From Scleroderma bovista (lineage: Eukaryota > Basidiomycota > Agaricomycetes > Boletales > Sclerodermataceae), in contig JAYMGJ010000145.1 of assembly GCA_037178675.1 (NCBI GenBank), positions 62,001 through 126,000 of the forward strand: DNA of 64,000 nt, written 5' to 3'. The position numbers and the translations under genes are program-made. Below, piece by piece: positions 1 through 64,000 of the stretch (position 1 is its first letter; every line of letters starts with the position of its first letter). Below the pieces are notes generated by a model that ran no database searches, was not told the DNA's origin, and worked only from the letters and a program-made list of their open reading frames with translations.

Positions 1-222
1 CTGCAACTTCCAGTGCTGCAACTTTCACAAACTTGAACGTTGGAACTTGGCAGCTTGGAAATGGTGGCTAGCCTTGTCGTGAAACCGACTTTTCATTCCG
101 AGCATTACACTTTCAGGAAAACCGTCTGTCCATCCCTTGGGCATTTCTGATCAGTTCTGGGTATAGCTCATTCATCCGGGACCACTTGAACTGTATTCTT
201 CTACCCGTCCACTGATGCCGCA

Positions 223-1015
223 TCAGAGACTCTTGCCATGATGGTATTCATACAAAGTCTTATCACCCGCGCGTAGTATATATTCTAGACAAGCAGTGAG
301 TTTATGGCACACCCGATCAGCCAACCAACGTTTCACTTTCAACACACTTGGTTCGATCATCTCCGCTGGACAGCTTACTGGTTGGACGTTTTTTCCACGC
401 ATTGCAGCCCTGAACTGTGCCCGTGCCCCACTCCAGCTTATCCTCTTTCGAGGGAAGCAACCTTCACCTTCAAACACACCTGACGAATCAGACTTAGCTT
501 CAAACATCTCCGTAATTTGTACGTGGCATACGCGCGCAACCCCCCCTGAAGACTTGGCACGACAAGCAAATCGAATTTTCATACAAGGGAAGTTCTGTAC
601 TGACGGCCCCCGTATTTTCATCGAACAGAGCTCATGCGAAATATCGGAATTCATCGTCAGCAAGACAGTATCGTGCGTTGCGAATATGTGCATCGAGGTC
701 ATTTCTGTGATAAGCTCATCTGGCAGTCTGGAGGGATACGCGACTTCGAGATCGTTCAAATCACTGGAATGGATGCTCCTGTGCGCGAAGAAATAGTCTG
801 AATACATACCGCTGTTCTTCGAGAGACAGGGGGCGAAGCTGTGGGCTGAGGGGAAAGTTGGCTTGCATCAGCAGGACCTTAAGGTTACAAATCAGTGGGG
901 GAGGTATGTGAACTACCTTAGTAAAAGACCTTACGGAGATAGCTCTCGCCGAGATCTCAGTCCATTCCTCAGCCATCAGCCCGTCTGCACTGGACAGCGC
1001 AGCATTCAGTTGCAC
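223..1015 (-). CDS. hypothetical protein, multi-exon, unrecognised
   Basis: I do not recognise this gene. The long minus-strand frame ending at 223 reads as ordinary protein (for example LPDELITEMTSMHIFA). It continues upstream of its first ATG (807) without a stop to a plausible splice acceptor CCCCTCAG near 850. A donor GTAAGG near 930 joins it to an upstream segment containing LMAEEWTEISARAIS. The start codon is not resolved, and further exons could lie up to about 1180. The plus-strand frame over the same bases (296-796) looks less protein-like, so I chose the minus strand. No domain, signal peptide or membrane segment is evident. It lies tail-side of clp1 on the same strand. Confidence 0.35.
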
Positions 1016-1493
1016 GGCAGCTATAGTTGAACAGTGCAGATCGCATCTTCAATCGCGTGCAGATGAGAAGGGGGAGCTGGCAGGTCATAGGCGCACTCAC
1101 CAGTGTTGAATTTACTGTAAGCCGATTCCTTGAATCAACACTACGGTATACATAGTCAGGGCCAAGGCCACCTCTCACGAGTACAGCAGAAAAGCTCGAT
1201 GGGCTGTTATCCTGAAAGAAAGTTGGACTTGTCTGGGCCCAGGGTCTGCAACAGAAATCACAAGATCGAGGTTATATGGTGCATAAATTCCATGTCATTG
1301 AGAAATATATATGAAATAAAGAACAAGTGTGTGCTAGTCGGACAGATGCGTATCGTAAAAGTTAAATGTAAAGAGGTCATAATCATACACCTAAGCCATA
1401 AAAGACAAGTGAACGAAGCGTCTAAGATGCCAACCCATGCTGATGCCAAGTACACAACAAGTCCATCCGTCCAAGGAAGTGCTAGTCAGCTCC

Positions 1494-2592
1494 TCAGAGA
1501 AGGTGCTGCTTTCCGGTCGAGATGGCTAGTGCGTGGATAAGCACCTCCCATGCGACGTCCATTGCGCACCAAAGCTTTTCGTCAGCAATTCCGAGTGCAC
1601 AGGCGTTCCGCCAAAGCCCGTTGACAGCCATTGCGCGAGCGAGGAGTACGTGCGCAGGAGCGATCGCGACGAGTTTGGTGGCGAACTGCTGCAGCTGAGT
1701 GCGCACGTTCTCACTCGTGGGGTCCTCGGTATAAAGGGCGGCGGGTGCTGGCTGGGGAAGCAGGGTTGCAAGGAGGTGGTCGATGCGCTTGGTGTAGAGG
1801 AAAGTGGAGAGTTGGGGGAAGACTTCGGGTGCAGGGATGCACAGCGGAACGACGGGGATCGAGATGGACTCGCCACCTGATTTCGGAGTGGCTGGAGTGG
1901 AGGACTGGAGAATGGGGAGGTTCGCACAATGAGATGCGAGAATGATGTTGTGCGTCGGGAAGAGTGTGACCCGGCGTTTGGTGGCAGCAGGTACTTGGCG
2001 AGAGTAAACCGCCAGCATATGGGTGGGCATGTCGGATGAGAGGTCATTGACAGCCACAGATAGCTCCTTGGGGAGCACATTGGATACGGGTTCAGCCTTG
2101 ACACCAGACAAGACTTGGAGCATGCTAATATTGAGTGTCGGTGAGTGGTAGGACTCGGATAAGATAGAGATTCACTTACCCAGGTCCGAGGCATTCGAGA
2201 CCATCACGGATGTAGTTTAAGGGGGTGTCAGCCAACTCTGGTGCGGCAGCTGCGATTGCCTCCTTCGGAAGGACGCGGAATGAAGGACGGGAGAGATATC
2301 TGGGCAATGACACGGAGGTCATGCTAATCGCGGTGGTGGCATCGGTCATTTCGATGTCAGTTGGGGCAGTACGTGGCACATCAATATTGATGGAAGCAGG
2401 AGACCTGGGTGTACTCTTCTGCTTGGAGTGTGCGACTGCATATCGCGGGTGGTGGGCACCACCAGTAGTGCGAGCGCGGCGCCGGCGGGATACGGCTGCC
2501 TGAATGCCGTTCTTGACTTTGGAGGAGGCAAGTCTGGCAGACGGAGGGGTGTTTTCGGAGTCGGCGCGGCGGGTGAAGGGCTGGGAGACCAT
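1494..2592 (-). CDS. clp1: Clp1 (clampless 1) sexual development regulator
   Basis: Two exons: 2592-2180 and 2124-1494, with a 55-bp intron (donor GTAAGT, acceptor TATTAG) that keeps frame and gives about 346 residues, close to the usual length of this family. The N-terminal third is basic and low complexity. The conserved part runs from about residue 100 (LSRPSFRVLPKEAIAAAAPE) through PKELSVAVNDLSSDMPTHML, the stretch ATKRRVTLFPTHNIILASHC, a YTKRIDHLLATLLP segment and MAVNGLWRNACALGI to a helical C-terminus. These match my memory of basidiomycete Clp1. Known role: in Coprinopsis and Ustilago, Clp1 acts downstream of the mating-type homeodomain heterodimer and is needed for clamp formation and dikaryotic or pathogenic growth; it has no recognised enzyme fold. 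A TATA box lies 65-73 bp upstream. It is divergent from the SAP-domain gene across a 1.96-kb gap. Confidence 0.8.
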
Positions 2593-2656
2593 GTTGGCTT
2601 GCTAGAGGACTGGAGTCGGCGGGGACGAGATGTCGAAACCCATCGCAGGGGCTGCC

Positions 2657-2665
2657 TTATATAAA
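2657..2665 (-). promoter_or_regulatory. TATA box of clp1
   Basis: The sequence TTTATATAA on the minus strand lies 65-73 bp upstream of the clp1 ATG (2592). It is the only good TATA-like element near that start. Its assignment is inferred from spacing. Confidence 0.55.
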
Positions 2666-3287
2666 CGCGGAACGAGAGGCAATCCAATGCGAAACGTCAC
2701 ACACTTGATGTGACACAATCCAACATGTCACAAAAACGCAATCAAGCCAAAAATTACCGTCAAAGGAAAGAAACTCGGTTCAGTTTGGGAATTTTCTGGA
2801 CCCACAAGCACACACAGACAGGCAATCCGCCAGCGCAATCGACGAAATAGCCTTTTGCAGCGTTTCATGCAAAGTCTTCTATTGTCGCGGTGGATTGCCT
2901 GCGTCAGAGTGCTTTGTTCTTCGCGGTGGAATCGACTTCGCATGTCTGTGCACAATAGCTACTCACAACTGCGTCCACAGGAGGTCGGGCAGCTGACCAC
3001 TTGGCATTGTAGGCACATGACGGTGACGAACGAGGTGTAGGTCTTCGGAAAGTGTCGGGCCGGGAGGGTGCGTCGTATCTGGAAGAAAGAACGTCTCATT
3101 CAAGAGGACGTACCAGGACTGATCATCTGTACCACAACAGGGTATGGCTGAGTATGCCTCTACTCATGCTTGACAAACAAGGGTACACCCCTGTAATCTA
3201 CATGCCAGTGGTGGCATGAATTCAGCTAATGATATGATCCTTTTCTGTGAGTGTTTGCAAGAAGATAGATAGGGTCCAACCAGCCTC

Positions 3288-3557
3288 AGTTTGATGGACC
3301 AGAGAGGGTATGTGGTTCATCATGTCTCCAGAAGTTGAGTGGGAAGTTACCGCCGTTTAGAAAGGTCCCTTCGTAACTGGCACCAGACCGCTAGCCCTTT
3401 GACGGCCTCACCCGATCGCGTGAGTTTGATGGCCCAGAGAGGGTATGTGGTTCATCATGTCTCCAGAAGTTAAGTGGGAAGTTACCGCCATTTAGAAAGG
3501 TCCCTTCGTAACTGGCACCAGACCGCTAGCCCTTTGGCGGCCTCACCCGATCGCGTG
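3288..3557. repeat. tandem duplication, two copies of 135 bp
   Basis: Copies 3288-3422 and 3423-3557 are almost identical, with only a few substitutions (for example ggacca/ggccca, gttgag/gttaag, gccgtt/gccatt, tgacgg/tggcgg). Each ends in cccgatcgcgtg. They lie in the clp1 / SAP-gene intergenic region and contain no convincing ORF, tRNA or rRNA. Function unknown. Confidence 0.85.
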
Positions 3558-3560
3558 AGC

Positions 3561-3590
3561 AAGCCATGGTGAGCATCCTCACCATGGCTT
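3561..3590. repeat. perfect 13-bp inverted repeat with 4-nt loop
   Basis: Arms AAGCCATGGTGAG and CTCACCATGGCTT flank the loop CATC, immediately after the second 135-bp unit. As RNA or extruded DNA it would form a 13-bp hairpin. No following T-run or known RNA family is evident. Confidence 0.8.
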
Positions 3591-4551
3591 GACAGACGTG
3601 TCAGGTGGGTGGCAAAGAGGCGAACGCCACGCTAACCAGCTCCTACGACGGAGTCGATGGTCCCTTTCAGGGATGGTGCGAGGGGGGAAGGACTCTACGT
3701 GACTACGGAATCACGACGAATAGGCGAGTTAGGAGAGTGGCTCACTGTGGCTTTCTCTCATCGCTTGGTGAGCTTGCGAGGCGGGCAACATGCTTGCAGA
3801 GCTCGATGGAGTTTATGACGAGTACCAGGGAAGGGCCAGCGACAGGGAAGGATCGACAAGAAGGATGGGGGAAGCGGAGGGAAGAAGGAAACGTGACGTG
3901 GGAGGAAGAGGGAAGGATGGTTAAACGAGGGTGAGTGTTTGGGGTGGACCTGTTCTTATTACAGGCCAAAGCGGACGGGGACAAACAAATAATAACGACA
4001 GTGCGTGCTGTGATCAAGTGGCTCGCTATGGATTTCTCACACAGTTTTGTAGGGGTTCCAGATTGATAGCGTGTGGAGGGAGCCCACGGGTTATAGAATT
4101 GAGCAAGAGGCGTGAACGGATGACGGAAGGAGAGCGATGAAAAAAATAGAAGGGAAAGGGGGGACGAGGGGGAAAAATACGTGGAAGAAGGGGGAACAAG
4201 TTTGTTGGAGGGGGGGTGAGTATTTGGGACACCCGCCTTACAACTTGTCAAAGCGAATCGAGGCAAACAAAGGAGACACTCCCGGATCTCATGTATACAT
4301 CCTTTCGTCTCCTTCCAAGGTCATTTATTTAGTGACAGTATCTGACAGTTTTCTCTGTCTACGCAGCTTCGAGAATTGTCAAAGCTATGGTGACCAGCGC
4401 GCTAAGATCATTCTTACTTCGGGAGCAATAACGCGACATCGCGATCACGTGCCACGGACGCCCAAGTCACGTGCTTCCCCAATCAACGCGACAACTTGAA
4501 CCGCATCTTGAGAAAAACGTACACACATGAATTGGCGGTCAAAAGTCCACC
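3591..4551. other. intergenic, no gene resolved
   Basis: The stretch is purine-rich on the plus strand (runs such as gaaaggggggacgaggggg near 4150-4220). It contains short open frames with no recognisable protein. It holds the upstream region of the SAP-domain gene; the run acgcgacatcgcgatcacgtg at 4430-4450 carries E-box-like and CGCG motifs. I see nothing else. Confidence 0.5.
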
Positions 4552-7500
4552 ATGTCGGCTGCAACGCAAATTCTATTCAACTCGCCAGCACTACACTCGC
4601 TCAAACGCGATCAACTCGTCAAGCTATGCAAGATCCATTCGCTCAAGGCCAACGGAAAGAACAAGGACCTTATCGTGCGACTTCAACAACACGCGACAAC
4701 CCTGCCTCCCGATGATCCCCTAAGCATTGCTACGAGGAACGATATCATCGATGCTAAGGAGGCGCTGGGCAGCGACGGTGAGGTAGGGAGTGACTATACG
4801 GGAACACCAAGTAGATCCTTCCCTCTACCTCGCCCAAGTGAACAGTGGGAGGTGGTCATGGATTCTATCCCAGAGGTGGACGAAGAGACGCTGAGGAGCA
4901 ACCGCGGTGGCAACTTGAACTCGCAGGCGGGTGAGTTTGGCACTAACGGGACCAAAGGTACGTTCTGTTTGTACTTACCATCGAGTAAACATCTAATATT
5001 TGCTGACAGCGTCGAGCGTCACTTCATCGCTCAAAGCCATTGCTACATCGCTCGGTCTAAAGCGCAACACCCCCACAGAAGATGTCCCTGCAACGTCCTC
5101 TTCCTCTTCCTTATCCAGTAAAGAAACACACCATTCGTCGTCGACACTTCCAACCTCAGACCCTAGTCCTGCTGCACAAGATCTTCCTCCAGTCGACCCG
5201 ATACCGGGGCAGCTGAACCTCCGAGGCATGCCCGCGCCTGCAAATGCAAGACTCAGCATCACACAAGCCCCAACTACTACAACGATCCGTCTCATCTCTG
5301 GAGGGAATGTTCCCACAGACGTATTATCTCCGCCGAGACTCAAACCATTCGCAACCACGTTCGACCTCATCCCTGCCACACCCAAGGCATCGTTTGCCGG
5401 TGGCTGCTCTGCGCCTGTCTGGCCACTTTCCCCAGGTGGTGCGCAGAACCAGAACATTTACCCTTCTCTCGATGCCTTCAGAAGCATGGGCGATGTCGTT
5501 CAGCAAGAAATCACACACTACGACTCGAATGATTGCTCAGACATGGATATTGACATTCCCGGTGGATTGGGTCCGCCCCCCATTCAAGAACCTACGCCAA
5601 AGAGACAATCCACAACCTTTCGCCTCAGTACAGGCGCGACCCCCAAATCAACCGAAAAACCCTCGCTGGAACCAGTTGATATTTTCTCTCCCGCGCCAAA
5701 TCCGCAGAAGGCGTCTGCTCGCTCACGGGTCAGTATGGCCAGAGCAGAGCCATTCATTTTCGGCTCCCCGCTGCCACAACATAATCTATCGAACAGGGCG
5801 TTCCGCTCCGCCGCGCAGTCCGTGCTAGATGAGATGAATAAACGGCTGGAGGATGAAGGTATCGAAGGCGTTCGCATCGATGTTCTCCAGAACCAGCGGG
5901 AGCGGTCTGCCGCTGACAACACAGATGAATCCACAGTGGCAGATAAGACCGACATTTGTGGGGGTACCACCGCCATGTTTGAGAAGGTGCACCAGGATGC
6001 ATTCGATAAGATGGAATCGATTGTCCAGTATACACATAAGCGAGCACGCGCGCCCGAGCCAATCTTATCGAAGAAGCGAAAATCAAGTTTAGTCATCAAG
6101 GAGAGAAAATCTGGTGAACATGCTACTCGCCGGCGGGCGAGCGGTCTTAGGGTTGCGAGCGGCGCGTCGAAAGCGAAGGTCGTGCCCGGTGGGTTTGGTG
6201 ATGAAGACGACGACGAAGATACAGGCCAGAGACGCATGTCTAAGCGGCCGCGTCTCGAACGTGAGACGCTTGATGAACCCATGGCAGAAGCCTCGGGATC
6301 GGGTGCCCTAGTCCCCCCCAATAACGCTGACCAAGATAATGAGGAAGAGGAAAAGAAGCAGAAAGAGCGGGACATTATTCGCAAACGGTTAGAGTACAAC
6401 AAGGCCAAGCGTAGAAGCAGCATGGGGCGACCTAGTCTTGGTGGACGTGTGCCTCCCCCTCGTGAGTTTGGGCATTCAAGGATACCACCCGTGCTAACGA
6501 ATCCATTCTTCAGAAAAACCCAAAGCAGCTTCACGATTTGGGTTCTTATCTACTGCCAAATCAATCGTGCAGAGCGTTTGGAACCGAGGTGCTGGCACCT
6601 CAGCAACTTCCCGGGTACCGGTTCCAAAGTCGGCACCACGCAAGGAAGAAGTAAAGCCACCTCCAGCTGCCCCTCATTCAAAGAAGGTCGCAACGGTGCC
6701 CGGCTCGTCGGGACCCCCTCCTGTTACTGCTGTGCCCCAAACGAAACGGGTACCATCTGGGCGACCAACGATGCAGAGCACGACTTCACGCTCGACGCTT
6801 GCTCCGCCCATGTCCTCTGCCGAGGGCAATGGTACGACATCTTCTCGAACCTCTCGGGCGCCCATCCCCTTCTTCAGTCCTCCAGCTGCAAACAGTACCA
6901 AAGGCAGCCATAGTAGAAACGGCTCTGTAACTGGGATATCTTCGCTTGGGATGAAGGGAGGCACGTCCGGAAGCACCTCGCATGTCTCGTCCATGGGATC
7001 CCGCACAAGCATAAGAGGTGCCGCAGCAAACAACCACGCGAAGACTCCAGGGAGCACCGTGAGATCGCGACCGTCTTCGACACTAATGGCCCCCACCGCC
7101 AGCTCTCTCGCCAAGGTTGCGAGTCTCACGCGGACCCATGGCACTTTGCATACAGAGACCGCGAACTCGATAAGGGCTGGCATGTCCAAGGCGAACATGC
7201 AAAGGGACACTACTCCCTGTCATGCGCCTTCAAGCCCTGCGCTCGGGCAGATCACGAACAGCCCGGTGTCGCCACGTTCTCCACCAGGAAAGGTCTTCAG
7301 CCATCCCCCGAGCCCAGCGACAATGCGTCCCCCGATGTCACTCACCGCTGCAGCGGAGAGCATCGTCAAGCGTGGCTCTGCAGCTGGTCCTGCCGAGTCG
7401 AGGCCATCGGTGTCCAAACCGCCTATCCCGCCGAAACCGAAGGTGCTTCCTGGCCGCAGACCGCGCATCTCACGCTCCAAGGTGATCGCGAGGCTCGCCT

Positions 7501-7763
7501 CGCAGCGTGAGGCTGAGGTGACCCGAATTGCTGCTGCGGGAACGGCTACGGGTGCTGGTGCGGGTACGAACGCATCGCGTGGAAAGACGCGGTCGAGTAT
7601 GGGTGCGGGGGTTACAGGCCGCAGGAAGCTATCCGGAAGTGGACCCAAGGCTGGAGACGTATTGATGAGTGCAAAGAGGAGGGTACGGCAAAGCGAGTAT
7701 GCAAGGCGCCGAAGTCGAGCGATGGCCAGTGAGGACGAAGCTCGTCCGATAGCGGTTGATTAG
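4552..7763 (+). CDS. SAP-domain, NuSAP-like spindle/chromatin protein
   Basis: Three exons, 4552-4957, 5010-6461 and 6514-7763 (introns 52 bp each; the second has a gtgctaacga branch site), give 1035 residues in one frame. Residues about 11-48 form a SAP (DNA-binding helix-extended-helix) domain, LKRDQLVKLCKIHSLKANGK. The middle and C-terminus are Ser/Pro/Ala-rich and strongly basic with KR-rich nuclear signals (for example KKRKSSLVIKERK). Near residue 450, VHQDAFDKMESIVQYTHKRA resembles the conserved motif of metazoan NuSAP (known: a microtubule- and chromatin-binding mitotic spindle protein with the same order, SAP first and a basic disordered tail). A conserved-looking block RFGFLSTAKSIVQSVWNRG opens exon 3. 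SAP identity is fairly firm; NuSAP orthology is inferred from order and one motif. No frame damage is seen. Confidence 0.75.
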
Positions 7764-8086
7764 GACTATCCGATCCATCAAGCACGTTACCTTTCGTCTT
7801 TGCACAGTAGGTTTCTTGGTGTGTTTGTATCAGTGTAGCAATAGGTAGAGTATCGTATTAAAACCGCAGAAACGTTACACGATGGTAGGAAAGAAGCAGG
7901 CGTTAAACACTCCTAGATAAGAAAATTATCAGCAAAACTTTCAAATCTTAATAACTATGGTTGACCTCTGCGGCGTTGTGGCTGGACAGTGTCTTACACC
8001 TCATACCGCCGAGGTCCTAGAATGATGAATGATGACCGTATACTCACAAACTTCAAGAGTCTTGTGCCGAGATCACTGCAACCAAA
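7764..8086. other. convergent 3' region
   Basis: This is the short gap between the stop of the SAP-domain gene and the stop of the minus-strand DUF6533 gene. It contains AT-rich 3'-UTR-like sequence (gtattaaaacc, cttaataac). No further feature is seen. Confidence 0.5.
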
Positions 8087-9708
8087 TCAAGGCGCTCGTG
8101 ATTGATACGGAACCGGGATTATTCCAACACTTTCACGGTGACCTAGTCCATGAGCAAACACCAGAGTCCTGTCCCCGTGCGACAACAACTGAGATGACGA
8201 TATTCCTGGTGTCGTCGATGAATTGTAATCCCTGAGGTTGAGCATAAGTCTGCAAATCAGGATCCCCGACAGTCTGATATTTTTCCGAAAGTGGTAGATG
8301 AATCAATGATGGTGAACGCAGAATGTGATCAGTGGGGTATCAATGCAAAGCATGGAAAATGGAAGGCAGCAATAATAGTCAACAAACGACAATGCAGTGA
8401 CATGGCATCACTCACATGTTTGTTAGTCCCGCGGTGACACCACGTAAAGAATCCTAGTGCAAGCACAATGCAAGTGTCATTAAACTACCTTCAGGTTTGC
8501 CCTGACTCACTGTGGCTATCTGGTTCATGTCAGGCCGAGGATATAAGAAGAGAAGCTAAACAGAAACCCACCGTATTCATGAGGATATTCCATATATTAG
8601 CTGCGGACATTACCCTGCGAATTGGATAAATTCATTATTAATCTTTCATCCTACGAGCTCAGACTCACCCGAAGTACATGGAACCTAGTACCATCCAAGT
8701 ACACCAGTCAAATAATTGGCGAGTTGTGACAGTACTCACCATCTCTCAAGAATACGTCCATCAGGCTTCCCACCTGTGATCTTTGGGAACGTAAAGTTTT
8801 CCATAAGGTGAGTGCAAAAACAATGACATCGAACACGAGCTGTCCACCCCATGCTATTCCAATATCTGTGAACGCAAGATGCAGATTGGTACATAAGCCA
8901 CGTCAGACCCATGCATGGGAGCACAAGGTCGCAGCTACGCACACAGAGCCCTTTTAAAGGAACATTCAGGGTCTAGTATATGATCACAACATAGGGTGAC
9001 ATACTGTTCAGATGTACTGTGCAGACTGGATTCACAGGTCACTGGACCTGTTAGATTCGGCTGTATCGATGGTGTTGATGGTGTCGAAATTGCTGACGTA
9101 TATGACACCAAAGCCCACTGTCCATCGAATTGGTATCAGTGCAGTGATGCAATCACATGAGCTCGAGATGAATACATACACCATTGAAAATAACCGTGGT
9201 ATGCCAGAGAACAATAAGTAAAGTCAAAATTGGTCGGCCTCGGTTATAGAGGGCATAGATGCGTATCATCATGAGTACTTGGTATTTATCAGCAAGAGAT
9301 TCTGTGATGAATAGGTCCGGAGTGCACTTGCTATAATTTCCTGAGTCACGATGACAAGTAGGGCGTAGTATAACAATAGGGAGCTACACCTGGCATGACA
9401 TTAATGTATTAGTAGAGGGTTATCAAGAGTTGTGAAAGTGCTCACCACTAGCAGTAGAATATCGATAAGAATAGCCACACAGCGGAACACGAATCCATGG
9501 GACAAGTGCAACGTACCCTGTTGAACAAATTCCAAAACGAATACACAAACAATGGCATATAGCCGAAAACCGTGATGTATCGAATGGCGACGAAGAGCAG
9601 AAAGGGCCAAGACAATCGGGGTCTTCTCCAGAACAGTTCGATTTCTCGGTCGAACGTAAGCATGTAGTCATAGAAAAGGATAGCTATGATTAACGTGAAT
9701 ACGAGAAA
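8087..9708 (-). CDS. DUF6533-domain multi-pass membrane protein
   Basis: A many-exon minus-strand gene whose pieces match the basidiomycete DUF6533 family. The exon at 9708-9517 encodes ILFYDYMLTFDREIELFWRR (the DUF6533 signature) followed by a hydrophobic helix. Exons near 9270-9183 give LMMIRIYALYNRGRPILTLL. Near 8870-8740 is AWGGQLVFDVIVFALTLWKT with LRSQRSQVGSLMDVFLRDG. Near 8690-8570 are SMYFG and VMSAANIWNILMNT, and near 8450 SLRGVTAGLTNM. The last exon holds RLMLNLRDYN and runs to a TGA at 8087-8089. The protein should span the membrane about seven times; known members have no established function. The first exon upstream of 9708 is not resolved, and some exon joins (especially 9516-9300 and 8570-8460) are uncertain. 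Confidence 0.75.
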
Positions 9709-11500
9709 CTGCCATCTTACAGCGGGATCTCACTGAATTTCACGACATCAAAGGATTTAGTGATGTCTCTGGGAATAATGAGTGAGATCAATGAGATGCT
9801 CGACACTCGAAGGCTGCATACAGCTGTGGACACATTGGATAGATATCAATACACGTGGCGAACAGGTACTCAGTTGCAAAGCACCCAGCAAGATAGAAAT
9901 TCAAGGGGAGAAAGTCTGGTCAGACCGATGGTGACAGCCAGTGGATGAGGGTTGGGGTGATATGCATTTCCCTCGATCAATGAAGTCTTTAGATACACAC
10001 CGTTGCCCACCCTTAATGAATGCTCTTGGCTTGGACAGATCCGGTGCATACCAGTGCCTCGAGATGCCCGCATCACTGCTGTCAAGTACAGTTGTCTGGG
10101 AAGCCAAAGTAGGTCAGCGTACACGTGGTTGAAGTTCATTGCCACTTACATACCAACGTGATGCATGAGGTTCAGGCACCAGCCGCTGATTGGTTATACT
10201 CATGGCATAGAACAGGATAGAACACACTCTATCCGTAGTCGAGGCGTATCGTCTGTTTAGACCTGACATTCTTGGCGTAACAGCGCCCAGTGGAGGAAGA
10301 GGGTTCTTGGGACTGTCTATTAGAGGGACTGGCATAGTATCCAAGAGCAAGACACACCAGCGGAATAGACCGAGGAACGACTATCTTCATCTACGAAAAG
10401 AGTCTGGCTTAGAGAGACTAGAGTAGACCGTAGTGTGACCATGACGAAGTTGTTCCAAGCCAAATACTCAGTCATTACATGTACAAGTGTCTTGCAAGTA
10501 GAAAGTCACGAATATCAATAGTATTCAAGGGGCGTTAGTGTTGATTTCCTCAAGTAACTCCTGTCATCTTAGCATTATCAGCCTGAGAAATAATTAATAC
10601 AGGAACGCCCAAGAAGTGATAGAAACGCGCACCCATAGGTTCCAGTGGACCGTAGCACCACCCTTCAATAGCGGCTGAGGATGCATCGTGAATTTTGTGA
10701 GAAGAAATACTTCATCCACAGGAACAGCATCACATTCAGTATGACAGTGAAACAGCTTCTTTCCTCATCACTGGGTTGGATAATGACGAGTTAGTGGACA
10801 CCTGGAATGCCAATCCTGTGTCCAGCAACTCACCTAGACAGGCATCAACACCATCAAAACGACGAACATTCGGTCGTAATTGGTCCCTCAAGTCGCTCCT
10901 TCTACCGATTTTTTTACAATTTCCCGCGCGAAGTATTTCCTCGTCCTCCTCTCCCGTGAGCATTACAGTGGTGGTGTCAGCCTTGTTGCCATCTCATGTC
11001 ACAGAAAACTCTACCCTCTTTCTTGGTGAGCTCCTTCTCTTCGTCACCACTTGCACTATTATTGTTTGATCTCAATTGGCACAGCGCAGGACTTTTTTAC
11101 CTTCCAAGGAACTCCTCAACAATCCACCATTCAGCAAATCAGCTCTAGCACGCTTGGGACGGGCTCTATTTATTCCATTTCAATGGTACACACTCATGTA
11201 TTCTCCCTTTGTATTTAGAACTTTTTTGTACACAACTTATTAGCATTATTTGGTAGTCAATCCTACTCAAAAGTTTTCATACTGAAAATTTGCACTCCAA
11301 CCAAACCTTCGACATTAGATAATATGCTATGCCTTGATATGGCAAGTCATGTGAGACTGCAACTGCAACTGCAACTGCAACTACTCTGAGCCTCCCTAAT
11401 GGAGACATTGAGCAGTGCCGAAGAGAGAGATGAGTCATTGCCCACACATGCTGTACGTGCTTACCAGCCCTCATTGTTCTTCGCTTCCAACCTCATTCTT
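9709..11500. other. unresolved region at the gene / transposon-island border
   Basis: Minus-strand frames at 9870-10145 and 10114-10350 (for example SGLNRRYASTTDRV) could be exons of another gene or upstream exons of the DUF6533 gene, but I cannot join or identify them. From 10400 to 11500 only short, unremarkable frames occur. I see no tRNA and no transposon end here. Confidence 0.35.
11356..11382. repeat. short ACTGCA hexanucleotide repeat
   Basis: About four and a half tandem copies of ACTGCA. A small microsatellite with no evident role. Confidence 0.8.
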
Positions 11501-11987
11501 CATAGAATCATTCACAATGACCAACAATCAGTCCAACACTTGTCACTTGAAGATGAAATTCAGTCAAGTCACAATGGACTCTCAGGTAGGTCTGGTATGC
11601 ATTTATGTCTCTTGCAGATCTTCTTGATCGAAAGACGATGAAGCAGTCACAAGTGTCATCTTCAGCTCTGACATCGGGTGCATCCAGCAACGTCATCCCA
11701 GGAAAACGGGCTATGCTCAAGAATTTACTATCGTTTAATAGGTTCAACAAGAATGTCACATGTTTCTCTGTACGTGTGAGTGTTTCTGTTCAAACACCGA
11801 AGCTCTCCGAGAAGCACCTTGTGTATCATGAAGTATTATTTACTGAAGCTTTATCTGAGAGCCACAGGATTTACACGAGAGGTTGATTCAAGTTGCACCA
11901 GCCCATGAGGTATGAGAAATGGCCAACATGCTGTATGCTGAGCGCTCATCTACTGAATAGCGTGAGTTGACCAGTAAAGTGCACCGG

Positions 11988-12269
11988 TGTAGAGACTGTC
12001 CTGTCTCTAGGTGTGTAGAGTTGCTAATAGTAGTACTGACACTGGACTCTCTACCTTAGCTTATGTAGGCTTGTATTAGCTTACTAAGCAATCTCCCTCT
12101 TTCTTCTGTATATGTTTGAGCTCAGTCCTGGAGTGACTGAACACCTCTACTCTCCCTATTCCCTCTAGTCTCCCCAGTCCTTGGAAGCCTTGCCTGACCT
12201 CCAGAAGCTCCTGGGTCAAATGCACCTCATCTGAGGGAGCAGCCACCCAAACACTTTGTTGTCTTTTCA
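11988..12269 (+). repeat. family A solo-LTR-like element, copy 1 (282 bp)
   Basis: Begins TGTAGAGACTG and ends GTCTTTTCA, so it has the TG..CA ends of an LTR. It is flanked on both sides by CCGG (caccgg before, ccggg after), consistent with a 4-bp target duplication. Copy 2 at 31762-32043 has exactly the same length, ends and CCGG flanks; copy 3 is inverted at 23337-23611. No ORF or internal region is attached, so these are solo LTRs or a short non-autonomous element. It sits inside the 5' part of the NACHT-WD40 pseudogene. Confidence 0.75.
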
Positions 12270-12533
12270 CCGGGCAGTCACCTGTGTGGGTGATGAGACC
12301 AATATCCCCCAAAAAGAGCCTGACAGAACAGCATCTGTTCCACAACATGTCATCAGGCTTGTCTGTGAGAGCAACACTGCCATCTCTCAGATAGACACCA
12401 TCAGTCCAGTGTATCTCCAACCACTCAAGACTTTCACCATTGTAGTCAGTGGTATTGCTGATGTACAATTTCTCACTTTCTGCAGTGCAACGATCAAACC
12501 GACATTGTTACGCAGATCCACCCTTATGCGAAA

Positions 12534-15531
12534 GTGGCATTGGGGATACTAACCAGTGCTGCACAGGCACGTCTTCTCCTTGCCAAACACACACATCTCA
12601 CCATTTTTTTCCAGTTAATCATCAACCAAGCGACCCTGGACAGTACCATGTCCAACTTGCTTTTAAAAGTGAACTGTGTCTATGAGTTCCTTCTAGAAGA
12701 AGATACCCTAGAAAACCTTGTCGCGATGAAAGATGCCCTCGAGCGGATTTCCCAGGTTATTAGTGATTGTGCTGACTTCATCGTCAACTATTCCAAAAAG
12801 AAGAGCTTTTGTGGGCCATTTTGACTACTTCCCTAACAACATTCTGACTGGAGGCTCATCTTAGCGAAATGACTGGGAAAGAACATCATATCAGACATGC
12901 AAACTGTTGTCACAGACCATAGCAATGCACTAGACGAGCTGATGCAACAATACCGTGATCATGCAATTCGTGACACTCATGTCAATGTCCACTGTGGTCT
13001 CGAAGATTCAAACCTGGACAGTATACCATATGCAGATGATGTGGGACTCAAACCGATGAAGAAATGCCTGGATGGCATGAGGATGGAAATTTTGCAGGAG
13101 ATTGACGATTGGATTCACAACACAGATGATAATGTGCTGTGGATCTTCTGGCTTCATGGCCAAGCTGGCAAAGGAAAATCCACAATCGCCCACACCGTTG
13201 CACTACAGGCTAAGGATTGTGGAGAGCTCAGATTGTGCTTCTGCTTTGCTCATGACAGACAAAAGGAATGGCTGGAAAACAAAATGCTGTCGACCATTGC
13301 TCGTGATCTCGCAGACCGTGACCTGACTTTCGATGGGCGCTTGCTATGGCTATCAAGGATGATAATGTGCTCAGGACCACAACTAACATGATGCTACAGT
13401 GGATGAAGCTTCTTCTAGAACCTTTGAAGGTCTCAGGTGGCATAGTTGGAAAGGTTGTCCTGGTGGTCGATGTGTTGGACAAGAGTAACCTTGACTCATT
13501 GCGAGCATACATTCTACCTGTGCTTAAATCCTCGGAAGCTGCTTCTCTTCCTTCTAACTTCTGGATACTCCTCACATCCCGACCATTGTCTGACATTAAG
13601 ACTGCTCTCCACTATGCTCAGCATGTTAAAGCGACTTCTTTGGACGATGTTCCCGCTATATTCACTGAACGCGATATCTGTCTCTATGTGTCCAAGGAGG
13701 TCAAAGATTTCAGGGGCATTGATGAGAGGGAAATTAAGCAGATTACTCTGAAGGCAGATGGGTTATTCGAGTGGGCTTGACTTGCCTGCGAGTTCATCGG
13801 ACTGAGTGCTGGTGAAACATCCAAGGAACACTTCGACGACTTGATGGCATGTACATCGGGGGAGGGGGCAACACTTTTAGACAGCATGTATCATGCAATC
13901 CTCGAGAATGCAGTGGGACGAAAACCACGGGCTCTGACACGGTTCCACTCTATGATGCAGCAGATTCTTTGTACCTTGGAGCTGCTCCCCATGGATGCAT
14001 TGTATGTGATGCGTAATTGCTTCCCACACCAGGATGACCATTTTGATGTGGCCACCATTCTCGACTACATGGGTTCATTGCTAAGTGGTGTTACCGACCA
14101 CACCAAGTCCATTTGGCCATTACATGCCTCCTTCTATGACTTCTTGGCCAAGCAATCTCGGAGTGGGGACTATTTTGTTGGCGGATCTAACATTCAGGCT
14201 GATCTAGCCATTGCATCACTCTATGTCCTTGATGGTGGTCTATGCTTCAATATATGTGGGCTGGAGAGCTCCTACCTGCTCAACTCTGAGGTACCTGATC
14301 TTGCTGAGAGAGTCAAAGCCAAGATTCCATCCCATCTATCATACTTGTGCTGTTTTTGGGTGAAGCATCTGCATGCCACAAAGTTTGGTCCTGTCCTTTC
14401 AGGGCATGTGAGAAATCTTCTGGGGAGTGAAAAAATGCTGTTCTGGTTTGAGGCAATGAGCTTGTTGGGCATGCTTGGCAGTGCTGCATTTTCTCTCTCA
14501 TATGCTGTGAGATGGTTACAGGTGAGCAGATCACTGATGTAATGAGTTCTTTTGTAACACAATGGCTGCAGGAGAAGGAGGGGTATGAAGATGTTATAGC
14601 ATTGGCAAGAGATGGTACAAAGTTGATTCACAACTTTGCCAGTGCACCCTCTGCAAGCACTCCCCACTTGTACATCTCTACACTGCCATTTATTCCTGAA
14701 AATTCAGTGCTCCATAGGACTCTAAAGCCAAAGTTTCCCTACATTGCCAGAGTTGCTGAGGGGTGTTACCAAGAGTGGCCAGCTTCCCAGATTCTGCTTT
14801 GAGGCCACACCTCTGTGATCACATCAGTTGCATTCTCCTTTGATGGCACAAGGATTGTATCAGGCTCATATGACAAGACTGTGAGAGTCTGGGATGCTGA
14901 CAAGGGTGTGCAGATTGGCAGTCCATTTCAGGGCCACACTCACTGGGTCAGATCAGTTGCATTCTCCCCTGATGGCACAAGAATTGTGTCAGGCTCCTTT
15001 GATAAGACTTTGAGGGTCTGGGATGCTGATAGGGGTGTGCAGATTGGCAGTCCACTTCAAGACCATGCTAGCTTGGTTACATCAGTTGCATTCTCACCTG
15101 ATGGCATAAGGATTGTGTCAGGCTCTTCTGACAAGACTATGAGGGTCTGGGATGCTAACAGAGGTGTGCAGATTGGCAGTCCACTTCAAGGCGACACTCA
15201 CTGGGTTGGATCAGTTGCATTCTCCCCTGATGGCACAAGGATTGTGTCAGGCTCACATGACAAGACTTTGAGGGTCTGGGATGCTGATAGGGCTGTACAG
15301 ATTGGCAGTCCACTTCAAGGCCACACTGACTATGTCACATCAGTTGCATTCTCCCCTGATGGCACTGTGAGAGTCTGGGATGCTGACAGGGGTGTGCAGA
15401 TTGGCAGTCCACTTCAAGATCACATTCACCAGGTCACATCAGTTGCATTCTCCCCTGATGGTACAAGGATTGTGTCAGGCTCAGATGACAGGACTGTGAG
15501 AGTTTCATCAGGAAAACATTTTGCTACGTAG
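12534..15531 (+). pseudogene. NACHT-WD40 (NLR-type) gene, degraded
   Basis: The frame gives an N-terminal helical region (VNCVYEFLLEEDTLENLVAM), then NACHT with Walker A GQAGKGKST (about 13160) and ILLTSRPLSDIKTALH, then six WD40 repeats of nearly identical type (SVAFSPDGTRIVSGS) from 14800. Introns: 12811-12864 and 14522-14571. Breaks: in-frame TGA at 12870-12872, 13778-13780 and 14800-14802, at each of which relatives that I remember have arginine; and a one-base deletion near 13333 that moves ADRDLTF into the frame of LAMAIKDDNVLRTTTN. The fifth WD40 repeat has lost its middle. The family is known as fungal STAND/NLR proteins thought to act in non-self recognition. Likely 5' exons lie at 11517-11890 and 12256-12530, separated by the family A insertion. 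Plausibly expressed once, now dead. Confidence 0.8.
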
Positions 15532-15770
15532 CATAGCCACTGAGGTACCATGTCACTTAGAGATGCCAACGTCATATGTTGCATCCGGCAGGTGATTTGT
15601 AGCGCTGTCAAGCTGTCACCGCATGACACATAGCACATAGTCACCAATATTGTTGATAGTGCTGCCCTAACAGCTCGTATAGTCATTGTAGCTGTCATTC
15701 ACACTATGTATTCAATGTAGCCTGTATTGTTATTCACTGGTATTCACGAATAAAGTCATTGGCATCAGTA

Positions 15771-16936
15771 CTACCAATCACATAAGGCAACAAATGTATC
15801 TAAATCAATATAAGAGTTAACATGGAATGCACTCGCCGTCTCCAGGACGTTATCTGATGACCAATCTGAACTAATGTGTTTGCCACACTGGCCTTGAAGA
15901 TGGCATGGGCGTGCAAAACAATCAATGCTGATTACCAAGACATTGCACTGATGGTTGTGCATGGAGCAGGTGACGAGGAATTGGCCAGAAATTGGCTCAC
16001 GCTGATGGAGTGCCATGAACCATTTGACATAGGCCAGTGGATGTGGGTAATGCCCAAGATGTCCTGGAAGCTTGAAAATGATGCACACTTGGGCGATATG
16101 GATCACTTGCAGTCCAATGCTTGTCAGTGCACACTCCTTGTGACAATGACACCAGGTACTTACCATCATGTGCAGAAAAAAAAACCTGTTGATCTCCTTC
16201 GTCCCACACAAAAGCCGCATCAAATCTTGTGGGGGATTCAGCCTTGTGACCACAGGCAGCCACCTTCGGCCTGGCACGAATCTTCTGCCAGACACTGCCA
16301 TGTCCTGTAACCATGCTAGGTGCACTTTCTACATATAGCTGGCTGAATACGTTGAACTGATCTGATTTGACAGGAACCACAATGTTGTCTCAAGTCGTGT
16401 GGGAGGTGAGAAAATGTTTGAGCGCAGAGAGAAATTTGGGTGCCTTGTAGTCAGTTTGTAACTCCTGAATGGAAACCCCATGGCAGTAAGGGGCCTTCGC
16501 CACTTTGTAGCGGGCTCTCCCTAGTTAACCGGCTTTTTCAATGACTGCCAGGCATGCAACATAAGTGCTACATACCTGATGGCATGGGATCCCCAGCCCC
16601 CTCATCCAGAGGGTCACCCATCCTAGAGTCAATGTCTGACCCGACACCCTCTCCACTAGGCCTTCTGTTGTTGGAATCTGTGCTTGCACAACACCTAAGC
16701 TGTCTCCAGGCGTGGTAGGCAGTTTTATGATAGATGGCCTCTTGGCATTGAAGCCACAAGGCCATTTGTTCGACATAGTCACATTTGTTGCTCGCACGGT
16801 AGGCGTCCTTGGCGTAGTCTATATGTAAGCATTCAGGATATTCCATGTTATACCCATCAGCACTGCTGAGTGCTCGGATTGCAGACACATAGTGGATGAG
16901 TGAGTGGATCCACATAATGTACCTACATTGTACCAT
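15771..16936 (-). pseudogene. Plavaka (CACTA) transposase C-terminal remnant
   Basis: The frame at 16568-16936 carries SADGYNMEYPECLHIDYAKD followed by AYRASNKCDYVEQMALWL, the conserved C-terminal block of basidiomycete Plavaka transposases. Downstream, in shifted frames, come VRSARPK-like IRARPKVAACGHK (15997-16380) and YPHPLAYVKWFM, ending in YIDLDTFVALCDW (15771-16325), the typical end of that protein. The change of frames marks it as broken. Upstream it runs into the minisatellite, so the catalytic middle is missing. The other half of such a protein lies at 50184-51842 on the same strand. Confidence 0.75.
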
Positions 16937-16989
16937 ACTTTACGGCCAGTGGGGGTTGACAATTGGCCATATGATATGGGCCAGCTGGG

Positions 16990-18440
16990 GTCAGGCCGGA
17001 CTAAAGGGTGTTGCCATGATTTATGGTCCGGCCAGTATGTGGAATTGTCACCATAATACATGGTCCAGCCTGGGGGTGGGTTGTCACTATAATATAGGTT
17101 TGGGCCAGGATGTAGGTATCACCATAGTGTATGGTCCAGCCAGAGTGTGTAGTTTAACCATAATATACAGTCCGGCCTGGGTGTAGGTGATACCATAGTG
17201 TATAGTCAGGCCAGGGTATGGGTGCATATTGAACAGTCCGGCCTGGGTGTGGGTGTCACCATAGTGTATGGTCGGGCCAGGATAGGTGTGTCATCATATT
17301 GTACAGTCCAGCCTGGGTGTGGGCATCACCATAATGGATAGTCTGGCCTGGGTGTGGGAATCACCATAGTGTATGGTCAGGCCAGGGTAGGGGTGTCACC
17401 ATATTGTACAGTCTGGCCTGGGTGTGGGCATCACCATAGTGTATGATTGGGCCAGGGTAGGTTAGTCACCATAGTGTATGGTCAGGCCAGGATAGGTGTG
17501 TCACCATATTGTACAGTCTGGCCTGGGTGTGGGCATCACCATAGTGTATGATTGGGCCAGGGTAGGTGAGTCACCATAGTGTATGGTCGGGCCAGGATAG
17601 GTGTGTCATCATATTGTACAGTCCGGCCTGGGTGTGGGCATCACCATAGTGTATGGTCGGGCCAGGGTAGGTGTGTCACCATAATGTACAGTCCAGCCTG
17701 GGTGTGGGTGTCACCATAATATACAGTCCGGCCTGGGGGTGGGCATCACCATAGTGTATGGTTGGGCCAGGGTAGGGGTGTCACCATAATGAATAGTCCG
17801 GCCTGGGTGTGGGCATCACCATAGTGTATGATTGGGCCAGGGTAGGTGAGTCACCATAGTGTATGGTTGGGCCAGGATAGGTGTGTCATCATATTGTACA
17901 GTCCGGCCTGGGTGTGGGCATCACCATAGTGTATGGTCAGGCCAGGGTAGGGGTGTCACCATATTGTACAGTCCGGCCTGGGTGTGGGCATCACCATAGT
18001 GTATGGTCGGGCCAGGGTAGGTGTGACCATAATGTACAGTCCAGCCTGGGTGTGGGTGTCACCATAATACACAGTCTGGCCTGGGGGTGGGCATCACCAT
18101 AGTGTATGGTCGGGCCAGGGTAGGGGTGTCATCATAATATACAGTCTGGCCTGGGTGTGGGTGTCACGATAGTGTATGGTCAGGCCAGGGTAGGGGTGTC
18201 ACCATATTGTACAGTCCGGCCTGGGTGTGGGCATCACCATAGTGTATGATTGGGCCAGGGTAGGTGAGTCACCATAGTGTATGGTCAGGCCAGGGTAGGG
18301 GTGTCACCATATTGTACAGTCCAGCCTGGGTGTGGGCATCACCATAGTGTATGGTCGGGCTGGGTAGGTGTGTTACCATAATGGATAGTCCGGCCTGGGT
18401 GTGGGTGTCACAATAAGTGTATGGTCGGGCCAGAGAGGAA
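16990..18440. repeat. 70-bp dimeric minisatellite
   Basis: Alternating 35-bp half-units run for about 1.45 kb. One type begins ccatagtgtatggtcgggcc and the other ccatattgtacagtccggcc. The two halves are themselves alignable, so the array arose from a dimer of a 35-bp ancestor. That makes about twenty dimers with scattered substitutions and a few slips. Short open frames translating the repeat (for example VGITIVYGQARVG) are not genes. Confidence 0.9.
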
Positions 18441-18589
18441 AAAATATTTGAAACAAGTCCAGGCTGATGATAGCCATGTCAGGATTGTACATACTAGCAA
18501 AGACAAGACTGGTACTGTACTGAATGGAAATGATTATACAAGTAGTACAAGTTAATGATAAGCATTCAGGTGGTGTACTGGCCAGTAAT

Positions 18590-18657
18590 GATTAATTGGT
18601 CATACCAACCGGTCAGTGTCATACCGGTAGCATACCGACCAGTCACTATCATACCGG
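18590..18657. repeat. ACCGGT-core array, left piece
   Basis: Short array of the type cataccggtagcataccgacc. It is interrupted exactly at a CCGG by family B copy 1 and resumes at 20742 after it. Confidence 0.75.
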
Positions 18658-20741
18658 TGTCACGCACCAAACGTGTTTGGTACTGTGGACATGGAGAAAG
18701 TTAGCTGATGAAACTAATGCGAAGAACACACCCAAGATCTGTTGAAAGATTGTCCCGACTTGAGGGATACAGACAGCCCTCGCTATCCATATCATGCAAA
18801 GTCAAGACTATCCTTATGCGAAGAATGAATACAAGCTCGTCATAGCCATCTATCGCACAAGAATGACTATCCTGGAGCAAGAGATGAATGCCATTGTCTG
18901 GCAGTCATCCCTCGCACAAGAACTGCCAAGAAGCAGAAGAATCCAAGGATTGATGATCATTTCAGTATGAGAGAGGAATGCAACCTACTGCAGTCCAACT
19001 CCCATACCAGAACAACCAAAGAAGCAGAAGAAACGATAGAGAAATGAAGAAAGGAAGAATCATTTTTAGTGCCCAAATGTCAAATTTAGGCGCCCAGTGC
19101 CGGCATTCCGATATTTTGAATAGCTCTGCCATTTTTGAAGCTATCAATCATGTGACTATACCATCATGGAGCCTAGACCGTGGTCTATCTGCCTGTCAAG
19201 TTCAGACGTAAATCTGTTTATTTCCCACGGAGATATTCCACCCACAATCCAGACACCCACTTCATCACTCACTATGGAGTCCACATTTTCTCTGGAACAT
19301 TTCTCTGCTATTGCAGCAGACCTCAACTATGTCCTGCTCTTGGGACAGCCTCTCCCTGAGCTCCTGTGTACTGTCTGGTACATATCTTCCCAGCCTGCTC
19401 CCCCAGTCCCTCTCGTTCTCGGTCAGCGCGTTCTCCTTGTCAGTCCTGCGTCGCGCACATACTTTGGTCGTCTCAAGTCTATCATTAGACTTGAAAATTC
19501 ATACCTGGTCATCTCTGTGTCTCCTGAGTCCTCTGCATATGGTCCTTTCATCCCAGAGTCCTGTCACATCCATCTCCCTCTATCATTCATCTCGCTTCCC
19601 TGGACACGTCGAATCCACTATTCACATTTCACTTCCCTGCTATCCCGCAACAAACACGAATGAAACAGTGCTCTAGAACCCTTCTTAGGAGCCCTAATAG
19701 AGTACAGAACCTTCCCCTTACTGCTCAAGGGAAGACTGCACTTTGGGAGCACCAAAGTTCGCATTTTTGCTCTACAGAAGCTCAATCCAAGGGATTTGTG
19801 ACACTGTGACCAGCTGTGACTCTACTTGTCATTACAGGCCCCCTGACACTGCTCTTCTGGTCGGATCAATTCTTTTATTATCCCCCAGCCACTCCCATCA
19901 GTGGCACTGCTTCAGAAGCTCATCTCCAGATCTAAAGTTCAATAAATCATAGGTTGTGCTTCCCTTCTTTCTGAGTCACACAGAGTCACTCTGGCTCACT
20001 CTGACTCACTCTGCTGCGCATTATTGCTCTTTCCCTTGGCTCAGCAGCTTGTTCAGGCTCTCCCCATCAATGACTCAGCCTGATTACACTGCTTATCAAT
20101 CGCTTACCAATTTCTTACCAATCTCTTACCAAGCACTTAGTCATTTGTGCTTACAGGGCCACAGCCCCTCCTGTATATAAACCAGCAGCCAAAGGCTGCA
20201 AGGAAGTGTCTGCTTCCCCCTCAATAAGGCGACCACATTCACTCTCCCTCACTGTCTATAAGCTCTATCACTGTCTTTGGACTTGTAGGTCACCTAGTGC
20301 TGGCCTAAAGCTCCTATATTGCTGTTTAACAGATATATCTTGTATCTGATCATTTCTCTAGGCTCAAGCGCAGTCTAGCATCACTGTCCACTCTATCCCA
20401 TCACTGTCCATCACATTCTTGAAGCAGGAACTGTCCCCTTGCTTCCCTGTTGCTCCATCACTGCTGTTACACCCCTGTTGCCAATCTATCATCACTGCTC
20501 AATCCCAGGACTCTTCCTAACCACTGTGGTAGGCTGAAGAGGAGTCAATACCATCCCCAGTCACATTCCATCCCCATCAGAAGCCCTTCCCTTCCCTCCT
20601 GCATCCTGCCTGAAGGCGTGCAGCACATCCCCCTGAGGAGATTAAATACCAGAAACACAAAGGAAGACCACCACTCGCATTTTGCTGTCATTTGGTGTTG
20701 GTTGTTGGTTGTTCTGACCTCTTCCCTCACTTAGGCGCACA
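18658..20741 (+). mobile_element. family B LTR-like element, copy 1 (2084 bp)
   Basis: Begins TGTCACGCACCAAAC and ends TTAGGCGCACA (TG..CA), and is flanked by CCGG on both sides inside the ACCGGT array, giving a 4-bp target duplication. No reverse transcriptase, integrase or primer site is attached. It contains a 165-residue ORF (19166-19663) and direct AT-rich promoter-like sequence near its end. Related copies lie at 47266-49592 and 32163-34320 (both minus), with a 5'-end fragment at 49594-50183. I read it as a solo LTR of a large-LTR retrotransposon; a non-autonomous DNA element is the alternative. Confidence 0.7.
19166..19663 (+). CDS. unknown ORF inside family B element, copy 1
   Basis: 165 residues, not recognised. 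The core reads MESTFSLEHFSAIAADLNYV, then LLLGQPLPELLCTVWYIS, PLVLGQRVLLVSPASRTYFG and LPLSFISLPWTRR. The same core, shorter or longer at the ends, is open in two other copies (48586-49083 minus and 33339-33731 minus). Between this copy and the 33-kb copy many differences are silent, including an Arg codon changed from CGC to AGG, which hints at past protein-level selection. No domain, signal or membrane segment is evident. Confidence 0.45.
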   Translation: MEPRPWSICLSSSDVNLFISHGDIPPTIQTPTSSLTMESTFSLEHFSAIAADLNYVLLLGQPLPELLCTVWYISSQPAPPVPLVLGQRVLLVSPASRTYFGRLKSIIRLENSYLVISVSPESSAYGPFIPESCHIHLPLSFISLPWTRRIHYSHFTSLLSRNKHE

Positions 20742-21170
20742 CCGGTAGCATACCAACCAGTAACTGTCATACCGGTAGCATACCGGTGGCATACCAACCA
20801 GTCAATGTCATACTGGTAGCATACCGACCGATCACAATCATACCGGTAGCATACTGACCGGTACCTGTCATACCAGTGGCATAACAACCAGTAGCATACC
20901 GGTAGCATACCAACCAGTCACTGTCATACCGGTAGCATACCAACCGGTCACAATCATACCGGTAGCATATTGACTGGTAACTGTCATACCGGTAGCATAC
21001 CAACCGGTCCCTATCATACTGGTAGCATATTGACCGGTAACTGTCATACCGGTAGCATACCAGTGGCATACCAACCGGTCACTGTCATACTGGTAGCATA
21101 CTGATCGGTCATTGTCATACTAGTAGGATATTCACTGGTCGTGGCAATACTGGTAGGATAAGTATACTGA
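20742..21170. repeat. ACCGGT-core array
   Basis: Degenerate tandem units of the form cataccaaccggtcac.gtcataccggtag, about 40 bp per higher unit, built round ACCGGT palindromes and their one-base variants (accagt, accgac). It continues the left flank of family B copy 1. Confidence 0.85.
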
Positions 21171-22237
21171 CCAGTAATGGTGATACAGTAAAGTGATTTA
21201 AGTATGAGAATAGCACTCCGATGATTGTTGATTACTAGTGATGGTGAGACTGGATTGCTCAGGTATGAAGCCAGCAGGTATGGCATACACTGGACACCAA
21301 GACATGGTCCTGACTTCCCAATCAAGTTCCCTCACTCTGCCTATAAGGCCATATACTTATGAGAATAGCACCCCAATGCTTGTTGATTACTATAGGGGGA
21401 CACCAGACTGATCAGCCATCCAGCTGGAAACTTTACACCATCGATATCTAGTAAGACCCAGGGTGAGTTATGTTGAAAGAAAGGTGTACTATGCTGGCAG
21501 TCTGTCAAGACCATGTCCAACTCCGGACTCTTATCCGGTTACTCTGGTCGCATCGCAGCACTACAGCTCAACTCCGGACCTCTGCGCATCACTCCGGTCC
21601 CGGACGCACACATACTCTTCCGCTAAGTGCGACCCTTTGTATTAATCCCTATCCAGTCGTTACTTCACTCCTCCGTCAACCCTGTAGTACCGTGAGTTCT
21701 CCGTGCTCTGTTTATATCTTCTACCTTGTAGTATTTTCTCCGGACCTTACTTATTTTTGTCGGACCTGACCTAGTCCCAACTCTGGTTATTCCTTGTCCA
21801 CCCTTTGGGCTGTTTACTTGTCACCATAAATACTCGACCCTAGTTCTCCGTAGTATAAGTACCCTGTACTCCGTCCTGTATACCTCAGTCTGAAATCAAC
21901 TATAGTCACTATTCCTGTTCCTGCTTGTCTCTATCTCCGCCTCCGTCTCCTCTTGACTGGAACCTACGCAAGGGATCAACGCTCGATCCCCTTGTCATTG
22001 AATCCAATCGGTCTCAACTCCAGCCGGACTAACTCCTTGTCCAGCCCCTGTCCTTCCCCTTCGTCCGTTTCCGTCCGGACTTGACCGGACCTCTTACCAG
22101 AGTAGACCTGGACTTGACACAGTCAATCACCCTGAGACCTGTGGGATTCTAGGAATACAATGCCCATGGGCAGGGGTACATTCGGAACACACTTCCGGCT
22201 TCCGGCAACTAGTTAAGATATACCGGTTGCAGTTCCC
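21171..22237. other. leader of the TET/JBP gene, CCGG-rich and pyrimidine-rich
   Basis: From about 21480 to 22110 the plus strand is strongly C/T-rich and carries many tccggac or ccggac copies. Such pyrimidine-rich stretches are common just upstream of fungal start sites. No ORF is recognised. It ends shortly before the first ATG of the dioxygenase gene. Confidence 0.5.
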
Positions 22238-23336
22238 ATGGCTTTCAGCACAAATCAGTCATTGACTGCTTCATTGCATCCTCCATACAGACACATCCAA
22301 TATTGCCAGATGGCCACATTCAACACGGGTGTCACTGACTATCACCTATCTGAAAGGATTGCTGGCTACATGCGCCGGCGATTTCGCCATCTGGCACTAG
22401 ACCCCGATTTTCCCCGGCCTGCACTTCCATTGGATATTCCATCCCATGGTTGCATCGGGATGAACCAATTGGTTTCTGTTCTTGTTAAGGCATACAAATA
22501 TTCGGAGTAAGTTCATTGCATGGCTCTAACATACCATCTGACTTTCCATCTCAGTTCCATCTGGCATTGATCTCATATGACTTAGTGAGAGCCTGTCTGC
22601 AATGGAGTCCGGAGCTGACATGAAACGAGAGGCTCAGCTCCTAGAGAACCACCCACCAGCGATCAGGAGCACCAGTAACATGCCTGCTATCTTATCGGAA
22701 CCAGCAATCATCCTTGGGGAAGGAGATAGCATCGCTTTGTGGTACCTTCCAGGTGCCTTAGCTAGGCCAATTCAGGTATGGTGGTTGATATTATGCATGC
22801 CTTGTCTGACATGTAGGTAAAGAAACATATTGTTACAGGCCTTCAGCCTCTTGGTGACAACCTCCGGAAGAGTATCAAAAACCAGAGTTGGAGAAACTCT
22901 GATCAATACTTCCAACCAGGAAGTACACCATCCGGATGTCTGGAGTTTTCACCAGCTAGGCATTTGCAAGGCCACTCGGTAGAGTTATATCTTTCTTCAG
23001 AAACAAACATAATTAACCTCAGGTACAGACAAGGAAACACACACCATCGGTTTCTGCAGGGCTTGCAACACCGGCAGGCAAGGAATGGGGAAAGAATATT
23101 TGCCTCCCATCTGCCCTCCTTTCTGGTGCACTATCTATAATGCACCCTCCACTCTATCATGCCGGTCTAGAGGCAAGGCAGAGGCTGGATGCATGGTCTA
23201 TAGAGAACGATCCTGTGATGCAGGAAGCACTGGGGCATTGGTCGACCGTATACACAAATCTCTCACTCATTTCCAATCGGAAAACACCTTTGCACCGAGA
23301 TCCCCAGTCCCGGTCTGATTGGTTTGATCTACTCGC

Positions 23337-23611
23337 TGAAAAGATAACAATGTGTTTGGGTGGCTGCTCCCTCAGATGAGGTGCATTCAACCCAGGGACT
23401 TCTGGAGGTCTGGCAAGGCTCCCAAGGACTAAGGAGACTAAGAAACTAGAGAGTGGAAGGGTGGTTCAGTCACTCCAAGACTGAGCTCAAAGATATACAC
23501 TGAAGAGGAGGATATTGCTTAGTAAGCTAAGTACAAGCCTACATAGCTAAGGTAAAGAGTCCAGTATCAGTACTACCAATCTACACACCTAGAGACAGGA
23601 CTGTCTCTACA
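23337..23611 (-). repeat. family A solo-LTR-like element, copy 3, inverted
   Basis: This is the reverse complement of copies 1 and 2, slightly shorter (275 bp), with the same TG..CA ends. Flanks are TCGC on the left and TTGC on the right: a 4-bp target duplication in which one CpG has become TpG. Removing it joins GAT CTA CTC GCT to ACT GTT GGT in the frame of the dioxygenase gene. Confidence 0.75.
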
Positions 23612-23733
23612 TTGCTACTGTTGGTGAATATCAAGATTGCTTCCTTAATATCCCAACCCTTGGAGTTCAGCTGGAATATAGCCCGGGCATGGTTGTAGCA
23701 TTTTCTGGTAGGCTCCTCAGGCATGGAGTGATC

Positions 23734-23738
23734 GAGGA
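23734..23738 (+). other. target site duplication GAGGA of the chromovirus
   Basis: GAGGA at 23734-23738 is repeated at 31413-31417, directly outside the two LTRs. A 5-bp duplication is usual for Ty3/Gypsy integration. Confidence 0.9.
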
Positions 23739-24362
23739 TGTCAAGACCGGTTCTTCACCGATCTGATCTCTACGAGGGGTCAGGGGGTCAGGGGTTGGTC
23801 TAGCGGTAAGACCGAGATGCTACGTAGCGTAGTCGCGCTTCCCGAATGATAGGAAGACCGACCGAGGGTCTGACGGAGAGTCCGAGGGTAAACGGTCTAT
23901 GACCGAGTGCTTGCACGAGACAGAGATGGAGAGTGCGAAGGGAGAACAGAGGAGAAGTATCTTATTCAATATTCGAACTGAAACTACAACAGACCGAGTA
24001 TCTAGGTATTTATACTGAGTGGAACGGATGAGGCGATGTACGGGAAGTCGGGATTACCGACGAATGACGAGCGCAGTCGCGCTGCGCGCTGAGTAAGTAT
24101 GGTAAGTGCGATAACCGGATTACCGATGAGTATCGTATTAGTAATGCAACGGGACGGGAACGTATAGTAACCGGAAACAAGAAAGGAAACATATTAGGTA
24201 ATCGTACAGGGAGACAGAACGGACAACACGCTCACTGATTGGTGGCGATACAAGACAGATAGAGAGAAACGGAAAAGGGAGTACATACAATAAACGGACG
24301 GCGAACGCGTGGACGCGATCAGACAATAGGGTACAGGGTGATCGGATGTCACGGTCGTGACA
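23739..24362 (-). repeat. chromovirus 3' LTR
   Basis: 624 bp, matched by the other LTR at 30789-31412. In element orientation it starts TGTCACGACC and ends GGTCTTGACA. Confidence 0.92.
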
Positions 24363-24376
24363 GTATCCCCCTCTTA
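24363..24376 (-). promoter_or_regulatory. polypurine tract of the chromovirus
   Basis: In element orientation TAAGAGGGGGATAC directly precedes the 3' LTR, the expected place for plus-strand priming in reverse transcription. Confidence 0.7.
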
Positions 24377-24458
24377 GGGCCGAGCCCACGAGGCTGCAAT
24401 GCGTATTCCACACCGAATGTGTGCGACCATTGTCTGGGTTTGAAAATCGGTTAGGGCG

Positions 24459-24466
24459 TATATAAG
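24459..24466 (+). promoter_or_regulatory. TATA box of the antisense gene
   Basis: TATATAAG lies about 62-69 bp upstream of the ATG at 24528, on the strand opposite to gag-pol and just inside the 3' LTR. Confidence 0.5.
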
Positions 24467-24527
24467 ACTGGCCTTCGGTGATGGTAGCCCAACAAATCCT
24501 CTTCTTTCATATCTTACTTGATTAACC

Positions 24528-25589
24528 ATGTCCGCTGGCAACAACAACACCGATTGGATGCGCGCCGCTTCGCCCGAGTTGGAAGGGAAACCGACCGACT
24601 CAATACAAGTCCAGATCGCGAAGTTCGACGAGCAATCGCGGAGACGTTGGGAGCGATTGATGAAACAGGCGGCCGAGCAAGAGGCGAAGAGGTTGGCAGA
24701 AGAGGCTGCGAAGAAGAAGGCTGAGGAGGAGGCGAGGAGAGTCGCCGAGGAGAAGCGGAAGGCCGAGGAGCAGGCGAAGAAGGTCGCCGAGGCGAAAGCG
24801 CGGGCCGACTTCGAGGCAAGGCGCAAGGCCGAGGCGGAGGTGAGGGTGAAGGAGAAGGCCGCGTCGCTGGCGGCTGGGGAGGAGATGCGGGCGCGATTGG
24901 GGGGAAAGCCCAAGGTGCGTGGTCGATTAATAATTTTATTTGATTTCGCTGACTTATTATTTGGTTAGCCTCGCCAAGTCACTGCTCGTTCCAACACGGG
25001 CATTATGGGGTTCAAGCCCCCTTGTGACCGATGCAGGCGGAGCGGCGACAGCGGTGGGTGCGAGCTGGCCGACGGAGCGCGCACACCGACGTGCGGTCGG
25101 TGTCAACGATCTAAGGTAAAGTGTACCTTCAACGTGTCGACGTCGGCGTTGGAACGGTCGGCGAGCGGAGAGAAGAGAAAACAGAGCGAGAAGGCGGTGG
25201 AGGTGGAAACGTCGCCGAGAGGAGGCGAGAAGAGGAAGCGGACGAAGAAAACGATCGCCGAGGCCGCGAGTACGGAGGAGATCAAGGTGGCAATGGGAGG
25301 ATTCTCGGTGGCTGGGCCATTGAGTCGACCAGACCCAGTCGCGCTGGTCCTAGACCGCCGACTCGGGGAAATCGTTGCAGCGATTGACCGCAACACCAGA
25401 GAGCTGGCGAAGCTCGGTCAAAAGGTGGAAGGGGTCGCATGGGAGACGAAGAGGGTGGCCGACGCTAAGGACCCGAAGGGCAAGGGCAAGGCGATGCCTG
25501 AGGAGAGCGAGGAGCAGCAAGAGTCGGACGAGACGGACGGGGAAGGCGAAGAGTCGGGGGACGAAGACGGAGAAGGCGAGTCCGAGTAG
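24528..25589 (+). CDS. antisense spliced gene within the chromovirus: coiled-coil plus zinc-cluster protein
   Basis: Exons 24528-24914 and 24969-25589 with a 54-bp intron (GTGCGT..GGTTAG) encode 335 residues on the strand opposite to gag-pol. Residues about 35-120 are a long Ala/Glu/Lys/Arg heptad-like coiled coil (AEEAAKKKAEEEARRVAEEK). Then comes a six-cysteine cluster C-x2-C-x8-C-x10-C-x2-C-x6-C (CDRCRRSGDSGG..CGRCQRSKVKC), similar to a Zn(II)2Cys6 DNA-binding domain with longer loops. A basic stretch (GGEKRKRTKKT), a predicted helix and a very acidic tail follow. It has its own TATA box and no nonsense codon, although gag-pol has four. It ends just beyond the 3' end of pol (25682), so the two transcripts converge. 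Function unknown; a regulator of the element is a guess. Confidence 0.65.
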
Positions 25590-25681
25590 TCAGACTGTAC
25601 ATGTAATTGTATTTAGTTTTCCTTTTTCTTTTACTTTGTTTTGTACACTTTAAATAGACTTTGTTCGGTGACTTGAATGAC

Positions 25682-28600
25682 TTAGCGTGAGAGGCTTTCT
25701 AAGGGGCCTGGCTTAGTCGGGTAGGCTTTGTGGTAGTCGGCCACAAGTTCTGAGGCGTGTCCGAGCTCGGTCGCGATCAACCAAGATGTTTCTTCATCGG
25801 TACCTTCGTAGCCAGCCCATCTAACTAGGTAGAGGAGTGGGCATTGGCGTCGACGTCAGTCGAACTTTGAGTCGAGGATCTCGGTGATCTCGAACTTGGG
25901 TTCGCCGTCGACTTCGATGGGAGGTGGTGGAGGTTGTGACCGATTCGGTATTGTATTCGGTGTCGCTGGTTCGAGTTGTGAGACGTGGAAGACGGGGTGG
26001 ACAGCACGCATAGAGTCGGGGAGACGGATCGTGAATGATAGAGTGCCGACTTGGGCGATGATTGGGTAGGGACCGAGATTCCTCTCGGAGAGTTTCTTTG
26101 ACGGTCAGGTAGACCTAAAGTACTTGGCTTTGACGAATACTTGATCAGCGACTTTGAAGTCGGGTGCGGGTGATCTTCTGGCGTCAGCAGGGCCTTGGTA
26201 CCTTTTCTGGGCAGCAGCCATTTCTTCACGTAGGTACTCATGCAATGACTCTAGGTCAACTGCGTATTCCCTTGCCCGAGCCGATGAAAGATCGCGCTCG
26301 GGGTACACAGCGAGGTTTGGGTGATATCCTTTATTCGCGAAGAACGGTGATACACCGGTCGTAGCGCTAGGGGCATTGTTGTAGGCGAACTCGGCGAGAG
26401 GTAGTAGGTCCGACCAATTGTCCTGCTGGTAATTGCAGTACATCCTGAGGTATTGCTCGAGTGTTTGATTAGCTCGCTCGGTCTGTCCGTCACCTTCTGG
26501 GTGATAGCCCGAAGTGAAATGTAATTTCATATCTAAGGCCTTACCGAGTGAACGGAAGAAATGCGAGACGAACTCTGAGCCTCGGTCAGACGTTACATGC
26601 ACGGGGACGCCGTGCTTAGCGAAAACGTGGAGTAAGAAGAGCTGTGCGAGCTCGGGGGAGGTTATTGTGTCGTGAGTCGGGATGAATATGGCTTGCTTTG
26701 ATAGTCGGTCAATGACTACCAATATGGCTGTGAAGCCAGATGAGGACGGGAGCTGCTCGATGAAATCCATTGAGATGGAATTCCATGGTCGGTCGGGGAC
26801 CGGTAATTGCTTGAGCATCCCATAGGGTCGGTGATGTGGCGTCTTAGCTCGGGCGCAGGCCGTGCAGGACTTGACATAGTCCTTTACGTAGGTACGAATG
26901 CCTGGCCATGTGTATTCGCAACGAATGAGCTCTAGAGTGCGATTCTGACCGAAGTGTCCCGATAGGGGATGGTCATGCTTGTATCTGAGGACACGAAGAC
27001 GTAGGTCATCGGCCTCGGGGACGTACATGCGGCCATCGAGACATAGGTAACCAGTCTCATCGGTCGACCATCGGGGGTTCGATGTGTCCGAGAGGTGGGC
27101 TTTAGCGATTGGATCGGTCGGGAGGTTGGCTAGGATATCAGCGTGGAGACGCTCGACGTCCATGAGTGCACTAGCTCTGAGTACTGGAGCATGTAGGTAT
27201 GTCGCGCGAAGAGAATTGGTGAGCTGTTCAGCCGTGAACACCGGTCGGAGGTTCTGTGGATTGACTCGGGCGAAGCCCCTATCCCCCTCTTTGGGGTAGA
27301 CGTCCCAGCGTCTAGTCAAGGCGTCGGGCTTTGCACCAAGTTTACCAGGTCGGAAACAAATGATCAGGTTGAAAGAGGAGAGGTATTCCGACCATCGGGC
27401 TTGCCGACGGGTGAGAACCTTAGAGGTGGAGAAATATTCCAAATTTTTGTGGTCGGTCACGACGTCAATCGGGAAGGCAGGGCCCTCCAGATAATGATGC
27501 CAGGCCTTGAATGCTTCGAAAATAGCGAGAAGTTCCTTGTCGTGTGTATCGTAGTTCAGCTCGGGCGCAGTTAGAGTGCGAGAGTAGAACGCAATCGGTC
27601 GTATCTCGTCATCCGAACCTGTGATGGATAGGATACCAGTGATCGCGTAGTCCGAAGTGTTGGTCTCGACTGTCAGTTGGGCGCCTGGCTGGAAATGGGT
27701 AAGGATGGGAGCTGTGGTGAAGGCCTTCTTGAGTTGGTTGAATGACCATTGGCAGACGTCGGAGAAATCCCAGGGGGCATCTTTCCGTGTCAACCGAGTT
27801 AAGGGAACCACTATATCGGAGTAATTGAAGATAAATCAATGGTAAAAGTTCGCGAAGCCCAGGAAGGATTGAATGTCCTTCACCTTGCGAGGTTCGGGCC
27901 AATCGCAGATTGTCTTGACTTTGTCTTGCAACATCGTCAAACCGTCGGGGGAAAGGAAGTACCCGAGGTACTCCACCGAGTCCAAATGGAACTCACACTT
28001 TTCGGGTTTGGCGTAAAGCTTGTGCTGGCGAAGTCGCCAAAGCACTTCCCGAACGTGTTCAGTATGGTCCTCCATGTTGTCCGAGTAGACTAAGATGTCG
28101 TCGAGGTAGACTACGACGCAGACATCGAGCATGTCCACGAAGACCGAGTTGACGAACCGCTGAAAGGCTGCAGGGGCGTTGGTGAGACCGAAGGGCATCA
28201 CCTGCCACTCATACGAGCCATAGTGAGTCCTGAAGGCGGTTTTCCACTCATCACCTTCGGCAATGCGAACCAGGTGGTAAGCATGTTGAAGATCAATTTT
28301 CATGTAGACCTTTGCTTGACTCGGAGAGTTGAGTAGGTCGGAGATGAGGGGTAGGGGATACCGATCCTTCTTTGATATTTTGTTGAGTCCTCGGTAGTCG
28401 ACGCAAAGTCGGAGAGAGCCATCCTTCTTCTTTACGAAGAGGACAGGGGCTGCATGGGAGGATGAGGTCGGACGGATGAAACCAAAGCGAAGGTTTTCGT
28501 CGATGAATGCCCGAAGGGTTTCGAGCTCGACGGGGGAGAGAGAGTAGAGTCTTCCGGGTGGTAATGGCGCTCCTTCTTCCAGTTCTATCTTGAGGTCGTG

Positions 28601-29406
28601 TTCCCGATGAGGTGCGAGTACCGATGCTTTCGCCTTGCTAAAGATGTCGGCAAAGTCGTGGTATGCCTTGGGGACAGAGGAAAGGTCGGGAGCAACGTCG
28701 ACCGACGCTGCGCGAAAGCTGCCGTCAGGCTTTAGCTGAATAGAGAACTGTTGAGAGCCATCTAGCTGACAAGCCTTCAGAAAGGCTGCAGCGTTGATGA
28801 GAGCGATAGGAGGTGCCCGAAGACCGGGAGCCTGAGGCGAGTCGGTCGGAGAAGGAGACGAGACTGACGTAGCGTCAAGTCTCAGCGTGCTCGGTGAGGG
28901 CGCTACAGGGTTGGGGAGTGAGCTTGGGGTTGGCACTTGCTGCGTAGATGTTCTGAACTTGATACTGCTCAATACCCAGTCAATCGACGGATTGTATCGG
29001 GTGAGCCAGTTGTGTCCGAGAACGATCTTACAGTCAGAGTCCAATGGGGTGACATAAAATGTCATCGGGGTGACGTCGCCAGAGGGAAAATGGATAGGTA
29101 GATCAGTTGCTTCGGTGATTATGGTGGTGGTGGTACCGTCGAATAGACGGAGAACGATCGGGGATACCGAGTAAGTGGAAAGAGTGTTCATATTTGCAAA
29201 CGACGGATCTACAAAACAGTGGGTAGAACCCGAATCTACTAACACAGGAAAGGAAGGCATAGTATGGTCAACAATTGTTACAGAGGGTCGGAGAGAATTT
29301 GGATCGGAAAGAGCGGCTGCGTTGAGTCGGGCCTCCATAGGTGCACAGTCGGGAACAATGCAACTCCCACTCTGTGCGGAGTCTCGGGAGTTGCTATCTA
29401 TTTTTT
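25682..29406 (-). pseudogene. chromovirus pol polyprotein (PR-RT-RH-IN-chromodomain)
   Basis: Read from the -1 frame after gag. Aspartic protease [13 protein letters not shown] (about 29230). Reverse transcriptase with [20 protein letters not shown] and the catalytic [12 protein letters not shown] (about 28110). RNase H with KELLAIFEAFKAWHHYLEG. Integrase with an HHCC region (HDHPLSGHFGQNRTLELI .. CTACARAK) and a DDE core (SMDFIEQLP, VTSDRGSEF, SGYHPEGDGQTERANQ). A C-terminal chromodomain YLVRWAGYEGTDEETSWL ends at the TAA 25682-25684. In-frame TGA codons at 27836-27838, 26105-26107 and 25856-25858 stand where the family has arginine (for example FY-R-R-FI and T-R-PSKKLSE). About 1240 residues, normal for the family, and otherwise collinear. 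Chromodomain elements are known to target heterochromatin through histone marks. Confidence 0.9.
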
Positions 29407-30747
29407 TGCCTTGGTGGAGGCCATCGGTTTGGCTTCCGACGTGTTCGTGGTAGTGGCAGTAGCTGCCCTAGCCTTGGCTGCTCGAGAGCCTGACTTGGGG
29501 CAGTCCTTGGCCTTGTGGCCAGTTGCTCCACAGAACATGCACAGATTCATGTCGAACCTGCGCTTGCGTTCCTCAGAGGTCAGCTTGCCGTCCTTGCTGA
29601 GCTTGTCCGAAAGCTCAGTAGTCTTGCCCGACTTGTTGGCTTTCTGAGTCGCGGTTGACGACAAAGAGGACTGGGCAGTGTTGCCCGAGGATTTACCCTT
29701 GTCGGTCTTACCCGACTTGGTGTTGGGGGTGTTGGTACTAGTGCTGGTAGAGGTCTTATTCTGACGAGCGACCTCTTCCTTGCGTTCCCAATATCGGGCG
29801 TCGATCTCCTGGGTGAGGACGCGAAGACTGTTCAGAGTGCGCGGTTTACCGACACGGCTGATCTCGTCCTTGATTCGGTCGGGGAGACCTGTATAGAAGT
29901 GATGGCATAGGGCGCCATCGCCGTAGCCCCGAATCTGGGACGTGATGCGGTTGAAGTCAACCACGTATCGGTTGGCACGATGGTTTTCCTTCATACGGAG
30001 GTGGTCGAGCTGATGCTTGGCATCGGCAACAGGGTCGTGGGGACCGAAGGTGGTTTGGAGTTCAATGACGAACTCTTCCCAATCGGTCATCCAGATCGGA
30101 CGGTTGTGGGGGTCTCCTGCACCGAGTAGGTCTGGCTCGAACCATTCGAGAGCCATTCCTTTGAGGTAGGATTGCGCGAATGTGACCTTGGTTCGGTCAG
30201 TGCGAAACACCTTCGGTCAGTCCTGGAAGTTGAGCTCGCACTGGACTAGGAATGTGCGCAACTTCTTTGGATCGGTCCCGTCGAAGGTGTCGGGTTCGCG
30301 CACCTTGGTGCGAGACGAAGACTCGGATGAACGCGAAAATTGCGCGAGTCTGTCGATAGCGATGGAGAGGTTGTTGAAGATGATTAGACCGGCCTTGTCT
30401 TGGTCGGGGATGCCCTCAATAGGGTCTTCACTGCCATCATCAGGGTTTGGATCGTCGGGGTCGTCGGGACCATTACCGCCGGGACCACCATCACCGGGGC
30501 CATTGTCATCAGGATGGTCACCACCCAGGTCATCGCCAAGGTCTTCGACGAAAGCCCCAGGTGGGCGACACTGAGCGGGGGAGGAGGCTCTCTGAGCGGA
30601 GAAGCCTTGGAATTGGGAGACAGAGTCGGGTGAGCGCCTGAGGCTAGTCAGAGCGCTTAAGGCAGCAGCCCGACGAGTGTCGGATGCTGAGGGTTCTGGG
30701 TTGTTTGCGCGAGCAGTGCACGAGCGAGTTTGGATTGTCCTGGACAT
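29398..30747 (-). pseudogene. chromovirus gag polyprotein
   Basis: 449 codons from ATG at 30747 to TAG at 29398, interrupted by one in-frame TGA at 30217-30219 between CELNFQD and PKVFRTDRTKVTF. The N-terminal half has a Pro/Gly/Asp-rich linker. Then comes the capsid region (SYLKGMALEWFEPDLL, FVIELQTTFGPHDP) and a CCHC zinc knuckle CMFCGATGHKAKDCP (about 29520) typical of nucleocapsid. The gene ends with an A-rich run from which pol can be reached by a -1 shift. Confidence 0.88.
29401..29407 (-). promoter_or_regulatory. A_AAA_AAA slippery site for -1 gag-pol frameshift
   Basis: Seven A residues on the minus strand lie in gag phase A AAA AAA, directly followed by the gag stop TAG. The pol frame is -1 relative to gag and is open through this point ([14 protein letters not shown] into MEARL). 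This matches the canonical slippery heptamer arrangement; a downstream structure was not tested. Confidence 0.6.
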
Positions 30748-30788
30748 AGATGATTGTGAACTCGTACAAGACTTTAGTTCAAATATAC

Positions 30789-31412
30789 TGTCAAGACTGG
30801 TTCTTCACCGATCTGATCTCTACGAGGGGTCAGGGGGTCAGGGGTTGGTCTAGTGGTAAGACCGAGATGCTACGTAGCGTAGTCGCGCTTCCCGAATGAT
30901 AGGAAGACTGACCGAGGGTCTGACGGAGAGTCCGAGGGTAAACGGTCTACGACCGAGTGCTTGCACGAGACAGAGACAGAGAGTGCGAAGGGAGAACAGA
31001 GGAGAAGTATCTTATTCAATATTCGAACTGAAACTACAACAGACCGAGTATCTAGGTATTTATACTGAGTGGAACGGATGAGGCGATGTACGGGAAGTCG
31101 GGATTACCGACGAATGACGAGCACAGTCGCGCTGCGCACTGAGTAAGTACGGTAAGTGCGATAACCGGATTACCGATGAGTATCGTATTAGTAATGCAAC
31201 GGGACGGGAACGTATAGTAACCGGAAACAAGAAAGGAAACATATTAGGTAATCATACAGGGAGACAGAACGGACAACACGCTCACTGATCGGTGGTGATA
31301 CAAGACAGATAGAGAGAAACGGAAAAGGGAGTACATACAATAAATGGACGGCGAACGTGTGGACGCGATCGGACAATAGGGTACAGGGTGATCGGATGTC
31401 ACGGTCGTGACA
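30789..31412 (-). repeat. chromovirus 5' LTR
   Basis: 624 bp, partner of 23739-24362. It supplies the presumed promoter for gag-pol on the minus strand. Confidence 0.92.
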
Positions 31413-31544
31413 GAGGAGGGTGGAGACCGATGTTGCCTCGCATACTACATGCGGGATAACATTCATAATTGGCTCGGAGTCCCCAGGCCAGATCCAATGA
31501 GGCTTCACAAGGTCCAGGATGCGTTGTTGCAGTTGGAGGTGTAG

Positions 31545-31761
31545 ATTACCTTAATTGGCCATGACTGGTAGTCCAATACATGTTTCTGGCAGGATATGCT
31601 TTATCCATGTAGAACAATATGCTACCGGTATGACTGTTACCGGTCAGTATGCACCGGTATGACACACCGGTTGATATGCTCCTGGTATGACAGTGACCAG
31701 TCGGTATGCTACCAGTAAGACACTGACCGGTCGTGATACTGGTATGACTCTGACTGCCCGG
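31545..31761. repeat. 3' flank of the dioxygenase gene and ACCGGT array
   Basis: After the dioxygenase stop, units such as atgctaccggtatgactgttaccggtcagt start near 31620. They run to 31761, where family A copy 2 is inserted at a CCGG. Confidence 0.75.
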
Positions 31762-32043
31762 TGTAGAGACTGTTCTGTCTCTAGGTGTGTAGAGTTGCTG
31801 GTAGTAGTACTGACACTGGACTCTCTACCTTAGCTTATGTAGGCTTGTATTAGCTTACTAAGGAACTTCCCTCTTTCCTCTGTATATGTTTGATCTCAGT
31901 CCTGGAGTGACTGAACACCTCTACTCTCCTTAGTTCTCCTACTCTCCCCAGTCCTTGGGAGCCTTGCCTGACCTCCAGAAGCTCCTGGGTCGAATGCACC
32001 TCATCTGAGGGAGCAGCCACCCAAACACTTTGTTGTCTTTTCA
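31762..32043 (+). repeat. family A solo-LTR-like element, copy 2 (282 bp)
   Basis: Same length and TG..CA ends as copy 1, with CCGG on both sides inside the ACCGGT array. Copies 1 and 2 are highly similar by eye, with scattered substitutions and small internal differences near 31860 and 31940. Confidence 0.8.
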
Positions 32044-32162
32044 CCGGTATGCTACCAGTATGATAGTGACCGGTCGGTATGCTACAGATATGACACTGAC
32101 CAGTCGGTATGCTACCGGTATGAAGGCCACCAGTATGACAGTCACCACTTGACTCGCTACAG
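32044..32162. repeat. ACCGGT-core array
   Basis: Continuation of the array interrupted by family A copy 2. Units such as ggtatgctaccggtatga run up to the end of family B copy 3. Confidence 0.75.
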
Positions 32163-33338
32163 TGTGAGTCAAAGTGTGGACTTGGGTCAGAGTAATAACC
32201 CAAACACAACACCAACAAAGGACTACGAAAATGTGCGAGTGGTGGTTTACCTCCGCGGTGTCCAGAGAGGATGTGCTGAGGAGGGGGGAAGGGGATCTAC
32301 ACCAACAGGGTGATGCAGACAGTGATGCAGGATACTCCTGGGGTACAGGAGTAATAGAAGACGAAGGGGATAGGGGTCTGGACTCTTCCTAAGGCCTAGG
32401 AAGTGTCAAAGTGGGGATTGGGTTGACTGAGACTGAAACAGCGATACTACACCTAGAGATTGGTGCAGCAAAGGGGCAGGGATGCCTCTGATGTCCAGAG
32501 GCGAGGAAGATTGACTGGTATGAAGCATAGACTCTGCTTGAGCCTAGTATAAAGAATAGATCTTGAATAACTTGGATAAACTTGACAATATTGAGCCTTT
32601 AGACCTTCACTGAAGCCTACAAGGACTCAAAGACTGAAGGGATACTGATTGAGAGAGTCTGAGAGAGGGATAATTTCGTGCAATTGGGTCTTTTTTCACT
32701 GGGCTGAGCCCAGGGGTTTAAATACATGGGGGGGCACAGCATTAAAGTACAAAAAGAGAAGGGAGTAAGCAGAATTTGTCAAGGATTGGTAAGGGATTGG
32801 TAAGAGCTTTGTAAGGGGTTTGTAAGCGATCAGTAAGCAAGGGATAAGCAGGAATGAGTAAGCATAGGAAGCATGAATAAGCTGCTGAGTAAAGGAATGA
32901 GTAAGCTGCATGACAAGATTGATTGGTAAGGGAGTGAGTCATCAGCTGAGTAATATACCAAAAATGCGAAAGGGATAGAGTAATACTGATGACAAGAGAG
33001 CATCAGTAAGCAAGGGATGAGTCACTGCACAGCAGAAGGAGTCATTGATGCACAGCCTAAGAAGTTTGATGGGGGGGCTGTGTACCATCAGGAATTTGAT
33101 GGGACAACAATGGGGAAGATCTGGGATTAATAGGGGGATTGATCCGAGACAAAATAGTCACAAGAAGGGTACCAGGGGTCCAGAGGTCTTTTGGGGGGTC
33201 AGCATACACTAAAGTATAGTGCATGTGTTCTAGCGCTGCTGAAGCGCAACCATGGGCTCCCTTGATGAGCTCTCTTCTGGGAAAGAATGAGAGAGGGTTC
33301 TTCTTCCTAATAGCACTATAAAGTGGGGGGAATAACTG

Positions 33339-33731
33339 TCATGGTGCTGGGGGACGTCGTCTGAAAGTAGGGAAGTGGATAGAGTATTGAATTCGACGCA
33401 TCCAGGGAAGCGAGACGAACGACAGAGGAAGATGGACATGGCAAGTATCTGGGAGGAAGGGACCATAGGCTGAGGGCTCAGGGGACACAGAGACGACCAG
33501 AGAAGACTTCTCAAGCTTGACAATAGACCTAAGATGACCAAAGTACGTCCTTGACGCAGGACTGACGAGGAGAACGTGCTGACCGAGAACGAGAGGGACT
33601 GAGGGAGCAGGCTGGGAAGATATGTGCCAGGCAGTGCACGGGAACTCTGGGAGAGGCTGTCCTAAGAGCAGGACATAGTGGAGATCTGCAGCAATAGCGG
33701 AGAAATGATCCAGAGAAAATACGGACTCCAT
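33339..33731 (-). CDS. unknown ORF inside family B element, copy 3
   Basis: 130 residues with the core MESVFSLDHFSAIAADLHYV, LLLGQPLPEFPCTAWHIS and PLVLGQHVLLVSPASRTYFG. Homologous to the ORFs at 19166-19663 and 48586-49083. It is open despite the divergence of the surrounding element. Function unknown. Confidence 0.4.
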   Translation of the reverse strand: MESVFSLDHFSAIAADLHYVLLLGQPLPEFPCTAWHISSQPAPSVPLVLGQHVLLVSPASRTYFGHLRSIVKLEKSSLVVSVSPEPSAYGPFLPDTCHVHLPLSFVSLPWMRRIQYSIHFPTFRRRPPAP

Positions 33732-34094
33732 AGTGAGCGATGAAGCGAACGTCTGGATTGCGGGGGGAATATCTCCGTGGGAAATGAACGGATTTGCGTC
33801 GGAACTTGACAGGCAGATAGACCACGCTCTAGGCTTTCTGACGGTATAGTCACGTGCCTGATAGCTTCAGAAATGACGGAGCTATTCAAAATATCGGAAT
33901 GCCAGCACTGGGCGCCTAAAAATGACATTTGGGCGCTAAAAATCATTTCTTCTCTTTCTCCTTCGTTTCTCCATCAATTCTTCGGCTTCTTTGATCGTTC
34001 TGGTATGGAAGTTGGACTGCAGACGTGTGCATTCCTTTCTCATACCACAATTGATGTTATTCCTTCAGTTTCTTCTGCTTCTTGGCGGTTCTTG

Positions 34095-34208
34095 TGCGAT
34101 AGATGACTGTCTGCATTGGCATTCATCTCTCGCATCAGGATAGTCGTCTTGTGCGATAGATGACTGTCTGCATTGGCATTCATCTCTCGCATCAGGATAG
34201 TCGTCTTG
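34095..34208. repeat. 57-bp tandem duplication inside family B copy 3
   Basis: Two identical-looking units beginning tgcgatagatgactgtctgc at 34095 and 34152, followed by a partial third at 34209. Confidence 0.85.
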
Positions 34209-34320
34209 TGCGATAGATGGCTACGATGAGGGTCCGTCGTGCTTATCCTTCACATAAGGATCATTTGATATAGGCGTTATCTTCCATGTTCACTGTACCA
34301 AACCTGTTTGGTGCGTGACA

Positions 34321-34640
34321 ACGGGCTGAGTATAATACCAGTATGACCATTGGCGGTCAGTATGCCCATATAGAACAGTATCTTCGCAGGTCAAAACACA
34401 ATACTAGGATGATACTGGTACACCACATAGTGGTCAGTATGCTACCGGTATGACTGTTACCAGTCAGCATAATAGCAGTACCTTCAGTACTGGCCAGTAT
34501 AACACCAGTATGACCAACACCAGTTTGTATGCTACCGGTGGGACAGTTACCAGTCAGTATAATAGTTGTATGCCCATTGCCAGTTGATATGCTACTGCTA
34601 TACCTATTATCCAGTGTAATACCGGGATGACCATCACTGG
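34321..34640. repeat. ACCGGT-core array, degenerate
   Basis: Units such as atgctaccggtatgactgttaccagtcag, decayed more than the other arrays (accagt, accgga variants). It lies upstream of gene W. Confidence 0.7.
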
Positions 34641-34914
34641 TCACTACATCACTGGTCTGGTCTCTGTCTTCAAATACAATCCTGACAGGCTTATATTGCA
34701 AGCATCATGATTGCCAGTGTGTACATGATTATTACCAGTCAATACCCCACATTTATTACTGGTGACCATTGCTCTGTGTCTTGTATGTGCCCTACCGGCC
34801 ACCCATTCAACCGGCCTAAGGCAGGACTGCATCATGAATGTCACATGGACCATGAGAAATATCATTATCCTATTAAAGGCTTATATTTACCCAGGACCTC
34901 ACTTGCCCGCAATC

Positions 34915-35686
34915 ATGTCTAACACCCTTGATGCCCACAATATCTCCCTCGCTTTGCAATACATCGGGGTTCGGTTCTGACGGTTTACCTATGTGCTACA
35001 GCAACCCAACCCACCTTCAAATTGGTTTGAGAATGTCATGATAGAAATTGTAAGATCACCTGATTCTTATGGAAATCAATTCATATATTATACATTTAGC
35101 GCGTTCTTGAGCGATTGCTCTCTGCATGCAGTGCCTATGGTCTGATCATGCAGGTGCCTTATATCGCAAACCAATTCCTGTGGTGTGCCACTCTGGCAAA
35201 GATGCAGCAGGAGGAGATACTGGAATACATGAAGGGTCATGATGTATTCATGATCAGGACATCCGAGTCACAGATTCATCATACCGGACTGATGCTACAC
35301 AAATGGTGGGACATGCCCAGTACCACATTCCCTGATGGATATGAATCCCAGCAAATCCCGCACATCATTTCGGAGGCCAAAGACTTTTTCCCTACTGTCT
35401 CGGTATGTATATTCCCTTGCCACCACATCCTGCCTTACATGATCAGCAGGATGGGACCGAGTCCTTACCACTCCTCTTTGATGTCCCAAGAATGCCAAGG
35501 GACAGCATCAAATACATGATGAGTGGGTGTGATCTCATGCTGCATGAAATAGAGAAAGAGATGGGAAATGTACATATGGTGATGCAGGCTTCAGAGCAGC
35601 GGCTGAGTTTATTTGACAGTGTTCCCCATGTAAAAGAGCAATTGGGTAAGACATGGGAACGGTTTGTGACAGATGAAAAGAAGTAG
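34915..35686 (+). pseudogene. gene W: unknown protein between dioxygenase and KDZ transposase
   Basis: Exons 34915-35049, 35100-35402 and 35450-35686 join in phase 0 and give 225 codons. Codon 22 is TGA (34978-34980, before CGG), so the gene is broken unless translation starts later. The rest is well formed: LERLLSACSAYGLIMQVPYI, ANQFLWCATLAKMQQEEIL, LMLHKWWDMPSTTFPDGYES and a helical C-terminus (LPLLFDVPRMPRDSIKYMMS). I do not recognise the family. It is convergent with the KDZ transposase gene, whose stop is only 31 bp beyond its own. Its position suggests that it belongs to the same composite element. Confidence 0.5.
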
Positions 35687-35717
35687 ATATGTTTTACAAC
35701 CTACAACAATGTAGTGT

Positions 35718-38700
35718 TTAAATGGAATAGAGCCGGTGATATATCTGACGTTGCCGGGCAGCATAACAGGCAATCCCGATCTCATCAGATCTCAATGCTG
35801 TTTGCTGGTGGTCTGACCAGAAATTCAACCTACTTTGGAAATAATTTCTGGTCCACTCCGCCTCACATTGTAGCATCTCCACTTCCTCCTTCCACCGGTC
35901 CCTAAGTGCCTTGGACTGGAACCAATGAACCCGGTAAACTAGATTTCCGGTTAAGTACCGAAAGCATTTTGTGATGATGCTAAGACATACATTCAGACAT
36001 CCAATCATTCCTATCAGTATCTCGGGGTACATCCATGGTCCAGAACCAAGGGAGGGTATCATCCCTGTGGCCCCAAGCATTGGGGTCCGATATTGCAGTG
36101 GTGACCGAAAGGTCGGAGGCATGCAATTCCTGGTACCGGTCTAGAACCTGTCTATTGGCACGGAGAGCTACCATCTGCCTGCGGCACCGGCGATATAATG
36201 AGGCATGGCGCTGTAGGGTGAGATCTGTGCTCGCTATCCGGCCCCATGCCTGGGTGGTCATATTATAATTACCGGCTTGTCTAACATCTCGCCTAAAGAT
36301 GACAGCCTTGTCAGCCAGTGCCAGTCTAATTTCATGAAGGCAATCATTGGCTTGCCCCTGTCTCAAGGTTAGTTCCTGTTCCACAAGGAATCCAAGTCCT
36401 AATCCCTGGAGACGGTCTATTCCAATATATGATGGCAGCGGTGGCAACATTGTTTTGGCATTTCCCTGTGTTGGCAAGACGAATGGATTTTCTATTTCCT
36501 CACCATCTGCTTGGTCATCCTGAAATTGTAGGGCAGTGTCCAGTTCTACATCATCATCCCAGTCTTCACCCAGAAACTGTGTGGCTGATGCAACTAATCC
36601 CTCTAACTGGGATTGTAGCCAGTCTCGGCGCCGTGCAATTGATAGCTGTTGTATTTCAGTTCCGGATGTGTTGAGCTGCCGAGCATCAATGGCTAGCATT
36701 ATCTGTGCTCCTTCAACCTTCAATGCCTTAGCTATCCATGTGGTTGATCCCCGAAGCCAGTCTTGTTGTTGGTTGATAAGGTCCATTTCTATCAATTTCA
36801 TTGTTGGTGCTTCAGGCCATATTCAGTAAGGTTAACTCCATTTTAAAACAACATACCCTTCTCCAGCTGAACATCATATATATCCATTGCATGGGGATCC
36901 ATCATCCGGTCATTCAATGCCTTCACCTCCTGCTCCGACCACAATTGCCAGAGACCTTCCGGGACTTGGTTATTCAGTTTTTCAAAAGCTTCTGTAACCT
37001 CTGTCAACGAGCACTGGGCACCCCTCATTTTTCTCCTTAGAAACAATGCTTGTACACATCAGCCAGCAGGGTCATGGTGAAGGGCATTGTTATACTCACG
37101 CATCCGGACCATCTTGACAAAATTGTGGTCATTCATTTGGAAATCGAGTAACTCTTGGCGATGCGGTGTTGCCATCCCCCTTGCAGATGGAGATATTATA
37201 TTCAGTGAAGACCACAGTGTCTCCATGATCTCCCCATCCACTCTGCCGGCACCAGGAATAAAATTCGGGGCATATCTGGCAAAGCATTCTGTTTTATGCC
37301 CATGTACATGCCAAATACCGATCCCAGGCAAAATGCACAGTCCATCTGGTAGAGTGATGAATTTGTTGGACTGAATCCGCCAAGCCAAATTTCTACTATA
37401 CTGGCAATTGATGTCGTAAAATGTTATCACTTGTTGGTCGGGATTCAATGCATGCCGGACTGCATGCACCAGAGCATAGTCCATGTTTACCTGCCTGTAA
37501 CCAGCTCAACAAACTCGAGATGACAATTATGAGAACCTACTGTTCTCCCTTCTGAAAGTCAACCATTGCATGGGGGATGAAACATCCATGTCTTGCACAT
37601 GCACATCCCCCAATCCCAGTGGATGACAGCTGTTTCCTTGCCGAATTTGCCTGATTAACTGCCTGGTGATTGCTACACCCTGATCGCTTTTCAAAGGATG
37701 AGATATAGAACTTCCAGTGGTGCATTCCCTCACCTCTATCTGATTTGCTGTGCCTGCCAAGTACTCCTTGTAGTTACCTGAGCCTACCATGAACCCCCTC
37801 CCATCCATCAGCCACACCTCATCTGCAGGGTTCCTCGGTCTCATGTGCTCCGCCTTGAAATTTCCATCCATCACTATCGACCTCGAAAATTTCCAGCTAC
37901 AAAGAAAAATGAATCTCCCCATCCCAGTGGAGCTTAAACACATTACATACTGGGACAAATCCACATCAGTATCATCAAGGTTCACTCCGGGCTGTGGACA
38001 TGCCGGACAAAACAGCACAAGGTCGCCTGTTGATGAACCAATTTCACTATCATCAACTCCCTTCCATTTCATTAATTTTAGCACCCTCCACATCCTGGAT
38101 ACTCTAAGTAGCTCCCTGTATCTGTCCTATTACTGAGGTAAGACACATGTAATGTGTTTCCGGTCCACTCACCAGCACAAGGTGTGGAAAGGCATTGGAT
38201 GTAATCCTGCGGAGTTTGCTGTAATAGTTCATGGCAGAGGTTCCACATTCCACATTATCCTGGATGAAGTCATCCAATACCTGAAAGGTAAAGACAGTCC
38301 TTGGTTCCTTAGTGGTGGCAGGAAAGAGGCTGGCCATCATCAGCTGAAGGTGTGAATCCAGTGACCCCTGACAGTTGCAGTACATCACATCGCAGAATTG
38401 TACTCCCGAAGTGTGCACCACAGTCAAGAAGGTTCTGCTGTTCGGTACTTTGAGATGGGGAGGTGAGCCTGAATCCACAGATTCCTCATGGTCCTGTGCT
38501 CCTTCCTCTAGGTCATTGGAGAAATCTAATTCTGCATGACCACCACTTGGACAAGGATCCCCACCATGTCCAAGGTGCAGCACCAACCCCGCCTACAACA
38601 TCAGACATTGTTATTGAGTCAGAATGAAAGCACTCACAAGCCGGAGAGAGGAGTCTTCAAAGAAGGCCGAATTCCATTGTTGAACCCGGTGGAAGGGCCA

Positions 38701-39213
38701 GAGCTTATGCTGGTTCCTGCAACAGGCTGTGCAGAACACCGGCTGGTGTGCACAATCTATGCATCTGTAGCTGCCATCCCCACCACACAATATGCAAATC
38801 CGTGGACAGGGGGGAGCTTCCATGGCAAGAATGATTGAGAGATATTTCTGTTTATGGGGCAGCCATGCCCAGAGATAGCTGTTCTAAAAGCGATGTCCAT
38901 GAGATACAGGGTAATATATTGTGGAATAATACTCTACCTGATTTTTGGTCGTTTTAAATTGTTTCAAAGGAGGTGGATCATCTAACTCCTGGTAAGCATC
39001 TTCATCACCATTTTGAAACACATTGTGTTCTGCCATGATGGATGAGCAAGCCACAGTAGGAGATGCCTTAGATTGCATAGCCTGTCGACCCTTTCTTCTG
39101 GGAGTGACCTTCTGAAACTTATCAATTGATCCTCTAGTTGTTTTCACAGTCTTCCACACCACATGGGTCACAGAGGTAGAAGAGGTCACTCCAGATATCC
39201 TCGACTTCCCCAT
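35718..39213 (-). pseudogene. KDZ (Kyakuja-Dileera-Zisupton) transposase
   Basis: Minus-strand multi-exon gene. Exon 1 39213-38938 is basic. Exon 2 carries the KDZ-associated cysteine cluster CILCGGDGSYRCIDC..CTACCRNQH with PFHRVQQW. Next come YCNCQGSLDSHLQLMMASLF and VECGTSAMNYYSKLRRIT, then LVLFCPACPQPGVNL, IVMDGNFKAEHM and DEVWLMDGRGFMV. Then CARHGCFIPHAMVDFQKGEQ, MDYALVHAVRHAL, FYDINCQYSRN, GIGIWHVHGHKTECFARYAP and GEIMETLWSSLNIISPSARG. The C-terminus includes TTWIAKALKVEGAQIML and ELTLRQGQANDCLHEIRLAL and ends at 35718. The Asp/Glu residues in DGNF, YDINCQ and GEIMETLW are the likely catalytic triad (inference). A one-base shift near 37690 separates the frame of SSISHPLKSD from that of SNHQAVNQAN, so it is probably inactive. 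Introns include 35986-35930 (GTATGT..CTAG). It is divergent from X1. Confidence 0.88.
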
Positions 39214-39548
39214 GATTGATAGGCTTGGTGCAAACTTCAGTAGGAAATGCCTCATTGCAACATCATGGATCACCATCATCGCATCCGGATCTGTGTATCT
39301 TGTCTGAGATTGGTACCAATTGGCATCAGGAACATTAGGTACACTGCCTATATATAGTAGGTGATCTGCCGATTTGTGACATCGGCTACTTCTTATGGTT
39401 AGTGATCCACTGCACCGGAACCATAGCTAACCTCAAAAGGAAATTGTTCGGATCGAAGGAACTTTACATGACAGCTGAGGGAATTCCATTCAACATGGTG
39501 CACGCTATGATATGGAGGGCTTCACCAACAAAGTCTACCACATTCACA

Positions 39549-41436
39549 ATGACTTCAAGCGACTCAGACTCCCATTCATCTTCTGAATCATCTCATCCTA
39601 CAGAACCAGAGGATCCCACGACCACCAGACTGGTAGGGGAGAATACTCCAGGGAAACTCACCTCCGAGGAAATAGAGATTCTTCATGCAAACCTTGAAGA
39701 GTGGAAGGCTTTAAAGGGGGACAGGAGGAAGCCTGTGAATAGGAGGGTCCGTGATCTCATTAGACACCTGCCTGCAAATGAGTACATCTTGGGAGAGGAC
39801 TGGAAAGCTAAGTTGGGTGTAGGTGATGTTGTATTCCGCTCTGCAAAGGCTAACATTTTATAGCACATCAAAAGCTGGTTTTATAACCATGGCCGGTCCC
39901 GAGCACGCAAGGGGATGCTGAAGTGGGGGCAAAATTGGACTGCACGGAGGGTAATAAGGGAGCAGAAGTGAATGGAGATTCAGCAAGAATTCCAACAGCG
40001 CGGTATCGGGGTTGGCAGCAAGGAAATGATAGGAGGGTACCAGAAGACCATTGGAAGGCTGATGAAAAAGGTTACCAAGGATGAAATGAAAGAGGCAGAG
40101 CGGGTTGCTCAGGAGTGGAACGAGGTCCAACCACCACCGGAGGTACAGGCTATGTATGTACACATTTCTAATCTTTTGTATGATACACCTCACAGGTCTT
40201 CAGTGCAGCTGAGAAAAAAGGCCAGAAGTATACTCGCGAGTATGCAGAGACTATGTGGAAGCAGTGTGGTACCCGGGTGGTGGTGATGGTGGCTTGGAAG
40301 GATCAGAACGGAAAGGTGATGGCCGGCATGTAAGTGGAAACATGGCAGTTACACATTGAGATGACCGGAACAATTACAGACATGATTTCAATGATGAACT
40401 TGGGAATGCGAGTACATTTCCGGACTGGGAAGGAATGGAGGAAAAATGGTCGAGGTATGCTTCTGATGTATTCAAGGCCGGTGAGATTCCGGATGGAGAC
40501 CAGGCAGATGATGAGGATGAGGATGCGGATCAACATCCTCGAAAGATTGTCAAGAAGGGTAAGAAAAAGGCACAAGTAAGCCTCCAAACCCTTGACAGCG
40601 GGATTCCGCAACTTCCGAACATCCTTGACATGCATGTGCCGGAGAAACAGGACATCATCCGGGCATTCGTGACCTGTCACTACCGTAAGTTACTTGGATT
40701 TAGGTGAGGGGTAACTAACTAAGGCACAATAGGTCGTGCTTGTGGAAAGGAAAGAGCAACTGTACCATGGATGAGCATCGCAGAAGACCTGCAAGGTTAT
40801 ATTGAAAGCAAGTACCTCCCTTCTGATGTCTCGTTGAAGGAACCTAGCAAAATGGGTGGTGTGCAAGTGACTCAGATCCTGGAATTCTGGAGGAGGAGAC
40901 AACAAATCGATCCACAAGATGTATTTAGGTTCATGGCCTGGAAGGATGCCGAGGGAGCATTACAAAGGTCGGTTGGTGAAGATGAGCACCGGTCAGACAA
41001 GGCCCTTGGAAAGAGAAGGAGACAAGGTGAGTGAATTTCTCTGAATTGTGGAGTCTCTACTAAAAATATTACATAGAGGACCAATGGGATGAGGGTGATT
41101 CCCCCAATGAAGGTGTTACTGACCGAACCAGAAATCAGAAGCACAACCGGCCTGCCCCAAAAGCTCATGCACCGGCCGGTCACACTATCGCAGTTCCCCC
41201 CACCCAGCCACGTCCACGCCAGAAGAGAGGAACAGGTATGTTCATTGAATATAATTGACAGGATAATGACATTATTATTAGATAATGTGGTTCCGGGGGA
41301 TATTCCCATAGCCGGTCCTAGCAATAAGGAACCCGGTCCTGGTAATACAGTCCGGCAGTCCAAAAGGCAAAGAAGGGCAACAGAAAGAGCGGATCATGAT
41401 GCACCTACACCCCGTGATAAAAGGAAAAAGAGATAG
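39549..41436 (+). pseudogene. X1: unknown accessory protein of the KDZ element, first copy
   Basis: Multi-exon gene of about 500 codons: an acidic Ser-rich N-terminus (SSDSDSHSSSESSHP), a helical segment, then IKSWFYNHGRSRARKGMLKW..WTARRVI, AERVAQEWNEVQPPPEVQ, MWKQCGTRVVVMVAWK, HDFNDELGN, FVTCHY, ATVPWMSI..SLKEPSKMGG and ILEFWRRRQQIDPQDVF, ending in a basic tail (KRQRRATERADHD..KRKKR). Each block has a counterpart, with the same exon joins, in X2 (61307-63914). An in-frame TGA at 39969-39971 (between REQK and MEIQQ) breaks it. No known domain was recognised; the WTARxVI and CGxRVVVMxAWK blocks are the best family markers. It shares a 335-bp divergent upstream region with the KDZ transposase. 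Confidence 0.65.
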
Positions 41437-41454
41437 ATTACATATATATATTTT

Positions 41455-42560
41455 ATGAATGTGTCCTGTTGTCAAATGTGGTACCTATTGATATCATTAC
41501 CACTGGTCTCATCCCATATGATACCAGTATCCTTATCATCAGCCCGGATCACTGCCGGTCACCATACTAGCAGTATTGTCAGCACTGGCCCACACAAGAC
41601 CAGTATCCTTATTATTGGCCAGTACAATCTGTATAATTATTATAGGTCAATTTGGAACTGATCTGGTCTGGTATCTAACAGTTGTGTTCTTAGACCATTA
41701 TGTTTGTATAATGATTACCAGTTCACTACTACCAGTGAGTATACTACCGGTATGATCACAACTGGCCGGTATGCTACCGGTATGGTCACTACCAGTAGGT
41801 ATCCTATCGACCGGTGAGTATACAAGCAGTATGGATTATTGGCCAGTACTATCTTACCGGTATGGGTACGATCGGCCCACACTATACCGGTATTCATATC
41901 AGCGGCCAGTACTATCTGCATGATTATTCCACTGTCAATATTCCACTGATCTAGTCTACTATCCACAGGCCAGTACCATCATCTTAGTATCATAGGCCGG
42001 TATCATGACCACTAATGGGATGGTCACCACCGGCCCACACAAGACCGGTATCCTTCCAGTGCAATCTGTATAATCATTACTAATCAATATGCAACTGATC
42101 TGGTCTGGTAGCTACCAGTATGGTCAGTACCGGCCGATATGCTACCAGTATGGTGACTACCGGCCGGTATGCTACCGGTATGGTCACCACCGGTCAGTAT
42201 ACTACCGGTATGCGTGGCACCGGCCCACAGAAGACCGGTATCCTTATTATTGGCCAGTACAATGTGTATAATTATTACCAATCGCTATGCAACTGATCTG
42301 GTCTGGTAGCTACCGGTATGGTCACCACCGGTCAGTATACTACCGGTATGTGTAGCACCAGCCCACACAAGACCGGTATCCTTATTATTGGTTAGCACAA
42401 TATGTATAATTATTACTAAATATGCAACTGATCTGGTCTGGTATCTAACAGTTGTGTTCTTAGACCATTATGTTTGTATAATGATTACCAGTCACCACAC
42501 TCCGGGTGTAGTCACCACCGGCTACATCGGTCTGATGAAGATTGCATTGGTACTACAAAA
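41455..42560. repeat. ACCGGT-core array between X1 and Z1 stops
   Basis: About 1.1 kb of degenerate units (taccggtatggtcaccaccggtcagtat and relatives) fill the gap between the convergent genes X1 and Z1. A longer unit beginning gcaactgatctggtctggta recurs near 41660, 42090, 42290 and 42425. Confidence 0.85.
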
Positions 42561-42568
42561 GTACTACA

Positions 42569-43784
42569 CTACAGAAGGGATGGATCTAATTTTACTGTTG
42601 CCAACCATTGCGTCTCCTCCTTTTCTGCTGCTTTGGCCAATTCATCCCGGAATTTTGACCATACCCAGTGCTGCTGGACCAACTCCCTCCATCGGCTGGT
42701 GGCTTCCACCAATCTATTTGCATATTGGGTATATGCTGCAATTAGTTGGCTATCTTGCATGGGGTGGATTGGTTGCTCATTGAAAAAAGTCACCAATCTG
42801 GTGATTCGCCTTGCCATTTCCACTGTGATTGTGTCAGACAGCATAACTGAAGGGCTCCAGACATACATTGTGTCAGGGGTACATCTCCCTCCCGCACAGC
42901 ATACCTTGCAGACTCCCTTGCTAATAATTCATAGAGCTCATCTAGCGGTATGCAAACATTAGGAATGGGTTCATAGGTGGCATATAGCAGAACCTACCAT
43001 CATCATTTCGCATCTCCGTAGATGCAGTATTGTGCTTTGAAGCTGGGGGTGTTGCAGATGCATGAAGTGGACTCTCAGTGAGATCAATAAAAACAGGGCC
43101 AGTAGTAGGTTTTGGCCAGACTGCATTGCTGTGGGAGGTATTTGTTCTGTCCGGTGAGTGCCATGGGGATCCGAGGGGGGGAACAAAGTCCCTGGACTGA
43201 CTCCTGCGAGGTGAATTGAGGTGTGGAGTGGCAAGAGGAGTAAACGCATGCATAGTAGTAGATGGTGAGCCGATTTGGGGTTGAAATAGAGAACCGGATG
43301 GTGAAGACATCGGTGATGCCGAAACCCATGAGTGCCGCGCCACCGGTGAGTCAAATGGAGGGGGCGAAAGTGATGCAAATGAATTGGGAGATAATGGGGA
43401 TGAATTAGATATATCATGGGGGATGGAACAAGACCTTTCCAACATAGGGGAGAAAGTGATTATTGGTTCTGGCCCACAGGTGAATTCAGTGTCCTCGGAG
43501 AATGAGTGGAGAGGAGCCTCAGGAGTTGGGGACGAATCAGGGGAGCCAATGGGGGGTTCTGAACCTAGTGTGAAGCTTTCATCGGCACTTTGCTCATCAA
43601 CCGACATGGCATCCTCATCCTCCTCCACTGTGGTGAGTGAACTGGGGCATGAACTTCCACCAGGTGAAGGTTGAACGACTACAATAGTTTGTCACATATC
43701 AATGGGAAATTATTGGGACTTACAGTGCTTCACCTGTCTTGTTGACGAGAACCTTACACATTTTGTTGAATGTTTGGTATCCAT
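42569..43784 (-). CDS. Z1: unknown acidic/proline-rich protein, first copy
   Basis: Exon 1 starts at ATG 43784 (MDTKHSTKCVRFSSTRQVKH; donor GTAAGTCCC). The large exon reads through EEDEDAMSVDEQSADESFTL, a Ser/Pro-rich region of about 170 residues and an IDLTESPL stretch. A short exon DELYELLARESAR follows. The last exon reads EMARRITRLV..DSQLIAAYTQYANRLVEATS and RWRELVQQHW to a stop at 42569. The N-terminal VRF, the MSVDE block and the C-terminal helix QYA.(R/K)LVE.T..WR.L match Z2 (59258-60668), so the two are paralogues despite low identity. The exon order near 42870-42960 is tentative. I see no nonsense codon in the exons I could assign. Divergent from Y1. Function unknown; a disordered scaffold with a C-terminal helix is what the sequence shows. 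Confidence 0.55.
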
Positions 43785-44249
43785 CAATGGAATTGTGTTT
43801 TGTGAGAGTAGAACAAATAGGATGCGAACAACCGGGTCAAGGGCAAGAACACCAAGGTGTATTATATAATCAATATGATCACCAGTGCAGTTTGGGTACC
43901 AACAGCCAAGCAAGGACCGGTCACTGGTTCCACCACATTGTCGTGTGTGAATTATGTTAATCACTATTATTCATGAGGTACATATGATTACCGGCGACTA
44001 ATTGAATTCACCGGTGTGTGTTTGTGGCACTGAAGCAACCGGTTATTGATTTTACATGTGTTCCATTTATCTTGTTTTTTGTCTGCATATCATAATTTGT
44101 ATTGGACCATTGTGCACAATACATGGGAATATGTTATGTAATCAGTTTCAACAATATATAGTGGCCATACCGGCATATTTCCCTTGCCTTTCCTCCACCA
44201 CATTCACTCCCATCGAATCCCATCGCATTCAACTGCAAAACCTTTATCC
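43785..44249. promoter_or_regulatory. divergent Z1 / Y1 promoter region
   Basis: 465 bp between the two start codons, with an AT-rich middle and ACCGGT-type motifs (aggaccggtcactgg, attcaccggtgtg, caaccggttattg). The same head-to-head arrangement separates Y2 and Z2. Confidence 0.5.
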
Positions 44250-46648
44250 ATGTCATCACAAGACAATGCCTTAACCTCCTCCATCGGCACCAGTGAGGAC
44301 CATGCAAAGGCGATTGTTACCCAGGCAGCCAAGGTCATACAGCAATATACCAACAGTCTCAAATATAATAGCACTATGGAATACTGGAAGGAAACCACAC
44401 AGGTTGTGTGGGATAGGCTGGTGAGTTATTAGTACATAGTTTGATATCTGTACCCATCAATCCCACAGAAAGAGGTCACTGCCATTGTAGATCAGTTGCC
44501 AGCCAGCTTTGCAATCCCGATCCATGTCATCGCGGCCAATGCCTTCATGGTGAGCCCCAACTCACTTCTTGAGGCGAAGAAATGGCCACCTTGGGAGCGC
44601 ATCCATCGGGCAAAGGACAAAGACGTTGAGGATCACCCATGGTACAATCTCCGGGAGCCTGCCCTGCCAGTTCCTCCTGCACCAACAACAACACTGGTAA
44701 CGCAGGTGAAAGGAAAGGAGAAGGAGAGGAATGAAGACATGGATAGTGGGAAATTAGGTGAGCACACCACATTTATAATCCCAATTGATTTCTGTTCTGA
44801 AGAGCCAAGGTGCAGGAACCGAGGAGAGTGGTGGAGAGTTGGCAGGATGCCGGTCCCGATCCCAGCCGGCCGGTCCATCTAAGAAAGGGAAGGAGAAGGC
44901 AAAGGTAGTGGAAGATCCACAAGGTCACATAAACCAGGGGATGTCTGGTAAGCAATATGACTGTTGGATTGACACGAAGGTGTTTTCTGATAAAGGTAAT
45001 GTGCAGACAAGCAGGATGGTGGTGGCCCGGTGGTAAGACACCGGTCTCGGTCCCGAGCGACCACGCAGTCAAAGAAGGGGAAGGAGAAGGAAGTGCAAAT
45101 GCAAGTGGAAGTGGAGGGAGAGTCACAGAGCATGATCACTGGGGGGAAATTGGGTAAGTGAGGTGCCATTGATACAATGGAGTCAGGCACTGATCAACTC
45201 GGAATGTAGACAATGAACAGGCCGGTGGAGAGCAGGCCAGAGGACGGTCTCTTTCCCGACAAGCTGGTGCATCAAATCGGAATCAGAGTAAATCCTGAGG
45301 ACGCACGCCACGTATTAAGTCTGCACCTACCGTTGACAGTGAGGAAGATCCTGATATGCCACTGGTCAACCCCACTCAACCAAAAGCATCATTCCTTGTG
45401 CCGGTAGGATTTGGCCCTGTTCCACCAGAGGATCGGTGCGATCGATGTCGGAAGGGTGACAAAATGTGCTTGGTAAAGCCAGGTCAGGCTTGCTTAAACT
45501 GCAACAAGGTAAAGATGAAGTGCAGTTTGACCGACAGGCTTCATGCCCGATCTTGGGCCCCATCTGAGGCAGCCATGACCACAACCCAGCAACATTGCTC
45601 CCCTTCCAGGGTTCCATCTGAGGCAGCCCCGACCACAACCCGGCGACGTTGGTCCCCTTCCAGGGTTCCATCGGAGATCGCCCCTGATTTCACCCCACGG
45701 CCAGCAAAGCGACAACGGTCGTCCAGCATCCACCCTACTCCTGGACCATCGAAGGCCAAGGCAGGACAGGTTGAAAGGTCCTCAGGCAGAGGTGAGTATC
45801 ATCCATGCTTTGTATCCTTGCATTCAAATCGCTGAACAGGTTTTGAAGTTTATATTCAAACACCTTCATTGTTGCCAAAATCAAAGTCCTGTGATACCAG
45901 TGTTGCCTCAACCTGTGCAGCATCTGCCACCGACCCTCCAACGACCCCATCTGCTGTTGCGACATCTGGCATGACCGAGGGTGAGCGGTTGCAGGATGTG
46001 GAGGAGGAGGTCTTCCTTCTCAAGAAGGATATTGCGAGGATGAAGGAGGATACCGAGGAGAACATTGTCCTTCTGAAGAGAGATAATGCAAGGATGAGGG
46101 TGGAGTTGGAGCAGAACCGGGAGGAGCTGGAGACACTCCGGGCACTTGTGGAAGCCATGCGCGAAGACCGGTTCCCCACTGCTCCTGCACTCCATGACCC
46201 TACAGTACCTTCTCCGGTCAAATGTCCTCCACCTGGTATGCATGGATCTCCGCCTTCTGAATATTCTCAATGTCCCAACATTTCCCCATCCATCTGGGCA
46301 TTGTTTGATCTACCTGCAGGTTTGTGCTTTTGTTTTCCGATCTCTTGAATTCATGTTTTGAATGGTGCAGGTGACACTCCAGGTCCCAGTGCTGGTACCG
46401 ACCACCAGGTATCTGCAATTCCAGCCTGTGTCCCTCTGGAGACCTTGGACATGGATATTTCAACAGCCTCCACTGACAGACCGTCACAGGTGGACCCGAC
46501 ACCTGCTATTACCATGGGGATTCAGCCATCCCCCATCATTACCGTCAGTCCCCCTGCACCAGAACCTCAAGATGTTGGTACTCCGGCATCAGAGCAACCA
46601 GATGTTGCAATGGGTGAAGGAGGCAGGGACTCCTCACATAAGGACTAA
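44250..46648 (+). pseudogene. Y1: zinc-cluster / coiled-coil protein, first copy
   Basis: Exon 1 44250-44419 (helical; WDRL at the donor GTGAGT). Exon 2 starts at the acceptor near 44470 (KEVTAIVDQLPASFAIP, WPPWERIHRAKDKDVEDHPW). Next are low-complexity exons with repeated SRSQP/SKKGKEK blocks. Then comes a conserved PRIKSAPTVDSEED and the cluster C-x2-C-x6-C-x7-C-x2-C-x6-C (CDRCRKGDKMC..ACLNCNKVKMKC), which fits Zn(II)2Cys6 spacing. Then a coiled coil (VEEEVFLLKKDIARMKEDTE) and a Pro-rich tail (GIQPSPIITVSPPAPEPQ) to 46648. In-frame TGA at 45296-45298, just before GRTPRIKSAP, breaks it. Y2 shows the same order of parts. Zn2Cys6 domains are known to bind CGG half-sites; binding of this protein to the ACCGGT motif is inference. 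Confidence 0.65.
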
Positions 46649-46749
46649 TTTTGTTTCATTGCCACAAACTTTGTATTTGTAGTACAATTAGTATCCTTTG
46701 TTTGTGTAAGAATATATTCCTGTGCATGGCTATGATTAAATGTGTAAGT

Positions 46750-47265
46750 GATCTACTTGTATGCTTAGCACCGGTCAGTCAGGCCAATGGCCCATTTCTT
46801 TACTTATAATTATTGTTGTACCATTGCCAATATTATCATGTGATGAATTACTAGTTCATATTTGTCACCCAACATTGGATACTACTGGATGATGAATCCC
46901 AGTCAGCACACTACTGGCATAATCATGACCGGTCAGTGCACACCAAGTATGATCTTCCCATGGTGGTTTGCTTACCATAGTATACTAACAATGTACTCAT
47001 ACCTTTGATTAGCTTGAGTGGGCTTGTCTTATAGCACAGCCGGTATGATTATGACCAGTATGTACACCGGTGTATTCATGACTGGCAAGTGCAATACTAG
47101 CATGTCCATCATCTGCCAGTACTCGGTCTGTTGTTACAATATAATTTTGGTATCGTTATTACTTGTCAGTGCTGTCCTTGTGAAAGTATCACCAGGCAGC
47201 ATTCTGCCAGCATGGTGTTGTTTACCACCAAACAAAACAATACCGGTATCCATATCATCAGCCGG
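46750..47265. repeat. ACCGGT-core array beyond Y1, decayed
   Basis: Degenerate units (accggtcagt, gaccagtatg, aataccggtatcc) follow the 3' end of Y1. They end at gccgg, where family B copy 2 starts. Confidence 0.7.
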
Positions 47266-49592
47266 TGTGCGCCTAAGTGAGGGAAGAGGTCAGAACAACC
47301 AACAACCAACACCAAATGACAGCAAAATGCGAGTGGTGGTCTTCCTTTGCATTTCTGGTATTTAATCTCCTCAGAGGGATGTGCTGCACGCCTTCAGGCA
47401 GGATGCAGGAGGGAAGGGAAGGGCTTCTGATGGGGATGGAATGCGACTGGGGATTGTATTGACTCCTCTTCAGCCTACCACAGTGGTTAGGAAGAGTCCT
47501 GGGATTGAGCAGCGATGATAGGTTGGCAACAGGGGTGTAACAGCAGTGATGGAGCAACAGGGAAGCAAGGGGACAGTTCCTGCTTCAAGAATGCGATGGA
47601 CAGTGATGGGATAGAGTGGACAGTGATGCTAGACTGCGCTTGAGCCTAGAGAAATGATCAGATACAAGATATATCTGATAAACAGCAATATAGGAGCTTT
47701 AGGCCAGCACTGGGTGACCTACAAGTCCAAAGACAGAGATAGAGCTTATAGACAGAGAGGGAGAGTGACTGTGGTCGCTTTATTGAGGGGGAAGCAGACA
47801 CTTCCTTGCAGCCTTTGGCTGCTGGTTTATATACAGGAGGGGCTGTGGCCCTGTAAGCACAAATGACTAAGTGCTTGGTAAGAAATTGGTAAGCGATTGA
47901 TAAGCAGTGTAATCAGGCTGAGTCATTGATGGTGAGAGCCTGAACAAGCTGCTGAGCCAAGGGAAAGAGCAAAAACATAGGTAAAAAGGGGTGCACAACC
48001 AAGAATATGGAAAAATCATTGCATGGGGCCCAAAAGAGAGGGGGGGAAAGCATGGAATGAGTAGATCGAAGCTAAATGAGCATATGCGATGACATAATGC
48101 ATATGAATCATAGGGGCATGAGTCATGAATTGATAAGCAGCATGATAAGCATGATTTGAAGGATGATTGGTAAGTGATTGGTAAGGGGAGTAATGGGGAT
48201 TAGTAATGCCAAGAGGGGATGAATAATGCGCAGCAGAGTGAGTCAGAGTGAGCCAGAGTGACTCTGTGTGACTCAGACAGAAGGGAAGCACAACCTGTGA
48301 TTGATTGAACTTTAGATCTGGAGATGAGCTTCTGAAGCAGTGCCACTGATGGGAGTGGCTGGGGGATAATAAAAGAATTGATCCGACCAGAAGAGCAGTG
48401 TCAGGGGGCCTGGAATGACAAGTAGAGTCACAGCTGGTCACAGAGTGTCACAAATCCCTTGGATTGAGCTTCTGTAGAGCAAAAATGCGAACTTTGGTGC
48501 TCCCAAAGTGCAGTCTTCCCTTGAGCAGTAAGGGGAAGGTTCTGTACTCTATTAGGGCTCCTAAGAAGGGTTCTAGAGCACTGTTTCATTCGTGTTTGTT
48601 GCGGGATAGCAGGGAAGTGAAACATGAATAGTGGATTTGATGTGTCCATGGAAGTGAGATGAATGATAGAGGGAGATGGATGTGACAGGACTCTGGGATG
48701 AAAGGACCATATGCAGAGGACTCAGGAGACACAGAGACAACCAGGTATGAATTTTCAAGTCTAATGATAAACTTGAGACGACCAAAGTACGTGCGTGACA
48801 CAGGACTGACAAGGAGAACGCGCTGACCGAGAACAAGAGGGACTGGGGGAGCAGGCTGGGAAGATATGTACCAGACAGTACACAGGAGCTCAGGGAGAGG
48901 CTGTCCCAAGAGCAGGACATAGTTGAGGTCTGCGGCAATAGCAGAGAAATGTTCCAGAGAAAATGCGGACTCCATAGTGAGTGATGAAGTGGGTGTCTGG
49001 ATTGCGGGTGAAATATCTCCGTGGGAAATAAACAGATTTACGTCTGAACTTGACAGGCAGATAGACCACGGTCTAGGCTCCATGATGGTATAGTCACATG
49101 ATTGATAGCTTCAAAAACGGTGGAGCTATTCAAAATATCGGAATGCCGGCACTGGGCACCTAAATTTGACATTTGGGCACTAAAAATGATTCTTCCTTCC
49201 TTCATTTCTCTATTGTTTCTTCTGCTTCTTTGGTTGTTCTGGTATGGGAGTTGGACTGCAGTAGGTTGCATTCCTCTCTCATACTGAAATGATCATCATT
49301 CCTTGGATTCTTCTGCTTCTTGGTGGTTCTCATGCAATAGATGACTGTCAGTGTTGGCATTCATCTCTCACATCAGGATAGTCATTCTTGTGCGATAGAT
49401 GGCTACAACAAGCTTGTATTCATTCTTCGCATAAGGATAGTCTTGACTTTGCGTGATATGGATAGCGAGGGCTGTCTGTATCCCTCAAGTCAAAACAATC
49501 TTTCAACAGATCTTGGGTGTGTGTTCTTTGCATTAATTTCATTGGCTAACTTTCTCCATGTCCACAGTACCAAACACGTTTGGTGCGTGACA
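47266..49592 (-). mobile_element. family B LTR-like element, copy 2
   Basis: Reverse complement of copy 1: TGTCACGCACC at 49592 and GGCGCACA end at 47266, where CCGG flanks it. It is longer than copy 1 (2327 bp), with extra sequence in the region of ggtaag repeats around 47880-48200. The right side is not CCGG but runs directly into a second, truncated family B copy. Confidence 0.75.
48586..49083 (-). CDS. unknown ORF inside family B element, copy 2
   Basis: 165 residues, nearly the same protein as at 19166-19663 (MESAFSLEHFSAIAADLNYV and so on). It is open from end to end. Function unknown. Confidence 0.45.
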   Translation of the reverse strand: MEPRPWSICLSSSDVNLFISHGDISPAIQTPTSSLTMESAFSLEHFSAIAADLNYVLLLGQPLPELLCTVWYISSQPAPPVPLVLGQRVLLVSPVSRTYFGRLKFIIRLENSYLVVSVSPESSAYGPFIPESCHIHLPLSFISLPWTHQIHYSCFTSLLSRNKHE

Positions 49593-49593
49593 G

Positions 49594-50183
49594 TGGGTGG
49601 AATATCTCCGTGGGAAATAAACAGATTTACATCAGAACTTGACAGGCAGATAGACCATGGTCTAGGCTCCATGATGGTATAGTCACATGATTGATAGCTT
49701 CAAAAACGGCAGAGCTATTCAAAATATTGGAATGCCGGCACTGGGCACCTAAATTTGACATTTGGGCGCTAAAAATGATTCTTCCTTTTCTCCTTCGTTT
49801 CTCTATTGTTTCTTCTGCTTCTTTGGTTGTTCTGGTATGGGAGTTGGACTGCAGTAGGTTGCATTCCTCTCTCATACTGAAATGATCATCATTCCTTAAA
49901 TTCTTCTGCTTCTTGGTGGTTCTCATGCGATAGATGACTGTCAGCATTGGCATTCATCTCTCGCATCAGGATAGTCATTCTTGTGTGATAGATGGCTACA
50001 ACAAGCTTGTATTCATTTTTCGCATAAGGATAGTCTTGACTTTGTGTGATATGGATAGTGAGGGCTGTCTGTATCCCTCAAGTCGGGACAATCTTTCAAC
50101 AGATCTTGGGTGTGTTCTTTGCATTAATTTCATCGGCTAACTTTCTCCATGTCCACAGTACCAAACACATTTGGTGTGTGACA
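49594..50183 (-). mobile_element. family B element, truncated 5' end copy
   Basis: It repeats the first ~590 bp of the family B element (from GTGTGACA-type start at 50183, with accaaacacatttggt, to the block aatatctccgtgggaaataa at 49605). It directly abuts full copy 2 on its left and Plavaka coding sequence on its right. Confidence 0.75.
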
Positions 50184-51842
50184 ACGCCAAGACACCACTG
50201 CACAAGATGGTCGTGGAAGATTCCTTTGTGGAGTTGATGGAGGATGTCGGGTGTGATGCAGGCGAAGATGTTGGTGAAGGGGAGGTCTTTCCAAAAAGGT
50301 GAGTAGACCTCACGCAAACCTTCCGTATTGAACTTCCAAGATTGTTTGTTTATTTGCCTCCACCACAAGGTCTTCAACGTGTCAACCATACTGTGGTACA
50401 TGCATTCCTTGAGCTCTCCACAATCTTTCAATTTAACCAGACAGTGAGGGCATCAGCTCTCTTTGTTGCAACCCACCAGACACTGCTCTGGAAAGTCGGC
50501 GATGTAGGCAGCCAGGATCAGATGGACTCAGTGCATGCAACCATTGGCACAAACCATGGCCTTCCCTCGACAACCCACATCAACCAGCAGATGCAACAAC
50601 AACGACATTGCATAGTGGAATAGACAATGTTCTGCAACAGACCGGGTTTTCTTCTGGAAGCACTCCAGCTTGGACACAGGTAAGTAGCCAACTAAGATCG
50701 TTGCATGCATTGACACTCATCTTTGGACATCTTTTGATATATTCCCAATGGTTAAATATACGGGCCATGCCTTCTTGTCCCCACTGAAGATCAACAGCGA
50801 TGTTTTATCGGATGACAAGATCACTGGTGCCACCACCACCCCCTCCGTCAATTTTCCCTGTGGATCAATGTTGGCTTGGTTGCCTCCTTTGCCATCCACA
50901 GTAAGTACTCACTTGGGTTTCCCACCACCAGTCCCCGGTCCACATTTCATCATAAATACAGTTCTCACCCTTGACATCAGCATATGTACATTCTGGGACA
51001 TATGCCATCATGTCTTGCAACACAGGATTGCCAATGAGGGCCTCCACACATTCCACTGGATCCCTTCACCATAATTCCAATGTTTCTCATTTCAGGGCCC
51101 CATCCTCACCCTCAACATCACCCTCAACATCAATCGTCTCGCACGTCCAACCCAGGCCTGCATATAAAGAATCAACACACTTGTGGAATGAGCGCGCATT
51201 CTTGAATGAAATGCTACTCTTCTGCACCTACAAACCATGGGCCACTTTCCAGGTAAATGTATTTTGTTCACTTACAGAGGGTAGCTTCAGAAACTCATCG
51301 ATTTTCCTTTGTCCAAGGTTTTTCATCAAAAATTGAGTAAGTTCGCATTTGTCCTCATCTCGGAAAGGTGCCCATTTGCCAATGCTGCTTTCAACCTCTG
51401 CGGCCTCCAGGGACTCAAAGACCATCTGTTTCTTGCCTATGATCATAGTGGCAATGCCTGGGTACACCTCTGTGAAGCGTCCAGACGCCGGCCAAGGAGG
51501 TGACCTTTCATCCTCTTGCTCCACTCACACACACTTGGATGGCAGCTCACAGAGATCAGGAGGATCATCTTCAGCATGAGACTGATGAACCAGGTGTCCA
51601 TCCAGAACATCAAGAGGGTCATCGGCACCATCCATACCATCAAACATGTTTTCCCAGCCTGGTGCATTGTTGTTCCTCTCCTCCGGCAGCTCATCTTCTG
51701 TGTTGTTTGATACAGTCGATTTCATCTGATCAAGCTGCTTTGTCCATTGAGCGCGACACAGAGGCAATTGAGCAATATGCCGCTTGATCCCTGCCTCCGT
51801 GGCTATTGGCTTCAAGCAATAGTTGCAGCGGTGGGGGGCCAT
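50184..51842 (-). pseudogene. Plavaka (CACTA) transposase, N-terminal two thirds, truncated
   Basis: Starts at ATG 51842 with a zinc finger (CNYCLKPIATEAGIKRHIAQ .. C). It continues with WAPFRDEDKCELTQFLMKNL, VECVEALIGNPVLQDMMAYV, CIYDEMWTGDWWWETQ, VVVAPVILSSDKTSLLIFSG, KAWPVYLTIGNISK, TILVGYLPVSKLECF and FWKDLPFTNIFACITPDILH with HQLHKGIFHDHLVQWCLGV. There it ends at the family B fragment. In-frame TGA occur at 51525-51527 and apparently at 51087-51089 and 51066-51068 (ELW-stop-RDPVE, where relatives have arginine). Some joins (50700-50530, 50530-50430) are shifted. Clearly inactive. The missing C-terminal part resembles the remnant at 15771-16936. Confidence 0.85.
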
Positions 51843-52177
51843 AGTGTGGTAAGTCAGTCATTCAGTCATTTCTTTTGCAAAGTCTCACTGATTTATCTCT
51901 TTGACAGTTGGAAATATACCAGACCATTGTGCAGTCTACAGACAGATAAGTGGGGCTCCTTGTCAATGTAATATTTCTTTGATTTTACAGCCTATCCCAT
52001 GATCACGTCGCGATGGGCGTTCGTGTCGCGACTGTTTGTTGATCACTACAAACAAGCCACACACAAGCGGCAGATATAAGTAAGTCATTTGGGTCCCGCC
52101 GTTGTTCCTGCCAACCCCCCACCTCACCCATTCTTGGTTCCAGCTCTTAAGTCCAATTCCCATGCAAGCCTCACCAC
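51843..52177. other. spacer between Plavaka and the DUF6532 gene
   Basis: No gene or repeat that I can support. It would contain the promoters of both neighbours, which are divergent. Confidence 0.4.
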
Positions 52178-52463
52178 ATGGACTCTATTGCAATGCCAAC
52201 AAAGAGAATTGTAGAGGTCAGTCCAGCCGAACCACACCACAGATTCCCACTGACCAATGTTCCAAAAAAAAAAAACAGAGTCTGGTGGTCGGGTATGCTG
52301 ACCATCAGAGAAAGTGATGCAAGCGGTGCATGAACGAGAAGAAATGGTTCAGCACCACAATGCCAAGACCCAGAAGGACCAAGAATGACATCGCCGCCAC
52401 TGCCTAATTGAGGAGGGGAGTGAGAACGAAGACAAAGAGAACAGCGATCAAGGGCAGGACCTC

Positions 52464-52502
52464 GAAGAAGAAGAAGAAGAAGAAGAAGAAGAAGAAGAAG
52501 AA
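52464..52502 (+). repeat. GAA trinucleotide repeat
   Basis: Thirteen GAA units, coding for glutamate in the DUF6532 frame. A separate run of twelve A lies at 52264-52275. Confidence 0.9.
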
Positions 52503-53198
52503 CACACCCAGGTAGGTCCTCCCAACATTTTTGTGGGCACAACACTGACTGAACCGTTTCGCATTCAGTTTAGTAGCCGACCCGTCCCCACTAAACTTAG
52601 TGCAGTGCCTAGGCAGCCCCTCGTGTACAGCAGCAGCAAAGTACCAAAGGTGGTCAGCGGCCACATTCCCGACCTCAGCAGTGAAGTGAGTACCATTTAT
52701 GGTTGTAGTATTAATCTATTCTCATTGGGTTACAGAGAAGCTTTTTTCTCTCGGACGGTAAAGACACAGGACCAACCTCACACCAACGTTCTTTGGAATG
52801 ACTGGGTGTCAGACACAAAGACAGGCATGTCAAACATGGGAGCTCTGAAGGTGTGGTGACAGACTCTACGAACTGGTGAGTCTGTCATGCCATCATCAAA
52901 CAAATACCTCACTGGAAGTACTAGGAGTGATGTTCATGCAAAGAGGCGACGGGAACCTATCGAAGAAGACGGTCCAGAAACCACCGTCATCAAGGCACAG
53001 AAGCTCACAGAACATGAAGGTCAACCACGCACCAAAGACTATGATGATGTCACTCAAGAGTTCATCAATGCAGCCATTGGAGACTACCGGGCACGCCTGT
53101 GTGCCAAGAGTCCCATGCCTGACCAAACACAAGAGTCCACTCTTCTGAATGCATCTTGGGCTAAGGTTTTGTGAGGTGAACTGGCGCAGCTCGACACT

Positions 53199-53352
53199 AG
53201 ACAAGAGTCACAAATGACTCAGTACTTCTGTGCAAACAGAGACTTCATTTAACTAACCTAGACAAGAGTCACAAATGACTACATAGGTCAGTATCATAGT
53301 AAATGAATGTGTAGAGTAGCCTTACCTCAGTACTTCTGTGCAAACAGAGACT
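53199..53352. repeat. short direct repeats inside the broken DUF6532 gene
   Basis: gacaagagtcacaaatgact occurs at about 53200 and 53262, and cagtacttctgtgcaaacag at about 53220 and 53324. The two words recur separated, as after a local duplication. The stretch has no open frame and interrupts the DUF6532 domain. Confidence 0.7.
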
Positions 53353-54190
53353 GAGGTACGAAACGAAAGAAAAAACATCCTATAAAGAACAACCGTGATT
53401 ATGTAAGGAATGCTCGGCGTGTCCATACTAAGTATAAGGGAAAAAATGGTACTGTAGGGACCAGGAATTTCAACATAAGGCGCTTCAGACCACAGGCATT
53501 AACCTTGTGCAGGCGCCACAGCTCTCCAGACTGGTCAGTACTGTACTGGCTGTTGCAGTATCATGCTTCCTATGTTATATAGATTACCAGCCATGGCTCG
53601 CAAGTTTGCAGCGAGCTCAAGACCAAGCTCTGCCCTCTTGTCAAAATAATATTTAATTTTCACAGCAGCCAGACAATCGGTGATCAAGAAGAATTGTGCA
53701 TTAGCGGAAGAGTTAAAAGAGGGTGCGAGCTTCGCATTCAAGGTGGGCTGGTTTGCTGTGGGGCAAACTTATAGTAACTGATATGTGAATGGACAGCATT
53801 GGGCGCCTGTTCAAGACGAGCGCTGTGGCTTTCTCAAGGTGCCAATCATACAGAAAATCATCAATACAATGTGGTTTGCAAACAAGAATGATGAAGGCAT
53901 CAAGTATCAGACATGGTTCAAGCCATTCCCTGTGCCCACTCTGGCCTTAATACTGACGGTGGTAAGTGTTATGTTTCATGGCCGTCGCTGGATGGGTCAT
54001 CACTGACAGCTTGCCTTAGATTGAATGCTGCATAGATGAGTGGACAACTGGCACACGGACGGACATCGCCTTTACAGTTCATGACTACCGCATGATATAT
54101 GCTTCGCATCTCAAGTGCCTACAAGATTTCGATGAGGCAACAAAGGAGTTCAGTGTATTCATCAGCAAACCAACCCTTTTGCTTAGCTGA

Positions 54191-54904
54191 GCGCCCAGTT
54201 TGGCAAGTCTGGCCCAGCCTGGCCCAGCATTGCACAACAGTGACAGACACTCCAATTAACCCAGTAGAGTACATACAAGTCCCAACTTAAAATACCAATA
54301 AAAAAAAGAGATCACACAAAAGTAATAAGGCAAATGAGTTTTATTCCCGAGTCATACAAGTTCTAAGTAAGCTAATTAATAAAGTCCTTGTTGCATTGGT
54401 GGTGGTTGGTGTTGTCATTGTTGATGCACTCGTGGCCATTGCTGTCGCGTTGGTGGTCGACAACACTGCTGGTAGTGGTGGGTGACCCCATGCACCTACT
54501 TAGGCCGTCTTACACGGCCACCCGAAGGTGAAAATTGGCCGAGTGTCACGGACCAGCGGATGGTAGCCCAGGAATAATTTGTTATCGATTGCCACGGATG
54601 GGCTACCTACTTAGATATTATCACAATGTAATATGGGTGGGCTAGATTGTCAATTAAGGGGAGGGTGAATGGGTTAAATTAAATATTGTCATGGAAATTA
54701 ATGGGAGCACATAATTTGTGCTCACTATATCATTCGGGTGGGCCCAGGCCTGCCTTTCATTCATGTCATTGGACAAGCCCATATTGTATTATCATGTAGG
54801 TGTATAGGTGAGCTAAACCAAATCAGAGTAGCAGGGGGCACCAATACACAAATGGCACTGCGGTAATTACCCCGGGATTATTGTCAATAATCAGGGGTGT
54901 TCCT
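54191..54904. other. spacer left of the second element
   Basis: It contains ggtggtggttggtgttgtcattg-type low complexity near 54400. No gene was recognised. The left boundary of the CCGCGG-marked element probably falls here, but I could not find a terminal repeat. Confidence 0.4.
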
Positions 54905-55165
54905 ACCGCGGGTAAAGTGTCACTACCGCGGGTTTGTAATCACTACCGCGGGTTAATAATCACTAGGTTGGTAATCACTATGAGGGGTTGGTCATCACAT
55001 CCACGGGGTATGGGTCACTACCGCGGGTTGGTAATCACTACCGTGGGTTAATAATCACTAGGTTGGTAATCACTACGAGGGGTTGGTCATCACTACCGTG
55101 GCTTGGTCATCACTACCGCGGCTTGCTCGTTACTACCGCGGGTTGGTTGTCACTACCCTTGGTAT
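54905..55165. repeat. 20-bp minisatellite with CCGCGG core
   Basis: About a dozen units of the form cactaccgcgggttggtaat, with variants that have lost a CpG (ccgtgg, ccacgg) or the whole core (cactaggttggtaat). It lies beyond the 3' end of Y2, as the ACCGGT array lies beyond Y1. Confidence 0.85.
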
Positions 55166-56409
55166 GTGGAATGATTGCAGGCAGGTATAATTCCATATTG
55201 TGTGATAATGTAAACCACATGCACCTCCTTAGGCTGATGCATACAACCACACCAGAATAAAAATCGGCTAATCAGTACAACACAGAACAGGACTATGCTA
55301 GAACCATGGTCAGTTATAATAATGGCACAGTAGGTATGACCCATGATTTTATAATATAGGTATATAGGTGAGCATGTTCAAATCAGTCCAACACAAGGGA
55401 CACCACTACGCTAATGGCACCGTGGTAATAGCTATTTCAAATAAGCAGTCACTACCACGGGTGAAGTGTGACTACCACGGGGGGTGTAATAACTACAATG
55501 TGGGGATGTAATTACAATAGGTAATGGAAACTGCCGTGGGATTAATTCAACTACCGGGGGTTAGGTTTAGGGACCACTAGCGTATGAAACAGGATGGAAC
55601 CAATGTTTGGAAAGAGGACATGCTGCAGCATATAGGCGACTTATTGGTATTTGATGTCAGTAACACACCTATTACTGTGGGAACAAAAATACATAGTGAC
55701 CGCAGGTATATTAAATGATGACTGGTATATAGGTTTATCCTATATAAAGGAAGTATTAAATAAAAACTAACACTAGGGTTGTTGGATCGCTCTGTGCATG
55801 GCAATTATTCAAGGACTATGAATGGTGACATAGTATCAAGTGGAAAAGTATTAACCGCGGCAACATTTCCACCGGAACAAAAGTATCAACCGCAGTGACC
55901 ACCATGGGAGGCATATATTAACATGAAATGGAAAATATAATTTGATTGCATTATTGGGGTCATAGATGGGTTATGCAGTACACCGATGCAACCGCGGTAG
56001 CTACTGTTGGGTAGTAGAATGACACCGCAAAAGTGGCACAATCCACGGTGGTGACAGCTCATGCAGGGTAGATAGTACCACACACAATTCAGTGAAATGT
56101 ACCATTCAAATGAAATTATTTACGACGAATTACTGGACCCCTGGTGATAAGTGGGCGGGACTCAGTTGGCATACCAGGGCTGCTAAATAATTAACAGCAT
56201 CTGTGCACAATCGGGGGTAGAATATTTTTTGGGTGAAACAAACAAATTGCATTCATAAAGTAAAGGACAAAAAAGAATTTAATACATGTGAACCGAAAAA
56301 ACAATGTCTGGTGGCAAAAAGAAATGTTGTAAAAAAGAAAGTACAAAGATGTATGAATAAAGCAAATAGTCTGTGCAAAAACAATGTATGAATGGAGATA
56401 AAAAAAATA
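55166..56409. other. intergenic, scattered CCGCGG motifs
   Basis: Contains further accgcgg, accacgg and accgtgg words (for example near 55440, 55855 and 55990) and an A-rich stretch at 56225-56410 before the Y2 stop. I see no gene. Confidence 0.5.
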
Positions 56410-58401
56410 TTAAATGTCCATTTTATTCCCTTCCACAGCGCCTACACATCCCTCATCTGAAACCGCGGGTGCGGGAACTGAGTTATCGGGGACATTGGCG
56501 GGACTTATGATGATGATGGGGGGAGGAATCGCTTGGGGATCCAGAGGCATTCCATCACCTTCTGTAACGTTGGGAGACTACAGGGGATGTAAGTAGCGAA
56601 CCATGGGTGAATCAATAGGACTTACCGCGGTGGTGGGGACAGAATCCCTGGCTTCATCCACAGCCATTGCATCGTCTGTGGAGATGATGAAGGGAGGGGG
56701 GCGTGATGGAGGCACATGGTCATCGCCAGCAGGGCTGGGAGACCGAGGCGGATGTCTGTCTTCTACCGCGGTTGGACCCCAGAGAGTGTTCAAGAGGTCG
56801 GGGGCAATGGATCCCACATGGATCGCGATGGTGGTGGACGCATCAGGCAAAGATGATGCAGGCGGCTGTGGGGGCGATTCCATGCTTGCAACCGCAGGTG
56901 GTGTGGGATCCGGTCCATGGTCTGCAGGAGGGACGTCGGGGGAGCATGCAGCAGGCGAGGGCGCACGGAAAATCGATGCAGGACTTCCAAGTGGGGTGGA
57001 AGTCTGCATGGAAGGGGGAGGGGGCAGTTCTGGATGGACAATCAGCGTACCTGACCTCAGACTCTCCATGAGCTGGCGAAGAGTGTCCATTTGAACCTCT
57101 TGCGCCTCCAGCCTACGTGTCACATCGCCCAGCTTCTCCTTCAAGTCCGAACATTCGCTGCAGGCGCTTGTAGTTGTCGCCGTGGTCGTATGTTCGCTGT
57201 GTTCGGTGCTTGTACCGTGGTCCCTTGATTTTGAAAGCCATCGCGGTTGCACTATCAGCACTCCATCAAATTCTGTTTAGATTTTCAGCAGAACGGAGCA
57301 AAGGAAATATTTAACCTACTTTCACGTCTGCCCCTTGATGGGCCAAGTGTGGAAGGTCCAGCTGTGGCTGCTGGACGTGGAGAGGGGACATCCATGGGCG
57401 CGGGACTTTTGGCTTTGCGTTTGCGAGCGGAACGGGGAGGGTTGGTACGGGTTGGGGCAGCAGTAAGTGCTGGTGATGGGGCGGGGTCGGGTTGGCTTGT
57501 CCGTGTAGCTGGTGCACGGGACTGCGATCGCGACCTGACGCGCTTGAGTGACAAGCTGCACCCATGCTTCCCCTTGTTGCATTGGAAGCATGCACGATCC
57601 TCCTTCCTGGCACAGGGTAACATCCGACGGGCGCAGTGGTCACATCGATCGGCGGCGGGAAGGATTGGGAAGTCGGGAGGGGGATGGTGAAGGTCGTAGG
57701 TCTTGGTTACACCGCGGCGGGTAGGCTTCGCAGTGTCTTCGTCATCGCTGTCGACAATGGGGGCGGACTTGACGCGTTTACGAGGGCGACGGGATTGGCT
57801 ACGTCCCCGAGTCTGCTCACGTCCACGGCGACGACTTCTTGCCTCCTCTGCACCAACTGGCTCGGATGGGCTGACCTCATAGCTACTCACCTCATATGCC
57901 CTTTGCTTTCCCTTATCAACCCTCTGCATCTCTGCCTGCTCACCATCCACCCTGCCTTCGTTGCTCGGTTCCGGAATATTTTCACCGCGGTTGCACCACG
58001 GATGGTCGGAGACACTGTCTGCAGGGGATTGGAGCATTTGGGGCCACTTTGGCCACGTTGTAATACCCTCGGATGGATCTTCCAGGTCGCGATCAAGGGC
58101 CATGAGCATGGGGGGAATGCTGAAACCGCGGGGTAAGTTCCCCACCACCTCTCTGACGCGGTTCTGACGGTTGTTAGTGGCATTGAACTATGTTGAATAT
58201 TGGACTCACCAGTTGGGCCCAGACATTGCGATGGACCTCCAGCCATGACGCAGTATCCTTCGTTTTCTTAATAGCTGCTACTCTGCCGGTAATAATGCTG
58301 GTGGCATCCGCGATAACTTCTCCAGGGGTCATGGGTGTTCCGAAGTCTTCGGGAACGTTGGATGGGGATGGGACTTGGATTTCGGATTGTTGGGTGGACA
58401 T
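56410..58401 (-). CDS. Y2: zinc-cluster / coiled-coil protein, second copy
   Basis: Exon 1 58401-58210 (MSTQQSEIQVPSPSNVPEDF, helical, WAQL at the donor). Exon 2 from the acceptor near 58175 carries NRVREVVGNLPRGFSIPP, TTWPKWPQMLQS..DHPW, SRSQSRRPRKRVKSAPIVDS and the cluster CDHCARRMLPC..ACFQCNKGKHGC (C-x2-C-x6-C-x7-C-x2-C-x6-C, the same spacing as Y1). An exon from about 57272 holds a coiled coil (CSDLKEKLGDVTRRLEAQEV) and a Pro-rich region. The last exon (from about 56580) has IPPPIIISPANVPD and ends in KMDI, TAA at 56410-56412. About 600 residues, with no nonsense codon seen. It is divergent from Z2. The gene itself contains several CCGCGG words. Nuclear DNA binding is inferred from the zinc cluster and basic stretches. 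Confidence 0.68.
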
Positions 58402-59257
58402 AGTTTTGTAGGAGTGAGATGAGTGAGAGAGGAAAACAAGTTTGCGGTGTGGAAGCCGCGCGGTATGTTGAACATTTATTATGATTAGGTCAGCAGATGT
58501 CACACACCCAGACTGACCATTGGTATGTCATCAGGCGCCAAGCCACGTGCTAATAATCTCCGTTTAGCTAGTCAGGCACCAACATCAACGTGTAAATTTA
58601 ATCACCGAGGTATAAATGGAATTGAAGGTCTCATAGGATTTTTGAAGGGAACCCACCGCGGTAACATACAGTATTTTAGATTTAACAGTATAATGGGTGC
58701 AGTATTAGTATCAAATAGACCACACACAGCAATGCTTGTACAATTGTGATTGCATATTGTGATTGCATAGCTAGTGCAAGCGACATTATTCACACTAACC
58801 CTTATTGGATAAAATAGCCGCGGAAGGTAAACACAATCGGAAGGCATTTTCGTCGGGTAAATGTTGAAATGTAGGCTGGACACCTGAAGTCCACTACAAA
58901 TATAATGTGTGAAATTTCTCTGCTTTCTTGGAAAGCATAGAAAAGTATACCCGCAATGTCTAGTGACGGAACAATGACCGCGGGTGTGCTAAACCTGTTT
59001 CATTGTCTATTGTTATCAGCAAATACTGACCTACAGCGCTACAATTAGGCTTGTTCATACCTAAACATTTCTACAAAAAGATAGAACAATTGCAATCCAT
59101 TGAGAGTGATATATAGTACCCGAATTCCACCCTAGATTCCAGATGTCTTAATGGTGGGAAATATCTTATGTAAGCATTCGACCCGAACATATATGATCGC
59201 GGCCTGTGAACACCAAGCCCTTGCCAGCCTTCTTTATTTCATACACAACCACCAACC
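58402..59257. promoter_or_regulatory. divergent Y2 / Z2 promoter region
   Basis: 856 bp between the start codons. It contains CCGCGG near 58655, 58818 and 58978. It corresponds to the 465-bp Z1/Y1 spacer of the first element. Confidence 0.5.
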
Positions 59258-60668
59258 ATGACCGGACCAGCTAGGAATGTTAGATTTATCGATGATGGAG
59301 CAGCCAACCCTGGTAAATTGTTATATTGGAACTGTCTTTGGCATTTGAGATTGATTTTGGGCAGGTTTATTTGGTAGCCCAGGGTGGACACCTCCAAAAA
59401 GACGGTCTCTGAGCAGAACATGTATGTATCCTTCATGTACACTTTAACAGTACTCATTTTATGTTTACAGCAAGTGATAATAGCACTGGGTGGTGTCCAC
59501 CCGATGAACCTCCCCCTCCACCCGCGGCAGACCCGATGTCTATTGAAGTGGATGAAGGTTCGTTCCCCATGCTTGAATCACCTGTGGGTGCGAGGTCTGA
59601 CATCTGGGCTGAACCAGGGGTGTTGCCAAGTCCCGAGTGGGACCCTCCTGCATTTCCACCCACATCAACACCCGACCGCGGGGATGTAGCCAGCACACCC
59701 ATGCCTCAAACATCGTCTGACTCATCATCCGACACCGACACCTCAGAGGATAGCCAGGGATGGATCCCTCCCCCTCTACCGCCATCACAAACCTTTCCCG
59801 AAGTGTCCCCAAGCCCTACCTCCGATGGAAACTCATCACCCCGGCCGATCACACCCATCCGCGCAACATCACCTGACTCCTCCGATACTGACGCGTCGAA
59901 GGACAATGAAGGATGGACTCCACCTGCACAGCCAGCATTATACATACCACTGACATCGCCAATGTCAGTTTCGTCCGTTCAGTCCACCCCTTCAAAGTCA
60001 CCCCACGGATCACCATCGATGGCTGGGTCCCCACTCTTCTCAGGGACAGGTGAGCCAACTGAGAGCGGATCTAACCCAGAGGAAAGATTCTTTGAGAATT
60101 CCTTGCCAAGGGTAGTTGGTACGAGCCCCATTGCACATCGTAGGTTAGTGGATAAGGGAAAGGGAAGGGAAGCGGAATCGGGCCCGGTGAGCGGATTCCC
60201 TGCAACATGTCCCAAGGATATGGAAGGTTAGTTAGGCCTTGGTTGGAGTTTCCTACACTGACACCATCGTAGGGGAATGGTGGCACTTGCTGAGAATGAT
60301 GGCCGACCTGGAAATTTACAAAGGTAAATTCAATTGCCCGCGGCATGAATGTGAGTGCATTGACATCTCTATTAAATTGATATTGACAATCAATAGTAAG
60401 CACAGCGCGACAGATTGCAGCCCGCTTCCACCCCAAGGACGGCAAAATTACCCGCCTGGACAACTCCTACGACAAACCGCTTATTGCGATGTACATGCAA
60501 TACGCGGACAAGTTGGTGGAAGAAACTCGGGAGTGGAGGAGGCTCATTGCATTGAGGGCACATTATGCTGACATCATAGATAAGTTGGAGCAAATTGATA
60601 AGGGTGAGATGGAGGGCACACAGATTGCCATGGATCAATTAGAAGATTTACACCCATCAATGTTGTAA
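59258..60668 (+). CDS. Z2: unknown acidic/proline-rich protein, second copy
   Basis: Exons: MTGPARNVRFIDDGAANP (59258 to donor GTAAATTG), GLFGSPGWTPPKRRSLSRT, then from the acceptor at about 59470 SDNSTGWCPPDEPPPPPAAD with PMSIEVDEGSFPML and a Ser/Pro/Asp-rich region with SSDSSSDTDTSEDSQGW and its near-repeat SPDSSDTDASKDNEGW. A short exon EWWHLLRMMADLEIYK follows, then the last exon IARQIAARFHPKDGKITRLD, LIAMYMQYADKLVEETREW and RRLIALRAHYADIIDKLEQI, TAA at 60666-60668. The VRF start, MS-I/V-DE block and C-terminal QYA..LVE.T..W helix match Z1. No break seen. No known domain. Confidence 0.6.
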
Positions 60669-60879
60669 TTACAATTGGTTGTCTGTTTTTATCTTGAACA
60701 AAAAACATTCAGTTTGTACAGGGATAAGCACTAGCATGGTGAGTATGATGGGCACCATGGAGTGATTGATTTTGGATCCACACATTGTGCTTGTGATAGT
60801 CCCCGCAGTAGCGATGGTCACCATGGCTGTAATCCACACCTTTTGTTCTAAATGGTTCTAAACATCATGGTACCACGTG

Positions 60880-61140
60880 AATCATATATACCGCGGCTCT
60901 CATATATACCGCGGCTATTACAGACATATGTGCTTGCGACTGTCACCCCAGTTATAATTCAAACCTTTGGCTGAGGTCAATAGTTGTAAATACCGCGGCT
61001 ATCATACATATTGTGGATATGGTACATGATGCCACTGTGCTGAGACGCCTTGGTTGTTACTACCCCGGGCATTATCCATACCGCGGCCTTACGTACAACT
61101 CCTATATACATGCTGTGGCTATTATACACATACCGCGGTC
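60880..61140. repeat. CCGCGG array between Z2 and X2 stops
   Basis: At least five taccgcggc-type words in about 260 bp, with decayed versions (tattgtgg, atgctgtgg). It fills the gap between convergent Z2 and X2, matching the ACCGGT array between X1 and Z1. Confidence 0.8.
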
Positions 61141-61306
61141 GTGATCATCACCTTGTTTTGACCCACCCAGTGGTCCCATATTTGATGTATGTACTTTACA
61201 ATACATATGAAATAAACCTACGTTCGGCGCCTCTTTTGTATATGGGCGTCATCATAATCCTCCAGCCTGGGCGGGAGCCTTTTTGGCCGGACCGACTGCC
61301 GCCTTA

Positions 61307-63914
61307 CTACATTCTTTTCCCCGCCATCGCATTTGTGTTGGAGTTGGAGTGATGAATCTCCTGCATCTTCTTTTGAGCCTTATGAGTAATTTGCTTGATG
61401 GGGCCACAATGCATACCTTGTGTAATGGCGGCCCTCGAAAGACCCGCGGCCGGCACTTGAACTGACGGACCACTCCGTTTGGCAACTTCGGAGGGCTGGG
61501 CTGGACGTATATCAAATTTGTAAGAATAAATTTATTTGTGATGCAATACGAAGCACTCTTACCTTTTGTCTTCAACCTTGGTTGAGCCGCGGTGGAGGAA
61601 GGGCCGGCACTTGTCACCTGCATGGAGTGAGTGCTGTTATCAGTGACTCCCTGATGTTTGTCTGCATGTAGATATTACATATATTAGCGTCAGGATATAT
61701 TCAGTCCATCCGAAGATCATTACCTTTGGGCTTAAGCAGTGAGTCAGAGCGGGGTATGTCCACGGCAGACACATCCACCGCGGGTTTACTCTTTCCTGCC
61801 ACTGCACTTTGTTTACCTGGATATTGTATCATATCAATTGTCCTAATTGCATGTATTACTTGATAGGAACACTCTCACCTTTGCTCTTTGTCAATGGCTG
61901 AGCAACAGAAGCACCTGTGGTCACTATCTGATCTCCGGCGGTCTTTTGTTTCTCTGCATATAAATATTATATATAAGGTGAGTTCTATGTGGGACTTCAT
62001 AAGAACACTCCCACCTTTTGTCTTTACCCGTGGCTTGGGTTTGACACACACTGCGGTACCCGCGGTCGGAGGATTCCCGGACCCAGCAGGCATAAAATAT
62101 GCTGTGTTTGGGGGGCCCACTTTAATACTGTGATGCCCTGTGGAGTCACCGTCGTACAGATCCGAACTGGAATCTATGAAAACATATCAATGTATGTTCC
62201 TATAGTAATCCAACCTACCCTCTATATTTTTTCCAGCATGCTTCCGCTTTGATCTTTTTTCGCGGCCATTCTCAGCATTCCCTGCAACACATCAACAATA
62301 TCCCATTGCATGAATAGATATTCTTACCTTGCATATGTTCTTGGCCGTGGCTATCCCTCACCACCCCCGCATCCTTAGCAGGACCCATGGCATTTCCATG
62401 AGGCGGCACCGCGGGCTGAGTGTCCTCTTTGTCCTCATCATTTGACGTGTCTATCAATGGCTCTGAGTGTTTGCAAATTTAATAAGATAATATTTACCTT
62501 CCCTGCGCTTTTTGCCTGTTCTCTTTGCCGCACTCTTGTGGTTGGTGTTTGCAACCGCGGCCTGTAGCGACCCATCCGACTCTAACCACCTCTTAACCTT
62601 GAAGGTATTCGTGGGATCACTCAGTTGCCTATCTCGCCACCACTCCAATATTTCTGTCGCCTCCTTATTCGTAAGCCTGGATGGTTCCTTGAATGCGACA
62701 TTGGTGGGCCAATATCTGCCCGATATATATGTGCCGCGGTCAAGCACAATTGCTGCCCATGGGACAGCAACATCGGACCGGCCACAAGCCTGTCCTGTTG
62801 TGACACGGTGAGTGTTTGATCCATGGAAATTATTTACATACCATAGTGAAAACTGATGAATGCGCGTACTACATCCTTTTTGTCCTGGGTGTTCATATTC
62901 AGGATGACCGGGATGTAGGGGATGCCATCTGCATCTGTTGGAAGGTCGAACCGCGGGCGCCTTTTACATTTGACAATCTTTCTTGGAACCGCATCCTCGG
63001 TATCTTCACCACTTTCCTCCTCCACACCAAAGACCTGGTGAGCATATCGCTCCCACTTGTTCTCCACGCTGTCCCAGCCCTCAAAGAGTTTCCCATCGCC
63101 CAATTCGTCATTGAAGTCGTGCCTATGTGTTTCAGTAATAATATATGCAGTCATTAACCACGCTCACAGGCCATACATAACATCCCCCGTGGCACCTTTC
63201 CAAGCAGCCATCACAACCACTCTGGCACCGCATTGTTTCCACATTTCCTTTGAAAATTCGCGGGCAAACTTCCGACCTTTTCCTTCCGCGGTTCTATCTG
63301 AAGTTTCAGTACCATGCTGCCACGGGATAAGAGTCTCACCTTGCTTGGATCTCTGGGGGGGGGTGGGTATCATTCCATTCCTTGGCTGTCTTTTCTGCCC
63401 GCTCGATGTTCTCCGCGGTCAGTCTCTTTATCACTTTGCCCACCGCCCTCTGATAATTTTTAATATACCCGCTGGAACCCGGTGCATGTCCTGCTCTGGC
63501 AAGCACATCATCTATTTTTGCCTTCTCTTGGTCCGCTATTACCATGCGGGCGGTCCACCTGCGGCCATATTTGATGAGCTGTTTTTTCTTCCGAGTGCGA
63601 GAGTGATTATACAGCCAATTCTGAATGGCCTATGAAAATACAAAATAAGCCAACCTCTCCATAAGTGAGGGATCACTCACCTTCTTCTTTATCACCCATT
63701 GGTGACTCTTGAGTGTCCTGTTGGCCTCCAGCCTTTGAACACTGCTTGCAATGTCCTTGAAAATGGACTTCCTTTTTGTTGCATCAGCCGCCATCCACTG
63801 TTCCAGTTTCTCCTGGACAATGACGACCTCATCTTTGCGAAGGGGGGTCTTGCCTTGCCCAGTGGCATCAGACCTCTCACCGCTATCGCTCTCACTGTAC
63901 TCAGATTCGGACAT
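61307..63914 (-). CDS. X2: unknown accessory protein of the KDZ element, second copy
   Basis: Starts at ATG 63914 (MSESEYSESDSGERSDATGQ). Multi-exon: AIQNWLYNHSRTRKKKQLIK..WTARMVI, AEKTAKEWNDTHPPPEIQAR, MWKQCGARVVVMAAWK, LHDFNDELGDGKLF, DVVRAFISFHY, VAVPWAAIV..VAFKEPSRLT and ILEWWRDRQLSDPTNTF. Then several short exons each ending near a KPK/KTKG block, and a basic tail ending at about 61307 (HSNSNTNAMAGKRM). The exon joins correspond one by one to those of X1 (for example VMYG-LHDFN against VMAG-IHDFN). No nonsense codon was found. The C-terminal exons and the exact stop are less certain than the core. Function unknown. Confidence 0.65.
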
Positions 63915-64000
63915 GGGTGAGGTGGAATCTTTGCAGCGAGTTCCCAATTCCGGCACACATACCGGCCTGTTGATTGAAGTTCACGTGGTCACTTGCTTCC

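Follow-up and report, generated by a model that had tools for sequence, protein, structure and literature searches.

Transposon-encoded proteins and short DNA words

The maize transposon Spm, a CACTA element, codes for a protein called TnpA, which binds short words repeated in Spm and has been linked to demethylation. The TnpA sites are located near the ends of Spm, and TnpA is unrelated to the zinc-cluster proteins considered here.

In the VANDAL transposons of Arabidopsis, both the binding of VANC proteins and hypomethylation have been measured (PMC5735166, in the portion of the text available). Fungal KDZ transposons that carry TET genes have been described in Agaricomycetes. According to the accessible part of that report, these elements (Kyakuja and Zisupton) reach many copies per genome and escape from methylation has been proposed for them, TET action in Agaricomycotina is supposed to be untargeted, and the Kyakuja elements of Laccaria have no terminal inverted repeats (PMC12730594). 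The words "zinc", "CxC" and "subterminal" are absent from the same part of that text. Finally, Zn2Cys6 transcription factors typically recognise CGG triplets, as stated in the available sections of PMC5559640.

Two KDZ transposons of Scleroderma bovista

The window analysed here is a stretch of 64,000 nucleotides of the S. bovista genome. The transposases found are KDZ transposases belonging to two elements, A and B, the second of which continues past the window; no tyrosine recombinase was encountered among them. Each element is a DNA transposon of the KDZ type that carries CxC2, transposase and TET/JBP genes, the last of which is broken by a Gypsy retrotransposon in element A.

Element A (18655..50186), in which Pfam identifies KDZ and CxC2 domains, is bordered by inverted repeats of about 2 kb. 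The left repeat (18655..20745, + strand) is 93-96% alike with the right one (47262..50186, - strand), whose tip (about 593 bp) is doubled according to the repeat comparison. Three ACCGGT sites (18608, 18623 and 18653) are situated immediately beyond the mapped left end. The first part of the TET/JBP gene (22217..23763, +) was recognised by a Tet_JBP match (C145:85101-85736) and by tblastn to the TET gene of element B, and the latter comparison also located the rest of the gene on the far side of the Gypsy (31392..31541, +). The element also contains a CxC2-KDZ transposase gene (exons in 35721..39426, -; Pfam KDZ 106 bits, CxC2 88.5 bits) and a zinc-cluster gene (exons in 44445..46348, +) with the arrangement CX2CX6CX7CX2CX6C in 45299-45835. 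The nested Gypsy LTR retrotransposon (23739..31088, -) has 300-bp LTRs that are 98% alike, integrase and RNase H domains, and a zinc-cluster gene (24522..25589, +) antisense to pol. There are also Gypsy families with a zinc gene 27-36% similar to this one.

Element B occupies positions 54490..64000 of the window and extends beyond its end (whole element, C145:116490-135901); its 180-bp inverted repeats are 76% alike. The part in the window contains a zinc-cluster gene in two reading frames (56578..58187, -; domain in 57285-58187) and a gene of unassigned function (62454..63980, -) that cross-element comparison also places in element A (39972-41031); Pfam gave no match for 62454-62963, a part of this gene. 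Past the window end, KDZ (109.2 bits), CxC2 (95.3 bits) and Tet_JBP (65.1 bits) are detected by Pfam. Elements A and B are 75% identical in the KDZ core and 70% in CxC2, and their zinc proteins are 27-35% identical. A search for target-site duplications of both elements (7 bp, with CA..TG ends, as for Kyakuja) found no convincing one. Since A and B have terminal inverted repeats, neither is filed as Kyakuja. An Rfam scan gave no match at gathering score.

Each element is enriched in its own word

An earlier note on this DNA had claimed that ACCGGT is dense from 18.6 to 47.3 kb, that it is replaced from 54.9 kb by CCGCGG (about 35 copies, and about three before), and that the change of motif coincides with the change of cassette. 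These claims are borne out by counting. ACCGGT occurs 61 times across the window, 59 of them within 18591-50190, where 4.9 are expected under a dinucleotide model. CCGCGG occurs 38 times, with 35 sites at 54906-63413 (1.2 expected) and exactly three upstream of element B (4902, 8429 and 32253). Shuffling gives the same picture: element A minus the Gypsy holds 55 ACCGGT (200 dinucleotide shuffles: mean 2.7, maximum 8) and the whole of element B (54490-73901) holds 80 CCGCGG (200 shuffles: mean 2.2, maximum 8). The words are unmixed, CCGCGG being found once in element A minus the Gypsy (0.9 expected) and ACCGGT five times in element B (3.6 expected). Each word is thus at 20 to 40 times its expectation in its own element and at background level in the other one, and positions 1-18590 and 50191-54489 show no excess of either word. 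Chance was dismissed as the source of the words because the counts are far over the expectations of the dinucleotide model and the shuffles, and CpG content as such was dismissed because the excess is confined to specific words.

The distribution of ACCGGT is uneven, with dense arrays of 30-bp period at about 20.7-21.1 kb (20737..21139), 31.6-32.1 kb (31618..32134) and 41.7-42.4 kb (41724..42455), and only four sites in the nested Gypsy. CCGCGG sites are distributed along all of element B, with a median spacing of 153 bp and an array of 20-bp period by the left end (54903..55157). In general, some word sites sit in tandem arrays (17-, 20- or 30-bp period) and many others are isolated.

The one-base variants of ACCGGT reported in the earlier note are also in excess, and many of them correspond to CpG transitions: ACCAGT is found 50 times (16.4 expected) and, in element B, the equivalent variants of CCGCGG are CCACGG (31 versus 9.7) and CCGCAG (15 versus 6.6). 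However, ACCGGC (31 versus 4.3) is not a CpG transition.

The nested Gypsy encodes a zinc protein, has no KDZ match listed for it and carries a different CGG word, TCGGTC/GACCGA (35 versus 6.5 expected), nine copies of which are in its two LTRs. It is also enriched in CCCGAC (22 versus 6.2), and element A minus the Gypsy holds some GACCGA too (16 versus 5.7). Codon usage was dismissed as a full explanation of this Gypsy word, since in one frame it occurs nine times (1.6 expected), a count reached by none of 1000 codon-preserving shuffles; in two other Gypsy frames the count was reached by 70/1000 and 13/1000. A genome search with a triple-GACCGA pattern, whose spacing is too tight even for the LTR in the window, gave six matches versus 155 for the reversed control.

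The word follows the zinc-cluster gene

Across the genome, the word tracks the clade of the zinc protein, the words being CCGCGG, ACCGGT, CGGCA and, weakly and at one locus, ACGGT. All words found contain CGG. Clades were labelled by identity and frame length, not by a tree; several of the entries are pieces of the same copy, and the counts from genome searches are lower bounds. The word recurs in further copies of the CCGCGG cassette. Relatives of the element B zinc protein (54-100% identity) were found at 30 loci; CCGCGG ranks first among palindromes at 27 of them, and the flanks of the 30 loci contain 198 sites (7.0 expected). At 48% identity there are four CCGCGG (0.2 expected), and in a clade at 32-35% identity (three loci) CGGCA takes its place (85 versus 15.3).

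The bare CCGCGG triple pattern has 28 matches in the genome and one for the reversed control. Of the 13 such arrays that have a zinc gene no farther than 20 kb away, 11 have a B-clade gene as their closest. This is the only pattern by which the bare word was tested. Altogether there are 61 merged arrays, 17 of which lack any zinc gene up to 20 kb away and stand outside the count of 41/44; C816:839-3191 is an example of an array without a zinc gene. For one array pattern with family-specific letters, 100 of 310 matches were listed. A broad ACCGGT-pair pattern gave 868 matches against 419 for the reversed control, only a twofold difference. Loci L001-L004 contain 21 ACCGGT (0.6 expected); these loci were picked by the ACCGGT-pair search and their enrichment is therefore not an independent test.

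It could be argued that the words spread neutrally, by slippage or gene conversion of tandem arrays, and are marks of descent only. The tandem periods of some sites would agree with this. Two of the three array patterns include, besides the word, letters peculiar to a family, which means that the arrays found with them are bound to be copies of that family and that their linkage reflects descent. However, many sites are isolated, CGG is common to all words, and B-clade flanks diverged almost past alignment keep CCGCGG at 18-42 times its expectation; those aligning at just 44-54% have one common site position over all pairs examined. The words are upheld while individual sites turn over, and a purely neutral origin is very improbable.

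The words might also be recognition repeats bound by the KDZ transposase or its CxC2 domain, the zinc gene being a passenger. In favour of this, transposase and zinc gene are co-inherited and dense arrays occur by the element ends (in B, at 54.9-55.2 kb by the left end and again close to the right one; in A, adjoining the inverted repeats). However, CCGCGG sites are found throughout element B, and the motif type seems not to track the transposase, as the earlier note had considered it might. A and B have similar KDZ cores in spite of their different words, 30 control loci centred on other KDZ transposases (26 distinct sequences) are enriched in neither word (ACCGGT 13 versus 12.1 expected, CCGCGG 8 versus 10.8), and the Gypsy, for which no KDZ match is listed, has a CGG word. 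No zinc gene is present within 20 kb at 28 of these 30 loci. For these three reasons the partner of the word is most likely not the transposase; the word goes with the zinc-cluster gene, whose product is the likely partner.

The zinc-cluster proteins

The pattern CX2CX6CX5-12CX2CX6-9C in one frame was found at 27 of the 30 B-clade loci, at five of six other zinc loci and at one of 34 other loci (a chance match); the zinc genes of A and B in the window contain it as well. With the Pfam Zn_clus profile (cut-off, 21 bits), the proteins of element A and the Gypsy score 11.8 and 16.3 bits, respectively, and that of element B is not matched; among 11 zinc proteins Zn_clus was detected in one, under the cut-off. 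These proteins are therefore called Zn2Cys6-like. A profile search of PDB sequences gave no match, and all four Foldseek matches of a model of the element A domain are Zn2Cys6 proteins. The six-cysteine proteins likely fold as a Zn2Cys6 DNA-binding domain. The B-clade zinc gene is under purifying selection (dN/dS 0.21-0.28).

A possible self-recognition system

Each element has its own CGG word and its own diverged Zn2Cys6-like protein. We propose, with a probability of about 0.6, that this protein binds that word and would therefore act mainly on copies of its own family. Each element would thus be filled with the sites of the six-cysteine protein that it encodes. The factor bound along the element may turn on the genes of the family and might also assist the element-coded TET/JBP enzyme, so that cytosine methylation would be cleared from the CpG-bearing words, in the way in which VANC, without TET, acts on VANDAL elements. 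Decayed copies with CpG transitions in their words would fall out of the system. The earlier note had suggested self-recognition; the element-specific words are real and the idea fits them, with the zinc-cluster gene, which that note did not name, as the likely partner instead of the transposase, and with predicted binding.

A simpler possibility, which we consider rather doubtful, is that the zinc protein activates transcription of the element encoding it, as ordinary factors do, and has neither an anti-silencing role nor a link to TET. Among the matches listed, 16 of 16 CGGCA arrays are upstream of a zinc gene and on its strand, the LTRs of the Gypsy hold its word, and TET matches within 25 kb are absent for roughly half of the zinc genes. 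On the other hand, the words also occur throughout genes and intergenic stretches distant from likely promoters, zinc and TET genes often share one element (76/144, contigs being short), and the words contain CpG and show more CpG transitions than expected. The zinc protein possibly aims the TET enzyme.

More tentatively, one naming code might be common to KDZ DNA transposons and a Gypsy retrotransposon, which are unrelated classes, with a family-own CGG word and a zinc-cluster reader that directs transcription and, in KDZ elements, their own TET/JBP; these would be separate, co-evolving systems of self-recognition against silencing. We hold this extension to be less probable than the proposal for single elements.

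Transposon-coded TET/JBP was already known in fungi, and a pair of word and reader per family, if true, would be a targeting code favouring its own element. Sequence-specific anti-silencing, known from VANC, would then have arisen again with another protein, perhaps also in a retrotransposon, and changes of Zn2Cys6 specificity could be studied with the naturally matched pairs of protein and DNA in these families. No paper joining KDZ and Zn2Cys6 terms was found, and no report of such pairs per transposon family appeared in the literature searched, whose coverage mostly excludes subscription papers.

Comparison with known systems

As far as the available parts of these sources go, A and B resemble the TET-bearing KDZ transposons in their KDZ transposase, TET/JBP gene, high copy number and proposed escape from methylation but differ from Laccaria Kyakuja in having terminal inverted repeats (PMC12730594). 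The zinc proteins share with Gal4, Ppr1, Leu3 and Pho7 the cysteine spacing and CGG-bearing sites, either paired (everted in CCGCGG, overlapping in ACCGGT) or single; in contrast to those factors, they are transposon-encoded, score under the Pfam cut-off and are short, with the domain placed centrally or in the C-terminal half (PMC5559640).

With respect to VANC/VANDAL, the transposase is KDZ and not Mutator-like, the reader is a six-cysteine zinc cluster, the host is a fungus, a TET/JBP gene is in the same element, words are also within genes, and binding is a prediction. However, an element-coded protein, short words that are dense in their own family, differ among related families and are partly in tandem arrays, and the joint divergence of protein and words are features of both (PMC5735166, available portion), and they suggest a transposon-coded, family-specific recognition system that would work like that of VANC.

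Structure of elements A and B

The window (C145:62001-126000) includes KDZ/CxC2, Plavaka, NACHT-WD40-like and Gypsy genes, a content that suggests a basidiomycete, probably an Agaricomycete. Element A spans 18655-50186 and carries inverted repeats about 2 kb long that are 93-96% alike; those of element B (54490 to C145:135901 on the same contig, 19.4 kb) measure 180 bp and are 76% alike. Both carry a CxC2-KDZ transposase, a TET/JBP gene, a gene for a zinc-cluster (Zn2Cys6-like) protein and one gene without assigned function. The TET gene of A is interrupted by a Gypsy retrotransposon (23739-31088).

A minisatellite (17103-18431, 35-bp unit, about 38 copies) lies immediately left of A, and similar letters adjoin ACCGGT on contigs C5 and C32. 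A Plavaka transposase remnant (50096-50452, 88 bits) is located between A and B. The STAND-type gene at 12873-15531 combines NPHP3_N/NACHT with WD40 repeats (129-bp DNA units, 84-88% alike), an arrangement known from fungal incompatibility-type genes.

Each element has its own word

The earlier note had claimed that ACCGGT saturates the first element, that CCGCGG takes over from 54.9 kb and that the motif changes with the element; all three points are borne out by the counts. ACCGGT occurs 59 times in A (4.9 expected) and, once the Gypsy is removed, 55 times against 2.7, the maximum of 200 shuffles being 8. CCGCGG occurs 35 times in 54901-64000 (1.2 expected) and 80 times across the entire B (2.2 expected; maximum of 200 shuffles, 8). 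Outside its own element, in the other one and in the flanks, each word falls to background level. CCGCGG stops where B stops, its final internal site being at 73533 and the following one at 75025 (window coordinates). The median spacing of sites in B is 153 bp; 27 fall within approximately mapped exons totalling 8.6 kb and 53 in the remaining 10.8 kb.

The word follows the zinc-cluster gene

The whole genome (51.8 Mb, 850 contigs) contains 131 matches to the zinc protein of B and 135 to that of A in largely overlapping lists, 27 entries being typed as A. Other copies of the B cassette do carry the same motif, a check proposed in the earlier note: of 30 loci 54-100% identical to the zinc protein of B, 27 have CCGCGG as their leading palindrome, and the flanks of the set contain 198 sites against 7.0. 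At a 48%-identity locus the enrichment persists outside the gene (4 versus 0.2). Three loci of a clade at 32-35% identity have CGGCA in place of CCGCGG (85 versus 15.3). At a fourth locus (L073, 29% identity), whose zinc gene has two stops, TCAGCA (12 versus 4.6) replaces the TCGGCA of the other three. One locus of a fourth clade shows weak enrichment of ACGGT (18 versus 6.4), with CGGCA at 12 versus 5.2. The dN/dS of the zinc frames is 0.21-0.28 inside the B clade, where the 48% locus has saturated dS, and 0.29-0.51 among the CGGCA-clade loci.

Genome-wide, the CCGCGG pattern gave 28 matches (reversed control, 1), merged into 20 arrays; the ACCGGT pattern gave 25 arrays and the TCGGCAGAACA pattern 16 (from the first 100 of 310 matches). 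For bare CCGCGG, a zinc gene lies no more than 20 kb away from 13 of the 20 arrays, and for 11 of these the nearest one belongs to the B clade. When the three patterns are pooled, 41 of 44 arrays match the nearest zinc clade (maximum of 200,000 permutations, 28), the ACCGGT and TCGGCAGAACA patterns including family letters and thus retrieving family copies by construction. The exceptions are two CCGCGG arrays on C572, near a CGGCA-clade gene, and an ACCGGT array on C380. Each of the 16 CGGCA arrays among the listed matches is situated upstream of a zinc gene and shares its strand. Seventeen of the 61 arrays lack a zinc gene inside the 20-kb limit; nine of these have a TET hit within 7 kb and eight have none so near.

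At C816:839-3191, two CCGCGG arrays in inverted orientation are separated by about 2 kb, and neither a zinc gene nor a TET hit lies nearby among the matches listed; the pair may represent a non-autonomous element that uses the word in trans. CCGCGG triples also occur in other repeats (e.g., C8:118177, C314:195511, C513:41583 and C43:19208), away from zinc and TET genes among the matches listed.

The nested Gypsy has its own zinc-cluster gene, antisense at 24522-25589, with 126 relatives in the genome (about 70 of high identity, about 30 at 27-36%). In this single copy, TCGGTC/GACCGA occurs 35 times against 6.5 (z 10.8; best 6-mer of 100 shuffles, 5.5). Nine sites are in the two LTRs, without which 26 remain against 5.8. 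Under 1000 codon-preserving shuffles, one frame (9 versus 1.6) exceeded all shuffles, and two others were matched or exceeded in 70 and 13.

The transposase is most likely not the partner of the word. Identity between A and B is 75% for the KDZ core though the words differ, 70% for CxC2, 41-70% for the TET pieces and 27-35% for the zinc protein; open frames at 35.1-35.5 kb and 68.4-68.7 kb form another low-identity pair (29%). Thirty loci taken around the top-scoring KDZ hits (26 distinct sequences) showed no enrichment (ACCGGT 13 versus 12.1, CCGCGG 8 versus 10.8), and no palindrome ranks top in more than 4; 28 lack a zinc gene within 20 kb. For B these loci make a fair control and for A a weaker one, because a window of comparable size round the KDZ core holds 12 CCGCGG in B and only 2 ACCGGT in A. 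Moreover, the Gypsy has a zinc gene and a word, with no KDZ among the matches listed.

Site turnover and possible mechanism

Most sites are common to close copies. Between the flanks of B (L008) and of the 63% subclade (L032), 53% identical in alignment, no position is common (10 versus 12 sites), nor is any between L032 and the 48% locus (44-45%); L020 and L032 have one in common. At 75% flank identity, L018 retains 2 of the 10 L008 sites, not above other 6-mers, and L020 retains 5 of 10, against 23-29%. Since enrichment nevertheless remains high (42, 32, 36 and 18 times expectation in four B subgroups), CCGCGG density is maintained in the B clade while individual sites turn over; upkeep of single sites is not supported.

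Most likely, the zinc protein binds the word of its own family and acts on that family. In the final step it could activate the genes of the element, counteract silencing together with TET, or do both. The genome contains 150 TET/JBP domain hits; 76 of 144 zinc entries have one within 25 kb and only 72 of 150 TET hits have a listed zinc gene within 25 kb, both figures being lowered by short contigs. The CpG-transition excess within words is consistent with these CpGs being methylated where copies are silent.

Comparison with known systems

Nothing comparable to the pairing of word and zinc-cluster gene appears in the available portions of PMC8889193 and PMC12810828. A 2025 survey of TET-bearing fungal transposons supposes, in its accessible text, untargeted TET action in Agaricomycotina, and the terms "zinc", "CxC" and "subterminal" are absent from that text (PMC12730594). 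The proposed system would work like VANC/VANDAL (PMC5735166), but A and B are not members of it, since both transposase and reader differ.
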